From assembly GCA_963965975.1 (NCBI GenBank), contig OZ014416.1, positions 5,332,001 through 5,396,000 of the forward strand: a DNA stretch of 64,000 bases, in the 5' to 3' direction. This document shows positions 1 through 64,000 of this stretch, piece by piece. Source of the stretch: Xestospongia bergquistia (Eukaryota; Porifera; Demospongiae; Haplosclerida; Petrosiidae). Each line of letters begins with the position of its first letter. The first letter of the stretch is position 1. The notes below the pieces were generated by a model that searched no databases, had not been told where the DNA came from, and saw only the letters and a list, made by a program, of their open reading frames with translations. Made by a program: the position numbers and the translations under genes.

Positions 1-324
1 GACAGAGGAAGTAGATTTTATCAAACAGAATGAAATCAGAAAATAGTATGTTAAAATTGGTATATTTAATATTTTAATTTTTATTTATTATAAAGTTTTG
101 ATACTTAAACCAGTTACTTACTCCAGTTCTTATTGCTGCTCATCATGTTAATGGGCATTTGCCATCATTGGACATCTTCAGTGTTGAAAATGACTTTTTG
201 TAATCTCACTAATAAGTTAACTGAGAAAGGACACTACATCCTTTATATGGGCCCTTCACCAGATACTAATAGATATATTCTTTACAACAAAATTTATATA
301 CTAATAATTGTCATGATTATGTAG

Positions 325-473
325 GCTATGTTGCCTATCTATTGAAAGATGAACAGAATGCAGCAGTCATTGGATCCTTTAAAGATATGACTAAAGTTGA
401 AAGGTTACTGAATAAGAAATCATTGGTAGAAGTAGCTACAAATGAGTGTGAAGATATAAACACAGCTGTTAAA
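325..473 (+). CDS. putative internal exon, unknown protein
   Basis: An open stretch is preceded by an acceptor (tatgtag) and followed by a donor (gtaaatc). It encodes a hydrophilic segment of about 49 residues beginning YVAYLLKDEQ and ending EDINTAVK. Upstream, around 128-290, a broken reading frame contains LIAAHHVNGH, which resembles the start of an ankyrin helix but carries a stop. I do not recognise the family. It may be the 3' part of a gene that starts before the window. Splice signals and open frame are seen; the exon call is inference. Confidence 0.4.
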
Positions 474-1149
474 GTAAATCTTTTCACATTAATGTATAAC
501 TAAGTATCAAGATCATATGTTTAGATTAGTTACCATTAGATATTGTTTACATTGAACAATACAGTGTGCTGTTTTGAAATTTCAAGATATTTTAGACATT
601 GAAATTTCAAGATGCTTTCATTATTCTACCTTTACACTTAATAGTATGCTAGCAATCTTGCAATTTTAAGATAATTTAGGCATGTTTGTCACATTTTAAT
701 TTTGTAGTTTGATATCTTGAAATTTCAAGACGATTTTCATTATTCTACCTTTATACTTTATAGTGTGCTAGCAATCTTGAAATTTCAAGATGCTGTATCT
801 ATTTTGTTGTTAATATGTATTTATCACAGATGTCTTCTATCTAACAACTACCTGGAGCAAGAAACCCAAGAGAGAACTTTTTGACAGTGACTATATATAT
901 ATATTTTAAATTTATTCTCCTCATTTTAATCAATATAAGATGATGGATGATTTAGCTAACAATTTGTTATCTACAAAATGTTATTACTAGATGATAAAAT
1001 TGACAGAAAAAATGTCATTTCTACAATTTTTTCTAAAATTTAAACCAATTTTGCGAAAATAAATTGTAATTGGAAATTCTCCAATGAAAGTGGAAATGGT
1101 TTTGATATTTTGTTATATCTTTCCTCCAAAGAAGAATAAATTTCCTATG
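474..1149. other. intergenic or intronic, no gene seen
   Basis: AT-rich sequence. Several short near-copies of a motif reading cttgaaatttcaagatg occur between 580 and 790, each a small palindrome around gaaatttc. No coding exon with convincing splice sites was found. Confidence 0.5.
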
Positions 1150-1275
1150 TAAAATGACTATTACAGACAATTTCAAACCTTAACTTACCAGTAATAATTC
1201 TTTCTCTAGCATTTTCTAAAATTTTGGGTAAAGAAACAACACTCACTTTTACAGTTGCCACGACAACACTGCATT
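1150..1275 (+). repeat. dispersed copy of the 140-bp repeat family
   Basis: The segment starts with a 'tgactattacagacaatttc' type motif and ends with 'cttttacagttgccacgac'. The same order of blocks recurs at 32656-32830 and, as a tandem array, at 27598-28250. No coding potential is apparent. Function unknown. Confidence 0.65.
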
Positions 1276-1870
1276 AGTAACACCTGATTGGTAATGATTC
1301 AGAGAATTTGTAGAACTTGAAAGATATAACTGAGGACCTTGCATGACACGGAGCATACATGTACATATAATGATGTACAGATACAATGTGAGGAGATCAA
1401 AAGAGATTACTAGAGATACACACATACAATCACAGAGCAGTTTATGATGAGAGGAGGTAGAAAAGATATATTTTTCTTGAGACAAGTATGTATTCAGTTT
1501 TCTTGGCAGTTGATTCTCAGAAGTTGAGTGGGAATTCATTTATTAATAATGTTAATATCAGATTGAATGATAGTAAAGTTAGCAGTTGATGAAAATGAGG
1601 ATGATAGAAGAATCATTATAGCATAGACAATTAAATTTATAAAGGGAGAAAGAAGGAGTTTAATGATATCAATGATATATAGAATAAAAAGAAGTGGGCC
1701 CAGAATTTAATCTTGGGGAATAACAAATATATAAAGGAAGCACAAACTAACATTATCTATGAAGACTGTTCAGAGATGCGTAATTATCTATTTCTCTCTT
1801 ATTATATGCATGCCTTTTATATGCCACAACAGTAGGCATCAGCAATATACAAGCATAATAATGATACTAA

Positions 1871-2105
1871 CCTTATAAAGTGAACAAGACATTGAAAATG
1901 AGAGCCACATTCAAATGACAACTTTGACCTGTACATTCTATTAATACAATACTCAACAATAACATGATTAATTGAAACCTGATTTGCAATAAGGAACCAC
2001 TTCCCGTGAAAACAATTGTGACCTGATTTGTGAAATGGGACCACAAATAAACACCTCAAAGAAAAACTCCGACACATACAGTTGCTAAATATGCACAAAT
2101 ACTGA
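1871..2105 (-). repeat. hairpin-type dispersed element, copy 1 (reverse)
   Basis: Contains the family hallmark gacctgatttgtgaaatggg, a second gaaacctgatttgcaataagg block, and a tail (gagccacattcaaatgacaa) that match copies at 10915-11170 and 39628-39910 in the opposite orientation. Length and non-coding nature suggest a short non-autonomous mobile element or MITE. Overlapping short ORFs are not genes. Confidence 0.7.
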
Positions 2106-3340
2106 TACCTTTTCACAAATAAATCACATAATTATATATTTAAAAAAGATTCCTATTATTCTGTACCAACTAAATCATCACACTTCAACCTGCTTTGTAA
2201 ATCATAATGTTTTCTTAATTCATATTGCCAGTAGGGGTTAATAAAAACAACTCTTTGGGTATAACAAAATCCAAAATTCTAAAAGAAAAATTTTTTTCAG
2301 AGGATAATAACAAATCAAGTCTGGCTATTCATATTAAAACATTAAATGTTTGTAACATGTACATGTACATCAGTTTAATGTCGCTTATGTACATGACATA
2401 AATAAGATATCAATTTTTCTTCAATGACCACACACTTCTCTTTGTTCTCTACAGAGAGACAAAAATCAACTTCATTAAGTTCATCTTTTTTAACAACACT
2501 CACTTTCTCTCTCCTTTGTATTAGTGTATTATCAACTACAATCTATATAGAGATGTACAGTGGTCATATTATCTGTAGGTAGTTACTTATCAATCATCAC
2601 TGTATCATCCACACAAGGATGATTGAACATTGAATATGTCCATAAGTGTATAATAAGTAAAGATGGAAGGGGTAGGAGCATGAAACTCCCAAGAAATTGA
2701 TTAAAATATCATGCAGAGCTCTTAGAAGTCTTGTTGTTAAATTTAGAAAGATTGGTTATATAAGTAGTAATACTTTAGTAATATAAACAGTATTATGATT
2801 ATTTTTTCAACAAAAATTAAGTTGCAATTGCAACTTATGTAATCAAATAATAGTTAAATCAACAGATCAATTTTTACAGCACATAGTCTATAACAGGAAC
2901 TATTTATGACTATTTGCAATACATTATAGTAGTCACATGACTACTTTATTGTAGTCTAGTCTAAATATGCTAACTCCCAAAAACTTAACCTGGTATTTCA
3001 ATGAATCACAATTTCCTCATTAAGTGCACTCTTAATATGTCTTAAGCAGTGAAACATACACATTGAAAAGTCTCACTGACATTAACTGTCAAAAGCTGAC
3101 TTGTACATGTACAAATAGTATTTATTTTCAGTCAAGTAAATTTTGGACTACATTTGAGATGAAATGGGGTTTAGTGCTGAGATAATTGGTGATAGACTAG
3201 TGGTAAAGTGCCCAGTATCAACTACTTTTAGTTTTCTGACTTTTAAGCAAGGGCCTTTAGAATTAAAAAGTGTACTCTTAGGTGTTCTACACTGCTTCAT
3301 GACACCATTCACAAAGCTTGTTATCATTAATTCTGGTAGA
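2106..3340. other. gene-free stretch
   Basis: AT-rich DNA without a convincing exon. Contains several acatgtacatgt palindromic runs near 2357 and 3100. Nothing else recognisable. Confidence 0.5.
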
Positions 3341-3347
3341 ACATTAG

Positions 3348-3556
3348 TGACCTGATTTGTGAAAAAGGAACTAGTTTAAACTCTCAAAAAACAGTACTAG
3401 TTTGTATACATAGTAACAGTTGCTATATATCCACATCAATTCATTGTAACTGTATGTATACAACTGTTTTGAGTTGTTTTAACAGTGGTCCCTTTTCACA
3501 AATCAGGTCACAAATAATGTTTTGACAGAAGTGGTCCCTGATTGTAAATCAGGTCA
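3348..3556. repeat. hairpin-type dispersed element, copy 2
   Basis: An inverted repeat: gtgacctgatttgtgaaa at the left end and tttcacaaatcaggtcac around 3487-3506, followed by a second, weaker ggtccctgattgtaaatcag block. The arms could fold into a stem. It shares the centre (agttgc...caactgt...gtggtccc) with the other copies of this family. Confidence 0.7.
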
Positions 3557-3613
3557 CATTTTATAGGTATTTGTTTGATGTCCTCTTCAAATCTAATTTA
3601 TTTGGTATTATAT

Positions 3614-3618
<5 letters not shown>

Positions 3619-3655
<37 letters not shown>
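3619..3655. repeat. (TA)n microsatellite
   Basis: Uninterrupted TA dinucleotides, about 18 units, about 290 bp upstream of the transporter start. Confidence 0.95.
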
Positions 3656-3659
<4 letters not shown>

Positions 3660-3948
3660 CTACAGTTTAAATATTGTACTGCCTGACCAAAAAGAATGTA
3701 TTTGTGTAAACATTTCATTTATAGATAGATTCAGTTTCTTAGGTTTTATATTATATGAAATAACGTTGTTATGCAACACTCACAAACTGAAAGTAAACAA
3801 ATTATTTGCATGCACAGGTGACATAATTGAAACATTATCAATACATATTGTATTTAGATGTCTATATAGTTTATATAGATGTGTAATTAGTAAATCAGAA
3901 CGGGTGAGAAGTCACATTGAGCTATTGTCACTTGTCACTAGTATTATA

Positions 3949-5612
3949 ATGGATGAGCGACAACCTCTGCTTTCGTCTAGATCTCGACGCTGGAAACGTA
4001 TATATCGATTTCAATGCATTCGTTCAAAAAGTGGAATTTTTGTTTTGTTATGGCAAATAGTCATATCGTTGTATCTACAATTTCTTATGTTTTTTTTCAA
4101 CAAGGGATCAAAACTACTAATAAAGAAAAATCTCATTAATTCAAAGATTTATATCGTTAATAGTTTTTGCACAATATTATTGTATCCACTATAATGGGTA
4201 TTGTTGCTGATGTCTGGACTGGAAGGTATCGTATGTTAGTGGTATGTACCTATCTCTTTGTTGTCGTCTGGCTCATAGGTATATTAGGTTTCATAGTAAT
4301 TTATTTTAATTATTTTTCATATGCTTTGGCTATTTTCTTATTATTACATACTGTTAATGGATTACTTGGTATTGGTATAAGGGCAAATATTCTGCCCTTT
4401 AACATTGATCAACTCATTGGTGCTTCAGGAGAAGAATTAAGTGCCATTGCTCATTGGCATCCTATTGGACATTTCTTAGCTAAATTGGTCTCATCAATTA
4501 CTGTGACAATTGCAAACATTTACCAAAAATCAAATTTAATTTCAACCTTTATTATTTCATTCGGATGTAGTGGTGTGTTTATTATGATTTCTATTGTTAG
4601 CCATTGTTATTTTAAAAGATGGTTGGACACCACTTTCACAGCAAATAATCCAATTAAAATAATCTTCAAAGTTTTTAAATATGCCAGAAAGAATAAATTC
4701 CCTAGAAGTCGAAGTGCATTTACATTCCATGAAAACGACTATCCTTCACGTCTTGATTTAGGGAAAGAGAAATATGGTGGACCATTTTCAGAGGAACAGG
4801 TAGAAGACGTCAAGACTATTGTTAGATTAGTAATACTCCTATTCATTTGCCTCATTGGCAATGCTTTTGTTTGGGACTCAATTCAATTCCTTCATTTCTT
4901 TTCGGGTTTGAAGTCCCTTGAATCTTACAACTTTATTATTCAGCAAGTATCATCTGTAAACACTAACTACACAGTAGCATTGGTTCTCATTCTTCTTTAC
5001 CAATTCCTGCTTTATCCGTGTTTTCATAAGTACATTCCAAGCATGTTGAGAGGAATTGGTATTGGACTTTTCTTTGTATTTATTACTAACATTACTTACA
5101 TGATAATAGTTTTTATTGGTCATCAAGAAAACCATTCAGCAGGCTGTATTGTGCTGACTAATTTCAATTACACTAAAAGCTTGTTAATGCCTATAAACTA
5201 CAAATGGCTGTTACTACCTCAGATTCTTGGAGGAATAGCTCTGTATTTAATACAGGTTACATCTCTTGAGTTTGCAATAGCGCAATCACCTGGATCAATG
5301 AGAGGGTTGTTAATAAGCTTGTGGTATTCATTTCGAGAGGTAGGCTATTTACTGAGTGGACATTTGTATTTGCTATTTACCTTCACTCAGCATGCATTTC
5401 CAAGTTGTGGATTCTATTATTTTTTTACTAAAAGTGTCATCGGTATTTTAATTTTGACACTCTTTGCATTTTTGGCCAGACGTTTTAAACTACGAGTACG
5501 AAATAATGTTGTCAATATCTACCAAATAACAGAAGAACATTATGAGAAATATTTTGATCAATCTGAAGAGTTCTGGAAAAATGTTGCTAATAATTTCCAT
5601 GAACGTCCATAA
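3949..5612 (+). CDS. SLC15/POT-family peptide-type transporter, frameshifted
   Basis: A proton-coupled oligopeptide transporter-like (POT/PTR2) multi-pass membrane protein, about 555 residues if the two frames are read together. Frame 1 runs from ATG 3949 to TAA 4194. It has a basic N-terminus (MDERQPLLSS), then a first membrane helix ending FFFNKG. Frame 2 is open from 4164 to 5612 and carries GIVADVWTGRYRM (the POT G-x-x-AD-x-x-x-GRY motif), RANILPFNIDQL (where the family has FGADQ), and a late LEFAIAQSPGSMRG motif (family: LEFxYxxAPxSM), with about ten more hydrophobic segments. The ExxERFxYY helix-1 motif of typical POTs is not visible. The frame change needs one missing base near 4164-4194. 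It could be a real frameshift (pseudogene), a sequence error, or an unseen intron. No intron with good sites fits. Substrate unknown. Confidence 0.8.
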
Positions 5613-5677
5613 GTTGTGATGATCTCAAATCACAATTTGACCAATAGAGTATACATTAGTTTATTAATAATTTTGAC

Positions 5678-5683
5678 AATAAA
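5678..5683 (+). promoter_or_regulatory. polyadenylation signal candidate
   Basis: AATAAA 66 bp after the transporter stop; a second AATAAA lies at 5735-5740. Both are in the right place for 3' end formation, but the hexamer is common in AT-rich DNA. Confidence 0.45.
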
Positions 5684-5886
5684 CATTTGTGTTAATTTGT
5701 TAAGAATTTTTCCCTGTTAGTTGTAGAACTGTACAATAAAAAAAGTGGTGATTTAATTTTATAATTCTAAAAAAAGATCAATGTGCTTATAAATCACTCT
5801 TATAATACTGTTTACAATCAATTTAATATAGTCTTATATATGTGTACACTAGCATACATAATATTTATGCATAAATGCATAAGTGT

Positions 5887-5935
<49 letters not shown>

Positions 5936-6013
5936 TAGAGAAGAGAGATAGAGAGATAGATAGATGACAGACAGACAGACAGATTGATCAATCGATAGAT
6001 AGATAGATAGATA
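5887..6013. repeat. GATA/GACA microsatellite
   Basis: Tandem GATA runs with interspersed GACA units and gagaga interruptions. The apparent 78-residue ORF on the minus strand (YLSIYLSI repeats) is a product of the repeat, not a gene. Confidence 0.95.
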
Positions 6014-7400
6014 TTATATATGTATATAATTATATTTTGTACATGTATATACAAATGTGAATATCACTTCACACATGCATATATCACCTTAATTAGCTAC
6101 TATCTTAACCAAATATCCTATATCGTGATATCAATAACAGGATATACAGTGTAGGATAGACTTTTGAAGATGTACAATATCTGAATAAAGCATTATGTTA
6201 GTACGGTATGTTTAGAATGAATAACTCTAGTTACCGTTACTATTTACTAAGCTCATTAAATGACACACATACCCTCAAGTAATGTTTCACTATGTTCTTA
6301 TCTAATATCTAATATTGCCACTGATTGCAATTGTTAATATATTATATATATATAGATCACAAAAATCATCATTATATCAACTTTAGTACATATCAACTAA
6401 GAACATAATAATCACTGTAATATGATTTAAAAACTAACAATGTTTTCTAATTAAAAACATTACTCATCATTATCATTATCTTTGTGTTGAGTTTAATTTT
6501 CAAGGAAAATGTCTTTAAAACCAAAAATAGACATTTCTACACAAAACCAGCAAAAAATAACAGTCAAAATATTAATGTAATTAAAAATATCATTCCTTGA
6601 TTAATAGTAGCAGCATTTTTATCTACTAATAGTAAGATACTTATCAGCTTGATAAGCAAGATCATTTATTTTATCAAGCCTGCCTGGCTTAGTATTAGGA
6701 GTAACAGTAACACAGAAACATTACTCTGTATATTTAAGTAGGCAACATCATACCAATACCTATTTGGCTGTTATATCACCATTTCTTTTCTACAGTAAAT
6801 AGCTTTCAATTCTAGAAACAGTTTTATCTATAGTTACCAAAACGTATTGATATATGCACTAAATTATCATTTAAAGAATGTATACCACACAGAATAATCC
6901 AATTGATGCTTTTTAAACAGTAGTTTTTATGTGGAATAGACGCTTAATAAATACTGTGATGTGCAATTTACGAATTTCATAAATACTGAGTGTATTATAT
7001 AAAGTGATAAATTGCATGTAACAATAGTAGATAACAAATAATTTCCTTAGAGGTATACTTCTAAGGAGATTATTGTATAATTATTATATTATTGTTATTT
7101 TATTGTTATTGTTATGCTTTTTGTTACTGTCAAAATTAAGTAGGATATAATAACAATAACAGTAGTGTTATAAAATATAGAGTCCAAATGTTTAAGGTGT
7201 TAATTTGTTATAGAATACATATAATTAATCATTTTAAGAGATAGTTTTGTTAGCTAACAAGTGTTATTGTTATAAGTAAAATAAATATTCCCTTGTCAAA
7301 GTTATGTTTTCAAAGAGACAACAATGTATCATATAACATCACAAATCTATTTCTATAGAAGTGACTGTGATGAATAAATATGGTTAAATCAATAACATTA
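6014..7400. other. gene-free stretch
   Basis: AT-rich DNA. Around 7040-7170 there are imperfect palindromes (ctccttagaagtatacctctaagg type) and runs of ttattg/caataa that could pair. No exon seen. Confidence 0.5.
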
Positions 7401-7424
7401 TTTATAGTTAGTGTATATAATATA

Positions 7425-8307
7425 TATATTAAGACCTGGTTATCTTATGCAGAGTGGCTTGAGCAATATTTCCTAGCAAACGATGTACAAGCTCAGGAAA
7501 AGAAAAGAGCTATCTTCTTAAGTGTTTGTGGTGCATCGACGTACCAACTGATTCGTAATTTAGTATCTCCACAGAAACCGTCAGAAAAGACTTTCAATGA
7601 GCTGCTGGAGTTAGTACAGGAACACCATCAGCCGACGCTGTCTGTTACAGTTCAACGATTCCCGCAAGCGTAAGGAGGGAGAATCTATCACCCATCCTCG
7701 AGAACTATCTGAACATTGTCAGTTTCGTGACACACTCAACGATATGCTAGAGATCGCCTCATTTGTGGATGCAATGATGATCGTTTGCAACGTCTACTCT
7801 TGGCAAAACCACCACCTCTAACGTTTGACAAACCATTTACAATTGCACAAGCCCACGAATCGGCTGAACAGAAGTGCCAAAGATCTGCTAAGGCCGGACT
7901 CATCTCAGGTTAACTCACTAAAAGGACGACGAGATCTTAATTTCTCAAGAGATCGTGCTGTTAGCAACGGATGCTATCGGTATCTAGGGGCTCATTACCC
8001 AGCTATTTGCCGATTCAGACGTTGTCTGTTCATTCTGTAAGAAAACAGGGCACATTGCAAGAGTCTATTGTTCTAAAAGGGGTCCTGTACAAAAGGACAC
8101 TCGCAAAAGTACTTGCACTACACGTAGGAAGAACCTGAGAGATACGCCGAAACGAGCGTACCAAATCACTGACTCGGAAGCTGACCACTCCCCCAACGAA
8201 TCAACGTATACATTGTATAGCAATCGTGTAAAACCCGTTGAAGTGACCGTGAACGTTGACGGTGTGGACATCACCATGGAAGTAGGCACTGGAGCCTCGG
8301 TTTTAAT
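7425..8307 (+). pseudogene. Gypsy-type LTR retrotransposon gag-protease relic
   Basis: Broken gag and protease coding sequence of a Metaviridae-like retrotransposon. In order: a capsid-like segment (AEWLEQYFLANDVQ, then SEKTFNELLELVQEHHQPT), a frame change near 7672, a segment with GESITHPRELSEHCQF, further stops, an ALTFDK-like stretch near 7810, a CCHC zinc knuckle (CSFCKKTGHIARVYC, about 8027-8073), and an aspartic protease start (VDITMEVGTGAS, about 8262-8298). The catalytic Asp of the usual DTGA/S triad is Gly here. No LTRs, reverse transcriptase or integrase follow. The sequence is cut off at 8307, where a copy of unrelated host sequence begins. GC content is higher than in the surroundings. 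Clearly dead. Confidence 0.85.
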
Positions 8308-9275
8308 CTTTATGGCAGCTAAACATCTTAATGCTCTATTGGAGGTAATTGACATTACAGCCATGTAGTATTAGAAAAGTTTACATTATTACAGTATATA
8401 AAGAAATCTCTCTCATCTAATACTGAGAGAGATGCTCAAGTTTACTTCATGTTTCAACTTCATCCTGGAGTGATTGAATTAGTCCTTAGTGAAGAACAAC
8501 AGCAATCTTATCATGAATGGAATATTTATCCTCATTCAAATCCCACAGTGGTATGTATGATATAATATATGCAATTGTATTCCTATATGTCAGATCTATC
8601 AAACTGATGTGGACATATTTGGTGTTCAAACTCCTGCAAGTGTGCCTTTTATATTGATCACAGTGTCTGCATATGATGGACCTAAGACAGTTGCTAGATT
8701 AAATCATCGTGTACCATTGAGAGGTATCAAACCTGACCAGGAGATATATATTTTATGATCTCTTGATAATGATAGAAACAGTAAGTAATCCATTATATTT
8801 CATATAGTCATGTTCTTTTATAAGAAGGTATACAAACTACAACATCAGCCAATGTCAGTACTTCTACTTCACGAGATATAAGTATGTTATAATGTAGTGT
8901 TTTTTATTAATATATAGTAAGTGTAATGAGTATATTATTTCATTTGACAGCTGGTCACTCCAACCAGAAGTGTTTAGAACATACTATGCTGTGTTATCAA
9001 TTCTTGTCTCTGATTCCAATAACAGATTATCTCTAGCAAAATGAATTGTCTAATGCTTAACTTACTACATTTCAGTGTTATGATACTGCTATAGATAATG
9101 CTGCAAAGATTGATATGGAAATGGTCTCCTACTAATGAAAGATTTAATGAGTAGTCCTTGCCAAAATTAATAAATGTTCTAAAGGTATTTAGAGGTATTT
9201 AGATCTTTATCTGAGAATATGGAACGTGACATTTTGTAAATAAGTAACATTGTTATCATTTAATTATTTATAATT
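8308..9275 (+). pseudogene. degraded second copy of the 25.5-26.8 kb gene
   Basis: Nearly base-for-base like 25890-26843, introns included. It carries the exon ending YPHSNPTV before a gtatgt donor, then the exon beginning cag|ATCTATCAAAC. In this second exon a 4-5-base insertion (gagatatatattttatga) shifts the frame into a stop, whereas the other copy reads through to a gtaagt donor. Later exons also differ by small indels. It therefore looks like a non-functional segmental duplicate. Confidence 0.75.
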
Positions 9276-9294
9276 ATTTTCAATACTTTATATG

Positions 9295-9615
9295 TCCATT
9301 TATGTTTCCTGAAGTACATAGAACAATTGTACATGTACATTTGACTTACTATGAGGTCTGTATTACCTTTGATATTATGATATCTTTTAGTTAATTTGAG
9401 TTATAAATAATTGACATGTTTGTTTACTGTGTGTAGATAAACAACATTACTTGTAAATTTATAAAGAATAATTGTTTAATAATAAATTGTTAAAAGTGAA
9501 CATTATCAAATGTAAGATTGTTGGTCTACCTAGTGTTGGTAAACCACACTTAAAGAACAACTACTTGCCAATTATAAGACGAATTTGGACCAGAAGTTGA
9601 AAAGGTGTTAATCAA
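9295..9615 (+). repeat. dispersed repeat also found inverted at 35655-36070
   Basis: Reverse-complement match to 35655-36070, including tttcctgaagtacat, tgtttactgtgtgtagataa and ggtctacctagtgttggtaaa. Part of it (GLPSVGKPHLKNN-like) reads as coding in a short frame. The other copy has about 110 extra bases in the middle, so this copy has a deletion. Probably a fragment of a mobile or duplicated gene of unknown type. Confidence 0.65.
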
Positions 9616-10700
9616 GAATGATATTTTTTATATTTATGGATTTTTTGGTATACTACTAGTACTCTCCTGAATGTTAACATCTAGTGCTCTCGTTTATACA
9701 TATTGTAAGTGACATTTCAATTCAATTTGCATGATGTAATGAATAATAAAGTTCCATCAACATTCTGTTAGAGGTTAAATTTATGAGTTACTAGTGGTCA
9801 TGGACCCTCAAATACCTTGGTGACTTGCAAGGTATTCAAATTAAGGATACAAATTCTGACTTGTTGATGTTACACCTTTGCTTAATGCTAATTTTTAGAA
9901 TTTCCTATTTTAAATGAGAGGAATTACATTATTATATGTTATATAAGTACATTGATATCAATAAATTGACTGTACTTAATTCTTAAACTTTTAGATTCCT
10001 AGTACACCAAGTGGGTATGCCATCATTACATTCAAATCTCAAATTTATTGAAATACATTATTCTGATATGTCTTGTCTTACAGTATTGTCTATAGTAGCA
10101 GTATCAGTTTATAATAAAGATATGGGATGTCTGACATTCTTGTCCCTGATGCTGTGACTTTGTTTGAACTACTGATGAGTAATTAATTATTTTGAGTGGT
10201 AATCCTTTCATTATACTTCTAAATGATATACTATAAGTTAGTCAACTTCATAGACTCAACATGAGGTGATCTAGTTAATTGACTACTGCACATTCTGCAA
10301 ATATGACTGTAAAATAAGATATCAGAGATGTATAAATCACTGACATTGATTTATAACTTTTCAATCATTTTATTTAAGTCAATATTAATCAGTATTATTG
10401 TTATATTGATGTAGTTTTATACTTATACTGTTTATATTGTTTTATGAACAAACATTTAAACTATTATCATTTACTATTGGAGAGGGTATTTAACAAGTGA
10501 TCTGGTCTGCTGACGTATATGCCTCAATCAGTTCAAAGGCTAGGCAGTAACTCCACCCATTTTTTTCATTGATGTTATGATATTACATCAATTTGAAGCT
10601 TATGTAACCTATATTATTCAGTAGATTTTCACATTTAGTAGCAGTGATCAATAAAATATGCTGAATAAAATATGAGGTTAACTAATATTATTGTATCATA
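9616..10700. other. gene-free stretch
   Basis: AT-rich DNA, no exon with usable splice sites and no strong repeat found. Confidence 0.45.
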
Positions 10701-10710
10701 CTATGGCTGT

Positions 10711-10842
10711 ATTACCTACAATACCTGTATTACCATAATACTCATATTACCTACAATACCAGTATTACCTACATTACCAGTATTACCTACAATACCAGTA
10801 TTACCTACATTACCAGTATTACCCACAATACCCACAATACCA
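10711..10842 (+). repeat. 18-bp minisatellite
   Basis: Tandem copies of tattacctacaataccag, alternating with a variant having cattaccag. It keeps an open frame that would read (VLPTIP/VLPTLP)n, with no sign of a real gene around it. Confidence 0.9.
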
Positions 10843-10914
10843 ATATCACACTACTATTATTAACCCTATGATGTCATAATGATATCATCATGATGTCATC
10901 ATAGGCAAGTTACA

Positions 10915-11170
10915 ACAAGAAGGACCCACTAAATACCTCAAAAAGCAGTTTTGAATACATTCAGTTACAATAAGTAGTTGTGCATATACAGCAACTGTAT
11001 GTATCAGAGTTGTTTTGGATGTGTTTTAACAGTGGTCCCATTTCACAAATCAGGTCACAAATGCTTTGCGAGAAGTGGTTTCTTATTGCAAATCAGGTAT
11101 TGATAGAATGTACAGGTCATTGTTGTCATGTGAATGTGGCTCTCATTTTCAATGTCTTGTTCACTTAAAG
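10915..11170 (+). repeat. hairpin-type dispersed element, copy 3
   Basis: Same order of blocks as 39628-39910: cctcaaaaagcagttttgaa, gttgtgcatatacagcaact, cagtggtcccatttcacaaa, cttattgcaaatcagg, then a tail with gtggctctcattttcaatgt. The copy lacks about 35 bp between the Aggt block and the tail compared with the 39.6-kb copy. Confidence 0.75.
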
Positions 11171-11417
11171 GCCACACCCATCAGTTTCCATGGTGAAGAT
11201 TTATTAAAGATAATTGAACATTAATATCAAGAGTCATCAGGATTACAGCCAACTAATGGAAAAAATCATTCCCAAAACCGCATACTAATATACCAGGCAG
11301 AGGTTTTATATTGATAAGTTATGATAACACATGTATCTGAAGTACAATTTGAATTTGAGATTCCTCAAAAAACGTGTTTCCTTGATGGGAAGTAAATAGT
11401 ACACAAACTTGAACATA

Positions 11418-11835
11418 CCGTAAGGGTATAAATTTTCGTGGGGGATTTAATTTCGCTATATTCGTGGGTTGTTGTTTTAACACGAAATTTAACTTTGATT
11501 CCACCCACGCATAATCATGTGATCTCAATAAAGCGTGTAAATAACGGCTACTGTAAAGGGTTACTTCTTTCTATTTTACACTGAAGTACTTCTCCGTCAA
11601 CTGCCTCCCAGATTTTCTTGTATACATGGTACCCTCTCACCATGGATTCAATGGAATACGTAGCCATACTTCGGGAAAATCACGCTTGTGTTCACAACAC
11701 GTGTCTGACACCACACCCATTAATTAAAACTTCACACCCACTAAACACGAAAATTAATACCCACGAAATTTAAATAATAAAGCAAAATTTAAAAAACACG
11801 AAAATTTAAACCCTAGAAAATTTGTACCCTTACGG
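11418..11835. mobile_element. 418-bp MITE with TA target-site duplication
   Basis: Terminal inverted repeats CCGTAAGGGTA...TTTTCGTG at the left and CACGAAAATT...TACCCTTACGG at the right, flanked on both sides by TA (11416-11417 and 11836-11837). TA duplication and short TIRs are typical of non-autonomous Tc1/mariner-superfamily elements. There is no transposase ORF. Sub-terminal regions repeat cgtgg/cacga motifs (tttcgtgg, cccacgaa). The TIRs and TA flanks are seen directly; the superfamily is inferred from the TA. Confidence 0.85.
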
Positions 11836-11845
11836 TAAGAAAAAT

Positions 11846-12060
11846 CAAGGACTATTAAAATAAAAGGCCTACAATCATTAATTCATTATATATCTCCATT
11901 ACCAGTCTATGGTACTGGTATGATTCCTTATGAGTCTGATCCTCCCTGTCTCATACCTATACTAGATTTGTCAACCAATGGTTTTATGTCAATACTACAT
12001 CATTATGTAGGATATAATGAAGAAGATGTCAAAGATAAGACATTATGTAATGTAATGTAA
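11846..12060 (+). CDS. possible exon, unknown protein
   Basis: A continuous open frame reads KIKGLQSLIHYISPLPVYGT, later DLSTNGFMSILHHYVGYNEE, and stops at TAA about 12060. Codon pattern and length (about 71 codons) look coding, yet there is no ATG at the start and the MITE ends only 10 bp upstream, so the 5' side may have been displaced. Family not recognised. Confidence 0.35.
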
Positions 12061-12822
12061 AGTGTAACGATTCATTTATCCATCCATTCATCAATTGATC
12101 TATAAATATATGCATCTTTTGACTTAAAACATCTTATTGATCAATCTACTTATATCTAAAGACACTACCATTAGATAACTACCCACTGCTGTTAGTAAAA
12201 TTATATAGATAATTACTAATTGTTGTTTGATATAAAATTAATTGTTGATTATGAAAGTTGTTTCTATCAATTGTATGTGGTCATACATTTAAAGTACATG
12301 CACTTTTTTAAAAAAAATTCTTAATATATATAAGCAGCAAGAGTATTAATAGTCTTGCATTGTACAAAAGATAAGGAGTTTGATACATAATGGACATCAT
12401 CAGTATTCAAACTGGATTACTCATGTAGTAAATGTACCTATGACAAATGAAAACAGATTAATGAGAACTCATTATTTTGTTGAAACTACAGTTTATAATA
12501 CAGAATAATATGTATTGTATATCAAGAGAATGCAATATGCCAAATTATTGTCCCTTGAAAAGTTAGTGCTATATATTTCTCTTAGATGGGCTACAATGAC
12601 ACATATTGTGCTATGTAATTTTTTAAGTGAATTCCTTGACTTTTAAATTACTGATATAATTAATAATTTATTTGTTATATACTTTAGTAAAAATATTAAT
12701 AAAAAAGCAGCAGCCATACATAACATTTAAAACAAATGATAGTAATTCTTCTTGACTATCTAAGTTTAAGTACATTTACTAAAATCTTAAGTTAGAGTTG
12801 TACAATAATTAGAACCTCTTAC

Positions 12823-13116
12823 TTTCTAGTTGATGTTTTATTTCCATACCAATGTCTTTTAACTGATTCTGCTTTAGAAAAAAATCACAGATGGATTTTA
12901 AGGACTCAATTCCCTTGTCAATAACCTGTTGTTCTAGTTCATCAACTACTTTGTCTGCTTTGTTATAATCATTAATATGTTGTAAATCTATCTTAAAATC
13001 GAGTGATATAAAGTTAGCAGAATAGAGCCGGTTAATAATGGGGAGGGGTTCAACTTCAATGGCTTCACAAATATCGACACAATATTTTCGAAAAATTTGG
13101 GATGGCTCAAAATTAC
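12823..13116 (-). CDS. CARD/death-fold exon (paralogue or relic)
   Basis: Exon of 294 bp between an acceptor (tatag|GT) and a donor (AAA|gtaag). It encodes about 98 residues: a linker (FEPSQIFRKYCVDICEAI), then a helical segment (NRLYSANFISLDFK, ADKVVDELEQQV, SICDFFLKQNQLKDIG) in the order expected of a CARD-like domain: an opening helix, 'dka.kvvd.L', and a final 'F...L...g..ig'. It aligns along its whole length with the exon at 43793-44095 and less closely with 41731-42041. The preceding exon (13257-13326) ends in G, completing a Gly codon, so splicing is in phase. CARDs mediate homotypic assembly in death and immune signalling. The assignment is by pattern; a Death or DED fold is possible. 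Confidence 0.65.
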
Positions 13117-13256
13117 CTATACAATATAACAAGAAAAGGAAATGTAACTGAGTTGAAGAATAGTAAAAAAAATGTCAAAGACAAGTAATGAATTAATGTA
13201 TCTTAACATCACATGGTATCAGTAATCAAATACAACTACTTTTGTCAACAATTTAC

Positions 13257-13326
13257 CTTGCTGTGCAGTATCACCAGTGTGAGTATCTATTTTGTTTTCA
13301 TTTGATCGTTTATCAGTATAATGTTC
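13257..13326 (-). CDS. 70-bp linker exon before the CARD-like exon
   Basis: Acceptor ctag and donor gtaaat. Encodes a polar linker (EHYTDKRSNENKIDTHTGDT, then AQQ). It has exactly the same length and phase as 44176-44245 (QHSTNELSSEHK... TTQQ). It splices into 12823-13116 with a split Gly codon. Confidence 0.65.
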
Positions 13327-13800
13327 CTAGGACAAGTGATGATATATGAGGTGTAAAGTATTTTAGGTCGACAATGTAAGTATTGTTGATGTAACAATTG
13401 TTTATGTTATTGCTAAGACTAGAGTTGAGGATTGTCACAAAGTGGTCTATCTTTTTGAATTTAGGAATGCTTCTCGGAACTAACTCAAAGAATGCTTCAT
13501 TAATGTGGCTACACATATATAATGATTTGATTGCTCAGTTAAGTTATAGTAACAGGCACCACTTGCTTAAGGCAAGAAAATACTTTTTGTACTATTGGAG
13601 CAAATGACTGAGATATCTTTTCTTGTCTGTGACTACACCAGATGCTCTTTTAACATTAAGCTAGCAAGCATCTTGGCAAGAGACAACATTTGATGTAAAG
13701 CAAATAGTGAGGATAGCTCCTGATTACTGAAAGAAACTATATTAATATTCTCTGACATAATGAGTTATTGAGTAATTATTGAATAACTGCTATTGATCCT

Positions 13801-15620
13801 AATATATTATTAAATACTGGCTCTATAATTATACATAAGTTTTCAAGATATGCTTGATTATCAATCTATAGCAAGGTACAGAAATAATTATATTTTTATC
13901 ACCTTTTAACTATTAATATACTTAAAAGTTGCCTACAAGTAGTAGATTTTCTTCTTGTTGAATAATATTGAAATAAACAGTGTAGCATTAATACAAGGAA
14001 ATACAATAGTTTTGTTTTAATAAAAACTGTGCCTATATAGTCTGGCAGATAATGTAATACTTCAATGTAAAATTAATACTATGTCCTACACTCTAACCAT
14101 AAATCGTGGAACAAAACTGTATTAATTTTGCATTAAAGTATGGCATTTTTCCTCCAGGACTCTAGCATTAAATTAAACATCAACAAGACGATTAAGGATG
14201 CCATTATAAGTAACAATAACAGTCACTTGTAATTTAAATAACCTAGTATCATAAGATAATCATAATAAATTGTAACACATGTATGATAAAAGTCATTTTA
14301 AAAATTAAAAAGAAATATAAGAGTTGCAGTATCAAAAAAATTACTTAAACAATGCAAAGATGTAGTAATTCTACATAACTAGTTCACTGATAAAATGATC
14401 ATGATACTTTAACATATGAATTTGTCGTGTCAGTTTCATACACTCTGTATATTAACAGGTTGTTCAATACGTTTACTGAGTTTTAGAAAACATGGATTTG
14501 CTAAAGATATGTATGTACAGACTTGTGATACACTAAAAGTACCTGTATATATATATATATAAGTACTCACTAGGAAACACCATTAAATTAAATGCTTATA
14601 TACTTAATGTATTAGCACACATTACATATCTAATATATAGCCATATTATGGATAGAATTGAATTTAAATGGGATCAATGATTATTTGTATAGTTCAAATC
14701 AGAAACATTAGTCTTGACAACTAATGAACAAATATGAGGATACTATTATGTGTGCATGTACACTATAGATATGTTTAGGTATCTTACTCATTACTACAAT
14801 GAATGGCATGAAATAACAAATTGATATATTAAAACAACACTACACTATATTACTCATTTTTAATATAAACTAAGCATAATCTATCTTTGTCACTCTATTT
14901 ATGTAAGGATGGCTACATTCCTACATTGTTTCAATAATTTTTGGCATTGCCATTTATACATATTCTTAAAATGATTTTTATCAAACTTGTTTCCATTTTT
15001 CTGTTGCTACTGTTTATTTCACATGTGATATGACAAATAATAGTATTAACTGGTCACTATTCAAGTATTAATGTGAGTACTAGGAACATATAGAGACAGG
15101 TCCATACAATGATAGTAGATATGACCATTGTTTACATTTCAAATAGTATTTACCATGTGGTAATGAGCATGGTCAGTTATAAATTAATAAATATTAGTGT
15201 GAATAAACATTACAGATAATCGTATAAAATATCAATCAACTAAAAAGCTACAGTTTGTAAGAAAACATTACTTCACAAACAATTTAAGTAATGAAGAAGC
15301 TGTGTATATGTTAGTATAAGAGAAAAGAAGAGGAACAATTTTGTTGATTAGCTAGTTCTCATTTCTCCATTAAGAGACTGACTTACTAGATATATAAAGA
15401 TCCAATAGATTGTAAAAACAAATAATGGCAAGTAGGTGCTGAAAAAACATATGAGTCAACTTTAACAGTTTTTTGAATGTAACGTGTTGTAATAGATTGA
15501 ATGTGGCAGTCATTTTTTCTGTCCACATTTCAGCATATTAAGTAGTACTATGGTTAATAATAATATGTAATATATTGATTGTACACTAACTTGTATAATA
15601 TACTGTATTATTTAGCAATA
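13801..15620. other. gene-free stretch, probably intronic
   Basis: AT-rich DNA with small microsatellites (tatata at 14550). No exon or domain remnant was recognised. It lies between related exons of the minus-strand relic gene. Confidence 0.4.
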
Positions 15621-15628
15621 AACTTACA

Positions 15629-15706
15629 ATTTCATCATGCTCTCTCTTTGAAAATTGAGCTCCCATTGCCAGGATAGGGTTGGTACTACTAATTTGATCT
15701 CTAAAC
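15629..15706 (-). CDS. possible short linker exon
   Basis: Between an acceptor (tttag) and a gtaagt donor, an open frame reads DQISSTNPILAMGAQFSKRE then HDEI. Style and size match the linker exons of the minus-strand death-domain gene at 42-46 kb. Assignment to the same relic gene is inference. Confidence 0.35.
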
Positions 15707-16629
15707 ATTAAATATAAATATAGTTATACTATAATGTACATGTATCAGTTATACTATAATGTCTTATATGTATAACATCATATAATACTAGGAATATGTG
15801 GATGCACAAGGTTTGCCTTGTCCAGTGATAGTTTAGATTTAATGAAAAATGTGACTTTGATCTCTTTTTAGTCTGTCCAGGATAAAGTAAGTTTTTGTAA
15901 GCATTTGTAGAACCGTGGGTATGCAAAACCACATGATCAGCTATGTTCACAGTAAAGATGTTTTTTAGATGTTTAGGAATGAAATAAACTTGATAAAAGG
16001 AAAAAGCAGACATATTAAAACAACTAATTAAAAGATGTCTATAAGACGTCTAGAGCAGTGTGAAGATCAAATAAGATCAAAGACTAAGTTAGAAACAAGG
16101 TAAACAAAAATTATGCCAGTAAAACAATTATCACATTTCTAAGTGTGACTGAACCATGTGTTGAAACTAATGTGCTAGATTAGTTCCCTCGTGCTAAGAA
16201 TAAACTACATGTTCTTTATTTATTGTCGTTGTAAAACCATATACAACATGATCATGACAACATCATGTGAAGCAAAATAATTTAAAATGAAACAAATAAA
16301 TGGACTATCATTTTAAAAAATAACAGTTAATAATGCAAATTTCACACCTTGAAAACAAATGGATATAGTAAAAGTTTATACAGCCTTAACTCTACAAGAT
16401 TTGTAACTGTTGTAAACATTGTATTGCTGCCTAAATTAGCTAAAAATATGCTAAGTTATACAGAGATGTACTTCCTCTCCAGCGTATCCACTCAGACGTT
16501 TACAGAAATAAAACATCGATCTCGTGTATGTAGTCAAAAAGTAAACACTGTAATACTGCAAGCATTAATATAATATAGGACTCATATTATCCACACACAG
16601 TACTATTGATTAACTTCTACTTTATATTA

Positions 16630-16780
16630 CTTACCAAGGCGATGTCACTGGTACACCGAGTCTCTTTCTTGTTGGGAGAGAACAACTACACGACCAAAAA
16701 TATTTCACACTTTGAAACCTTCAATAGCGTAATACGGATCAAAACGTCCCTGTAAATTAACTATGGAATTCACAACATTA
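16630..16780 (-). other. GC-richer segment with donor-like site
   Basis: Sequence around 16637-16760 is less AT-rich than its surroundings and, on the minus strand, ends at a gtaagt donor after a short open stretch (TRKRLGVPVTSP). It could be a 5' exon or promoter-proximal region. No ATG-started frame is clear. Confidence 0.25.
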
Positions 16781-16784
16781 AGTA

Positions 16785-17313
16785 CGGAAGCCGAAGGCGG
16801 ACATCCAGTAATTTCATATTCTACTTTGGAGGTTTCCATTTCTAATTGGAAATTTCCAAAAATATTCTAATTTTACGCACAAAGCCTAATTTCAGGTACT
16901 ATAGTTGGTTTGCTGTATTTATCCAGCCGTCATTGGAAGCACATGTTATCATCAGTGTCTAGGGATCTGTTGCTAAGGAATCGAGTCTGCAGTACCTACG
17001 GAAGCCGCAAACGAACATTGCAATTTCTATTTCTTTTTTCTTTTGCGAATGTTGAATATTCCATTGAAGGATAGAAAATAGAATTGGAATTGGAATATTT
17101 TTTGAAAACTTCAACGCAAAATATGAAATTACGAAGTAGAATTGGATGTTTGCATTTGTCTTCTGTAATAATGTTCATAACCTTCCTGTGTAAAATTTGA
17201 AAATCCTTTTGAAAATTTCCATTTTTAAATAGAAAGTACAAAATAAAAATCAAGAACTGCATAGTATAATATGAAATTACGAAGCAGTACTGGATGTCCA
17301 CCTTCGGCTTCTG
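16785..17313. mobile_element. TA-flanked inverted-repeat element inside a death-domain exon
   Basis: Ends are inverted repeats: CGGAAGCCGAAGGCGGACAT at the left and ATGTCCACCTTCGGCTTCTG at the right, continuing inward as atccagtaatttcat/atgaaattacgaagcagtac. TA lies on both sides (16783-16784, 17314-17315). Further partial copies of the end occur inside, at about 16999 (tacggaagccgcaaacg) and 17125-17163, so the element may be nested or rearranged. No transposase frame is present. It replaces the C-terminal part of the death-domain exon immediately to its right. Confidence 0.8.
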
Positions 17314-17315
17314 TA

Positions 17316-17552
17316 GCTTTTTGGATAGGTGGACTTCCTATTACTTCTAAAATGGTATTCCAAGTAACAGGTTTAGTCATTCTCTCCTTCCAAAGTTATA
17401 GTATTTTGGAAAGTTTGACATCATCATACTGGTTGGAACTATTCAAAGAGTCAAAGTCTCAACTTTAGATTCCAAGGCGAACATCAATAGCGTACCACCT
17501 GTTATGAATCCTAGACATTAGCTTTAGGAGGTCACTATTCTCGGGAGCTTTT
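17316..17552 (-). pseudogene. truncated death-domain exon
   Basis: On the minus strand after an acceptor (cattag) the frame reads APENSDLLKLMSRIHNRWYA, then IDVRLGI, stops, and continues as SLNSSNQYDDVKLSKIL and KPVTWNTILEVIGSPP. This parallels the intact death domain at 46163-46477 (SRWRNIGQGLGV ... APVTWNTILNVINGP). There are in-frame stops, and the sequence is cut at 17315 by the inverted-repeat element. Death domains bind other death domains in cell-death and NF-kB-type signalling; this copy cannot encode a complete one. Confidence 0.75.
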
Positions 17553-17726
17553 CTAATGAATTAAAAATGATCAAAAAGAAAAGCATAAGAACATAACAGA
17601 GTCTATATGAATGCATATAGTCTATCATAAGATTCAATTAAATTGATTATCTGTCCTCACATATAAAGACGTATAGGCTCATATAATAAAGATGTGTATT
17701 AGGTTTAATATAGTACTGTAACATAC

Positions 17727-18058
17727 CAAAGGATTTTGCCCAGTAAAAAAGCTACAGTCATTGAGATAACTGGAGATATCAGCTCAGAATAGGTACTAAC
17801 TTTGGATGTATTATAAGGTGACATTATACTGCTGGGAGCAAGTTCTTGAATGTGTTTAAGAAATCTTCTTGGAATGACAACGTTGGCTTTACTATTGGAG
17901 AATAAGACATGGATGACTAATAGTGCAAAGGAGATATATGGCTCATGTGGACAAACGTGTTTGACATTGCCTTGAACTCCATTATGGTCAAGGATTTCTT
18001 CATTACCTATTATTCCTTGAGCCACAGCACTTAATGGATAGAGTTTATGGACAAGCTG
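17727..18058 (-). CDS. COR-end exon, paralogue of the ROC-COR gene
   Basis: Open frame from an acceptor after a long pyrimidine tract (about 18060-18085) to a gtatgt donor at 17721-17726. It reads LVHKLYPLSAVAQGII ... HEPYISFALLVIHVLFSNSK ... RRFLKHIQELAPS ... FLLGKILW. It corresponds position by position to the last about 110 residues of the large exon at 46926-48995 (KEPYLYIAPLVIKTLFTDSN ... YVQHIQEVCGE ... FAGRNPL), and both end at a donor at the same place. It has no stop. Without the GTPase part, which I could not find upstream, it is probably part of a decaying paralogue. Confidence 0.7.
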
Positions 18059-18319
18059 CTTTTGAAAAGAAAAAAAAAACAGTTTAATAACAGAGGGAAA
18101 TATTTTTTGACTTTCAAACCATTGACATTCGAAACAAATACAGTGACACATCTATTATCATCTACATCATTGCTTAGTTTTCAATACCATTAATAACCTG
18201 TAAACATTATAAAAAGTATGAATCAAGTAATATATCTTAATTGATTTCAGAGATATATGTAGTTCACACAAACAGCTACATTAAGATGTAATGACTACCA
18301 TACAATATAAATTACATGT

Positions 18320-18562
18320 ACCTTAATGAGTGGGAGTTACACTTCTGGCAATCTAAGAGTACAAAGTGATGATTATACTATGTTCACCAGTATCAGTTTT
18401 ACTACCCATTTTGGTGTATCATTAGGTGGAACAATAGCAGAAGGTGATCATTCCTTTCTGATCTTCTTTGCAACTAATGCACTAGCAGGACACTTAGCTT
18501 GCTTGTTACTGAATCAATCATCTAGAATTTTCATAAACTCATTAAGTTCTACAACAACATAA
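18320..18562 (-). pseudogene. degenerate coding-like fragment
   Basis: On the minus strand, pieces such as VVVELNEFMKILDD, KCPASALVAKKIRKE and IVPPNDTPKWVVK are readable but separated by stops in the same frame. The plus-strand ORF over this interval has no family resemblance. It lies just upstream of the COR-end exon in the minus direction and may belong to the same decayed gene. Family unknown. Confidence 0.3.
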
Positions 18563-19289
18563 TAACAGTGTACCAGTGTACATAACTGATTCTTAATGCT
18601 TATTATCAGAACACTACAATAATTTGTGTTCAATTATTCCATTAAGGTTTTCAAGATTATCTGATTCTTCAGTTATGTATAACAAGTTCCATTTCAGTTG
18701 TTACTGATCCTCATCTCTGGAATCTCTGTAAAAAAAATTAATTATACGGTAGCCCACAATCTCAGCTTTTAGCATAATATTCTAAAGTTAATTCATAATT
18801 ATTACAAATACACGTTCATGTCATGATTTGTATTTCTCTGTTTTGATTGATTCTCCACAAACCTCCCTTGCCAGACTGATGCTCAAGGAAAGCACAGCGC
18901 AGATTTTCATAACAACGTCTTACTGCCTGCCACTAAAAACATGTTGAAAATGCTCAGATAGTTATTTCAGCTAGTCTTACCTTTATTTCTTTTTATGAAA
19001 ATTTACAGCTTGGTTGACTTTGAATTTGTTCAGTAATAGAGACTTAAACAGTTTTGGTGTAATCAGCTGAAAATCAAGGAATACAACTTATAACAATAAT
19101 TATTATTTCAATTACCTACCCTTCTGATTCTTTTAATTGATTTTCTAATTTTTTTTATGGATGGAATACACTTTGTTCTGAAAAAAAGTGCTTTTTAACA
19201 ACTCTACACAGCAATTAAGTAAACCTACAGATAATGTACAAGTTACTACTCATTTTCTTTTTCAATCACTGCTACTTGAACTAGGAGTA

Positions 19290-19835
19290 GTTGATGATGA
19301 CATGCAGTTTGTCAATTTGTGACTGTAAAGTTGTCAGTTTTTCTTCTAGTTGATTTTGTCTTAGTTCAAAAGCTTTTGACCCTCAACAATCTGCTGTAGC
19401 ATCACTTCTTGTTGTTGTAAGATTGCTACAATATCACTATTGCCCAGAATTGATGGCATTGAATCATTAGTAACAAATTGAGTACATGTTCTCAGTACTA
19501 GTGGAATGTCTTCAAAATTAAAACTATCATCATCACAATTTAAATCTTCATTACTAGAACTTCTTCTCTACTATAATCCTCTGCTATGGCTCCTAGTTTC
19601 ATTCCTGGGCTATACACTTGTACCTGGTTTACTTGTCCAGCTGGCGGCGGACCGTTGAACATCAATTGACAAAGTTGTAAAACTCGAGATCGCTTGACAG
19701 AAGAACATTTCTCTTGATTGCTGCCATTTCTATAAACAGGATCAGTATAGTACGAAGAGTGTTTTGGACCACTATGAGATCTATACGAGCTACAGCCATG
19801 TGCTCCTTGGCTAGTTAAGTAGGTGGGACAACAAG
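19290..19835 (-). pseudogene. frameshifted coding relic, coiled-coil end
   Basis: Minus-strand reading in three successive frames: a Ser/Tyr-rich start (SSYRSHSGPKHSSYYTDPVY), then SSVKRSRVLQLCQLMFNGPP and VYSPGMKLGAIAEDYSREE; a shift; SSSNEDLNCDDDSFNFEDIP through VAILQQQEVMLQQIVEG; a shift; AFELRQNQLEEKLTTLQSQI. The end is a heptad-like coiled coil. Base composition is richer in GC than the neighbourhood. The order of segments is coherent, so this is one gene or transposon ORF broken by two single-base-type shifts. Family not recognised. Confidence 0.55.
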
Positions 19836-20139
19836 CAGTACAGTAATTAAATGTAAATAAGTTGTAAACCTCACATGGATGGCTTTTGTAAACGATGAAT
19901 GCCTGGTAAAGTCATGTAAATACATTGTACATATGAAGTTTACACATTTTGTATACTAATGGAATCAAGCTGTGTCAGTACACTACATGTAAACTAAATG
20001 TAAACCTCAAGTATTGTATGTGGTAAATTATTGATGGTAAATCTATGTTAATGTAATGTAAATTTGAAGTTTACATATTTGTACACTGTTGTTTACTACT
20101 GCATGTGTATAGGCTAACATTTAGATAGTACATTAGAAC

Positions 20140-21650
20140 ATAGTAAAGTATAAAATTGTAATGTTACATGCATTAAAGCACAATATAGTATATTATTGGT
20201 TACATTAGGACACATTACAGTGTACAGTATAATTATGTCATAACACAGTATCAACTAACATTGGGACATTATAATATTATTAATAGACAATAGTAGGGTA
20301 AAATTAAGATGTTTCTTTTAGGAAATAGTACAAGGCAAAGTTGTGATGTTACTTACATTAGGGCACAGCAGGTTAACACAATATAGGTAAGAATGGTAAC
20401 CTGAAGACACAGTAAAGGGTGACATTCATATATTACATTAGGATACGAGATAGGGTGTCATTTGTATCTTACAACTGACATAAGGATTCAGCAGGATAAC
20501 ATTGAAAAATATGGTAACATTGGGATATTAAAATAGGACACAATAGAGTAACATTGGAACATTACATTAGGACACAGTAAGGGTAACATTTATTACATTA
20601 GGACACAAAATAGGAACAGTAAATAGAGAGCACAATAATAAAAAAGGTTGCATTAATGCATTGGGACATAATGATCAGGAGACTCAACATTACAGAGAAA
20701 TATTGAATAGTAGGACTACTTATGTATTAGAATAAAGTTAAGAGAAATGTTATATAAGATAACAGGCTAGGGAAGACTGCTCAATGCATATAAGACAAAT
20801 CAAACAAGAGCAGACATACATTCTTGGATTATAGAGTACCATAAAGACGAGGATTACATTAATGACACTACAATGCAGTAAATTATGAAATGAGGATTAT
20901 ATCATGATGAAGTGGATATTATCATGCCATGAAAAAGAGGATTACACTCATTCTGGGCCAGTGATAATATATTAGAACATTATGACAACTGGTATATTGA
21001 GAGCAACGGATAGGAGAGGTACATTAACACACATAGTAAAATACATTGGATAGCATTATGACACAACTATTATGAGGATTATATTAAAGGAATAGGGCTA
21101 CACAAGGACAGACTAGAAAGGAATACTATATTATGGTATGGACAAATGTAACCAACATGTTTTCAACAGTGAATTACCATATGACAATAGATTCTACCTT
21201 GGAATAATGCGAATATAACAAGTGTTATTTTTGGGACAGTGAACAGGAGGATTGTATTGGGAGGAACACAGTGACCAATATAATTACACTAACACTCACT
21301 GGATCACAGTGAGCAGGAGGACATACTAGACAATACATGTAAATGTGGTTAAGTAGACATGAGGTTACATTATAAATCAGTAGAAAAAAGGACTACACAA
21401 GTACATAAAAAGAGAGCGGATGTGTGGATTTTACAATGGAAGAGTCGAAAAAGAATGATATTAAGGGACAGTGTATCGGAATTAGAAGTGAACAAATAAG
21501 AGGATATTATATTATTATGTAATAATAAGAAGGGTCACATTTGGAAAACGAAAGAAATATTACATATAGAATAGTGGATAGGAATGCAATACACTGTGCA
21601 TAAAAGAAATACAGTGAACAGGATAATTATGTTATGACAATGTTATATTA
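20140..21650 (+). repeat. degenerate purine-rich repeat region
   Basis: Many diverged copies of a motif like acattaggacacagtaaggg / taacattgggacatta, at about 20205, 20263, 20358, 20445, 20518, 20548, 20566 and 20597, spaced by rough multiples of 30 bp. The + strand is A/G-rich and poor in C through the whole 1.5 kb. No ORF of note. Confidence 0.6.
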
Positions 21651-22365
21651 AAAACACAACAGCTTTACAGATGTGAATGAGAGCTGGGGTCATATCAAAA
21701 TAAATTGAAAAGGGGTCAAAGAGAAGTACAGTTGTTTATTACTATTTGTGTGTTGTCATAACATATTATAGGTTATATATAAGACATAGGCAGTAGGGGA
21801 TATACTACTTAGTAGATATATTACATACATACAGAAGGTCATAGGGAAAATAATTTACATCAGAAATACATGTTCTTGTATAAGATGTGCCTACTAATAA
21901 TACAAAACTACAATGCTAAAAGTAGGTGATTACAAATACCTGTTCTTAAAATTACTCAAAAGACTCCTAACCTAACTAACTTTAAAATATATTGACTAAG
22001 CAGTTTTGTACATATTATTAAGAGCTTTTTTCAGTAGTTAAACTTCAATCACTCAGTACATGCAACAGAGATACCAATGTGCTATTAACAAAACTTCTAA
22101 ACATAAAGGCTTATTCCATATTCTAAACATGTCAACTAAACTGTAGAGTATTCATATGTGTATCAACTCAAATAAAACTAACAAGCTCCTTAAAAGCTGA
22201 AATAAGGCTTTGTTGTTAATGCATGCATATATAATTGAGACTACAGTTACTATGAACACACTAGTAACTGTCTGTCTTGTAGACAGTACAACTTTGTTTC
22301 TATTGGCATCTTTGTAGTGCAAAATATCCTATCAGATCTTCAGTAATAAATAACACTTTACTAAT

Positions 22366-25300
22366 AGTCTGTAAGTGTGATATATTATAATGTAAATTTT
22401 GAGTGTATTGAATGTAATTTTGTCATATATATTGTTTTTGGTTACCACATTTATGGTCCAATCATCACTGATTATCTAAATGTGTGTCCTTTACAATAAA
22501 TAGTCTGTAAGTGTGATATATTGTAATATAAATTTTCAGTGTTTGGAATGCAAATTTGTCATCTTAGATTGTTTTTAGTTACCACATTTATGGCCCTGTT
22601 ATTTCTGATTATTTAAATGTGTGTCATTTATGATATAATAGTCTGTAATTGTGATATATTTTAAAGTAAATTCTGAGTGTATTGAATGAAATTTTGTCAT
22701 TTTATATTGTTTTTGGTTACCAGATTTATGGTCCAGTCATCACTAATAGTCTAAATGTGTTCCCTTTACGATATAATAGTTTGTAAGTGTGATATATAGT
22801 AATGTAAACTCTGAGTGTTTTGAATGAAATTTTGTCATTTTATATTGTTTTTGGTTACCACATTTATAGCCCTGTTAATACTGATTATCTAAATCTGTGT
22901 CCTTTACAATGTAATAGATGTAAGTATGATATATTTTAATGTAAATTATGAGTGTTTTGAATGAAATTTGTCATTTTGCGTTGTTTTTGGTTACCACATT
23001 TATTGTCCTATTATTACTGTATATCTAAATGTATGTACTTTACGATATAATAGTCTGTAAATGTGATATATTGTAATATAAATTTTTAATTTATTGAATG
23101 TAATTTTGTCATTTTACTCACTCTCTTCCTTTGTTTCCACATTTATGATGCTGTCATTACTTGTCATCTGAATGTGTGTCCTTTACAATATACTAATCTA
23201 AGTGTGATATACTGTAATGTAAATTTTGAGTGTTTTGAATGCAATTTTGTCATTTTTTTTGTTTTTGGTAACCATATTTATGGTCCTATTATTACTGATT
23301 ATCTAAATGTGTGTCCCTTACGATATAATAGTCTGTAAGTGTGATATATTGTAATGTAAAGTTTGAGTTTATTGAATGTAATTTTATAATTTTATTCACT
23401 CTCTTCCTTTTGTTTCCACATTTATGATGCTGTAATTACTTGTCATCTGAATGTGTGTCCTTTACAATATACTAATCTAAGTGTGATATATTGTAATGTA
23501 AATTTTGAGTGTTTTGAATGTAATTTTGTCATTTTATATTGTTTTCAGATACCACATTTATATTCCAGTCATTACTGATTATCTAAATGTGTGTCCTTTA
23601 CAATATAATAGTCTGTAAGTGTGATATATTGTAATGTAAATTCTGAGTGTATTGAATGAAATTTTGTCATTTTATATTGTTTTTGGTTATCACATTTATT
23701 GCCCTGTTATTACTGATTATCTAAATGAGTATCCTTCACAATATAATAGTCTGTAAGTGTGATATATTGTAATGTAAATTCTGAGTGTATTGAATGAAAT
23801 TTTGTCATTTTATATTGTTTTTGGTTACCACATTTATTGCCCTGTCATTACTGATTTTCTAAATGTGTGTCCTTTACGATATAATAGTCTGTAAGTGTCA
23901 TATATTGTAATGTAAATTCTGAGTGTATTGAATGTAATTTTGTCATTTTATAATGTTTTTGGCTACCACAGTTATGGCCCTGTTATTACTAATTGTCTAA
24001 ATGTGTGTCCTTTACGATATAATAGTCTGTAAGTGTGATATATTGTAATGTAAATTTTGAGTTTATTGAATGTAATTTTGTCATTTTATTCACTTTCGTC
24101 CTTTTGTTTCCACATTTATGATGCTGTCATTAATTGTCATCTGAATGTGTGTCCTTTACAATATACTAATATAAGTGTGATATATTGTAATGTAAATTCT
24201 GAGTGTATTGAATGTAATTTTGTCATTTTATATTGTCTTTGGCTACCACAGTTATGGCCCTGTTATTACTAATTGTCTAAATGTGTGTCCTTTACGATAT
24301 AATAGTCTGTAAGTGTGATATATTGTAATGTAAATTTTGAGTTTATTGAATGTAATTTTGTCATTTTATTCACTTTCGTCCTTTTGTTTCCACATTTATG
24401 ATGCTGTCATTAATTGTCATCTGAATGCGTTTCCTTTACAATATACTAGTCTAAGTGTGATTAATTGTAATGTAAATTCTGAGTGTTTTGAATGCAATTT
24501 TGTCTTTTTATACTGTTTTTGGTTATCACATTTATGGCCCTGTTATTACAGATTATCTAAATGTGTGTCCTTTATGATATAATAGTCTGTAAGTGTGATA
24601 TAATGTAATGTAAATTCTGAGTCTATTGAATCCAATTTTATTATTTTATATTGTTTTTGGTTACCACATTTATGGTCCTGTTATTACTGATTATCTAAAT
24701 GTGTGTCCTTTATGATATAATAGTCTGTAAATGAAATATATTGTAATGTAAATTCTGAGTGTATTGAATGTAATTTTGTCATTTTATATTGTTTTTGGCT
24801 ACCACAGTTATGGCCCTGTTATTACTAATTGTCTAAATGAGTATCCTTTACAATATAATAGTCTGTAACTGTGATATATTGTAATGTAAATTCTGAGTGT
24901 ATTGAATGTAATTTTGTCATTTTACTCACTCTCTTCCTTTGTTTTCACATTTATGATGCTGTCATTAATTGTCATCTGAATGTGTGTCCTTTACAATATA
25001 CTAGTCTAAGTGTGATATATTGTAATGTAAATTCTGAGTTTTTTGAATGCAATTTTGTCATTTTATATTGTTATTGGCTACCACAGTTATGGCCCTGTTA
25101 TTACTAATTGTCTAAATGTGTGTCCTTTACGATATAATAGTCTGTAAGTGTGATATATTGTAATGTAAATTTTGAGTTTATTGAATGTAATTTTGTCATT
25201 TTATTCACTTTCTTTCTTTTGTTTCCACATTTATGATGCTGTCATTAATTGTCATCTGAATGTGTGTCCTTTACAATATACTAGTCTAAGTGTGATATAT

Positions 25301-25530
25301 TGTAATGTAAATTCTGAGTTTTTTGAATGCAAGTTTGTCTTTTTATATATTTTTTGTAACCACATTTATTGTCCTGCTATTACTGATTATCTAAATGTGT
25401 ACTCTTTACAATATAATAGTCTGTAAGGTTGATATATTGTAATGTAAATTTTGAGTTTATTGAATGTAATTTTGTCATTTTATTCACTCTCTTCCTTTTG
25501 TTTCCACATTAATGATGCTGTCATAAATGT
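22366..25530 (+). repeat. satellite array, 137-142-bp monomer, about 23 copies
   Basis: Anchoring on gtctgtaagtgtgatat and its variants, monomer starts fall at about 22367, 22503, 22641, 22779, 22916, 23053 and onward to 25419, mostly 136-142 bp apart. Two subfamilies exist. A has ttatattgtttttggttacc; B has ttcactctcttccttttgtt followed by atgatgctgtcatta and ends ctaatctaag. A-B pairs form 278-282-bp dimers; 24025-24305 and 24305-24585 are near-identical dimers. ORFs of 70-85 codons repeat along the array because 138 is a multiple of 3; they are not genes. Confidence 0.95.
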
Positions 25531-25559
25531 GGAAACAAGTTATATGTTTTATTCTATAG

Positions 25560-25684
25560 ATAACTCTCCAGTAATATTAATAACTTCACGGATCATTGAT
25601 GAAATCAGGTCTTTACCACTCTCCTCCTATGATGATAATAAGCCATCTTCTGTTGGAACAGTTACTTCAGGGGCTTGTCCATAA
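25560..25684 (+). CDS. unknown gene, first visible exon
   Basis: Directly after the satellite, an acceptor (ctatag) opens a frame reading SPVILITSRIIDEIRSLPLS ... VTSGACP, ending at TAA 25684 unless an unseen donor is used. Together with the following exons it is the intact-looking copy of the locus duplicated at 8308-9275. Family unknown. Confidence 0.4.
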
Positions 25685-25819
25685 CCTATTAATTAACTGC
25701 CTTTATCATCAAATGAACAGTCTTCAATAAATAAACCAGTAAAAGTATCACAGCAACATTATGAGTAATTATACTATATTGATCTGATCACTAAATATAG
25801 AGAAATGTTTACTCGATAG

Positions 25820-25925
25820 CTCTCCTGATAACAAGTACACATGTCAGGTGGCATATGAAAAATGTATTATGAATGAGTGGAAAATGCACTTTATGGCAGC
25901 TAAACATCTTAATGCTCTATTGGAG
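25820..25925 (+). CDS. unknown gene, exon
   Basis: Acceptor gatag and donor gtaatt. Encodes YTCQVAYEKCIMNEWKMHF then MAAKHLNALLE. The last third (from tttatggcagc) is duplicated at 8308. No domain recognised. Confidence 0.45.
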
Positions 25926-25974
25926 GTAATTGACATTACAGCCATGTAGTATTAGAAAAGTTTACATTATTTCA

Positions 25975-26131
25975 AAATATAAAGAAATCTTTCTCATCTA
26001 ATACTGAGAGAGATGCTCAAGTTTACTTCATGTTTCAACTTCGTCCTGGAGTGATTGAATTAGTCCTTAGTGAAGAACAACAGCAATCTTATCATGAATG
26101 GAATATTTATCCTCATTTAAATCCCACAGTG
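25975..26131 (+). CDS. unknown gene, exon
   Basis: Open frame with NTERDAQVYFMFQLRPGVIE, LVLSEEQQQSYHEW and a gtatgt donor. The acceptor side is not well defined. The duplicate at 8.4-8.55 kb is 97-98% alike by eye. Confidence 0.5.
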
Positions 26132-26174
26132 GTATGTATGATATAATACATGCAATTGTATTCCTATATGTCAG

Positions 26175-26357
26175 ATCTATCAAACTGATGTGGACATATT
26201 TGGTGTTCAAACTCCTGCAAGTGTGCCTTTTATATTGATCACAGTATCTGCAGATGATGGACCTAAGACAGTCGCTAGATTAAATTATCATGTATCATTG
26301 AGAGGTATCAAACCTGACCAGGAGATATTATATGATCTCTTGGTAATGATAGAAACA
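26175..26357 (+). CDS. unknown gene, 183-bp exon
   Basis: Clear tgtcag acceptor and gtaagt donor around 61 codons: TDVDIFGVQTPASVPFILIT, then DDGPKTVARL, GIKPDQEILYDLL. The alternating hydrophobic pattern suggests beta-strands. The copy at 8594-8779 has a frameshift here. Not recognised. Confidence 0.6.
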
Positions 26358-26526
26358 GTAAGTAATCCATTATATTTTATATAGTCATGTTCTTTTATAA
26401 GAAGGTACACAAACTACAACATCAGCCAATGTCAGTACTTCTACTTCACAAGATATAAGTATGTTATAATGTAGTGTTTTTATTAATATATAGTAAGTGT
26501 AATGAGTATATTAATTCAATTGACAG

Positions 26527-26740
26527 GTCACTCTACTCCAGAAACATACTATGCTGAGTTATCAATTTCTGTCTCTGATTCCGATAACAGATTATCTCTA
26601 GCAAATGAATTGTCTAATACTTGACTTACTACATTTCAGTTTTATGATAGTGCTACAAAGACTGATATGGAAAAGGTCTCTACTACTAAAGGTTTAATGA
26701 GTATTATCAACACACAGCCCCAGTCCTTGCCAAAATTAAT
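26527..26740 (+). CDS. unknown gene, last two visible exons
   Basis: Exon 26527 to about 26610 (PETYYAELSISVSDSDN, LSLANEL) and exon from 26640 (tttcag|TTTTATGATAG; ATKTDMEKVSTTKGLMSI). The donor of the first is weak (gtctaa). A further open piece, reading NVSLDIIPSINNVYITSIG, follows at about 27053-27130. The end of the gene is not determined. Confidence 0.4.
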
Positions 26741-27597
26741 TTTCTAATGGAATTAAAAGTATTTAGATCTTTAGTTGAGAATATGGAACGTGATACTTTG
26801 TAAATAAGTAACATCGTTATCATTTAATTATTTATATTTATTTAAAGGGAGAATTTTATTGCAGTCAAATTAAAGTGTTTTGTAGTTATAACATATCTTT
26901 AATTATTATTTAATTATTTACATGTTGTTTGGGTCATTAGTGAATTCCTATAACTATCATTTATGTTAGTTTCATCATTACATATCTATAGCCTCTCCTA
27001 CATACTGATGAAGTCACAGTAAAATTGACAACAGAAAATGACTAATATTTTAGGCAATGTCTCCTTGGATATCATTCCCTCTATTAACAATGTGTATATT
27101 ACTTCAATTGGAAGAGAACTTGGCAACTGTTTTTTAAAAAATTCTGAAAGCTGATAGTGCTGGACAAATTATTTTTGTTTAAAAGTAAAGATCACCAGTG
27201 AAAGATTACTAATATCACACTCAGTGATTCTGTTATTGTTATGACACTAACTACTACTTTCTCAAATGTCACAACTAAAGAGTTCTATGTAGGATATTTC
27301 TAATTACTTTCATTGAATATAATTATTTGTCATAATTAACTTATTAATATTATCTCTATTCTATTTGTTAAAACAATAGTAATACTGGTTATAAAGATAA
27401 TAATAACTTGTTACCTTATGAATATATCTCTAAAGGTATATGTCCATTTAGTTATCCATGCATCTACTTCATATATCCATTAACTTATTTTTATATATCC
27501 ATTCTCTATTAGTCTTTTTCTAAAAAAGAGGAAACAATAGCTAATGAATTAAGAGATGTTTTATACTTTTAATAGCCACAATGACACTTTTATATTA

Positions 27598-28250
27598 TAA
27601 AAATGACTACTGAGACACAATTTTAAGTTACTAGCAAAAACTGTTTCCTTAACATAATTTTGTATTTTCTGTGAGGAGATACCACACCCACTTTTACAGC
27701 TGCCATGGCAACATTCCTAAGACTAGAATAACCATAAAATAACTATTAAGACAACTTTAAACCTTAAGTTACCAGCCAAAAATTATTTCTTTAACATATA
27801 CCTTGCTATTATTGGAGGAGACACCACACCTTGTACAGTTTCCACAGCAACATTCCTAAGTATAGAAAAGTCATAAAAATGGCTGTTAAACACAAGTTTA
27901 AACTTTAAGTTACCAGTAATTACTGTTTCTTTAACATATTTTGCCATTTCTGGGAGGAGACGCCATATCTACTTATATATTTGCAACGGCAACATTCCTA
28001 TGTATAGAACAGCCATAAAAAACCTATTATGAGAACTTTAATCTTTACGCTACCAGCCAAAAATTGTTCTTTATCATGCATTTTGCCATTTCTGGGAGGA
28101 GAAACCACACCCACTTTTACAATTTCCATGGCAACATTCCTATGTATAGAAAAAGGTCATAAAAATGGCCATTAAACACAACTTTAAACCTTAACTTATC
28201 AGCAAAAATGTTTCTTTAACATATATATTGCCATTTCTTGGAGGAGTAAA
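27598..28250 (+). repeat. tandem array, about 140-bp unit, 4.5 copies
   Basis: The block gcaacattcct recurs at about 27708, 27847, 27989 and 28131 (spacing 139-142 bp). Each unit also carries tttaaaccttaa...taccag, tttctttaacata and tgggaggagac. Single copies occur at 1150-1275 and 32656-32830. Confidence 0.9.
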
Positions 28251-29130
28251 TACAAATATGCAGTAAATACAAATATGCTTTTAGAGGTAGAGTTTTAAAA
28301 ATAGGATAGTTACATCATAAACAAAATAAATGTGTCAATTGTCTTCTTGTTACCTTTATCAAGATATCAAGAAATTCAGCTTTTCAAAGATTGAGGAAGT
28401 TAGAAATGGACAAAAACAGCCACAAGATTTGTGAAATTATGAAACAGAATCAATCAGCAAAGAAAATTAATTATCTCCAAGTTCAATTATATCTATAAAT
28501 AATAACAAATAGAATGTAAGAGCTCAGAATATACAAGACACACATTATGTAACAGAATGTTACATGAAAGCTATATGATTTTAAAAGTATATGTCATGAC
28601 TGTGAGTGTGTCCACATGTTTACACATGTACACATTTAGATACTACTCTACATGCTACACTATATAAACATATACATTTTGAAAATCTACACACTGATTG
28701 CTGTAATAGAATTATAAGTAAATTTACATGGTGATACAAATCTATTTGCAGGTACTATTGCAGTAAACATGACAAGTAGGTAGTTGTACTTTACGTATTT
28801 ATTATTATTTCAGTATCACTTCTTTTAGTTTTGTACCTTTCTAGTTAAGAACCTCTTTTCCATTATATTTTGTGTTACTTATTCCATTTGAGAACCACAT
28901 TACTTATGACATCAGCTTTATATATATATATAAATGATAAACTTATTGTAGATTCTTATGAAAGTCATACTATGCTACTATGATCCTTTTAGTAAGAAGT
29001 AATTGTTCAAAAAGCACTCAGGGTTATATAAAATTGTCAATTCAAAATGTATAGGTTATAGTCATAAGATGTATCTCACGACATAGATATATAAATACTT
29101 ATAGACACAAATATCATACTTACACAGTTT
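28251..29130. other. gene-free stretch
   Basis: AT-rich sequence. A direct 17-bp duplication (agtaaatacaaatatgc) lies near 28245-28275. No exons found. Confidence 0.45.
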
Positions 29131-29140
29131 GGAATTACCT

Positions 29141-29230
29141 GATATTATCTTCTCATCAATGTGACCTGCTTCATTGCTAGCGCTTTCTTCAGGTGATGAT
29201 TATGTATCACGATATTCTATGTCTGTCATA
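29141..29230 (-). pseudogene. possible first exon with in-frame stop
   Basis: On the minus strand an ATG at about 29228 opens MTDIEYRDT, then TAA, then continues in the same frame as SSPEESASNEAGHIDEK up to a gtaatt donor near 29137. The upstream 300 bp (29231-29600) are less AT-rich, as a promoter or 5' UTR might be. Either a broken first exon or chance. Confidence 0.3.
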
Positions 29231-30043
29231 TCGAATATTACAATAATAATAATGATAATTAAGTCCTGTTTAATTTAAAATGTGTGATTTGGCAATTGAA
29301 TTTGAGGCTTTTGTGGTTACTATGTGGCGAGAAACTGTGCTGTCACTATGACTATGAGAGCGAAAGACGAATACATCACTACGTGCAAACTGATAATGTT
29401 TGGCTTTCTCTACCGAGAAGAAAGAATAGGATATCTTTGTTTCCGTATCCAAAGCTATTGATAATGCTAGTATGTTAGAAGAAACAGACTCTCAAACACA
29501 TCAATGGCGTTCCAAGTCAACTATCTCGGCTGCATCCCCTGACAATTAACACAATGCAATACTGGGCGAACTCGATATATGCATATACATTGAAGGCAGT
29601 GTACTTTCTCCTTGTCTTTCAGAGAAGAATACAATTCTATTTGAAAAAATAAACTATTATATTATACTTATTGTGGTGAGTGAGCCTAAGACCAGTGGGA
29701 CTGATGTTGTAGTGACAATCACAAAAGCAAAATTTTGTTATGAAGTTCAATCAACGAATATCTAGCACAACATTGCTTACCTTCTAAATTCAACTGTTAC
29801 TTGTAACACTTTACAGTTCAATAAACTTATAGTGTCTACCCATATTATACAGTTTGCTTTATTATGAGATTAAGTAATTGAGGTAATTATAGTCAATTGA
29901 TTCAATTTTCATTAAAATAAGATAGAATTACCACAGAAATTGCCATTATTTCAAGACTAGTAATTACTTGCATTTCATTTGTTACCATTACAACATCTCT
30001 ATATTTCATATGTAGAATACTGTATTCCTTCCTTAACCAATAG

Positions 30044-30114
30044 ACATTCAGGAAGAGCTACAAGAAATTAAGACTAGTAGTAAAATGTTAGAAGACAAGT
30101 TTGACAAAAGCTAT
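30044..30114 (+). CDS. possible exon, coiled-coil segment
   Basis: Acceptor aatag, open frame IQEELQEIKTSSKMLEDKF, weak donor gtgatg. Strongly helical and charged. Probably belongs with 30332-30434. Confidence 0.35.
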
Positions 30115-30331
30115 GTGATGAGAACTTTATAAATGGTTTCTAGGACTAAAGATTTAGGAAGAATCAAAAGTTTTGTCAGATGTTAAACTAAGTAACTAAA
30201 AATAAAGTTATTTTAATTATTAAATAATTGTCGGAATACCATCAGAAGATTATATAAAATATTATAGACAACAAACACTTTGAATGGACATTTGAGTATG
30301 TCATATTCTTTCATTTATATAATTGATGTAG

Positions 30332-30434
30332 CTTTCCTTATTTTCCAAACCATTTAATGATAAAGTGGACATTACAGTGACAGTTGTTGCTGAAGTGAAA
30401 TCATTAGTACATGCTTTTATCACTGAAATGAAAG
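30332..30434 (+). CDS. possible exon, unknown protein
   Basis: Acceptor gatgtag and donor gtatgc around an open frame SLFSKPFNDKVDITVTVVAE, VKSLVHAFITEMK. Family unknown. Confidence 0.4.
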
Positions 30435-30699
30435 GTATGCTGTTGTCGTTTTCTGAACAACTGTATTATTTATATTTTAATTAATAGGGGCATATCATAC
30501 ATACTTTTAAAGGAGAAGAAATAGACTTACAAAAGTAATCTTTGATATGCTTCATAAAACATTAATATAGGCAGCTAATAATATAGAACTACCTGTTTAC
30601 TGCAATAATTATTACTTCCACTATTTCAGCCTCAGTCATTTAAATAACTTTTACAGCCACTTCCATATACCACCCCATACCTCTACATACATTACTAAA

Positions 30700-31850
30700 T
30701 GTATCAGAAGCGATATGTTCTGTTATGGATATTTATGATAAGGATATAGAGAAATTAGCTACTAACTTAACATAATCATCATATGGTCATAATTGTCTGT
30801 ATCATCATCATGTTGATTGTCACTAGTACAGTAAACTATATATTTCATATAAAGTTACTAATCACTGAATGTGTAATAGACAACATAGTAAAAGATTATT
30901 GTGGAATAGACCACAAGACTATAAGAAATTTTCCAATAGACCACATCACTACAGGGTGATCCTCATATAGTCACAAAACACAACCTACCAGGCCATCACA
31001 CAAAGTACAGGATAAATCATGAGTGCTTTTTTTTCTAAACTAGACAAAGTTATTACTTTCTAGTGTCAGTAATAAATACAGCAATAAATTTTACACCGAA
31101 GCTATATACAGTATGTACCATATTGGAATCAAGATTTTATCTCATCTGTATGAATTTCTATTACATTTGCACTACATCTAGAATATTGATCATATGTAAG
31201 AGTTCCTAAACAAACAGATATACTTCACAATCAGCACTTCATTTAATTTGCTAGTAAATTTCATTACTGGAGTACTACAGATGAAGATAACAACAATGTA
31301 ATAAATAACGTGACAACATCCTGTATTTATAATTATATTGTTAAGAATATTCATAGTGCTCTATATTACAATTAAGAGAGCTGTTAGTGTATATTTTAGC
31401 CTAATCATCAGCTCTTCAAGTGCTATAAAATTACACAAATGGAATAGATTATTGTAACTGTAAAGTAGTCAGAATACACCAAGGTTTTCACATACAGAAG
31501 TCCAACTTTTTATGGAGCACTTGCTTCTACATGTAAATGATATAAACTAGAATGGCTCTTGCTGATTTGTGATTTTAACAGCTAAATCTGTCATTGAAAC
31601 TCTTTACAACTATCAATAACAAGGTCATGACTTAAGTGCACTGTTTAACGTGCATTCTTAGTCTTTTCTTGACTAGCAGCAGATGTAAAACACCCCACCA
31701 TCCACTGTTTAGTGACTGTTTGAAGAGAAATCTTCTGTATAGTCTACATGTACAACAGAATAGTAGAACTCAATATCAACATTGTAGCACTGTTATGTTT
31801 AGTTGTGACTTATGTTATATTTGTATCTAAGAGGCTCTAACTCTTATAAT
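30700..31850. other. gene-free stretch
   Basis: AT-rich DNA. The short ORFs show no domain pattern and no splice context. Confidence 0.4.
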
Positions 31851-31859
31851 AAAATATAA

Positions 31860-32060
31860 AAATTAAGTCAAATGTACATGTACATTGTTCCATGTACTTC
31901 AGGAAACAAAGTTTCAATATCAGTAAATTTACCAAATGTCATTAATTACAATCCTGGTTATTACACTACTCCATACCTGTTCTAGGTATTCTCATAATGA
32001 ATACTATCAACATAATCTATGTATATACTCTTAATAGAAGGAATTTATCTTTTATTAAAG
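31860..32060 (+). repeat. dispersed repeat, direct copy of 36025-36225
   Basis: Shares aagtcaaatgtacatgtaca, cttcaggaaac, tcattaattacaatcctggt, attacactactccatacctg and agaaggaattaatctttta-like blocks in order with 36025-36225. The first part also matches 9295-9360 in reverse. Confidence 0.85.
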
Positions 32061-32655
32061 AAGAAAGTGACTTACAGTGATGTGTGTTAGAGCTCATAAA
32101 CTTTATATTATTATTGTTTGATATTAATTTTGTTCCATTAATAAATGATAAGTTGATTACAATAATTTATAATTAGTTTATTATATTTAAAGGAACAGTA
32201 TATGATCATTAATGGACATAATCTACTTCATCTGACAGGAGTGGTGGATAATTTAGGACCTCTTTCCTTTCGAAGCAGTGAATGAAGACTTACTACAATA
32301 TTATCATGGATCATAATCAATGGGAAAACAAGTATTCTTGTATTAAAGTACCAATTAAATTAATATTATCATAATTATAGGTTGTCAGGTAATGCTCTCA
32401 TGTACTCTTTCAGTCTTCAACAGCAGACAGTAACTCTGTGTGGAAGTATCTTTGAGAAATTTGTGTTAATAATCTACAAGTAGAGCTTAATATTGTGTTT
32501 GACAGCAGGTTATTTTAAAATTATATTATAATAAGTATTATATAGGAACTCTGTTATTGACTTGTAAACCATATATGATGTTGAACAAGAGCTATGAATG
32601 ATTGATTATCTATGATGTAGGACAACATTACTGTATACATGGATAGTTATTAAAA

Positions 32656-32830
32656 TGTCTATTACAGACAACTTCAAACCTTAACTTATCAGGAATAAAT
32701 CTTCAGTTTAAAGACATCACACCTACTTTTACAGTTGCCACAACAACATTCCTATGTATACAATAGTTATAAAAATGACTATCACAGACAATTTCAAACC
32801 TTAACTTACCAGCAATAACTCTTTCTTCCT
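32656..32830 (+). repeat. dispersed copies of the 140-bp family
   Basis: About 1.3 units: tgtctattacagacaacttc ... cttttacagttgccacaaca ... then a second tgactatcacagacaatttc. Closest to 1150-1275 in sequence. Confidence 0.75.
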
Positions 32831-33065
32831 AATATTCAGGGTAAATTGTGTCTAATTAAGCCATCTGTCATTTCTCACTTCAACTGTAGGCAAGAATGTT
32901 AGGTAAAAAATCATTCACTAGTCCTGCTGTGAAAGGAGTATGAAGAAAAATCAGAACAGGAAAGATTGATGAATTTGAAACATTTGTTTGCAATTACAAG
33001 ACTACATATGAAGGAAAAACATCAACAGTAAGAAAGAACATCAGTGAATAAATGAGTGTTTTTTG

Positions 33066-33132
33066 TAGATGAAAGAAGAGAGGGAGAGGGAAAGAAAGAA
33101 GAGAGATAGAGAGACGAGGTGGGAGGGATAGA
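33066..33132 (+). repeat. GA-rich simple sequence
   Basis: Almost pure A/G run of gaaagaagagag / gggagaggg units with few interruptions. Confidence 0.9.
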
Positions 33133-34238
33133 GTCTAAAATGCAATAGGAGGAAGAAAAGTAGTAGTAGTAGATGTTTTTGGACAACAGTTAAACAAGTC
33201 ATTGTAATTTCAATATTTTCTACTTATTTATAATGTAGTTAATGATAACAAAAATTACCATTTGGTACTAGTTTCAGTGCACTAGTTAAATTGTTTACAG
33301 ATGATGTAGTTCACACTGTTGATGAGTTAATATTAATGTTTTTAATGAAGTACATTACTATGATAATTCTATAGATAACTTACTTGTCATTTAGCAAAAA
33401 TTAATGGTCTACTGGAATTACTTGAGTATATTTATCCACTCATATGTCCTATTATTTGTCAATTCATTTACCCACTCACTTAGTCCATCAAACTAGTATC
33501 CATTCATTTGTCTGTCCATATCTTTCTGTTTCCATCCATTCTGCAGCATTCTTTATCAGCAATCACATCAACCTTTCACTTTTAAAGAGAGTGCTAATCT
33601 TGACAATGTCTTACTGACTACACAACATGTTTTATCTGGTGTAGTTACAACATAATAATCCAGCATTGTTTGAAGAGTGAGTATTGTTAACTCCCACATA
33701 TGATTAAACAACTATATTCTATTCAGACAGTATAAAAACAATCCAAGAAGTACTAGTTCAAAAAAAATCACATGAGAAGGTGGATATGTCACCATTGACA
33801 GTTTTTATCATCCATTGTTTCATTCTTCCATCTCTTTATCAGTCCATCTATCAATATTTCCAATAATCCATCAATCTATCTATTCATCCATCAATCTCAT
33901 TAATATTCATCAGAAAATATAATAATCATTGATGTTATTAATAGTATCCTGTTCATAATACATATCACTTTCTATCATTATACCTTTTACAGGTCATGTT
34001 GCATTTGGTATATCTTAAAGATGTAATAGCTGTCCGAGTTTTAATTTCCTTTGAGTTCTACTTTATTTTGGATATGATTTTGTTAAGAATGAAATTGGTA
34101 AAGACAAGAGAAATTTATTTTTATGAATTTTCTCATAAGTCAACTGACAAAACATTGCAACACTAAATTCTTTACAAGAATTAATGAACTATTAGAGAGT
34201 GTTATATCAAGTATCGGATAATCTTTATCAAGGTATAG

Positions 34239-34330
34239 ATAAAATGTCTAGATAGATATATGCACTGATAGATAGATGGATGAATAGATAGATGAATGGA
34301 TGGGCAAATGGATAGATAGATGGAGATAGT
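34239..34330 (+). repeat. GATA/GATG degenerate microsatellite
   Basis: Imperfect gata, gatg and gaat tetranucleotides. Complementary catc/cattc-rich stretches lie at 33420-33540 and 33820-33900. Confidence 0.8.
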
Positions 34331-34377
34331 TGGACAAACAGATGTACTATGTATCAAATATTTATTGAAATTTCCAG

Positions 34378-34576
34378 GAAGTCAGCAGCACATCCAGAGA
34401 GACACTTCCTCTTCCTTCTCCTCCTGCTTCACTCACTCAACTAATGATAGATGAGGTATACACATAATGTTAATTATAATTACAAAAATTACTATACACT
34501 TTAGTGATTAATGTTTATTGTTTTTTTTGGTTTGTTTGTTTAGACTTTCTTCTCAGAGTCAGCACAACATGACCAG
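34378..34576 (+). CDS. two linker exons of a plus-strand ankyrin gene
   Basis: Exon 34378-34455 (ccag|GAAGTC to GAG|gtata) encodes EVSSTSRETLPLPSPPASLT then QLMIDE. Exon 34544-34576 (tttag|ACT to CAG|gtaa) encodes TFFSESAQHDQ. Both are phase 0 and would join directly to the ankyrin exon at 36719. A Ser/Pro-rich linker ahead of ankyrin repeats is plausible. The link is inferred from matching phase. Confidence 0.5.
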
Positions 34577-34691
34577 GTAAGAGTGAGTGCAGACATTTAT
34601 TTTATAGACACATATTATTGTTATTTGGTATTTATCATATTTAATGACAAACACATTAGACATTTGATTGTCATAGCTATAATTATGTTCT

Positions 34692-34865
34692 GAACAAATG
34701 GTCCCTTTACAACATCCAAAATGGTGTTTCAAATGACAGAAGTACCTTTACCTTGACCATTCATGAATGGTCTTGTGAGTAATGTGATCAAGTCTTGTTA
34801 GATTTGAGTAATTATATTGAGCCAAATATTAAAGGTCACTGTAACTAACTCGAAGAGGGCCCTCT
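34692..34865 (-). pseudogene. decayed death-domain fragment
   Basis: DNA-level similarity to part of the intact death-domain exon at 46230-46400: tccaaaatggtgtttcaaat, accttgaccattcat, tcaagtcttgtt, tgagcc occur in the same order. Stops and indels interrupt the reading. It lies inside an intron of the plus-strand gene and in the opposite orientation. Confidence 0.7.
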
Positions 34866-35654
34866 AAAGAAGAAATCAATAAGATTCCTAATACTCCTGA
34901 AAGTATGTATAGTAATGACTGTATTACAATTATATAATAAAATCTTATATCTCTAACAACTAATTGATTCTACAACTAATGAACTACATGACTTGTCATT
35001 AGTTTATTATTAATAAGAACAGTTACTACTTTACAGTATCTCATTATATATTATTCAATAGTAAATATCATTTATTGATTAAATTAACTGATCAATTTAC
35101 TATTCTAGTTGTTTTAATTATAGATGAAAGATTCAATTAACAAACTAGTTTTATTGCATGGACTTTGAAACTGACAAATTATATTTCATTGGACAGTATT
35201 ATTTATTCTCTTATGATTTATCAAAGTCAACATAATGTTTAATATTATGATAACTATAATTAGGATCTAGTTTATAGGGAATAGTATGATGGATTCCTGA
35301 CCAGCTGTGAGACATTTCACAGTTATTTGGTGAAGTAGGTGTGTTAAATAGTTATGCCATTACGGTCGTAGACTTGGCTTCTTCAATTCTCTTAAAAACA
35401 TTTTGATGCAATAGTACTGCTAGTAATGTGATTGATCTCATTGACAACCTCTTATAATGTATATAGTCCAGTGCTCATTCTACTTAGTCAAAATTTGATG
35501 TCAGTTTACATGATATTATTGTAATTGTTATTTCCTTGTTTCCTTTCATCATGTTAATTATGTTAGTCATTAGACTGACTCAGACTATATCTAAAAAATA
35601 TTTAATTTACTATCTGGTAGCTCCAGCTGTCACTGTTACTCCTGTGATTAATTC

Positions 35655-36070
35655 CTTTAACGTATCTGGTCCCAATTCGTTTTATAATTGGCATGTAGTT
35701 GTTCTGTAAGTGTGATTTATCAACAGTAGGTAGACCAACAGTATAGTCTGTCTAAAATATTCAAGCACTGCTGCTGGACTAGATTGAACGAGTTGAATTG
35801 CATGATGTATGAATATGAAGGCAACATTCTCTGCAAAATCAAACACTTCACCAGATCTTACATTGGATAATGTTCACTTTTAACAATTGATTATTAAACA
35901 ATTATTCTTAATAAATGTACAAGTAATGTTGATTATCTACACACAGTAAACAAACATGTCAATTATTTATGACTCATATTAACAAAAAGACATCATCATA
36001 TAAAAGGTAATACAGACATCATATTAAGTCAAATGTACATGTACAATTGTTCCATGTACTTCAGGAAACA
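35655..36070 (-). repeat. inverted copy of the 9.3-9.6 kb repeat
   Basis: Reverse complement of 9295-9615 with about 110 bp extra in the middle. On the minus strand the extra segment reads DFAENVAFIFIHHAIQLVQS then SPAAVLEYFRQT, followed after a shift by a GLPTVDKSHLQNN-like piece. That suggests a broken coding exon carried by the repeat. Its left end overlaps the direct repeat at 36025-36225. Confidence 0.65.
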
Positions 36071-36225
36071 TATATAGTTTTAATATCAGTAAATTTACTA
36101 CATGTATATATTAAGTTCATTAATTACAATCCTGGTTATTACACTACTCCATACCTGTTCTATATGGTATTCTCATAATGAATACTATCATCATCATCTA
36201 TGTACTTAGTAGAAGGAATTAATCT
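36025..36225 (+). repeat. dispersed repeat, direct copy of 31860-32060
   Basis: See the 31860 entry. This copy has short insertions (for example ctacatgtatatattaag) relative to it. Confidence 0.85.
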
Positions 36226-36718
36226 TTTAATATTTTTCAGAGAAGATCTAACCTTAGATGTCCTTTTCATGTAATATTGTCTTATTATTTAAATAAATGA
36301 AGTTCATTGTGTGATAGTAATGTCTCAGTGACACATGTCAATGTGAAAATGCTAATGTTAATGCTAAAGAGCAAGGTTCTGTAAGTTATACTTTTTTATG
36401 ATAAATGATTCTTTTCTATTAAAGGATAGCTCATCCTTGTTGTCAGAGATTTTTATCATTATGAAGTCAATGCATGATACACAACTAAACAAACTTGTTT
36501 TATTGCAATAATCAACCAGGAATTAGACCAAATCTATCATCAACAATGTTACTGTCTTTGTACACATATCTACTATAGAATAATATCAAACTATGATATC
36601 TACATTATACTGAAACTGATTACCAGACTTAGTTATACACTTTTACTGTAATATTTTAAAAATATTATTAGTCATATTTTCATTCACATTTTTTACTGCT
36701 TATTATTATTATTATTAG

Positions 36719-36817
36719 AATCAGTGGACAGCTTTACATTATGCTTCATGTTGCGCTAACACTGACATAATTCAATTACTCGTGTTATCAAATGCAGATC
36801 CTAATATATGTAACAAG
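36719..36817 (+). CDS. single ankyrin-repeat exon (+ strand)
   Basis: 99-bp exon after a (tta)n tattag acceptor and before a gtcagt donor. It encodes one 33-residue ankyrin repeat with the WTALHYA start, IIQLLVLSNADPN end and CNK. Sequence and donor type match the minus-strand ankyrin exons at 50-63 kb, so the plus-strand gene is a relative. Ankyrin repeats are protein-binding scaffolds. Confidence 0.8.
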
Positions 36818-36829
36818 GTCAGTTTGTAT

Positions 36830-38030
36830 TGTATACAGTTTATATTTCATTTGTTGTCTCTACTTGTTTAGTAGGACAGGATATAGATAAAAGCCAATGT
36901 GATGAGAACAATATAGCTTAAACCTTTCATGCTATGCAGTTAATATTTCAAAAAAACTTGTGTGGGTGGGGCAAATGAAGCTCTATCTTGCCTTTTAACC
37001 TTTCTATGATATACAACCAGTTGTCAATATGACTGGAAAAACATGTCAAAATTTTAAGTCACAAGACCAAAATATAGAAAATAGATTAATAAGTCGTTTT
37101 GAGCCTAAGTAAAAATCATTAGACTGGCTGTATCTGTAGCCTTGAAGTCGTTTACACTGAGAAGGCTATTACCAGTACACTAGGAGTAACAGCCACTTTA
37201 ACAATATTGGTTCAGTCACCAATTCGCATTTCATCATTTGCAAATGAACACTCAAGTCAGTCATGAACAGAAGTACATAGAAATCATTGACAAACAAACA
37301 TTATATAATGTCAGGGCTACATAACAATGACATGTTAAATTGTACACAAGTAATGTCTTAGACAGACATATCGTCTCTATAGACTCTATTATCATTACAT
37401 CATTACATTGGTATAACTTTATTGAATATATATAGAGAATGTGTTCTTGCTGATTTATTATTTTTGTTGAATAGAAAACAAACTAAACTTTTCTCTTCAT
37501 TGACATTTAGTCACATTCCTTTCCCAGACAGCTTTGTTATGGGATACAATTCTATTCTGTTAATCTGGATGATCTGCTGGTCAATTCTTTCTATTGCATA
37601 GAGGTACACTTGACTGGTTTTCCAGAGTACAATTCCAATTCAAGTAACGAGTGTGGCTATATCATCTTGTGCTGAATTATTAAATTATGATGCAAAGCAG
37701 TAGAGATTGAAATGATTCTACCTTGTCCAGAGAAGCACAAACATGATGGAAAAATACATTGTGTGATAATCAAATATAACAATGGCCACTATATCCTGTT
37801 GAGTCTGAAATTACATTTGAAGTGACTGATAGGAGATATATAGCTTTGCTGGTTTAAAGGTAAATTGTCATCTAAAGTTCTTGTCAAGTTTGAATTTTAT
37901 GTATTTGTTCATATATCAAGCAAACTAGTTCTTGCTAGCTTGCCTGATGGACATTTAGGTAAAGATCTGTCAGCAATCAAATCTATTATTAATTAAACTA
38001 ATTAATAATCTTTTTATTTTTTTCATTCTT
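36830..38030. other. intron-like stretch
   Basis: No further ankyrin exon or domain fragment recognised between 36.83 and 38.03 kb. Confidence 0.4.
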
Positions 38031-38041
38031 TACACAGATGA

Positions 38042-38289
38042 TGGTCTAAGCTATTGTATGCTGTGAGAGAGGTTTGTCAGTGGGATATCCTAGGTACATT
38101 CTTAGGTATCCTTGATTCAATCCTTCAGACCATTAAGGTCATTAATCACTATCATGTAGAGCCATCTCATAAAGATACATGATACAGTGTGTGAATGATG
38201 GTAAAGCAAGTAAAGTAGCTTTGATTGAGGCCCGTAAGAGGATGAAATTGCAAAGTATTGTTAGTGAACAGGAGTCAACAACTGTATAA
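38042..38289 (+). pseudogene. frameshifted death domain (+ strand)
   Basis: One frame reads WSKLLYAVREVCQWDILGTF, LGILDSILQTIKV; after a stop near 38182 another frame gives DGKASKVALIEARKRMKLQS then IVSEQE. This order (LL..vre...W..LG..Lgi..s.L..I, then ..L.eAl.rm.l..i) is the classical death-domain pattern. One indel and changed key positions (the W of the second half is lost) argue for a relic. An alternative is an exon border that I failed to see. Confidence 0.6.
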
Positions 38290-38473
38290 CTAGATGTATT
38301 GTTATCTAACTCTTGTAATAAATAATTGTTTTCGTTAGTCATGTAAAAACTCCAGCAAAAAGCAAATGGTTGAAAGTATGCTTTTATCATTCATGTTCAA
38401 AAATTTATTAGTGTAGTGTATAAACTTTGTCTTTTATGTATACTTTTTACATCATTGTTTTGTCTCCTTATAG

Positions 38474-39400
38474 CTTGGACTAGAAGACAGTAATACAACA
38501 CATCAACATCACTTTTATCTTAAAGAGGTACACATTGAATGGTCCAAGTAATTGGTTATGATATATTTTACTTGAACTTGTATTACAATATTTGCTTGTT
38601 ATGGTTTTATTCTATTAGGTGAATGCTGACTTGATTCATGAGTTTTATTATGTGTCAAGTGTAGCAGCTATATTGAAGGAATATATGAAAGAAGTAAGAA
38701 TTAATGGATAAATACATGGATGGATGTGCATAACACCTAGCTTGATTACTTGTTGATGTTTATCTTATAGTTCACAACTGATACTAACCTTGTACCATTT
38801 CCACTATTGGATGAACTTCTTGAAGTTTTGTCAAAGTTAACTGACTGGATTATTGGTAAATGTTATCAGAAGAGTCGAACTATATGCTCAGAGTAACACA
38901 AGTAATATAGATATGTAATATTTAGCTACACTGTGACTATCTCTTACAGGGACTAGACTTACTTTTTGGATTCCTCTCTTTAATTAATGATTTTGAAAAC
39001 AAAGAGTATGTTTTTATATACAAGATGTTGTTTTAATAATTGTCATTGTGTCTTTAGATTATTGGAGTTGTCTAAAAAAATATCAGTGGTATTACAACGA
39101 TATGTTGAGTCTTCTAATAAAAAGTCACTTCTTTATTTAGCGGAGAAAAGGTTTATGAATGTTTTGTTTAGCAAAGTGAGGAATTAATGGATAATTTGGA
39201 TTACATACAAATAAAAGTATGAATGCCTGGTTAAAGGAATGGACAAAGAAATATCAGACAGACAAATGGACAGATGTGAACCAAATGAAAATATATATAG
39301 AGAGAGATTGTAGATAATCAAATAAAATTCATCTTATTTGACAGATTGGTCACTGTATTGATTTAGAAAAGGTCTTGAGTACTTTAGTGAGAGATGAAAG
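38474..39400 (+). CDS. six consecutive exons of an unrecognised gene
   Basis: Exons with clear splice sites: 38474-38527 (LGLEDSNTTHQHHFYLKE), 38619-38693 (NADLIHEFYYVSSVAAILKE), 38771-38855 (LVPFPLLDELLEVLSKLTDW), 38950-39005 (GLDLLFGFLSLINDFEN), 39058-39150 (LLELSKKISVVLQRYV ... LLYLAEK) and 39345-39400 (IGHCIDLEKVLSTLVRDER). All are mainly helical and leucine-rich. They may join the ankyrin exon upstream and the kinase end downstream in one gene. I do not recognise the family. Reading frame across all junctions was not fully verified. Confidence 0.5.
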
Positions 39401-39627
39401 GTGAGCTGCTTACCGTAAAAGTCTGCATTTCATAGTATATCTGTCAGCTCTATAATAGAAAAGCTTGTACAAAGACTTACTGATAGTTCTGAATATATAT
39501 TAATCACATTAAAAATAACCTGAGAAGACACATAGTAATATATTTTAATATTTGTTCTTTCTTTCTCTCTCCTAGAATGCATCAACCCTTGACTTTTTAA
39601 GCACACTGTGTTTTACTTCTGGGAAGC

Positions 39628-39910
39628 CAGTTAGCACCTCAAAAACAGTTGAATATATATATAGTTAAAATGAGTAGTTGTGCATATATATGGCAACTGT
39701 ATGTGTCAAAGCTGTTTTTTGATGTGTTTTAACAATGGTCCTGTTTGACAAATCAGGTCACAAATGTTTTACGAAAAGTGGGTTCTTATTGCAAATTAGG
39801 TTACAAGTAATCAGATGATTATTGAGTATTGTATTAATAGAATATACAGGTCATTGTTGTCATTTGAATGTGGCTCTCATTTTCAATGTCTTAATCACTT
39901 TATAAGGTTT
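39628..39910 (+). repeat. hairpin-type dispersed element, copy 4
   Basis: Most complete copy: cacctcaaaaacag, gttgtgcatatatatggcaa, aatggtcctgtttgacaaat, caggtcaca, ttattgcaaattaggttaca, and the tail ttgtcatttgaatgtggctc. It begins near 39628, right after the last splice-like site of the preceding gene. Confidence 0.75.
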
Positions 39911-40023
39911 GGTATTATTATTATGTATAAATTATTGCTGATGGTTACTATTGTACCATATAAAAATAGGAATATATAATGAGAGAAATATAAAATTATG
40001 TATTTCACACAAACATTTCAAAG

Positions 40024-40561
40024 CTGTTCCTTCAAGATCATGGATAGATATTTTACCTAGAATGTATCAAGATGCTCAAGACCTTTTATCAGTAAGTATA
40101 CATGTACATGTACAATGTATTATTTAGTAATTATGTACATGTATTTATATATAAATGTCCAATTATTGTGTCTGAGGTATAATAAAAGTTTTTTTTTATA
40201 AGTTTTAAACTCATTCTGTTGTTATTTATAAACAGTAACAACATGTCCACATAATATTAGTTGAATCATAAAATGTATCTTGTTTAATGATTTTGTAGTA
40301 TTTATTGTGACTTACTTATTTTACTCTCTTTTATAGAAAATATTAATATTTCAATCTGCTAAAAGGATCAATGCTGATCAAGTTCTAGAGGACTCCTTTT
40401 TCCAATCAATTCCTACAACATTTATTCTACTCCTTCTCCCTCTCTATCTGAAACACCTTCATGCTCACATTCTTCCTCTCTTCCTCATCACCTTTACTCT
40501 CCTTATCTCCTACCCATTCCCTACAAGACCACACCCATACTCCTCTGAGTGTCTCAACTGA
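40024..40561 (+). CDS. C-terminal end of a CMGC-like protein kinase
   Basis: Two exons, 40024-40091 (donor gtaagt) and 40337-40561 (acceptor ttatag, stop TGA 40559-40561), joined in phase 0. They read AVPSRSWIDILPRMYQDAQD, LLSKILIFQSAKRINADQVL, EDSFFQS. This is the end of a kinase C-lobe as in CDK/MAPK families: 'ALDLL..mL.f.P.KRI.a..aL.Hp.f', with the conserved Arg of subdomain XI (KRI). The usual P before KR is A. A hydrophobic and Pro-rich tail of about 45 residues follows. The ATP-binding and catalytic parts were not found upstream, so the kinase is either split over unseen exons or a fragment. Confidence 0.6.
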
Positions 40562-40599
40562 ATGCTCTCAAGATTCTGGATTAACATGAAATCTAAACA

Positions 40600-41700
40600 T
40601 CCATAATCAGACCACACCCCCTTTTCTAAGACCACTCCCACTTTGATCCATTTACTTGTAAATAACTAGATTACATTTATTGCTACTCCCCCTCAGTCAA
40701 TGAAGCCCACCTACTTATATTAGTCTTATATTATGTATATTATGTACATGTAAACAACACAGTATATTAAAGTATATTTATTATATAATATATAGCCTTT
40801 TTTCATATTAAAACAAATATATTATCTTTTTTGTTTTCATAATATTATTTTTTCTATCACTATATTCTTTTGTTTAGCATTTAGTAAAGTTTGTATGTGT
40901 ATTAGTAGTTCTTGTATATATTGTGTGAATATATGTCTATATGTACATGCACATGTGTGTGTGTGACATTTAGCAGGCATAGATTGTCTACTAAAATCAT
41001 TTCATAGTTTGTTTGATATCTTCTGTTAAACAAAAAGTGTTTCATTTCTTTTGTAATCATTTTAATCAAATTGTTTGACACAAATAAAAATTTCATTTCT
41101 TTATATGATTTTGTATCTAGACAGTTTACAATTGTGTTTATTCATGTTATAAAAATTATCAAAACAGATTTCCATTTTGGTACTATTACTGTCATTTTCT
41201 TATCTTCTGTTATCTCTTCATTTCCTTTTATGTTAGACAATATTTTCTTATTTTGTATACAGCATTACATCAAAAATATAAAAATAGAGGGAATCTACAA
41301 TACAAATATAATAAAATATTATAATGTAATAGTTCAAGTAACAAACACTAACATAGTCTACTAAATAAAGTATTAGATAACAACAAATGTAACAAAATGT
41401 AAAAGGGAGGACTCTATCCAAAGAACATGTAACCTACAATAGAAAAGAACATGTAGTTATTACAAATTATTACACATTAAAGAGTTTGTTATTTATATAG
41501 TCTTTGTCTCTTTGAGTATTATTGTATATAATAATACACTAGTATTGTTAGTATTATTACAAGATTATGATCAGTTAATTCAAAAAACACGTCAGCTATT
41601 TCTAGTACATTTTATTTAGTTATTAACTCAATACATTACCAAGCAAGTAATTATAATATATTTAATTATTTAATCTACTTTAAACATTATAGATGTTATG
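40600..41700. other. intergenic, convergent gene ends
   Basis: Between the plus-strand kinase end and the minus-strand terminal CARD exon. AT-rich with a gtgtgtgtgtg run near 40950. No exon. Confidence 0.45.
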
Positions 41701-41730
41701 TGTGTTCATGTAATATTTTCAACTTACACT

Positions 41731-42041
41731 CTATAGTTGACTCATCATTTTAGTACCAATGTCCTTTAAAGTCTTGTCAGTTTGTTCTAAAAGAAAATCA
41801 CAAATCTTCTTTAGTAACTCATTTGGGTGTTCATCATCATCTATCTGTCCTTGTAGCTTCTCCACAATTTTATCAGCCTTATCATATTTATCAGGTATAC
41901 TCTTAACTTCTTCTTTAGCACTTGTTGGCAACAAATCAGCACAGGCAAGTCTGTTAACAATACGATGAGGATTAGCATCCACAATTATATCACAAAGATC
42001 AGCAGAATGAACCCGAAGGATTTTTGATGCATTAAATTTAC
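41731..42041 (-). CDS. terminal CARD-like exon of the ROC-COR gene
   Basis: Exon from a tacag acceptor to a stop (TAG 41731-41733). It encodes a linker (FNASKILRVHSADLCDIIVD) and a death-fold domain: PHRIVNRLACADLL, KADKIVEKLQGQIDDDEHPN, LLKKICDFLLEQTDKTLKDI. It has the same order as 43793-44095 and 12823-13116, and again follows an exon ending in G (split Gly). CARD is the best match by helix order and by the 'adKiv..L' and final 'F...L' motifs. It is the last coding exon on this strand before a gene-free zone. A splice at a gtgtaagt just after the stop cannot be excluded but would not change the frame call. Confidence 0.7.
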
Positions 42042-42097
42042 CTGTATGATGAAATTAATAATATACATTATCTTTCTATACTAAATTATAAACTTAC

Positions 42098-43367
42098 CAC
42101 TAACAGTATTATTGTCCTCTGTGATAGACTTGCCAACAATTTCATCAATATCTATTTTAAGGAGGAATCAGTGTCCTCATGCACAAGTCAGCATAAAGTG
42201 ACTTACCATCAGTTTGCTTACAAATTGTGTTTTTGTCTCTATGTGTTATAACTCCTATAATAACAATATATAACAATCAATGAAAATATTTAAATATGAC
42301 ATATTTATATTATAAATGATTTCTTAACTCAATGAACAGCTAAATCAATGAAATTCCAAATAAAGATACAAGTGTCCCTATATTGCTAATTCCCTTTAAG
42401 ATTATTCACTAATTACGCATTATTATTAGCTAACTCACATACACTGTATATACATGCATATATTTATAATGATATACCTCTGATATTACTCTCTTGTTGT
42501 TCTTGAGCAAACTTCTTGGTTTCAGGCAAATCATCTAATGTTATGTAAAGGAAATATATAAAAAAGTTAATCAAACACAACATGTATTCTCTAATATTTT
42601 GTTATAAACATAATTAAGCCACATTATGTTCATTTACTTTCCAAGATAGACAGACAATTGGTAAAATACTTGTTCATGTTCAAGATAACCATATAACATT
42701 GTCTGTGTTATCATTTGAAAAGTAATGCCTTATGCTGCTACATTAGAAACATAGCATGTACATAGATAATAAATATTTTTAGCTAAAAGAACAACTAATT
42801 TGTTGTCATTACCTGAATTAAAGTTACTAACAACCTTGCGTTTGCAAGAGACAGGATTGGTTTCTGTAAAAACAGATGACATATCATATCATAACTCCAA
42901 ATACAGACCTTTTTGTAGATGTGTAGTGCTACTTTCATGTAATGAAGGAGATATTTGTTTATAATCACTACTCAGACAGCTATCATTTTCCTGTCAATTA
43001 TTATATTTTAATGTATGTCTAAAGAAACAACTTCAACTGTACCTGAAATTCCATACTCTGGGCACTGTCATTGCTTTCAACCCAATTAGTGCTTTCTAGA
43101 TCTGATTCCTCAGTAGTAATAGTAACACATGCTGATTCTACGTCTAAAGCATAAAAGTTGTTAAAATGATGTATACAGTTGTCTGTAAATGTAGACATAG
43201 CAAATGTGTGTGACATTAAAATTATGTACCTAATTGATCATTATCTGTGTTATCAGATTGTTTGAGCTTCTTTGATGTTGAATGGGAAAAAGATCTGCTA
43301 CGCTTATTGATCAACTTACCATCACTTTGTTGCTCAATTATATTTTTGTCTGTATGCGTTACATCTT
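42098..43367 (-). CDS. micro-exon cluster encoding polar linkers
   Basis: Eight short exons with good GT/AG borders: 42098-42151 (DIDEIVGKSITEDNNTVS), 42207-42254 (GVITHRDKNTICKQTD), 42478-42534 (DDLPETKKFAQEQQESNIR), 42813-42863 (ETNPVSCKRKVVSNFNS), 42909-42990 (ENDSCLSSDYKQISPSLHES), 43043-43143 (VESACVTITTEESDLESTNW), 43230-43302 (RSRSFSHSTSKKLKQSDNTD) and 43320-43367 (DVTHTDKNIIEQQSD). Several are recognisable copies of one another: 42207 and 43320 are both 48 bp; 42098 and 45312 are both 54 bp. They give a long flexible Ser/Asn/Asp-rich tether between the two CARD-like domains and may be alternatively spliced. Confidence 0.65.
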
Positions 43368-43403
43368 CTATAAATTGTAATAGAAAAATACACGTATAAT
43401 ATA

Positions 43404-43428
43404 TTAATATATATATATATATATATAT
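43404..43428. repeat. (TA)n microsatellite
   Basis: About 12 TA units in an intron. Confidence 0.9.
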
Positions 43429-43792
43429 GTACCATTATTATGTTGACACTAAATGTGTTGTAGAAAATCATTAGTATAAAGAGTATGCTGTTTTGTAAAG
43501 AAAGTATTACTAGATACATTATATATTACATGAACTGCTTCATGAAAATTAATTTGCAAAATTTATGGAGCACAATGACACATATTGTGTTATGAAATTT
43601 TGTAAGTGAATTTCTTGACTTTTAAAATTCTGATATATTAATAATTAATTTGTTATCTATTTTAGAAAAAAAATAACTTTAAAAAGCAGCAGCCATAACA
43701 TTAAAACAAAGTGTTGAACATTCTAGACTATCTAAGTTTAAGTACATTTACTAAAATCTTAAGTTAGAGTTGTACAATAATTAGAACCTTAC

Positions 43793-44095
43793 TTTCTAAT
43801 TGATCTTTAATTTTCACACCAATGTCTTTGAACACTTGGTTATACTTCAAAAGGAAATCACAAATAGCTTTTAAAAACTCAATTCCTTTTTCATCAACCT
43901 GTCGTTGTAGCTCATCAACAACTTTATTTGCAATGTTGTAAGGATCACCACTCATACTTTGTACATCTTTCTTAAAACTTAATGATATTAAATTAGCAGA
44001 GAAGAGCCAGTTAACAATTGGAAGAGGTTTAACTTCAATGGCATCACAAATATCAGCAAAATTTTCTTGAAATATTTTTGATGGATCACAAGTGC
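43793..44095 (-). CDS. CARD/death-fold exon
   Basis: 303-bp exon, acceptor tgtag, donor gtaagg. Encodes DPSKIFQENFADICDAI, then NWLFSANLISLSFKKDV, NKVVDELQRQVDEKGIEFL, ICDFLLKYNQVFKDIG. No stop, splice phase 1 at both ends, with a Gly codon completed by exon 44176-44245. Three more residues than the 12.8-kb copy. The phase 1-1 exon can be skipped or duplicated without breaking the frame, which fits the three copies in the window. Expected role: homotypic interaction with other CARD proteins. Confidence 0.7.
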
Positions 44096-44175
44096 CTACA
44101 CAATTTAATAAGAAATGGAAATGGACTGAATTATCACATATGTGTAGTGTTTATTATATAACTGTCTGATATTAC

Positions 44176-44245
44176 CTTGTTGTGTAGTATCATTAGGGAG
44201 AGTCTCTGCTTTGTGCTCACTTGATAGTTCATTAGTAGAGTGTTG
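44176..44245 (-). CDS. 70-bp linker exon
   Basis: Acceptor caatag, donor gtaata. Encodes QHSTNELSSEHKAETLPNDT then TQQ. Same length and phase as the exon at 13257-13326. Confidence 0.65.
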
Positions 44246-44249
44246 CTAT

Positions 44250-45300
44250 TGGATACAGGATATAAGTGATGATATATGAGGTGTAAAGTATTTTATTATT
44301 ACAATTCTCAAGATTGATGATGTAACTGTTGTTTACATTATTGCTAAGCCTGGAGGTAAGGAATTACTATTTAATTATGAATAATACTCATTGTCACATA
44401 GAGAAATTATATATCTATCCATGTCAAGTTAAAAGATGCATTCCAGAACCCACAACCATAAAGAACACTTCAGAGGTGTGGCTACATAATTAGTGATATG
44501 ACTGCTTAGTTGACTTTGGTCATGTTGAGATGCACACTTGCTTAATGCAAGAGACTACTTTTTGTACTATCTGCAGCAAATCACATTGATTGAGATCTCT
44601 CATCTTGCCAGTCAATATTGCACCAGATACTTTTTCTTATTAAGCTAGTGAGCTTATATTTGACAGAAAGCAAATGAACTGGTTATCAAAAAAGTCCTAA
44701 TTATTACTAAAAGAAACTATTTATATTAATAGCTACTCACCAACAAGAGGAATTAAAGAGTTATTATTGAATTGCTGCTAATAGCAATAGTATAATATCA
44801 AGTAAGTTTGGGCTCTATAAGTATGCACTGCTTTTGAATTTAAAAATACTACAGGTTAAAGTTTAGTTGAAATATGTTACTGTCATAGCAATAAATCATC
44901 TGTAATATTACTTATTATAGTTATTTTATAATATGGTGAGGCATGTTAAGTGTATCTCATCATATTCTTAATAAACTGAATTTGTGATTAACTATAATTA
45001 ATATAATCTACTATTTAAAATGATAAATCATACTTGATGCTCCATTGATAAATTGTCAGTAATAAATACTTCACATGAATTAGTAGTACATGATTCCTTA
45101 GCACATTCTATAGAATATTGAATAGAAAGAGTTGACAATAGTTACAATATAATTGTTATATAACATGTACATTCAACTATATGTAATATGTGAACAGTTG
45201 GAAAAATAATTATTATACAGTCAATATTTATTTGGAGAAGTCTGTTCTTTAGAACTGTACTTGTAATATAATAATATAATGACATCACCTTTATACCAAT
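44250..45300. other. intron, partly duplicated from 13.3-13.8 kb
   Basis: The first 540 bp match the flank of the 13-kb copy (tgatgatatatgaggtgtaa and following). The rest is AT-rich without an exon. Confidence 0.55.
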
Positions 45301-45311
45301 TACAGACTTAC

Positions 45312-45587
45312 CACTAACAGTGTTATTGTTCTCAGTGATAGGATCACTAATGCTTTCATTAACATCTATAATAATTGTGAAGGGAATAAAATAATTTGTC
45401 ACTTATGAATCATCGTATCATTTTGTACAGGTTAAATGATAATGTAGCTTACTATCAGTTTCCTCATGTGCCATAACTCCTAAAAAGTTATAGTAAGATG
45501 ATGAACATATTACATACTAGTGCATATATGTACCATTATTATCATGAGATCTAGAAGATATTTTTCCAATAACTTCACTGTTACTAC
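45312..45587 (-). CDS. three micro-exons after the death domain
   Basis: 45312-45365 (DVNESISDPITENNNTVS), 45453-45479 (27 bp, GVMAHEETD), 45534-45587 (SNSEVIGKISSRSHDNN). Good donors (gtaagt, gtaagc, gtacat). The first repeats the 42098-42151 exon (both 54 bp, ending ENNNTVS/EDNNTVS), the second is a shortened relative of 42207-42254. They link the death domain to the first CARD-like exon. Confidence 0.6.
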
Positions 45588-46162
45588 CTATGATAAAAGA
45601 TAAAATTAATACAAATACAATTATAGCTTGAAATTGAAACTTTGTCCACTTTATTTCTCTTTATTTTACCACAGGTAAACATTATAATTACCTCACATTC
45701 AACATTTCATTGTTATTTTCCATGACAAATACTATGGTTTATTAATTTTAATATTTTAATACATAATGTGGACTTCAACACTTTGGACTAAACAACCAGT
45801 GGATTTTTGACTACTTCCAACTGACAATAATAAATGTGTAATATCAACTTGAAACTTCTTTATCTTATTGTATCAACTTAACAACACTTTACTAGATGTC
45901 AAATCCTCATATTATCTGTGTAACAATCTATACTGCAAACAGAGCAATTGGTTTCCAACTAATCGTGTCACTCAGTTACTGTGATTATGAGTGTAATAAT
46001 CATAGTAACTAATAAAGAGATTTTATTAAACATTTATAAAGAGAGGACAAAATTTCTCCTAAATTAAAATGATCTCTCATATGGCCAACATGTAGTGAAG
46101 ATTGAATTATTATGCAAGCAGCCTATATATTTCAAGCAACTAAAGATCATATGACCACTTAC

Positions 46163-46477
46163 TTTGAGTATCCTGTTGTGCAGAGCTTTTTGCTTTCAAG
46201 TACTCATATATCCTCATAGCTCGAGTTATGTCCTGAACAAGAGGTCCGTTTATAACATTCAAAATGGTATTCCAAGTGACAGGAGCACCTTCACCTTGAC
46301 CATTCATGTCAAACCATTTCTGAATAACGTATTCAAGTCTTGTTTGATCTGAATCACTGCGTTGAGCCATACCATGAAGGTCATTGAAACTCACTCCAAG
46401 ACCTTGACCAATGTTTCTCCATCGACTATTGATAAAAGCTAGTTGGGTTAAAACTTCATATCTTTTAGGTTTTTCAT
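46163..46477 (-). CDS. death-domain exon
   Basis: 315-bp exon from a ctcacag acceptor to a gtaagt donor. It encodes a full death domain: KRYEVLTQLAFINSRWRNIG, GLGVSFNDLHGMAQ, LEYVIQKWFDMNGQGEGAP, VTWNTILNVINGPLV, AMRIYEYLKAK. The conserved W-x-x-IG, the LGV, the W of helix 4 and the tW..il..i of helix 5 are all present. Lies between ROC-COR and the CARD-like exons on the same strand, so the protein is of the ROCO-Death type as in DAPK1-like architecture, but without a kinase. Paralogous relics at 17316-17552 and 34692-34865. Confidence 0.9.
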
Positions 46478-46673
46478 CTGTGAGTAGAATATGATAAAGA
46501 ATTGTCATATAAGTTTGCCTAAAATATGGCAACTAACTACTAGCTACAATATGACAATATATAACAATTACAGTAATCAAATATAAAAGTAGCAGATATA
46601 AAACAAGAAAATTAAAAAAATAAATAATAAATTATTGAAAAAATGACATTTTCTAGACTTGTAGACATACCTC

Positions 46674-46863
46674 CAATATTGTATGTAATAGATGACGACA
46701 TCTGTTTGTCAGGTTTTGTAACAATGTTAGTAAATTCTGCAAAACATCAACTAAGTCAATACAAGAGAATACTGATATAATTAGAACCTTTTGTTGTTCT
46801 TGTCTGAACATGTTTTGATAATCTTTGTATTACTTCATCTTTCATTGGTGGAGAAGGTATACT
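46674..46863 (-). CDS. two short exons joining COR to the death domain
   Basis: 46788-46863 (SIPSPPMKDEVIQRLSKHVQ then TRTTK) and 46674-46738 (FTNIVTKPDKQMSSSITYNI). Both have acceptor AG and donor GT (gttcta is weak; gtatgt is good). They connect the exon ending GRNPL at 46926 with the death-domain exon. Confidence 0.6.
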
Positions 46864-46925
46864 CTATGTAGAGAAAATCCAAATTTCATAGACACATTGT
46901 TAAGAGAAAGTGAATGTAAACTTAC

Positions 46926-48995
46926 CAAAGGATTACGTCCAGCAAAAATACTAAATTTATTGAGATGTTCTCGTACAGAGAGTTGGGTAAAATCTGAGTA
47001 TGGATAGAAGAACATGATCTCCCCACATACTTCTTGTATATGTTGGACATAGTGATCTGGTAGTGGTGGATCTTTGTTGCTGTCTGTAAAGAGAGTTTTG
47101 ATCACAAGAGGGGCAATATAGAGGTATGGTTCCTTTTCACCAACAACTAATTGGACATTAACTCTTTCATTATTAGTTGATGTAGCAGTTCCTTTCACTA
47201 GTACTCCTTTAGCCACTTCTTTTAGTGCATAGACAACACGATCTTTCTGTTCCTTATCCATGATATCCTTAATGTTACCAGGTGCAATAACAAACTGTTT
47301 TGAAGTACATGGACATAATTCTTTTTTAAGATTAAGAATTTCTTTGATGAGTGATGCACGAAGTTGATAACTTTCAATTAAATTGCTGTGAGACACAAGA
47401 ACTGTAACACATCGGTTGGCTTCAGTAACCTCAACCATCACTTCAATATTATTCTCCTCCTCTCTCCAATAAATACCACTTTTCCACATAGTACAGACTC
47501 GATGCAACTCTTGGTTCTCTTGAGTGTGTACAACATATCCTCCTTTCTCGGGAGGAGAAGGACAGTAAGTATAAGCAAAGCGATGGAGAAGAGTGTGAAG
47601 AAAGCGCATGGAGAGAAATTGTTGTGGTACATCACACCATAAGCACCAACCAAATCCATCTGTTGTTTCAAAGATTGAAGTGGGCTTGTCTTCTGTAATA
47701 AGTGCAGGAAAGAATAAAAACATCTCATCTTTACCAATAGGGAAGTCATCACATGCTACATTGTTAGTAATACAAGAAACTGTGTAAGAGTCCATTTCAT
47801 GGCAAAATTGTAGACTAGTTAAGAAACGAATCAACATATCTGTATTATGTTTAGGGAAAAGGTTAGCTAGAGTAGAGACAGGCATTATACCAGTATTACT
47901 GGCAACTGGTTTACGCTCACGATCAATGGTTTTATTGAATAAGACACCATTTACATCAGTTAAGAGAGCTTTTTGGTCAATAATTACCCATGCATTTGCC
48001 AGAAACAAAATTAGACCTTTGCTTCCAAGAATGGTCAAAAACTCCAATACTATGGATCTATCTGTCAAAAGACAAGGTTCATTTAGTTTCATTAATTGGG
48101 GACAAAGTTCATCTAAGCTAATGGCTACATCATCAAGCTGTTGAAGATAAGAATTTAGACAGTGGCAGTGGTAGCTCATCTTATCATATCTGTCCACAAC
48201 AGCTTCACAGCTCTCTTTTAATTTCCTCATACATTCTTTCACACCTTTTCCTCCTGGTCGATGACAGTCTAAGGGTAAAAACCCTTTGTAATTCTGAAAA
48301 CGAACAGCCATACTTGTTACATCATTTACAAAAGGCTGGAAGTCTTTTTCACTGGACAATTCATCAATATGACTTCCAAGAACAAGTACTTGACTTGGGT
48401 TACTTAATTTTGTGCTCACATTTTCAACAAAGTTAAACCAGAAAAGAAGTTCTTTCTTAATTGTCTCCTCATCATCAGTAAGGTTACTTAAAATTGCAAA
48501 AACAGCTGGTGATCTCAACAACAGAGCTTCCAGTACTGCAGCATGGCTACTATAATATTCAGCATGTCCAGCAAAATCAAAAATTACAACATTTCCTATT
48601 TCATTGCTGTGAACACTGTGGTACTCAATTCCGGTGGTTTGTAATATAACATCTTCTACAAATTTTTCTGGATTATATTCATGAAAAGACCACTTGTCAG
48701 CACGATAAGAGATAATAGCAGCCAATGAACTTTTACCAGCTTCTGTTTTTCCACATAGAAATATTTTGGCATATGACTCTGTGAGATAGTCTCCTTGACA
48801 TTTTTTGAACGGCTGAAACAATTTTAGTAATTCAAATCTATTACTGTTAGATGGTGGAATACAATCCAATGGCATTTGTTGATCATTGTTTAGTGCTACT
48901 CGATGATCTGGATTTAGCTGGTTATTATGTAAAAGGTAGTGTATGGTTTCTTTATTGCCACTTCTACAGGCTAAATGTAGTAGATTATTGTCATT
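46926..48995 (-). CDS. large exon: ankyrin end, ROC GTPase, COR-like region
   Basis: 2070-bp exon, acceptor tttag at 48996-48998, donor gtaag at 46921-46925. The start encodes an ankyrin repeat (NDNNLLHLACRSGNKETIHY) up to 48876. Then from the Met at 48875: P-loop GKTEAGKSS (residues 42-50), G3 DFAGH (about 99), G4-like SHIDE (about 168) typical of ROC rather than NKxD, then a long region after residue 230 in the position of COR, ending EPYLYIAPLVIKTL and FAGRNPL. ROC-COR tandem GTPases dimerise and act as signalling switches; with ankyrin repeats before and a death domain after, this is ROCO/DAPK-like without kinase. The intact 690-residue frame argues for a live gene. Full assignment to a named ROCO subfamily is not possible from this. 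Confidence 0.88.
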
Positions 48996-50620
48996 CTAAA
49001 AATTAAATAATGAAAATGATTTAGCAACTATATTGTTGCAAGTAATAGAATATATTATATATCATGGCTAACATTATGACATAAACAGATAAACTTTGTT
49101 ATATATATATATGTTTCATAAACATGATCCATAACAGAAATCAAATAGTCTTTGCCATTATTGAAAAAAAGCTGACTTTCACATTTTAAAGTATTAGGCA
49201 TGAAATCTTTACATTCTGGATCAATATTAATTTGAAAAAGGAGTATTGAACATTATTAGCTCTGGAGATTAAAGTGTTTGTGTGTAACAATTCCACAGAA
49301 CACTAGAAGTGAAAATTGTAGCACTGAAACTTCATTATTTTGCAAGTTCTATTTAATTTCCTCCTTCCTTGTATATTTGTTCAATTTCATATCAACACTT
49401 TGTCTTTCATTTAAACATTCATTAAAACTCAGAACACAAAAGAAAAGAGATAAGGAGATCCTCACTAAGCAGTTGTTCTAACATGTTTACTCTATGTAGT
49501 GAACACTATGTATGAGGAGACCAATTACTGTTTTTCATAGATAAATTCAATGATATTAAGCAAGTTATACTACATTCATTTAGAACAGTTAGCTCATAAA
49601 TAACCAAAAAGAAACAATGATTCACTTGAAGTAAATGTACTGCCATATTACTAAGTATTATATCCAAGTAATTAACTGAATTTAATTATTATTAGAAAGT
49701 CAGCAATGAGGTTCTAAGCTTTAGATTTAGTTTATGTACCTATTTTGTCCAATGTAAACAGATCTATGAGTGACACTCACTGACAAGGCAGAGTCAAGAA
49801 GAACTAACTTATTAATTCATGCAATACTATTTATCATTTATACTAATGACAGCCAAATAGGAGATGTGACTAATACTATGAGAATGACAGTCCATGCTAC
49901 TTCATTTTTGCAGATTTTTAGACAGTAGGATATTTTATAGTGAACCAGATATGATAAAATTTACAATTTTCTAATATATCATGTGAATCATGATTGTACC
50001 TAGAAATAAACAAAGGTCTTCGAAACATTTCAATATGTTTCTACCTGAACTTTGAAATCAGTACAATATATATGAACTTTCAAAGAATCCTATTATTTAA
50101 TTATAGGAAAATCAATGAAGAATGCATTCTCAAATTATAAAAGAGGGCCAAAACTATTGAAGCGACAAACAGAGAGGCAAGTCACAACAGCGTACACAAC
50201 TGTTTACGTGAGTCATGTGGGGGGGGGGGGGGATTAATAAAGAGAACATAGCACATATAATTGGTAAGCAATTAATTATTCATAATTATTAATTATGTAA
50301 TCATTAAATGATTATTGTCATTGATCAATTTAGCAACAACAGGCTATATTTTACAGGAGAAGCCAAAATTTAAGAGATAAAAGAAATCTGGAAAAAAATC
50401 CATTCTTTTGTATTGTCAACATATATCATAGTTAGTATGTTTGTTGTACTTTTACAACTGTGAATGAATTTGGATTATTGTTCTTGGAATTTTTTTGTCA
50501 AAACATGTTTTTTAAATATTTGAAATAGTGGGCAGTCTGGGTATGATACAGGTTTGTATCATTTTTAAGTACCACATGTCATATTTCACAAGGAATATTT
50601 CATAAATAACTATAATGTGA
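48996..50620. other. intron with G14 run
   Basis: AT-rich intron. Contains a run of 14 G at 50219-50232. No extra ankyrin exon recognised. Confidence 0.6.
50219..50232 (+). repeat. poly-G homopolymer, 14 G
   Basis: Fourteen consecutive G, unusual in this AT-rich setting. Could form G-rich structures, or be a length-variable sequencing artefact. Confidence 0.9.
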
Positions 50621-50625
50621 CTGAC

Positions 50626-50727
50626 TTTGTCTAAAGCGTTGATATCAGCTTGCCCTACTTCATGTAATAACTTTAAAATTTCAAAATGACCCTTTTGAGC
50701 TGCATAATGTGCTGGTGTTTGTCCAAA
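50626..50727 (-). CDS. ankyrin-repeat exon
   Basis: 102 bp, acceptor ctag, donor gtcagt. Reads FGQTPAHYAAQKGHFEILKL, LHEVGQADINALDK: one repeat with TPAHYAA, GHFEI and ADIN positions. The last separate ankyrin exon before the ROC exon. Confidence 0.85.
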
Positions 50728-50832
50728 CTAGAAAAAAATGAAAATTATTTAATTATAAAAATTACATCAACAACATTCTATATCTATTAAATACTGATTT
50801 AAATCTAGTAACAAGACACAATATGCACTGAC

Positions 50833-50934
50833 CAACTTGTCACAAATATTGGGATCTGCATTGAAGTTTAATAGTAACTGTATGACATCATAGTGACCTC
50901 CATCTGAAGCAAGATGTAGAGCTGTTTTCTGAAA
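50833..50934 (-). CDS. ankyrin-repeat exon
   Basis: 102 bp, acceptor ctag, donor gtcagt. Reads FQKTALHLASDGGHYDVIQL, LLNFNADPNICDK: canonical TALHLA...G....VIQLLL..ADPN. One exon equals one repeat. Confidence 0.88.
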
Positions 50935-52035
50935 CTAGAATAAATACACAGGTATATAATGTTGATTATTATATAACATTAAAAGTTCATTAGAATATTA
51001 TATTACATATCTATGATAAAATAAACGACATATTAAAGTCAAAACAAATCAAAATTGTATAAAATTGTCCTAAGATGCTTTTGATTGTGTTGGTAATTGA
51101 AGTCATTTCTCTATTATTGAAAACTGGATATTTTTGAAGTATTAATGATAAAATGATATACAAGTATTAAGGGTAGAAGCTAAATTTAAAAGACTTTTCT
51201 CAGGGTTAAATCGCACAAGGCTAGGTCTTTGAGTAATCATGCTTAGGGTGAATCAAATGCTGGTTAGACGAGTAAATTAAATGAATTGTTGTTAAATGTG
51301 TCTGCAGATGTTTCACACAATTAAATTCATTCAATGCTTTAATACATACACACACACACACAAATATATATATAACATACCAAAAATGGACTTTGGCTTT
51401 CCATACTAATACAATCCAAAATAACTTTATAATAGTCTACCATGGAAATTTGTCACTGAATAAAAGTTATTTTCTATTCTTAATGATTAGAGAGAACTTG
51501 GACTACATTATTATGTTTATACAATTATTACTATATATAATAATTGTAATACCTGGTAAGAAAAAAAGGGATGAGTAATGCTTTGACATTTGGATCATAA
51601 CTATCATTGCCACACCAACTTTAACACATACCTCTTTGTAACACTCACATAACATTAAGTTTAAATTTGATTTACATATTCAGGGATATGACACTCCTTT
51701 GTACCAATATTAAAATGGGAGTGACTTACAATTGGCTACACTTAAAGTTCAGACTTTTGGGTGGGATATAGTATAAGTATTTGAAAGTGTAATATAACAC
51801 TGATAAGACCACTGTGAATATCAAGATGATTTCAAGGACATTTACTACTAATATAACAGGCCACACTGAGTGATAGCTGCCAATGACTTCATTTGTTAAT
51901 CTTTACTAACAAAATATTTAAACATCATGTCAACATAGAAATTTTTAATAGCCACACTCATAACATTATATATCTATTAGATAATGATTTAAATCTAGTA
52001 ACATTTACTAATGTTTGTACACAATATGCACTGAC

Positions 52036-52134
52036 CAAGTCACAAATATTGGGATTTGCTTTGGAATTTAGTAGTAGCTGTATAATATCACAGTGACCTC
52101 CTTTCAAGGCTATATGTAGAGCTGTTTTCTGATT
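52036..52134 (-). CDS. ankyrin-repeat exon
   Basis: 99 bp. Reads NQKTALHIALKGGHCDIIQL, LLNSKANPNICD. Same splice sites as the neighbours. Close in sequence to 52709-52807 and 50833-50934, so recently multiplied. Confidence 0.88.
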
Positions 52135-52708
52135 CTAGAAGAAGCACACATATATTTATTGTTGATTATAATAACATAAGAATTTACAAAATATTATATT
52201 ACATATCTATAATTAAACAGATTACATATTTTAACTAAAATAAGATTAAAGTAGTTAAAATTGTCCTAAGATACTTTGGTTGCATCATCATTGCAGTTGC
52301 TATTAAACAATGGTGTGTTAAAGTAGTCATGATAAAAAATAAGAAATTTTTATAATTAAAGGTAATCAGTAGCAATTGCTACATGTTAATGTATTTAGAG
52401 TTTAGGATCTCAGAATTAAACATTAAAGGATGACATATTCAACATTAATGCCTCATCAATACTAGTGTCACTTTGAAATACATGTATAGGTGACTTAATT
52501 TTGGAAAGATTCATGAGGGTAATTGTAGTCTATATCTCTTTCACAGCAAAATGTTTTAGACAGAAACAATATGACATACTAGTGTGAATACCAAGATACT
52601 TCAAGAAAATGAATTATTACAACAGTACATATATAACATTCCATGTCTATTAACACTCTTTTTAAGTCTAGTAAGATGAAGCAATCATAATACACATTAT
52701 AAACTGAC

Positions 52709-52807
52709 CATGTCACAAATATTGGGATCTGCATTCAAATTTAAGAGTAGCTTTACGATATCACAGTGACCTCCTTCCAAGGCTAAATGCAGGGCTGTTT
52801 GCTGATT
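52709..52807 (-). CDS. ankyrin-repeat exon
   Basis: 99 bp, acceptor ctag, donor gtcagt. One canonical repeat (QQTALHLALEGGHCDIVKL, LLNLNADPNICD). Confidence 0.87.
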
Positions 52808-52849
52808 CTAGAGGAAGTACACAAGTATTTCTCATTAATTATTAAAAAT

Positions 52850-53430
52850 AATAATTAATAGAATTTTAAAGTATATATCTTTGAGAGCCTACATATTATA
52901 ACTAAAAAAAGATATTAAAATTTTTAAAATTGTCTTATTATATATTTATATCTTGATACAATTGGTACAGAATGTTCAAATTCTGGTTAGGAGTATTTAC
53001 TGAAGAAGGAGTATTTAATATTACTGCCTCAGTATATAAAAGTGTCTGTGTGTAATCATTCCACAATGACACTAGAACTGAAAATTGTGCCAACTAAATT
53101 TAAACGGTCACAATAAACCAGAAATAAAAAAAATACAAGGATATCTTGACTCAGCAGTTGCTTTAATACTCTCTATATTATATCCAGTAACATGGTATTT
53201 CATATATAAATTTGATTTTATTGACGAAATTATATAATCTTCATCAATAACACTTAACTCATAAATGACACCAAAAAAAACAAAATGAACATTGATTCAT
53301 TTAATGTAAGCCGTACTTAAATTATATATATATATAGAATAGTGGTAATTTGGAAAATTGTATTACATTCATCCAAATGTTATCTTCAATATTTTAATTA
53401 GAGGTGTGGTAGTAGGCAAAGAAGTCATCT
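52850..53430. other. intron
   Basis: AT-rich intron with tatatata at 53320. No exon found. Confidence 0.5.
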
Positions 53431-54081
53431 ACCAAATTTATTTTCCAAAATGTTTATTTTATATTGATTCTCCAATATTTCTCACTCTAAAATTACTCAT
53501 TATATGGTATTACAGTATAGGATGGCAATAAGTAACAGTATAGTAATTGTAACACATGCATGGTCTGATAGGGATGAGTAATTTACTGTAATACTATGAT
53601 ATTTGAAAGAATACTAGACTCATTGCATTCGTAAAAGAGGCTTGAGTGTTACGTCTGTGAATACTTAGATACTATAAAGTATTATCTGGTTAGTACTAGT
53701 TTACAAATTAAAGAGGTTCCAAAGATTGGATGAATGGAATTTTATTAATAGAAAATAGTGATGCCACTTGTGGGCTGACATTCACTGACTATTATATTAT
53801 CATTTATCAAAAGACAAAGGTTATTTCAAGAAATTCAAGTCCAATAGTTTACAAAAATGCCACAGTTTTCTGCTTAACTACACTTTTGTAATAGTACACT
53901 TTAGTAATAGTTTGTAAATAGAAAAGATAGATTAAAACTGCTTTCTAAATGAAACATGAGTAGATGGGACTAAAATCTCTTGAATGTCTGTGATTGATCT
54001 TATTTGTTATAGAATATAATACTTTAAAAGTAAACACTAACAAACAACAGTAATTTATTATTATTTTAATCAGTTATTAAC

Positions 54082-54180
54082 CTTCTTAGGATGATGAACA
54101 TTGACATTAGCACCTAATGTAAGTGCTTGAGTTACATTTTCTATATCACCATTTTCAGCTGAAGTCAAAAGTAAGTTATC
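54082..54180 (-). CDS. ankyrin-repeat exon (second type)
   Basis: 99 bp, acceptor aacag, donor gttaat. Reads DNLLLTSAENGDIENVTQAL, TLGANVNVHHPKK. Looks like the start of an ankyrin run (LL.sA..GD...V...L..GANVN). Duplicate of 63084-63185. Confidence 0.82.
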
Positions 54181-54324
54181 CTGTTAAAATAAATAATATA
54201 TTATAACTGTGACATGTACCCACATATAATTAGGTCATTTTTATAATATATCATAACATGTAAGATCAATATGTCCATATTATTATAATTATACAGTAAA
54301 TATATTATTCTGTTTATCACTTAC

Positions 54325-54426
54325 ATTTCTAACTTGGTCCATATCTTTTGCTCCAAAAGAATGTAAGATCTTAACAATGTTATGATGACCATACCAGTAT
54401 GCTATATGAAGTGGAATATGTCCCCA
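54325..54426 (-). CDS. ankyrin-repeat exon
   Basis: 102 bp, acceptor ctatag, donor gtaagt. Reads WGHIPLHIAYWYGHHNIVKI, LHSFGAKDMDQVRN. Duplicate of 63318-63419. Part of the duplicated cassette. Confidence 0.82.
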
Positions 54427-56760
54427 CTATAACATGAAATAGAGTTTTAATAATAATAGATTAAATTGTAAAGTGGACATACATAGATATATATGTAATA
54501 CACTTGATCTATAACAATCATAGGATTGATAAGGTCTATTCTATATAAGGATACATTAATGTATAATATATGTATTGCATAAATTAGACAAATGATGTCT
54601 GAGTAAATAACAAAGTTTATTAAACTAAGAATATAGTACTAATATATGGCTCATAACAACTGAATATAACACATGGACTGGAGCTCATTATATATAATAA
54701 CTTGCAATGGGAGATTGTGAACACAGATATAAATACGGTAATAAATATGGTAAGTAAGCAAGGAGCAGTATTTGTTGTATCATATTATGGTTCAGCAAAT
54801 GTAGTAATAATAGATGAAAATATGATGGATATTAGGTAAGTCAATCCAAACCTATATGTAAAATAGTTTGAATAAAACATTCAATGACAAAAAGTTATGA
54901 TTTTACATACTGTAGTATTCTTTTCAAGTGTTATTTTTCTTTACTCAAAGAAGACCAATTTTGATATCACTGTATAGCTTAATTAAACCAGTCATATGAA
55001 CAATAAGAAAATTCTATGTCATATTAAAAGATGCAACAAAAAAATAAGAACTTTATTTGTCACACCTACAGGTATTTATTGTAATATTGCATTATGTGTA
55101 AGGTGTTAACTTAAAAATCCTTGTCACATTGGAATTGATCTATATCTTGTCTTACTAGACAGGTAGTACTACATATATGAATACATATAATAGAGACAAC
55201 AAATAAAATACACAAACTATACACAAAATAAAATCTACTACATTGTCTGTGATTTTGGTATATACAGACAAACACACATTATTGTAATCCACACATACAC
55301 ATATTTTGTAGAAACACAAATACAAATAATTATGATTTGTTTTAACCTCATATAACTTGCTACATGTATAAGCTTTTGTCTCATCATCTTGTATCTTTTA
55401 TCATTTAGCCTTTAAGCAATCATGCTATATGGCTGAAACGGTGGTAGGAAGAATAAACTAAGTTCATTAGTTGATGAGTGGACAGGTAGCCATTACAAAA
55501 AGTTAAATTTTATTCAAAACTTTTAATACTCATATATATCTTTAAAGTAAAATACAAAAATGGACATTGATGTTTCATATAAACATAGTCCAAAAGAATC
55601 TTATAATTGTCTAGCATATAAAGTGTACTAGTGAAACATAATGACTACAAATATACTGTAGAGTGTACATATATTAAATAATTTGTAAAATTTTAGTTAT
55701 AAGAAGGAACTGGGACTACTGTATTATATTAATACTACTATTGGTATAACAATTGTCTACACCTGATCTGAAATGAGAGTAACACTCTGATATCAGATTA
55801 TATCTACCAGTAACTATATACCATTTCTTATCAACGTACATCTTAATAACATACACAAACTTCCAAGTTTATACTTCATTTACTTGTCTAGTGTATGCTG
55901 CTTCCTCTGTCTCAACATTAAAATTGGAGTGGCTCACTAATGGCTGTGCTTCTTGTGCACAAGAGTTTAGAGTTAAGATTTTAGGTGGAGTGTAGTAACA
56001 GTATTAAATTATACATAGTATAATACTGATGATATTACTTCCACAATGATCAAAATATTTTGACACAAACAGTACACATACTAGTTGTACCACCTCCATG
56101 TATATCATGATGTTTTCAAGGATATGTACATTTTAACAAACCACACCTACTGATAACTGCTCCTGTCTATGCTTTTAATCTTTTATGAACAAAAGATTTT
56201 AAAACAAGTCAATATAGACATAAGAGATAATGCAATTGCCATACCTGCAATTTTGTTTGCATTTTTGTATTGGACTGATATTACCCATCGCTATATTAAT
56301 GTTATATTTTAGAAAATAGTGTTATTTACTTTTTGGGTTACTTTTAAAAATGTATATGTAAGTGATTTTGATAATCAAACACAAAAGCTATAACATGCTA
56401 GAAGATAATGAGTTTCACACCAAAATATTTACATATATTGTCACTGGCTTTTCAGTCATGCAGTAATGATCGTAGATCTTGAACATCAAAGTAGGAAATA
56501 GTCAATAATAATTGCTAGTAGTGGGAGCCTAGGCTTCAGTTTAGCTATATATATTACAATGAAATATAATTATCTGTTCTCATTCATTTCTTTCTTTGAT
56601 GTTACTTATTCAAAAAATGGCTTCTTAAGAGTAGCTTTTGATAGTAATAATAATACACTAGTATTGATAATATTATCACAATGGTCACAGTAATATTGAT
56701 ACAATAATGTGAGAGAGTACACAGTACACTCACTCTAATAGTACACCAAAAACAAAAAAA
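54427..56760. other. gene-free stretch left of the retroelement
   Basis: AT-rich DNA; no ankyrin exon or other domain found. The first 400 bp resemble the flank beyond 63420 (duplication continues). Confidence 0.45.
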
Positions 56761-56786
56761 GGGAAAGTAAAAAAAAGAGAACCATG

Positions 56787-59700
56787 TTAATGAGCCACTC
56801 TTCCTTCAGAGAGGGCCCGGTCCAGTGAATTAATGTTAGAGAAAATAGGTCTATGATATGAAGAGCGAGCTCCACGTAAACATAGGATAGTAGATCTAAG
56901 AAGGGAAAAAGACAATCGACAGCGGATCCAGTTCAGGATAAGTGAATAGGGTTTTTTATGGTGGTCAGACAAGTTAGAAGCTAAACGTTTGTAAAAGGTA
57001 GTAGCTGCAGGTCCCATCCCACCAGCAGTTGTGAATACCAGAGGTGTGAAAGTACCATGCTCAACTATGCGAATTCTAGAGTCATACTGTCTTCTCTTCT
57101 CTTGTTCATTTCTCCTGTGGGATGCTTTAAGGGTTGATCTAATGTAGGTGGTGGAGAATGGATTATAAACCCTAACATCAAAAAAAGCTCTATCAGATGG
57201 AGACCAGACATTAGAAGCAGCTATATCCACTCGAGCATTATCTTCTGTATTGCTAGATTGGTGTGATAATTGTTCCCCAGTGAGTGGCTGAAGAGGAGGT
57301 TCAATTAGAACATTTGAGCTTGTTTCAGTCAATAGTTCAGCAGTTATATTTCTCAGCTCATTGTGACGAATGGAAGGGAACCCGCCACACTTACAGTTCA
57401 TGGCATGGTCAATACTAAAAGAGGAGCCACATATGCAATGAGAGGGAAGATGAGGAGGGGTCCAACCATATCTAAGAGAGATGGCATCTATAAAAGCTCC
57501 CTTATGTAAGGCAAAACCGTGTTCAACTATAGGCAGAGCTGTAAGCCATGAAGAAGTACCTTTCTCACTAGCAACCACAAGACACCGTTTCAGAGAGGGA
57601 TCAGAAAAGGACTCATACAAATTAGAAAAAAGTGTATTAAAGTGAGCTCGGTGGTTTGATTTCACTTTGTTTCTTCGTATCTGTGACTCATATAGAAGTG
57701 TAAAAATTGGAGTCTGATTTCTCATGACAATTGATTCCACAATGGGAGAGAGGATGGAAATTGAGTCATGGTATTGAGTATCAGCTTCTCTAATTGGGTT
57801 AGTTAATCCAAGGCCTCCTAAGCGTGCAGGAAGAGAAAAAAGGGAGCGTATAGAATCATTGACAGCATTCCTACCCGTCAAAATGGGAATCAATCTCCTT
57901 CTCAGACAATCTTCCACAGGGTGAATGTGTTCACACACACCAGGTGTAGTACGACAAAGATATACAATTTTATTGAAAAACTCGTGAGTTAAGGCAGAAT
58001 ATGAAGAATGTGGTTGAGTTTGAGCTACAGTAGTGAGTTTCTCTAGCTGCGACACCCACTCAGAGATCTTATCTTTAATAAAGTTAGATATAAAATGTTC
58101 CGATCCTATTGGGCTCCCAAGGTATCGATGACCCTCAGATGTAATATTGATATCTATGTCAGCAAACACAGAATGGGCAGTTTCCTCAAACTCGGGTTTC
58201 ACTATGAGCCAGGACTTAGTGGGATTTGCATAATATCCAAATAAAGGACCATGACACTGAAGCTCCTCCCACCAGGATCGTATTGTAGACAGCTTTCCCA
58301 AGGCTGCAGCATCATTTTCATACCAGACTTGGTGGACTGAAGGTTGATTAAGATGATGGATGAGAGGGAGTATCCCTATTGCATACATAACCATCGCTAA
58401 AGGGTCTCCTTGTGTTGTTCCTTCTGATGAGAATATAGTATCATCATCAATGAATAAGGGAACATCAGATCGATAGCAATTAGTTAGAATTATTGCCAAA
58501 GATGGACAGAGATTGTGTATATTTAGTAGAGCTGCACGTCTGTTGAGCAAGTTAAATGCATTCCTCGCGTCAGCGAGTAAAACAGCCTCACATTCTGCTG
58601 ACTCAAATAGGTGTCGAATAGCATGAATCTCAGCCTCACAGCCTTCAGGTTGGCCAGCACAAAGCTGTTCACATCCTGCCACTTCTAGTACATCATGCCT
58701 AACAGCCCGAAGTACTGCCTTACCAATAATGCGACGAACAACCTCACCAACTCCTATTAGGCGTACTCCAGGACACTTGTCTATAGCAATCAATCTACTG
58801 GCAAGGAGTGGGTGAAGACCAGCTGGGTCTATATAGGAGATACATATTCGTTTTGTCAATGAAGCGAGAGCAGAGCATAAGTCAGCTGAAGAGGATTGGA
58901 ATGAGGTACATAATTTTCTCCAAGCAGCAGCGTCAAGTCCTGACGGACCAGAAGAACCATTAATTTTCAGCGCAAGAGATCTAATTAACTCTGGGGAGAT
59001 GGAATCAAATAGAACAGAGTGAAAGACATCAAGGGTATGTGAGGACACAATGGTAGATGGATGAGGGGGTTGAGCAGGAGGATGCTTTTCTAATAGTATC
59101 TCTTTCACTGACTGATCATCGATCATGGTATCCAAAGAGTGAATACCAGTACTTTCATTATCAGATAATAATGTAATTGCGGCATTCACATTTCCTACGA
59201 ACATTAGATTGGAGAATTTTCGGGAGAGGTTATCTGAATTTTTTGTAGGATGAGTAATAGTGAGACGAGCCTGAATGGCACGACCTTCCTGAAGTAAAGA
59301 AGCCAGATCTCCACTCAGCCAAATGGTTAGACGGCGATCAAGGAGCCTGGAAAGTTCTTTGGCACGTAGTTTACCAGGAGGCCTTTGTAGCAGGGGAGAA
59401 GGCATTATCATAGCAGCGTATAAAGCAACAGATTCAAGAGCAGAGGAGTCTGAGTATGCTTGAAATAACTTGGCTTGTTCACGTACAAAGGAAGCGCCAA
59501 TCTTTCCACAAGGAACTTTGAAAACATTCCTTCTCCAGTGAACAATCTCATCATAGCAGGACTTAACAAGAGATGAGAAAGATTCACCATCGATGTCATT
59601 CCACAAAAAGTTCGGTTCAGCCATTGGCAAAAAATCAGCGAAATCAGGGACTTTATGAGAGCCGCACGTGCTCGAGCCACAAAATAGCGACATAGTCCAA

Positions 59701-60017
59701 GAGGACGATCCACAGGCAGGAGTCTCACCGTAAACGCTCTCCCTATCTGAAGAAGATGAAACAATGGAGCAAGGAGACGCAAGGTCAATACATGGAGAAG
59801 CCAATATGTTCCGGTTCGGCGTCCGCAGAGAAGACTGATCTATCGTCGAAGGAACAGTATCAACATTGGATGAATTCAAGGGATTAAGGCAGTGCCCATC
59901 ACGACCAGGTAGGCAGTAGAAGCAGGCACGACCAGCTTTAACACAGGCACAACCCTTACACAGGCCTCTGTATCTACTGCACCTACAGCACACCATTTTT
60001 TTTTTTGAAGATGTCAT
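56787..60017 (-). mobile_element. non-LTR-type reverse transcriptase ORF, YEND active site
   Basis: Single uninterrupted ORF from ATG 60017 to a stop at 56787, 1076 residues. An earlier in-frame TTG adds 19 residues and is not needed. N-terminus: a Cys-rich cluster (CRCSRYRGLCKGCACVKAGR ... CFYCLPGRDGHC, residues about 9-36). Then an RT domain: motif A LLADARNAFNLLNR, about 500; TTQGDPLAMVMYA, about 532; WYENDAAALG, about 564, where the family has YADD. C-terminus: a CxC...H...C zinc motif (CICGSSF...DHAMNCKCGG, about 859-878) and a segment ARVDIAASNVWS ... RAFFDVRVYNP that could be a PD-(D/E)xK-type endonuclease, as in R2/NeSL-like elements. GC content is higher than the flanks. A 3' tail of only about 30-50 bp and no clear target-site duplication were seen. 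Confidence 0.85.
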
Positions 60018-60230
60018 GAAGCTTTTGATAGTAAACTGCTGAGACCATTTTTTTGGTTGATTTCTAAAAGGCAAACTGTTGTAGTTGAGTATGCTACCTT
60101 TGTGATTTTGGTGTCAAAACTGTTTATGGTTATTAAATTACTTGCACTATAAAGCAGCAGAGGCAGAGGCAGAGGCACAGACAGAAAGATGAAGGAATTC
60201 AAGATTGACCAAATATGTCAATGATCTGTG
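60018..60230 (-). other. 5' leader of the reverse-transcriptase element
   Basis: Includes a poly-A/T run before the start (60000-60008) and, at about 60151-60180, a short gaggca-gaggca repeat. The element's 5' border could not be fixed. Confidence 0.4.
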
Positions 60231-60468
60231 ATTTTTAGAAACTTTGTCTTAACCAATAACTGATTCATAGTTAAGGGATTTTTATGGAAAGGAGTATTGC
60301 ATGAATCAAAATTGATCTGTTTTGAGTGATATATTCATTATTTTCTGCCAATAGATTTGAATGGATAATCCAGGCCATTCCTACATAAGCACCATTATCA
60401 TGTACCTCATAAAACACTGATTTAAATAGTGCAGCATGTAGTTGTCACTACACATATTATACACTGAC

Positions 60469-60567
60469 CTTATCACAAATATTGGGATCTGCATTGGAGT
60501 TTAACAGTAGCTGTACAATATCATAGTGACCCCTTTTTGAAGCTAGATGTAGAGCTGTTTGCTGAGA
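60469..60567 (-). CDS. ankyrin-repeat exon
   Basis: 99 bp, acceptor ctag-type, donor gtcagt. Canonical repeat (QQTALHLASKRGHYDIVQL, LLNSNADPNICDK). First ankyrin exon beyond the retroelement. Confidence 0.87.
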
Positions 60568-61269
60568 CTAAAAGTATGCAAATACTTTTCACTAATCATA
60601 ATAGAATTAAATTTACTTAGAACAATAATATATAGCAATGATAAAATAGACCAAATATTAAATTTTAAACAAGATTAACTTAATAATAATTGTGATAAGA
60701 TAATTTGGATTGTGTTGATATTGTAATTGTTTCTCTACCATAGAAAATTGGAGATTTTAATTAGTTATGATAAAATGATATAGAAGTCTTAATGTTATGT
60801 GTTGAAGAAGCTATAAATGTAAGCTCTTTAGCTTGACAGCTTAACCTGAGCCCTTCAGTAGTCACACTATTTTTAACCACACTTCTAATTAACACCAGAT
60901 AACTTAATAATAACACATGGGGTACCATCTAACTGTCTTTAAAATGAAAATTGGTTTGTGTGGTCTTATAGTACCAGTGTAGTGTAATGCTGACAATACT
61001 ACTCATATATCAGAATGTGTTAACATTAAAATGACTTGACATACTAGTGTGAATACCAAGATTCTTCCAAGGATGCCTACAATTATAACAAGCCATACCT
61101 ACTCATATCCTCACAATGGCGATCATACTTAAAACTTTTTAGGAAATGATTGAAAGAACAAGTTTATGTAGAAACCTCTAAAAGCTACACACATAAGATT
61201 CTATATCTATTAAATATTTGATCTATATCTAGTAACATGTAGTAATCTCTACACACAATATACACTGAC

Positions 61270-61368
61270 CTTGTCACAAAAATTTTGATCTGCATTGTAG
61301 TTTAACAGTATCTGTACAATATCACAGTGTCCTTTTTCTGAGGTTAGATGCAGAGGTGTTTTCTGATC
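61270..61368 (-). CDS. ankyrin-repeat exon
   Basis: 99 bp, acceptor ccag, donor gtcagt. Reads DQKTPLHLTSEKGHCDIVQI, LLNYNADQNFCDK. Slight changes at ADPNI (ADQNF) suggest weaker constraint. Confidence 0.83.
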
Positions 61369-61767
61369 CTGGAGGAAGTACACAAGTATTTATTATTGAT
61401 TATAATAGGTTTAAAATTGAAAGAATATATTCAATTATACCTACAATAAAATAAATAACATCATAAGATCAAGCAATATTTATATATTAAAAATTGTCCT
61501 AAGATACCTTTGCTTGTGTTGGTATTGTAATTTTTTCCCTATTTTTAAAACTTGAGATTTGAAGTAGTTATGATAAAATGATATAGAGGTCTTATTATTA
61601 AGGATTAAAGATGTCAACTCTCTAGCTTAATTTGTTTAACATATGCTTGGCCTTTGAATAGTGATGCTCAGGCTGAGGTGCTGGTTGGAATAGTAAATTA
61701 AATTGATTGATTACTAATTGGATCAGAGGTCATTGTATGCAGTAAATTTTATTCAATGCTTTTAAAC

Positions 61768-61769
<2 letters not shown>

Positions 61770-61832
<63 letters not shown>
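61770..61832. repeat. (AT)n microsatellite, about 31 units
   Basis: Longest dinucleotide run in the window; intronic. Confidence 0.95.
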
Positions 61833-61835
<3 letters not shown>

Positions 61836-62159
61836 AAATAAAGTACAAAGTGTATATTGACATTGTATAAAGACACATTTCAAAATAATGTTAATTTTCT
61901 AGCATATAAACAAACTACATCCATCATAGATATATTAATTAATTATTTATAAATGTTTGTTTAAAAGAAGTGATAACTAATACTTTATATTTGAATCATA
62001 ATTACCAGTATTATTAATAGTACATCATATTTATATACCAGATATACTAATTAATTTGTAAAAGTGATAGGAAAGAACTGGACTACAGTACTGTATAGTG
62101 AGTATTTTGGTGAGAGAAAATATTAGCAAATTTGGCAAATTGTGTTTCATTCACCAAAC

Positions 62160-62680
62160 TGTTATCCTCAAATATTTGATTTAGTGGTGTGGTAGTAGAC
62201 AGAAGTTATTTGGCAATTTTAATTTTGCCAAAGTCTATTTTTAATTGATAATATGTGACTGTATATACAAAAAGGGACCACTTGAGTCATTTCTGTCATT
62301 TTCACATTTTCATACCATTTTAAAGTATAGATAATGCTGAATTGTTTGATACCTTGGATAAATGCATTCGTTGCTAAAGAAACAAGATATAAATGGAAAT
62401 ACAATGGCTACTACCAAAAATTAATTTTGAGAAAAGTGGAATTTAATTTCCACCCCCGCATATTGTACACTAACATATGGGAGCTTCTACGTGCTAATCT
62501 AGAAAGAACTTTGGCTTTATAAACGCTTCAAAATGACTGTCAGGTACTATTCTCTTTGTTTTTTGGTTTAACTCAAATTCCCAAAAATATTGAAATCATC
62601 ACTTTTTCTGTCCATACTGAGTTTTTTTTTTTTACTTGACAGAAGTGGTCCTTTGCGCAAATCAGGTCACACATCTCTCT
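62160..62680. repeat. intron with duplicated flank and hairpin-element fragment
   Basis: From about 62160 the sequence parallels 53400 onward (gtggtagtag, attgataat). A fragment of the hairpin element (gacagaagtggtccttt...caaatcaggtcaca) sits at 62636-62672, absent from the 53-kb copy. Confidence 0.6.
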
Positions 62681-63083
62681 CCAAATTACTAGTTATATGG
62701 CATTACAGTAATAGATTAGTGCAAGTGTACAAATATAATCATGGAAATTTGGTAAACTTGAAGTTAGGAAAAGATTGTATTAGTTGTGCAAGGTCAGAAG
62801 AGTATTGCCAAATGTCAAATAGGAACATTAATTTTGTTTTTTTCAAAGAACTCATTGTTTGTTAAATATGTGTATGATAACAACAACATAATAAAATGAT
62901 AGAGTAGTCTTATGAAAATAAGAAAAGATAGATTAAACTGTTTTCTAGACAAAACAATATCTATAAGTGTGTGGGGCTAAATATCTTGAATACCTGTGAT
63001 TGATCTCCTTTGTTATAGAATATAATACTTTAAAAAGTAATATTAACAAACAACAGTAATTTATTATTATTTAATCAGTTTCT

Positions 63084-63185
63084 GACCTTATTAAGATAAT
63101 GGACATTGACATTAGCACCTGATGTAAGTGCTAGAGTTACATTTTCTATATCACCATTTTCAGCTGAAGTCAAAAGTAAGTCTTC
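63084..63185 (-). CDS. ankyrin-repeat exon (second type)
   Basis: 102 bp, acceptor ctg/cag, donor gtcaga. Reads EDLLLTSAENGDIENVTLAL, TSGANVNVHYLNK. Duplicate of 54082-54180. Confidence 0.82.
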
Positions 63186-63317
63186 CTGTTCAAATAAATA
63201 ATATATTATAACTGTGAACATGTACCCACATATAAATAGGTCATGTTTTTAATGTATAATGATGTATAAGATCAGTATGTCCATACATATTAGTTATATA
63301 TATAATATATTACTTAC

Positions 63318-63419
63318 ATTTCTAAGTTGTTCCATATCTTTTGCTCCAAAGGAACATAAAAGATTAATAATCTCATGTTTACCCCTCAAGTATGCTAGAT
63401 AAAGTGGACTATGTCCCCA
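63318..63419 (-). CDS. ankyrin-repeat exon, most 5' exon seen
   Basis: 102 bp, acceptor gtag, donor gtaagt. Reads WGHSPLYLAYLRGKHEIINL, LCSFGAKDMEQLRN. Duplicate of 54325-54426. The gene probably continues beyond 64 kb, since no start codon exon was found to the right. Confidence 0.82.
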
Positions 63420-64000
63420 CTACAAAATGAAAAAAATTGTTTAATAACAACAATAAATTAAAATTGTTAAAGTGGACACATCCATGGTCCAAAACACTCT
63501 TAGTACTGATCAGATTTGTTTCATGTGGAACATATAAATGTTTTAATGTTAAACTTTTCAAGAGGTGACAAATCTTGTATAAAAACACATATCATAAATT
63601 TTTGATCCACAAATCAATATAGTGGAAAGATGAAATTTTAAACCATTACAATAAAGCATGGAGCGCCAAGATTTCACATGCAATATAGTCACATGTATCA
63701 TAAATTGGACTGCTGTTATTCATGTCCAAGAGTCGATTACACATTAGATTAAGGATAAATGATAACATATGGCTTCCTTTACTACAGCTGAATATAGCAG
63801 ACATAGACCGGACCACTGAAGCTCAAAATATATAATATAGAAGAGGAAGAGATAATTCAATGTTACCTCATTTCCTGTAATAAGAAAATATGGCAAGCAA
63901 ACAGAGATACATGAATTAGTAAATATTTAGTGATAGGAAAAATGGGACTACAGTATTGTATTAGTACAGTTATTACTGTAATATATTAGTGTAACACTTG
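63420..64000. other. intron or 5' flank
   Basis: AT-rich, with flank similarity to 54440-54800 (atatggctt...ctgaatatagcag...gaccgg/gactgg). No exon found. Confidence 0.45.

Follow-up and report, generated by a model that had tools for sequence, protein, structure and literature searches.

LRRK2 and DAPK1 have made the Roco family familiar in human disease, and DAPK1 carries ankyrin repeats before its Roc domain. In the third Roco group, for which a review gives DAPK1 as the only human member, Roc-COR is followed by a Death domain and there are no LRRs; a text search of the main text of that review returned no mention of CARD (PMC6337361). Brown algae have an expanded set of LRR-ROC-COR proteins, encoded with one repeat per exon and proposed to be immune receptors, with 9 to 47 genes per species, which is said to be more than reported for other organisms (PMC11378527). 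The ROCO-TIR proteins of Aplysia, an invertebrate, join ROC-COR to an immune signaling domain (PMC9334734). In bacterial AP-GTPase-COR conflict proteins, fast-evolving repeats stand on one side of the AP-GTPase (Roc) and COR and variable C-terminal domains on the other; the same paper views AP-GTPases as switches, gives DAP kinase as their counterpart in animals, and describes in the sponge Amphimedon a large set of proteins with Death-like and TRADD-N domains, which are not Roc-COR proteins (PMC8195603). NLRs, for example those of Dysidea avara, combine NACHT with an N-terminal Death or CARD (PMC12909245). In a literature search that covered mostly papers outside subscription journals, we found none that dealt with proteins of ankyrin-Roc-COR-Death-CARD layout or with an expansion of the Roco family in sponges. 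Here, we describe such a candidate gene in a 64,000-nucleotide stretch (the window) of the genome of the sponge Xestospongia bergquistia (contig OZ014416.1, positions 5,332,001 to 5,396,000).

Results

Conceptual splicing of the minus strand of the window sequence from 63419 to 41731 gave 28 exons in one frame with a terminal stop, and all 27 introns are GT-AG, with phases that chain across the 28 exons and no internal stop (Table 1). These exons comprise 10 single-repeat ankyrin exons, a 2,070-bp exon with ankyrin, Roc, and presumed COR, a Death exon, 14 short linker exons, and 2 CARD-fold exons. The single-repeat ankyrin exons (99 to 102 bp each, spanning 63419 to 50626) are all phase 0-0, the linker exons are mostly phase 1, and a split Gly codon precedes each of the CARD exons, CARD-A and CARD-B. 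The preliminary description had placed ankyrin exons, a 2.07-kb ROC exon, a Death exon, two CARD-like exons, and micro-exons on one strand, with matching splice phases and split Gly codons, and every one of these elements was recovered. The two ankyrin blocks, at 63.4 to 60.4 kb and 54.4 to 50.6 kb, resemble duplicates, and in this model both would enter one mRNA. The 5' end of the gene lies outside the window, and the ankyrin array probably continues upstream. As read from the sequence, the window holds the 3' 28 exons of one gene, that is, most of the gene. A second copy of the Death exon within the window contains stops. A reading frame taken by eye for a reverse transcriptase had no Pfam match at an E value of 0.001 and was discarded.

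Table 1. Exons of the gene model and a downstream signal, in window coordinates
Feature	Position	Strand	Basis or remark
ANK1 exon (WGH type)	63318..63419	-	frame and splice reading
ANK2 exon	63087..63185	-	frame and splice reading
ANK3 exon	61270..61368	-	frame and splice reading
ANK4 exon	60469..60567	-	frame and splice reading
ANK5 exon (WGH type; second ankyrin block)	54325..54426	-	frame and splice reading
ANK6 exon	54082..54180	-	frame and splice reading
ANK7 exon	52709..52807	-	frame and splice reading
ANK8 exon	52036..52134	-	frame and splice reading
ANK9 exon	50833..50934	-	donor at 50833 end gives GT-AG
ANK10 exon	50626..50727	-	frame and splice reading
2,070-bp open exon with Roc GTPase (residues 77-211) between the last ankyrin repeat and a presumed COR	46926..48995	-	COR by position only
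Linker exon e12, phase 0 to 1	46788..46863	-	
Linker exon e13, phase 1-1	46671..46736	-	
Death domain exon	46163..46477	-	Pfam Death, below cut-off
Linker exon L1	45534..45587	-	similar exons in other copies, by eye
Linker micro-exon L2, 27 bp	45453..45479	-	
Linker exon L3	45312..45365	-	
Linker exon L4	45034..45107	-	
Linker exon L5	44176..44245	-	similar stretch before CARD-A in copy L072
CARD-A exon	43793..44095	-	structure model
Linker exon L6, basic stretch	43230..43367	-	alternative donor near 43320 by eye; partial paralogue match
Linker exon L7	43043..43143	-	not found in paralogue stretch
Linker exon L8	42909..42990	-	not found in paralogue stretch
Linker exon L9	42813..42863	-	
Linker exon L10	42478..42534	-	
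Linker exon L11	42207..42254	-	
Linker exon L12, L3-like	42098..42151	-	
CARD-B exon, own stop codon, last exon	41731..42041	-	
AATAAA resembling a poly(A) signal, downstream of CARD-B	41611..41616	-	weak: hexamer also in introns, A+T-rich region

The 2,070-bp exon is predicted to encode the Roc GTPase that marks Roco (Roc-COR) proteins. PF08477 was matched by 18 of 19 copies at E values up to 0.01 (best, 1.8e-4). The copy in the window scored 22.2 bits, below the curated Pfam cut-off of 27. Columns G82, K83, A86, K88, and S89, which we take to be the P-loop, and D140 and G143, which we take to be DxxG, are invariant in all 19 copies. Within the same exon, Roc is followed by approximately 450 residues. 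A COR-A profile matched none of the 62 Roc-COR exons when all 148 COR-A places were counted, a COR-B profile matched 2 of 19 copies (best E value, 0.05), and the 11 COR-B matches found across the genome all fall outside the ankyrin-Roc-COR-Death-CARD family; we presume the COR domain from its position after Roc rather than from a profile match. The window Death exon scored 17.8 bits against a Pfam Death cut-off of 22.6 (E value, 0.0036), and 11 of 14 copies matched at E values up to 0.1 (best, 3.7e-4). With this below-cut-off Death, the gene model has the order ankyrin, Roc, Death that defines the DAPK1 group. A structure model of Death built from a single sequence was poor (pLDDT, 60.2) and unfit for structure search.

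A profile search had been proposed in the preliminary description as the check on the two CARD-like exons, and its outcome counts against that description: it gave no Pfam CARD match for either exon of the window, and a repeat with the window CARD-B among its genome copies again gave none for it. Among 20 genome copies of CARD-B, 7 matched Pfam CARD (best E value, 0.0012), fewer than the 11 that matched the unrelated WNK domain, and TAG directly follows CARD-B in 19. None of the 13 Pfam CARD matches in the genome at an E value of 0.001 overlaps the 93 CARD-A and CARD-B rows compared. Searches of the PDB with alignment profiles of CARD-B, Death, and Roc-COR found no relatives at E values below 0.2, the CARD-B profile returning designed and other proteins and no CARD. 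Taken alone, these Pfam and PDB profile searches do not have the strength to identify CARD or COR. A six-helix fold with a broken first helix is the hallmark of a CARD, and an AlphaFold model of CARD-A, built with three window sequences (pLDDT, 93.9), predicts such a fold, with helices at residues 5 to 11 and 13 to 22 forming the broken first helix and five more helices after them. In a Foldseek comparison of this model with the PDB, the best eight entries, all of CARD type, were two of ARC, CARD9, two of RIP2, a design on the template 1cy5 (a CARD), NLRC4, and ICEBERG; the best probability was 0.98, the E values were 0.52 and above, with none significant, and non-CARD entries were mixed in from rank 9. 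The seven CARD-B copies that match Pfam CARD and the CARD-A model speak for a CARD identity, which we still favor.

We found the Roc-COR exon at no fewer than 62 loci, the window locus included; the counts are lower bounds, since no search scored more than 150 candidates and that for Roc-COR scored 62 of 245. Within 12 kb downstream of Roc-COR on the same strand, 37 of these 62 loci have a Death exon and 45 have a CARD-like exon (the window locus counted in both), compared with 1 and 0, respectively, upstream on the same strand, 4 and 5 downstream on the opposite strand, and 0 and 1 upstream on the opposite strand. When seven redundant or partial copies on C13 are left out, the downstream counts become 34 of 55 for Death and 42 of 55 for CARD-like exons, and each upstream or opposite-strand class falls to at most 1. 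Death with just one CARD type occurs at 34 of the 62 listed loci and Death with both types at 2, and 16 loci have neither Death nor CARD among the places listed. Two compact copies, one on C3 and one on C1, join the Death exon in frame to a CARD exon across introns of 201 and 156 bases. A single contig carries 38 of the listed loci. From these sequences, the window gene is judged to be no single odd gene and to be a member of a family in which one CARD is the usual form and two are the exception; two CARDs were therefore rejected as the family hallmark.

NACHT was not found on the six exon frames scanned with Pfam, the genome's 95 NACHT matches are all on contigs other than that of the window, and none of the 62 listed Roc-COR loci has NACHT within about 14 kb; the window gene thus appears to lack the domain that defines an NLR or inflammasome sensor. 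At 14 or more of the 95 NACHT loci, the 4 kb upstream contain a same-strand homologue of the window Death exon (34 to 52% identical), compared with 1 downstream and 0 on the opposite strand among the 150 Death places listed, so that the Death-related module at NACHT loci is on the N-terminal side. CARD-like homologues near NACHT showed no clear pattern (6 upstream and 4 downstream among the places listed).

Discussion

The domain structure of the gene model is well supported, and its function we infer. The window gene resembles DAPK1 in having Roc-COR and then Death, with ankyrin before Roc and no LRRs, and the Roc domains of its family match a Pfam model named for DAP kinase. It differs from DAPK1 in its C-terminal CARD-fold domains (one or two in the family), in its family of at least 62 loci, and in that no kinase was noticed upstream of Roc when the frames from 41 to 72 kb (the window and the next 8 kb) were read by eye. 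Like an NLR, it would be a single protein with death folds, a repeat array, and an NTPase switch and would belong to a large family, and its Death module is related in sequence to those of NLRs in the same genome; unlike in NLRs, a Roc-kind GTPase replaces NACHT, and the domain order is reversed. With the brown-algal family it shares an expanded Roco set and one repeat per exon, but the algal proteins, as described, have LRRs rather than ankyrin, no death folds, and fewer genes. The bacterial AP-GTPase-COR proteins in the published account differ in having LRR repeats and bacterial effectors, and those of Aplysia carry TIR or LRR where the window gene has ankyrin, Death, and CARD.

We propose, with a probability of about 0.6, that the window encodes one gene for an apparently kinase-less, DAPK1-like Roco protein with an ankyrin array, Roc and presumed COR, Death, and one or (here) two CARDs, acting as an NLR-like sensor. 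The switch in Roco proteins is Roc-COR, which exchanges its nucleotide or changes as a dimer. In the proposed protein, the varying ankyrin array would bind a cue, a change of this kind in Roc-COR would unlock the tail, and the freed Death and CARD domains would nucleate a death-fold assembly. That assembly could recruit partners with the same domains, such as caspases or adaptors, and perhaps also the NLRs of this genome, which carry related Death modules. The layout would be that of an NLR turned round, with the sensor and GTPase first and the death folds C-terminal. The preliminary description had suggested a single new signaling or inflammasome-like protein defined by two CARDs and with a domain order of no standard family. 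Ankyrin, Roc, a probable COR, Death, and CARD-fold domains do stand together in one gene, and the most economical guess at their function is a signaling or inflammasome-like one; the notion of a single protein marked by two CARDs gives way to at least 62 loci with one CARD as the usual form, and the ankyrin-Roc-COR-Death order is that of DAPK1 minus the kinase.

The two-CARD tail could also have arisen by fusion of an A-type gene with the 3' end of a B-type gene, in which case CARD-A and CARD-B would not be used together and would be alternative tails, or CARD-B would be a relic. We regard this as a serious possibility, at clearly less than even odds. The loci with Death and one CARD type far outnumber those with both, L11 and L12 resemble by eye a second copy of L2 and L3, and in the nearest paralogue, the only close one with two CARDs, the last CARD (CARD-B) is frameshifted by a 7-base gap. 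In the same paralogue stretch, L7 and L8 were not found and L6 was matched only in part; this absence and the frame break suggest that the two-CARD tail may be decaying. In contrast, the junctions from CARD-A to CARD-B in the window all chain in frame, CARD-B is unbroken in the window, down to its conserved stop, and a third A-then-B pair lies at C6:7376482 and 7378542. CARD-A is less likely to be the last exon, since its donor is in phase and no AATAAA or ATTAAA occurs in the 425 bases after it, compared with one AATAAA 115 bases after CARD-B; this last point is weak evidence, as such hexamers also follow the Death exon.

Going beyond the single gene, these loci may form a second, Roc-GTPase class of NLR-like receptors, a tentative view that we place a little short of an even chance: some two hundred Roco-like loci, at least 62 of them in one ankyrin-Roc-COR-Death-CARD family, would exchange ankyrin exons and CARD tails, share Death with NACHT receptors, and make up one death-fold network for microbe or self/non-self recognition. 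The order of Roc-COR and Death, as in DAPK1, and the death-fold tails would also suit DAPK1-type cell-death regulators that lost or never had a kinase and serve ordinary apoptosis or development rather than microbe or non-self sensing. However, the number of loci and their concentration on one contig, the Death modules common to NACHT loci, and a patchwork pattern of change, in which ankyrin exons 73 to 92% identical to those of the paralogue adjoin a 5.6-kb block with 95% identity, resemble a repertoire for recognition more than a set of housekeeping genes, and we consider the cell-death reading rather unlikely. Some family copies have stops or frameshifts, and four units on C13 are nearly identical, as would be expected if segmental duplication and mobile elements had spread the copies of former genes through a mostly dead family. 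That origin is very unlikely given that 19 of 20 Roc-COR copies examined are open across about 700 codons and that median pairwise dN/dS in the true frame is 0.34 for Roc-COR, 0.58 for Death, and 0.42 for CARD-B, compared with 0.78 to 1.14 in shifted frames of the same copies.

With its ankyrin-Roc-COR-Death-CARD layout, the protein could act as an immune sensor of a second kind, next to the NLR receptors. If it does, animals would have built large death-fold receptor repertoires with a GTPase switch and not only with a NACHT-kind ATPase, and the Roco family would gain an immune branch. How NLR-like systems arose in early animals would also become testable, with related tail modules joined to two switches in opposite order. 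Profile searches can miss a CARD family such as this one, where 13 Pfam CARD matches (E value, 0.001) compare with at least 150 related places for each of two CARD-like queries.

Gene structure of the locus

We searched a genome of 146.5 Mb in 21 contigs, in which the window is C6:5332001-5396000, and an exon reading of the window recovered every minus-strand feature listed in the preliminary description. A scripted join of 28 exons, running from 63419 to 41731 on the minus strand, gives a chain in which the phases match, there are no internal stops, and the TAG closing the CARD-B exon ends the predicted reading frame. All junctions are GT-AG once the donor of the ankyrin exon ANK9 is shifted by 3 bases. 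Because exon ends were picked by eye before the join, in-frame chaining is by itself no independent proof of the model. The ankyrin exons are all phase 0-0, and most of the linker exons are phase 1-1, so that linkers could be gained or lost without a break in frame. Two similar ankyrin blocks, which may be joined in one mRNA, are present (63.4 to 60.4 kb and 54.4 to 50.6 kb), each opened by the same pair of exon types; a 20-kb stretch examined around the nearest paralogue (C6:5.26 Mb) shows one such block. Upstream of the window, at about 66.7 to 65.3 kb, there are three further ankyrin-like exons, read as phase 0, one with a good score (6e-7) and two with weak scores (0.1 and 0.8). By eye, the linker exon L6 (43230-43367, minus strand) has a longer and a shorter donor, both in phase; use of the longer one would include a run of basic residues, possibly a nuclear signal.

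Identity of the domains

Ankyrin identity is clear from the repeat pattern, and Pfam Ank also matches inside the Roc-COR exon. The Roc profile PF08477 was matched by 18 of 19 copies (best, 1.8e-4), with the window copy scoring under the Pfam curated cut-off; the P-loop and DxxG columns are invariant across the aligned copies. For the presumed COR part, COR-B was matched by 2 of 19 copies (best E, 0.05), and a genome profile search placed no COR-A match within any of 62 Roc-COR exons. Pfam Death was matched by 11 of 14 copies (best, 3.7e-4); a Death structure model from a single sequence was too low in quality for use.

For the two CARD-like exons of the window, a Pfam check gave no credible match. 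Among 20 CARD-B copies, 7 matched Pfam CARD (best, 0.0012) and 11 matched the WNK domain equally weakly (best, 0.0024). For CARD-A, a model predicted from an alignment of the window's three CARD-like sequences had a pLDDT of 93.9, with the first helix broken. Its top eight PDB matches are all CARD-type, with non-CARD entries interspersed from rank 9 onward; no match has an E value below 0.5, and probabilities reach 0.98. Since the top matches agree and the probabilities are this high, the model points to a CARD fold for CARD-A. CARD-B is 45% identical to CARD-A, and the structure model covers CARD-A only.

A family of Roc-COR loci with Death and CARD tails

We found at least 62 Roc-COR loci, counting that in the window and four partial ones on contig C13; 38 fall in the 2.6-8.1 Mb interval of C6 and the remainder on C1, C13, C7, and C3. 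A Death exon follows on the same strand, no more than 12 kb downstream, at 37 of the 62 and a CARD-like exon at 45, compared to one and none upstream. The opposite-strand control gave 4 downstream and 0 upstream for Death and 5 and 1 for CARD-like exons. When seven redundant or partial C13 copies are left out, the downstream counts are 34/55 and 42/55 and every control class is at most 1. In addition, the Death exon is spliced straight to a CARD exon, in frame, in a C3 copy (201-base intron) and a C1 copy (156-base intron). These linkage counts and direct joins are the strongest argument for Death and CARD being parts of a single gene. Exons resembling the linkers L1 to L3 were seen by eye between Death and CARD at C6:7.64 and C6:2.63 Mb.

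The locus as first described is confirmed; the proposal of a single protein ending in Death and two CARDs holds in part, as two CARDs are the exception in this family. Among the matches listed, Death with just one CARD type is found at 34 of the 62 loci (24 with A, 10 with B), CARD-A without a Death match at 9, Death only at 1, and neither at 16. Both CARDs with Death occur at two loci, namely, the window locus and its nearest paralogue, where a 7-base gap throws CARD-B out of frame and where the linkers L7 and L8 were not found in the stretch compared. A third A-then-B pair, at C6:7.376 Mb, has no Roc-COR match among the loci listed. TAG directly follows CARD-B in 19 of 20 copies.

Four near-identical units lie on C13 (3.41, 3.63, 3.82, and 4.03 Mb), at a spacing of about 190 to 220 kb. 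Each has Roc-COR, Death, and CARD-A together on the plus strand, along with an incomplete Roc-COR copy on the minus strand that shares 96% identity with the window copy across residues 1 to 407. The units may reflect either segmental duplication or an assembly repeat.

Selection and possible exchange between copies

Pairwise dN/dS (scripted Nei-Gojobori; medians over copies) was 0.34 for Roc-COR, 0.58 for Death, and 0.42 for CARD-B in the true frame, compared to 0.78 to 1.14 in shifted frames. Among 23 stretches of 30 Roc-COR columns, the highest value (0.81) belongs to columns 91 to 120, between the P-loop and the invariant TTG of presumed switch I; other stretches in columns 61 to 240 gave 0.14 to 0.29. 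Columns 99 to 112 are hypervariable (median, 0.93). Change in columns 91 to 120 is relaxed or diversifying, with positive selection not proven. Between the window and the paralogue, identity is 97 to 100% in the exons from e13 to CARD-A, 90% in Roc-COR, and 73 to 92% in ankyrin exons, a patchwork such as might come from gene conversion or unequal exchange.

Roco and NACHT genes elsewhere in the genome

At E 0.01 or better, 150 scored candidates of 171 gave at least 148 COR-A matches. As none falls inside the 62 exons, the genome holds something like 200 Roco-like loci, a rough figure because a gene may give several matches and some may be dead. Many of the COR-A matches lie in tandem clusters (C10:1.4-1.7, C12:5.39-5.54, C15:1.09-1.71, and C2:5.1-5.3 Mb, among others) and show a very large Roco repertoire besides the ankyrin-Roc-COR-Death-CARD family. 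Within a 6-kb limit, a related Death exon lies downstream of 8 of the 148 places, upstream of 1, and on the opposite strand at 1; for CARD-like exons the numbers are 10, 8, and 0. One cluster (C11:6.37-6.47 Mb) has 13 COR-A matches, 7 of them with a CARD-B-like exon within 6 kb downstream (74 to 82% identity to the window CARD-B), and is perhaps a second Roco subfamily sharing this tail.

Of 95 NACHT matches, 14 are preceded on their own strand, at a distance of up to 4 kb, by a homologue of the window Death exon (34 to 52% identity; 150 Death places listed), compared to 1 with such a homologue downstream and 0 with one on the opposite strand. Related Death modules thus lie N-terminal to NACHT and C-terminal to Roc-COR. 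CARD-like homologues near NACHT (6 upstream, 4 downstream; 32 places used) prove nothing.

This is a DAPK1-like Roco family with CARD tails, kinase-less as far as seen, greatly expanded, and tied to NLRs by related modules. The analysis establishes the outline of the gene structure, the existence of the family, coding constraint, the CARD-A fold by model, and module sharing. In the light of what is generally known of DAPK1, LRRK2, and NLRs, the ankyrin array would serve as sensor, Roc-COR as switch, and Death plus CARD as assembling tail, with caspase or kinase activation as the predicted outcome.

In published work on known Roco systems, Roco proteins fall into three groups, the third (DAPK1) having a kinase, then Roc-COR, with a death domain (PMC6337361); AP-GTPase-COR proteins are treated as switches in bacterial conflict systems, with DAPK as animal counterpart (PMC8195603); ROCO-TIR proteins are described from Aplysia (PMC9334734); and brown algae have 9 to 47 ROCO genes, said to exceed other organisms reported (PMC11378527). 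A figure legend on NLR architecture in Dysidea avara names COR (PMC12909245), so Roco/NLR joins may exist in other animals too. In a paper on Halichondria panicea (PMC8242945), neither Roc nor COR turned up as a whole word.

Other features in the window

The minus-strand pieces at 12821 to 18156 form a second relative within the window, more diverged and apparently broken. The stray ankyrin exon and Death fragment are perhaps relics of further copies. The long open frame, taken by eye for a retroelement reverse transcriptase, had no Pfam match at E 0.001. By eye, similar frames lie upstream on the plus strand, at about 68.5 to 69.0 kb in window numbering.

Additional features by window position
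Feature	Position	Strand	Remark
CARD-A-like exon	12821-13117	minus	62% identity (tblastn); part of second relative
Death-like piece with stops	17306-17590	minus	part of second relative
Roc-COR exon tail pieces	17709-18156	minus	part of second relative
Death fragment	34666-34764	minus	61% identity over 33 residues
Stray ankyrin exon	36719-36817	plus	
Open frame, 1,108 codons	56787-60113	minus	in ANK4-ANK5 intron
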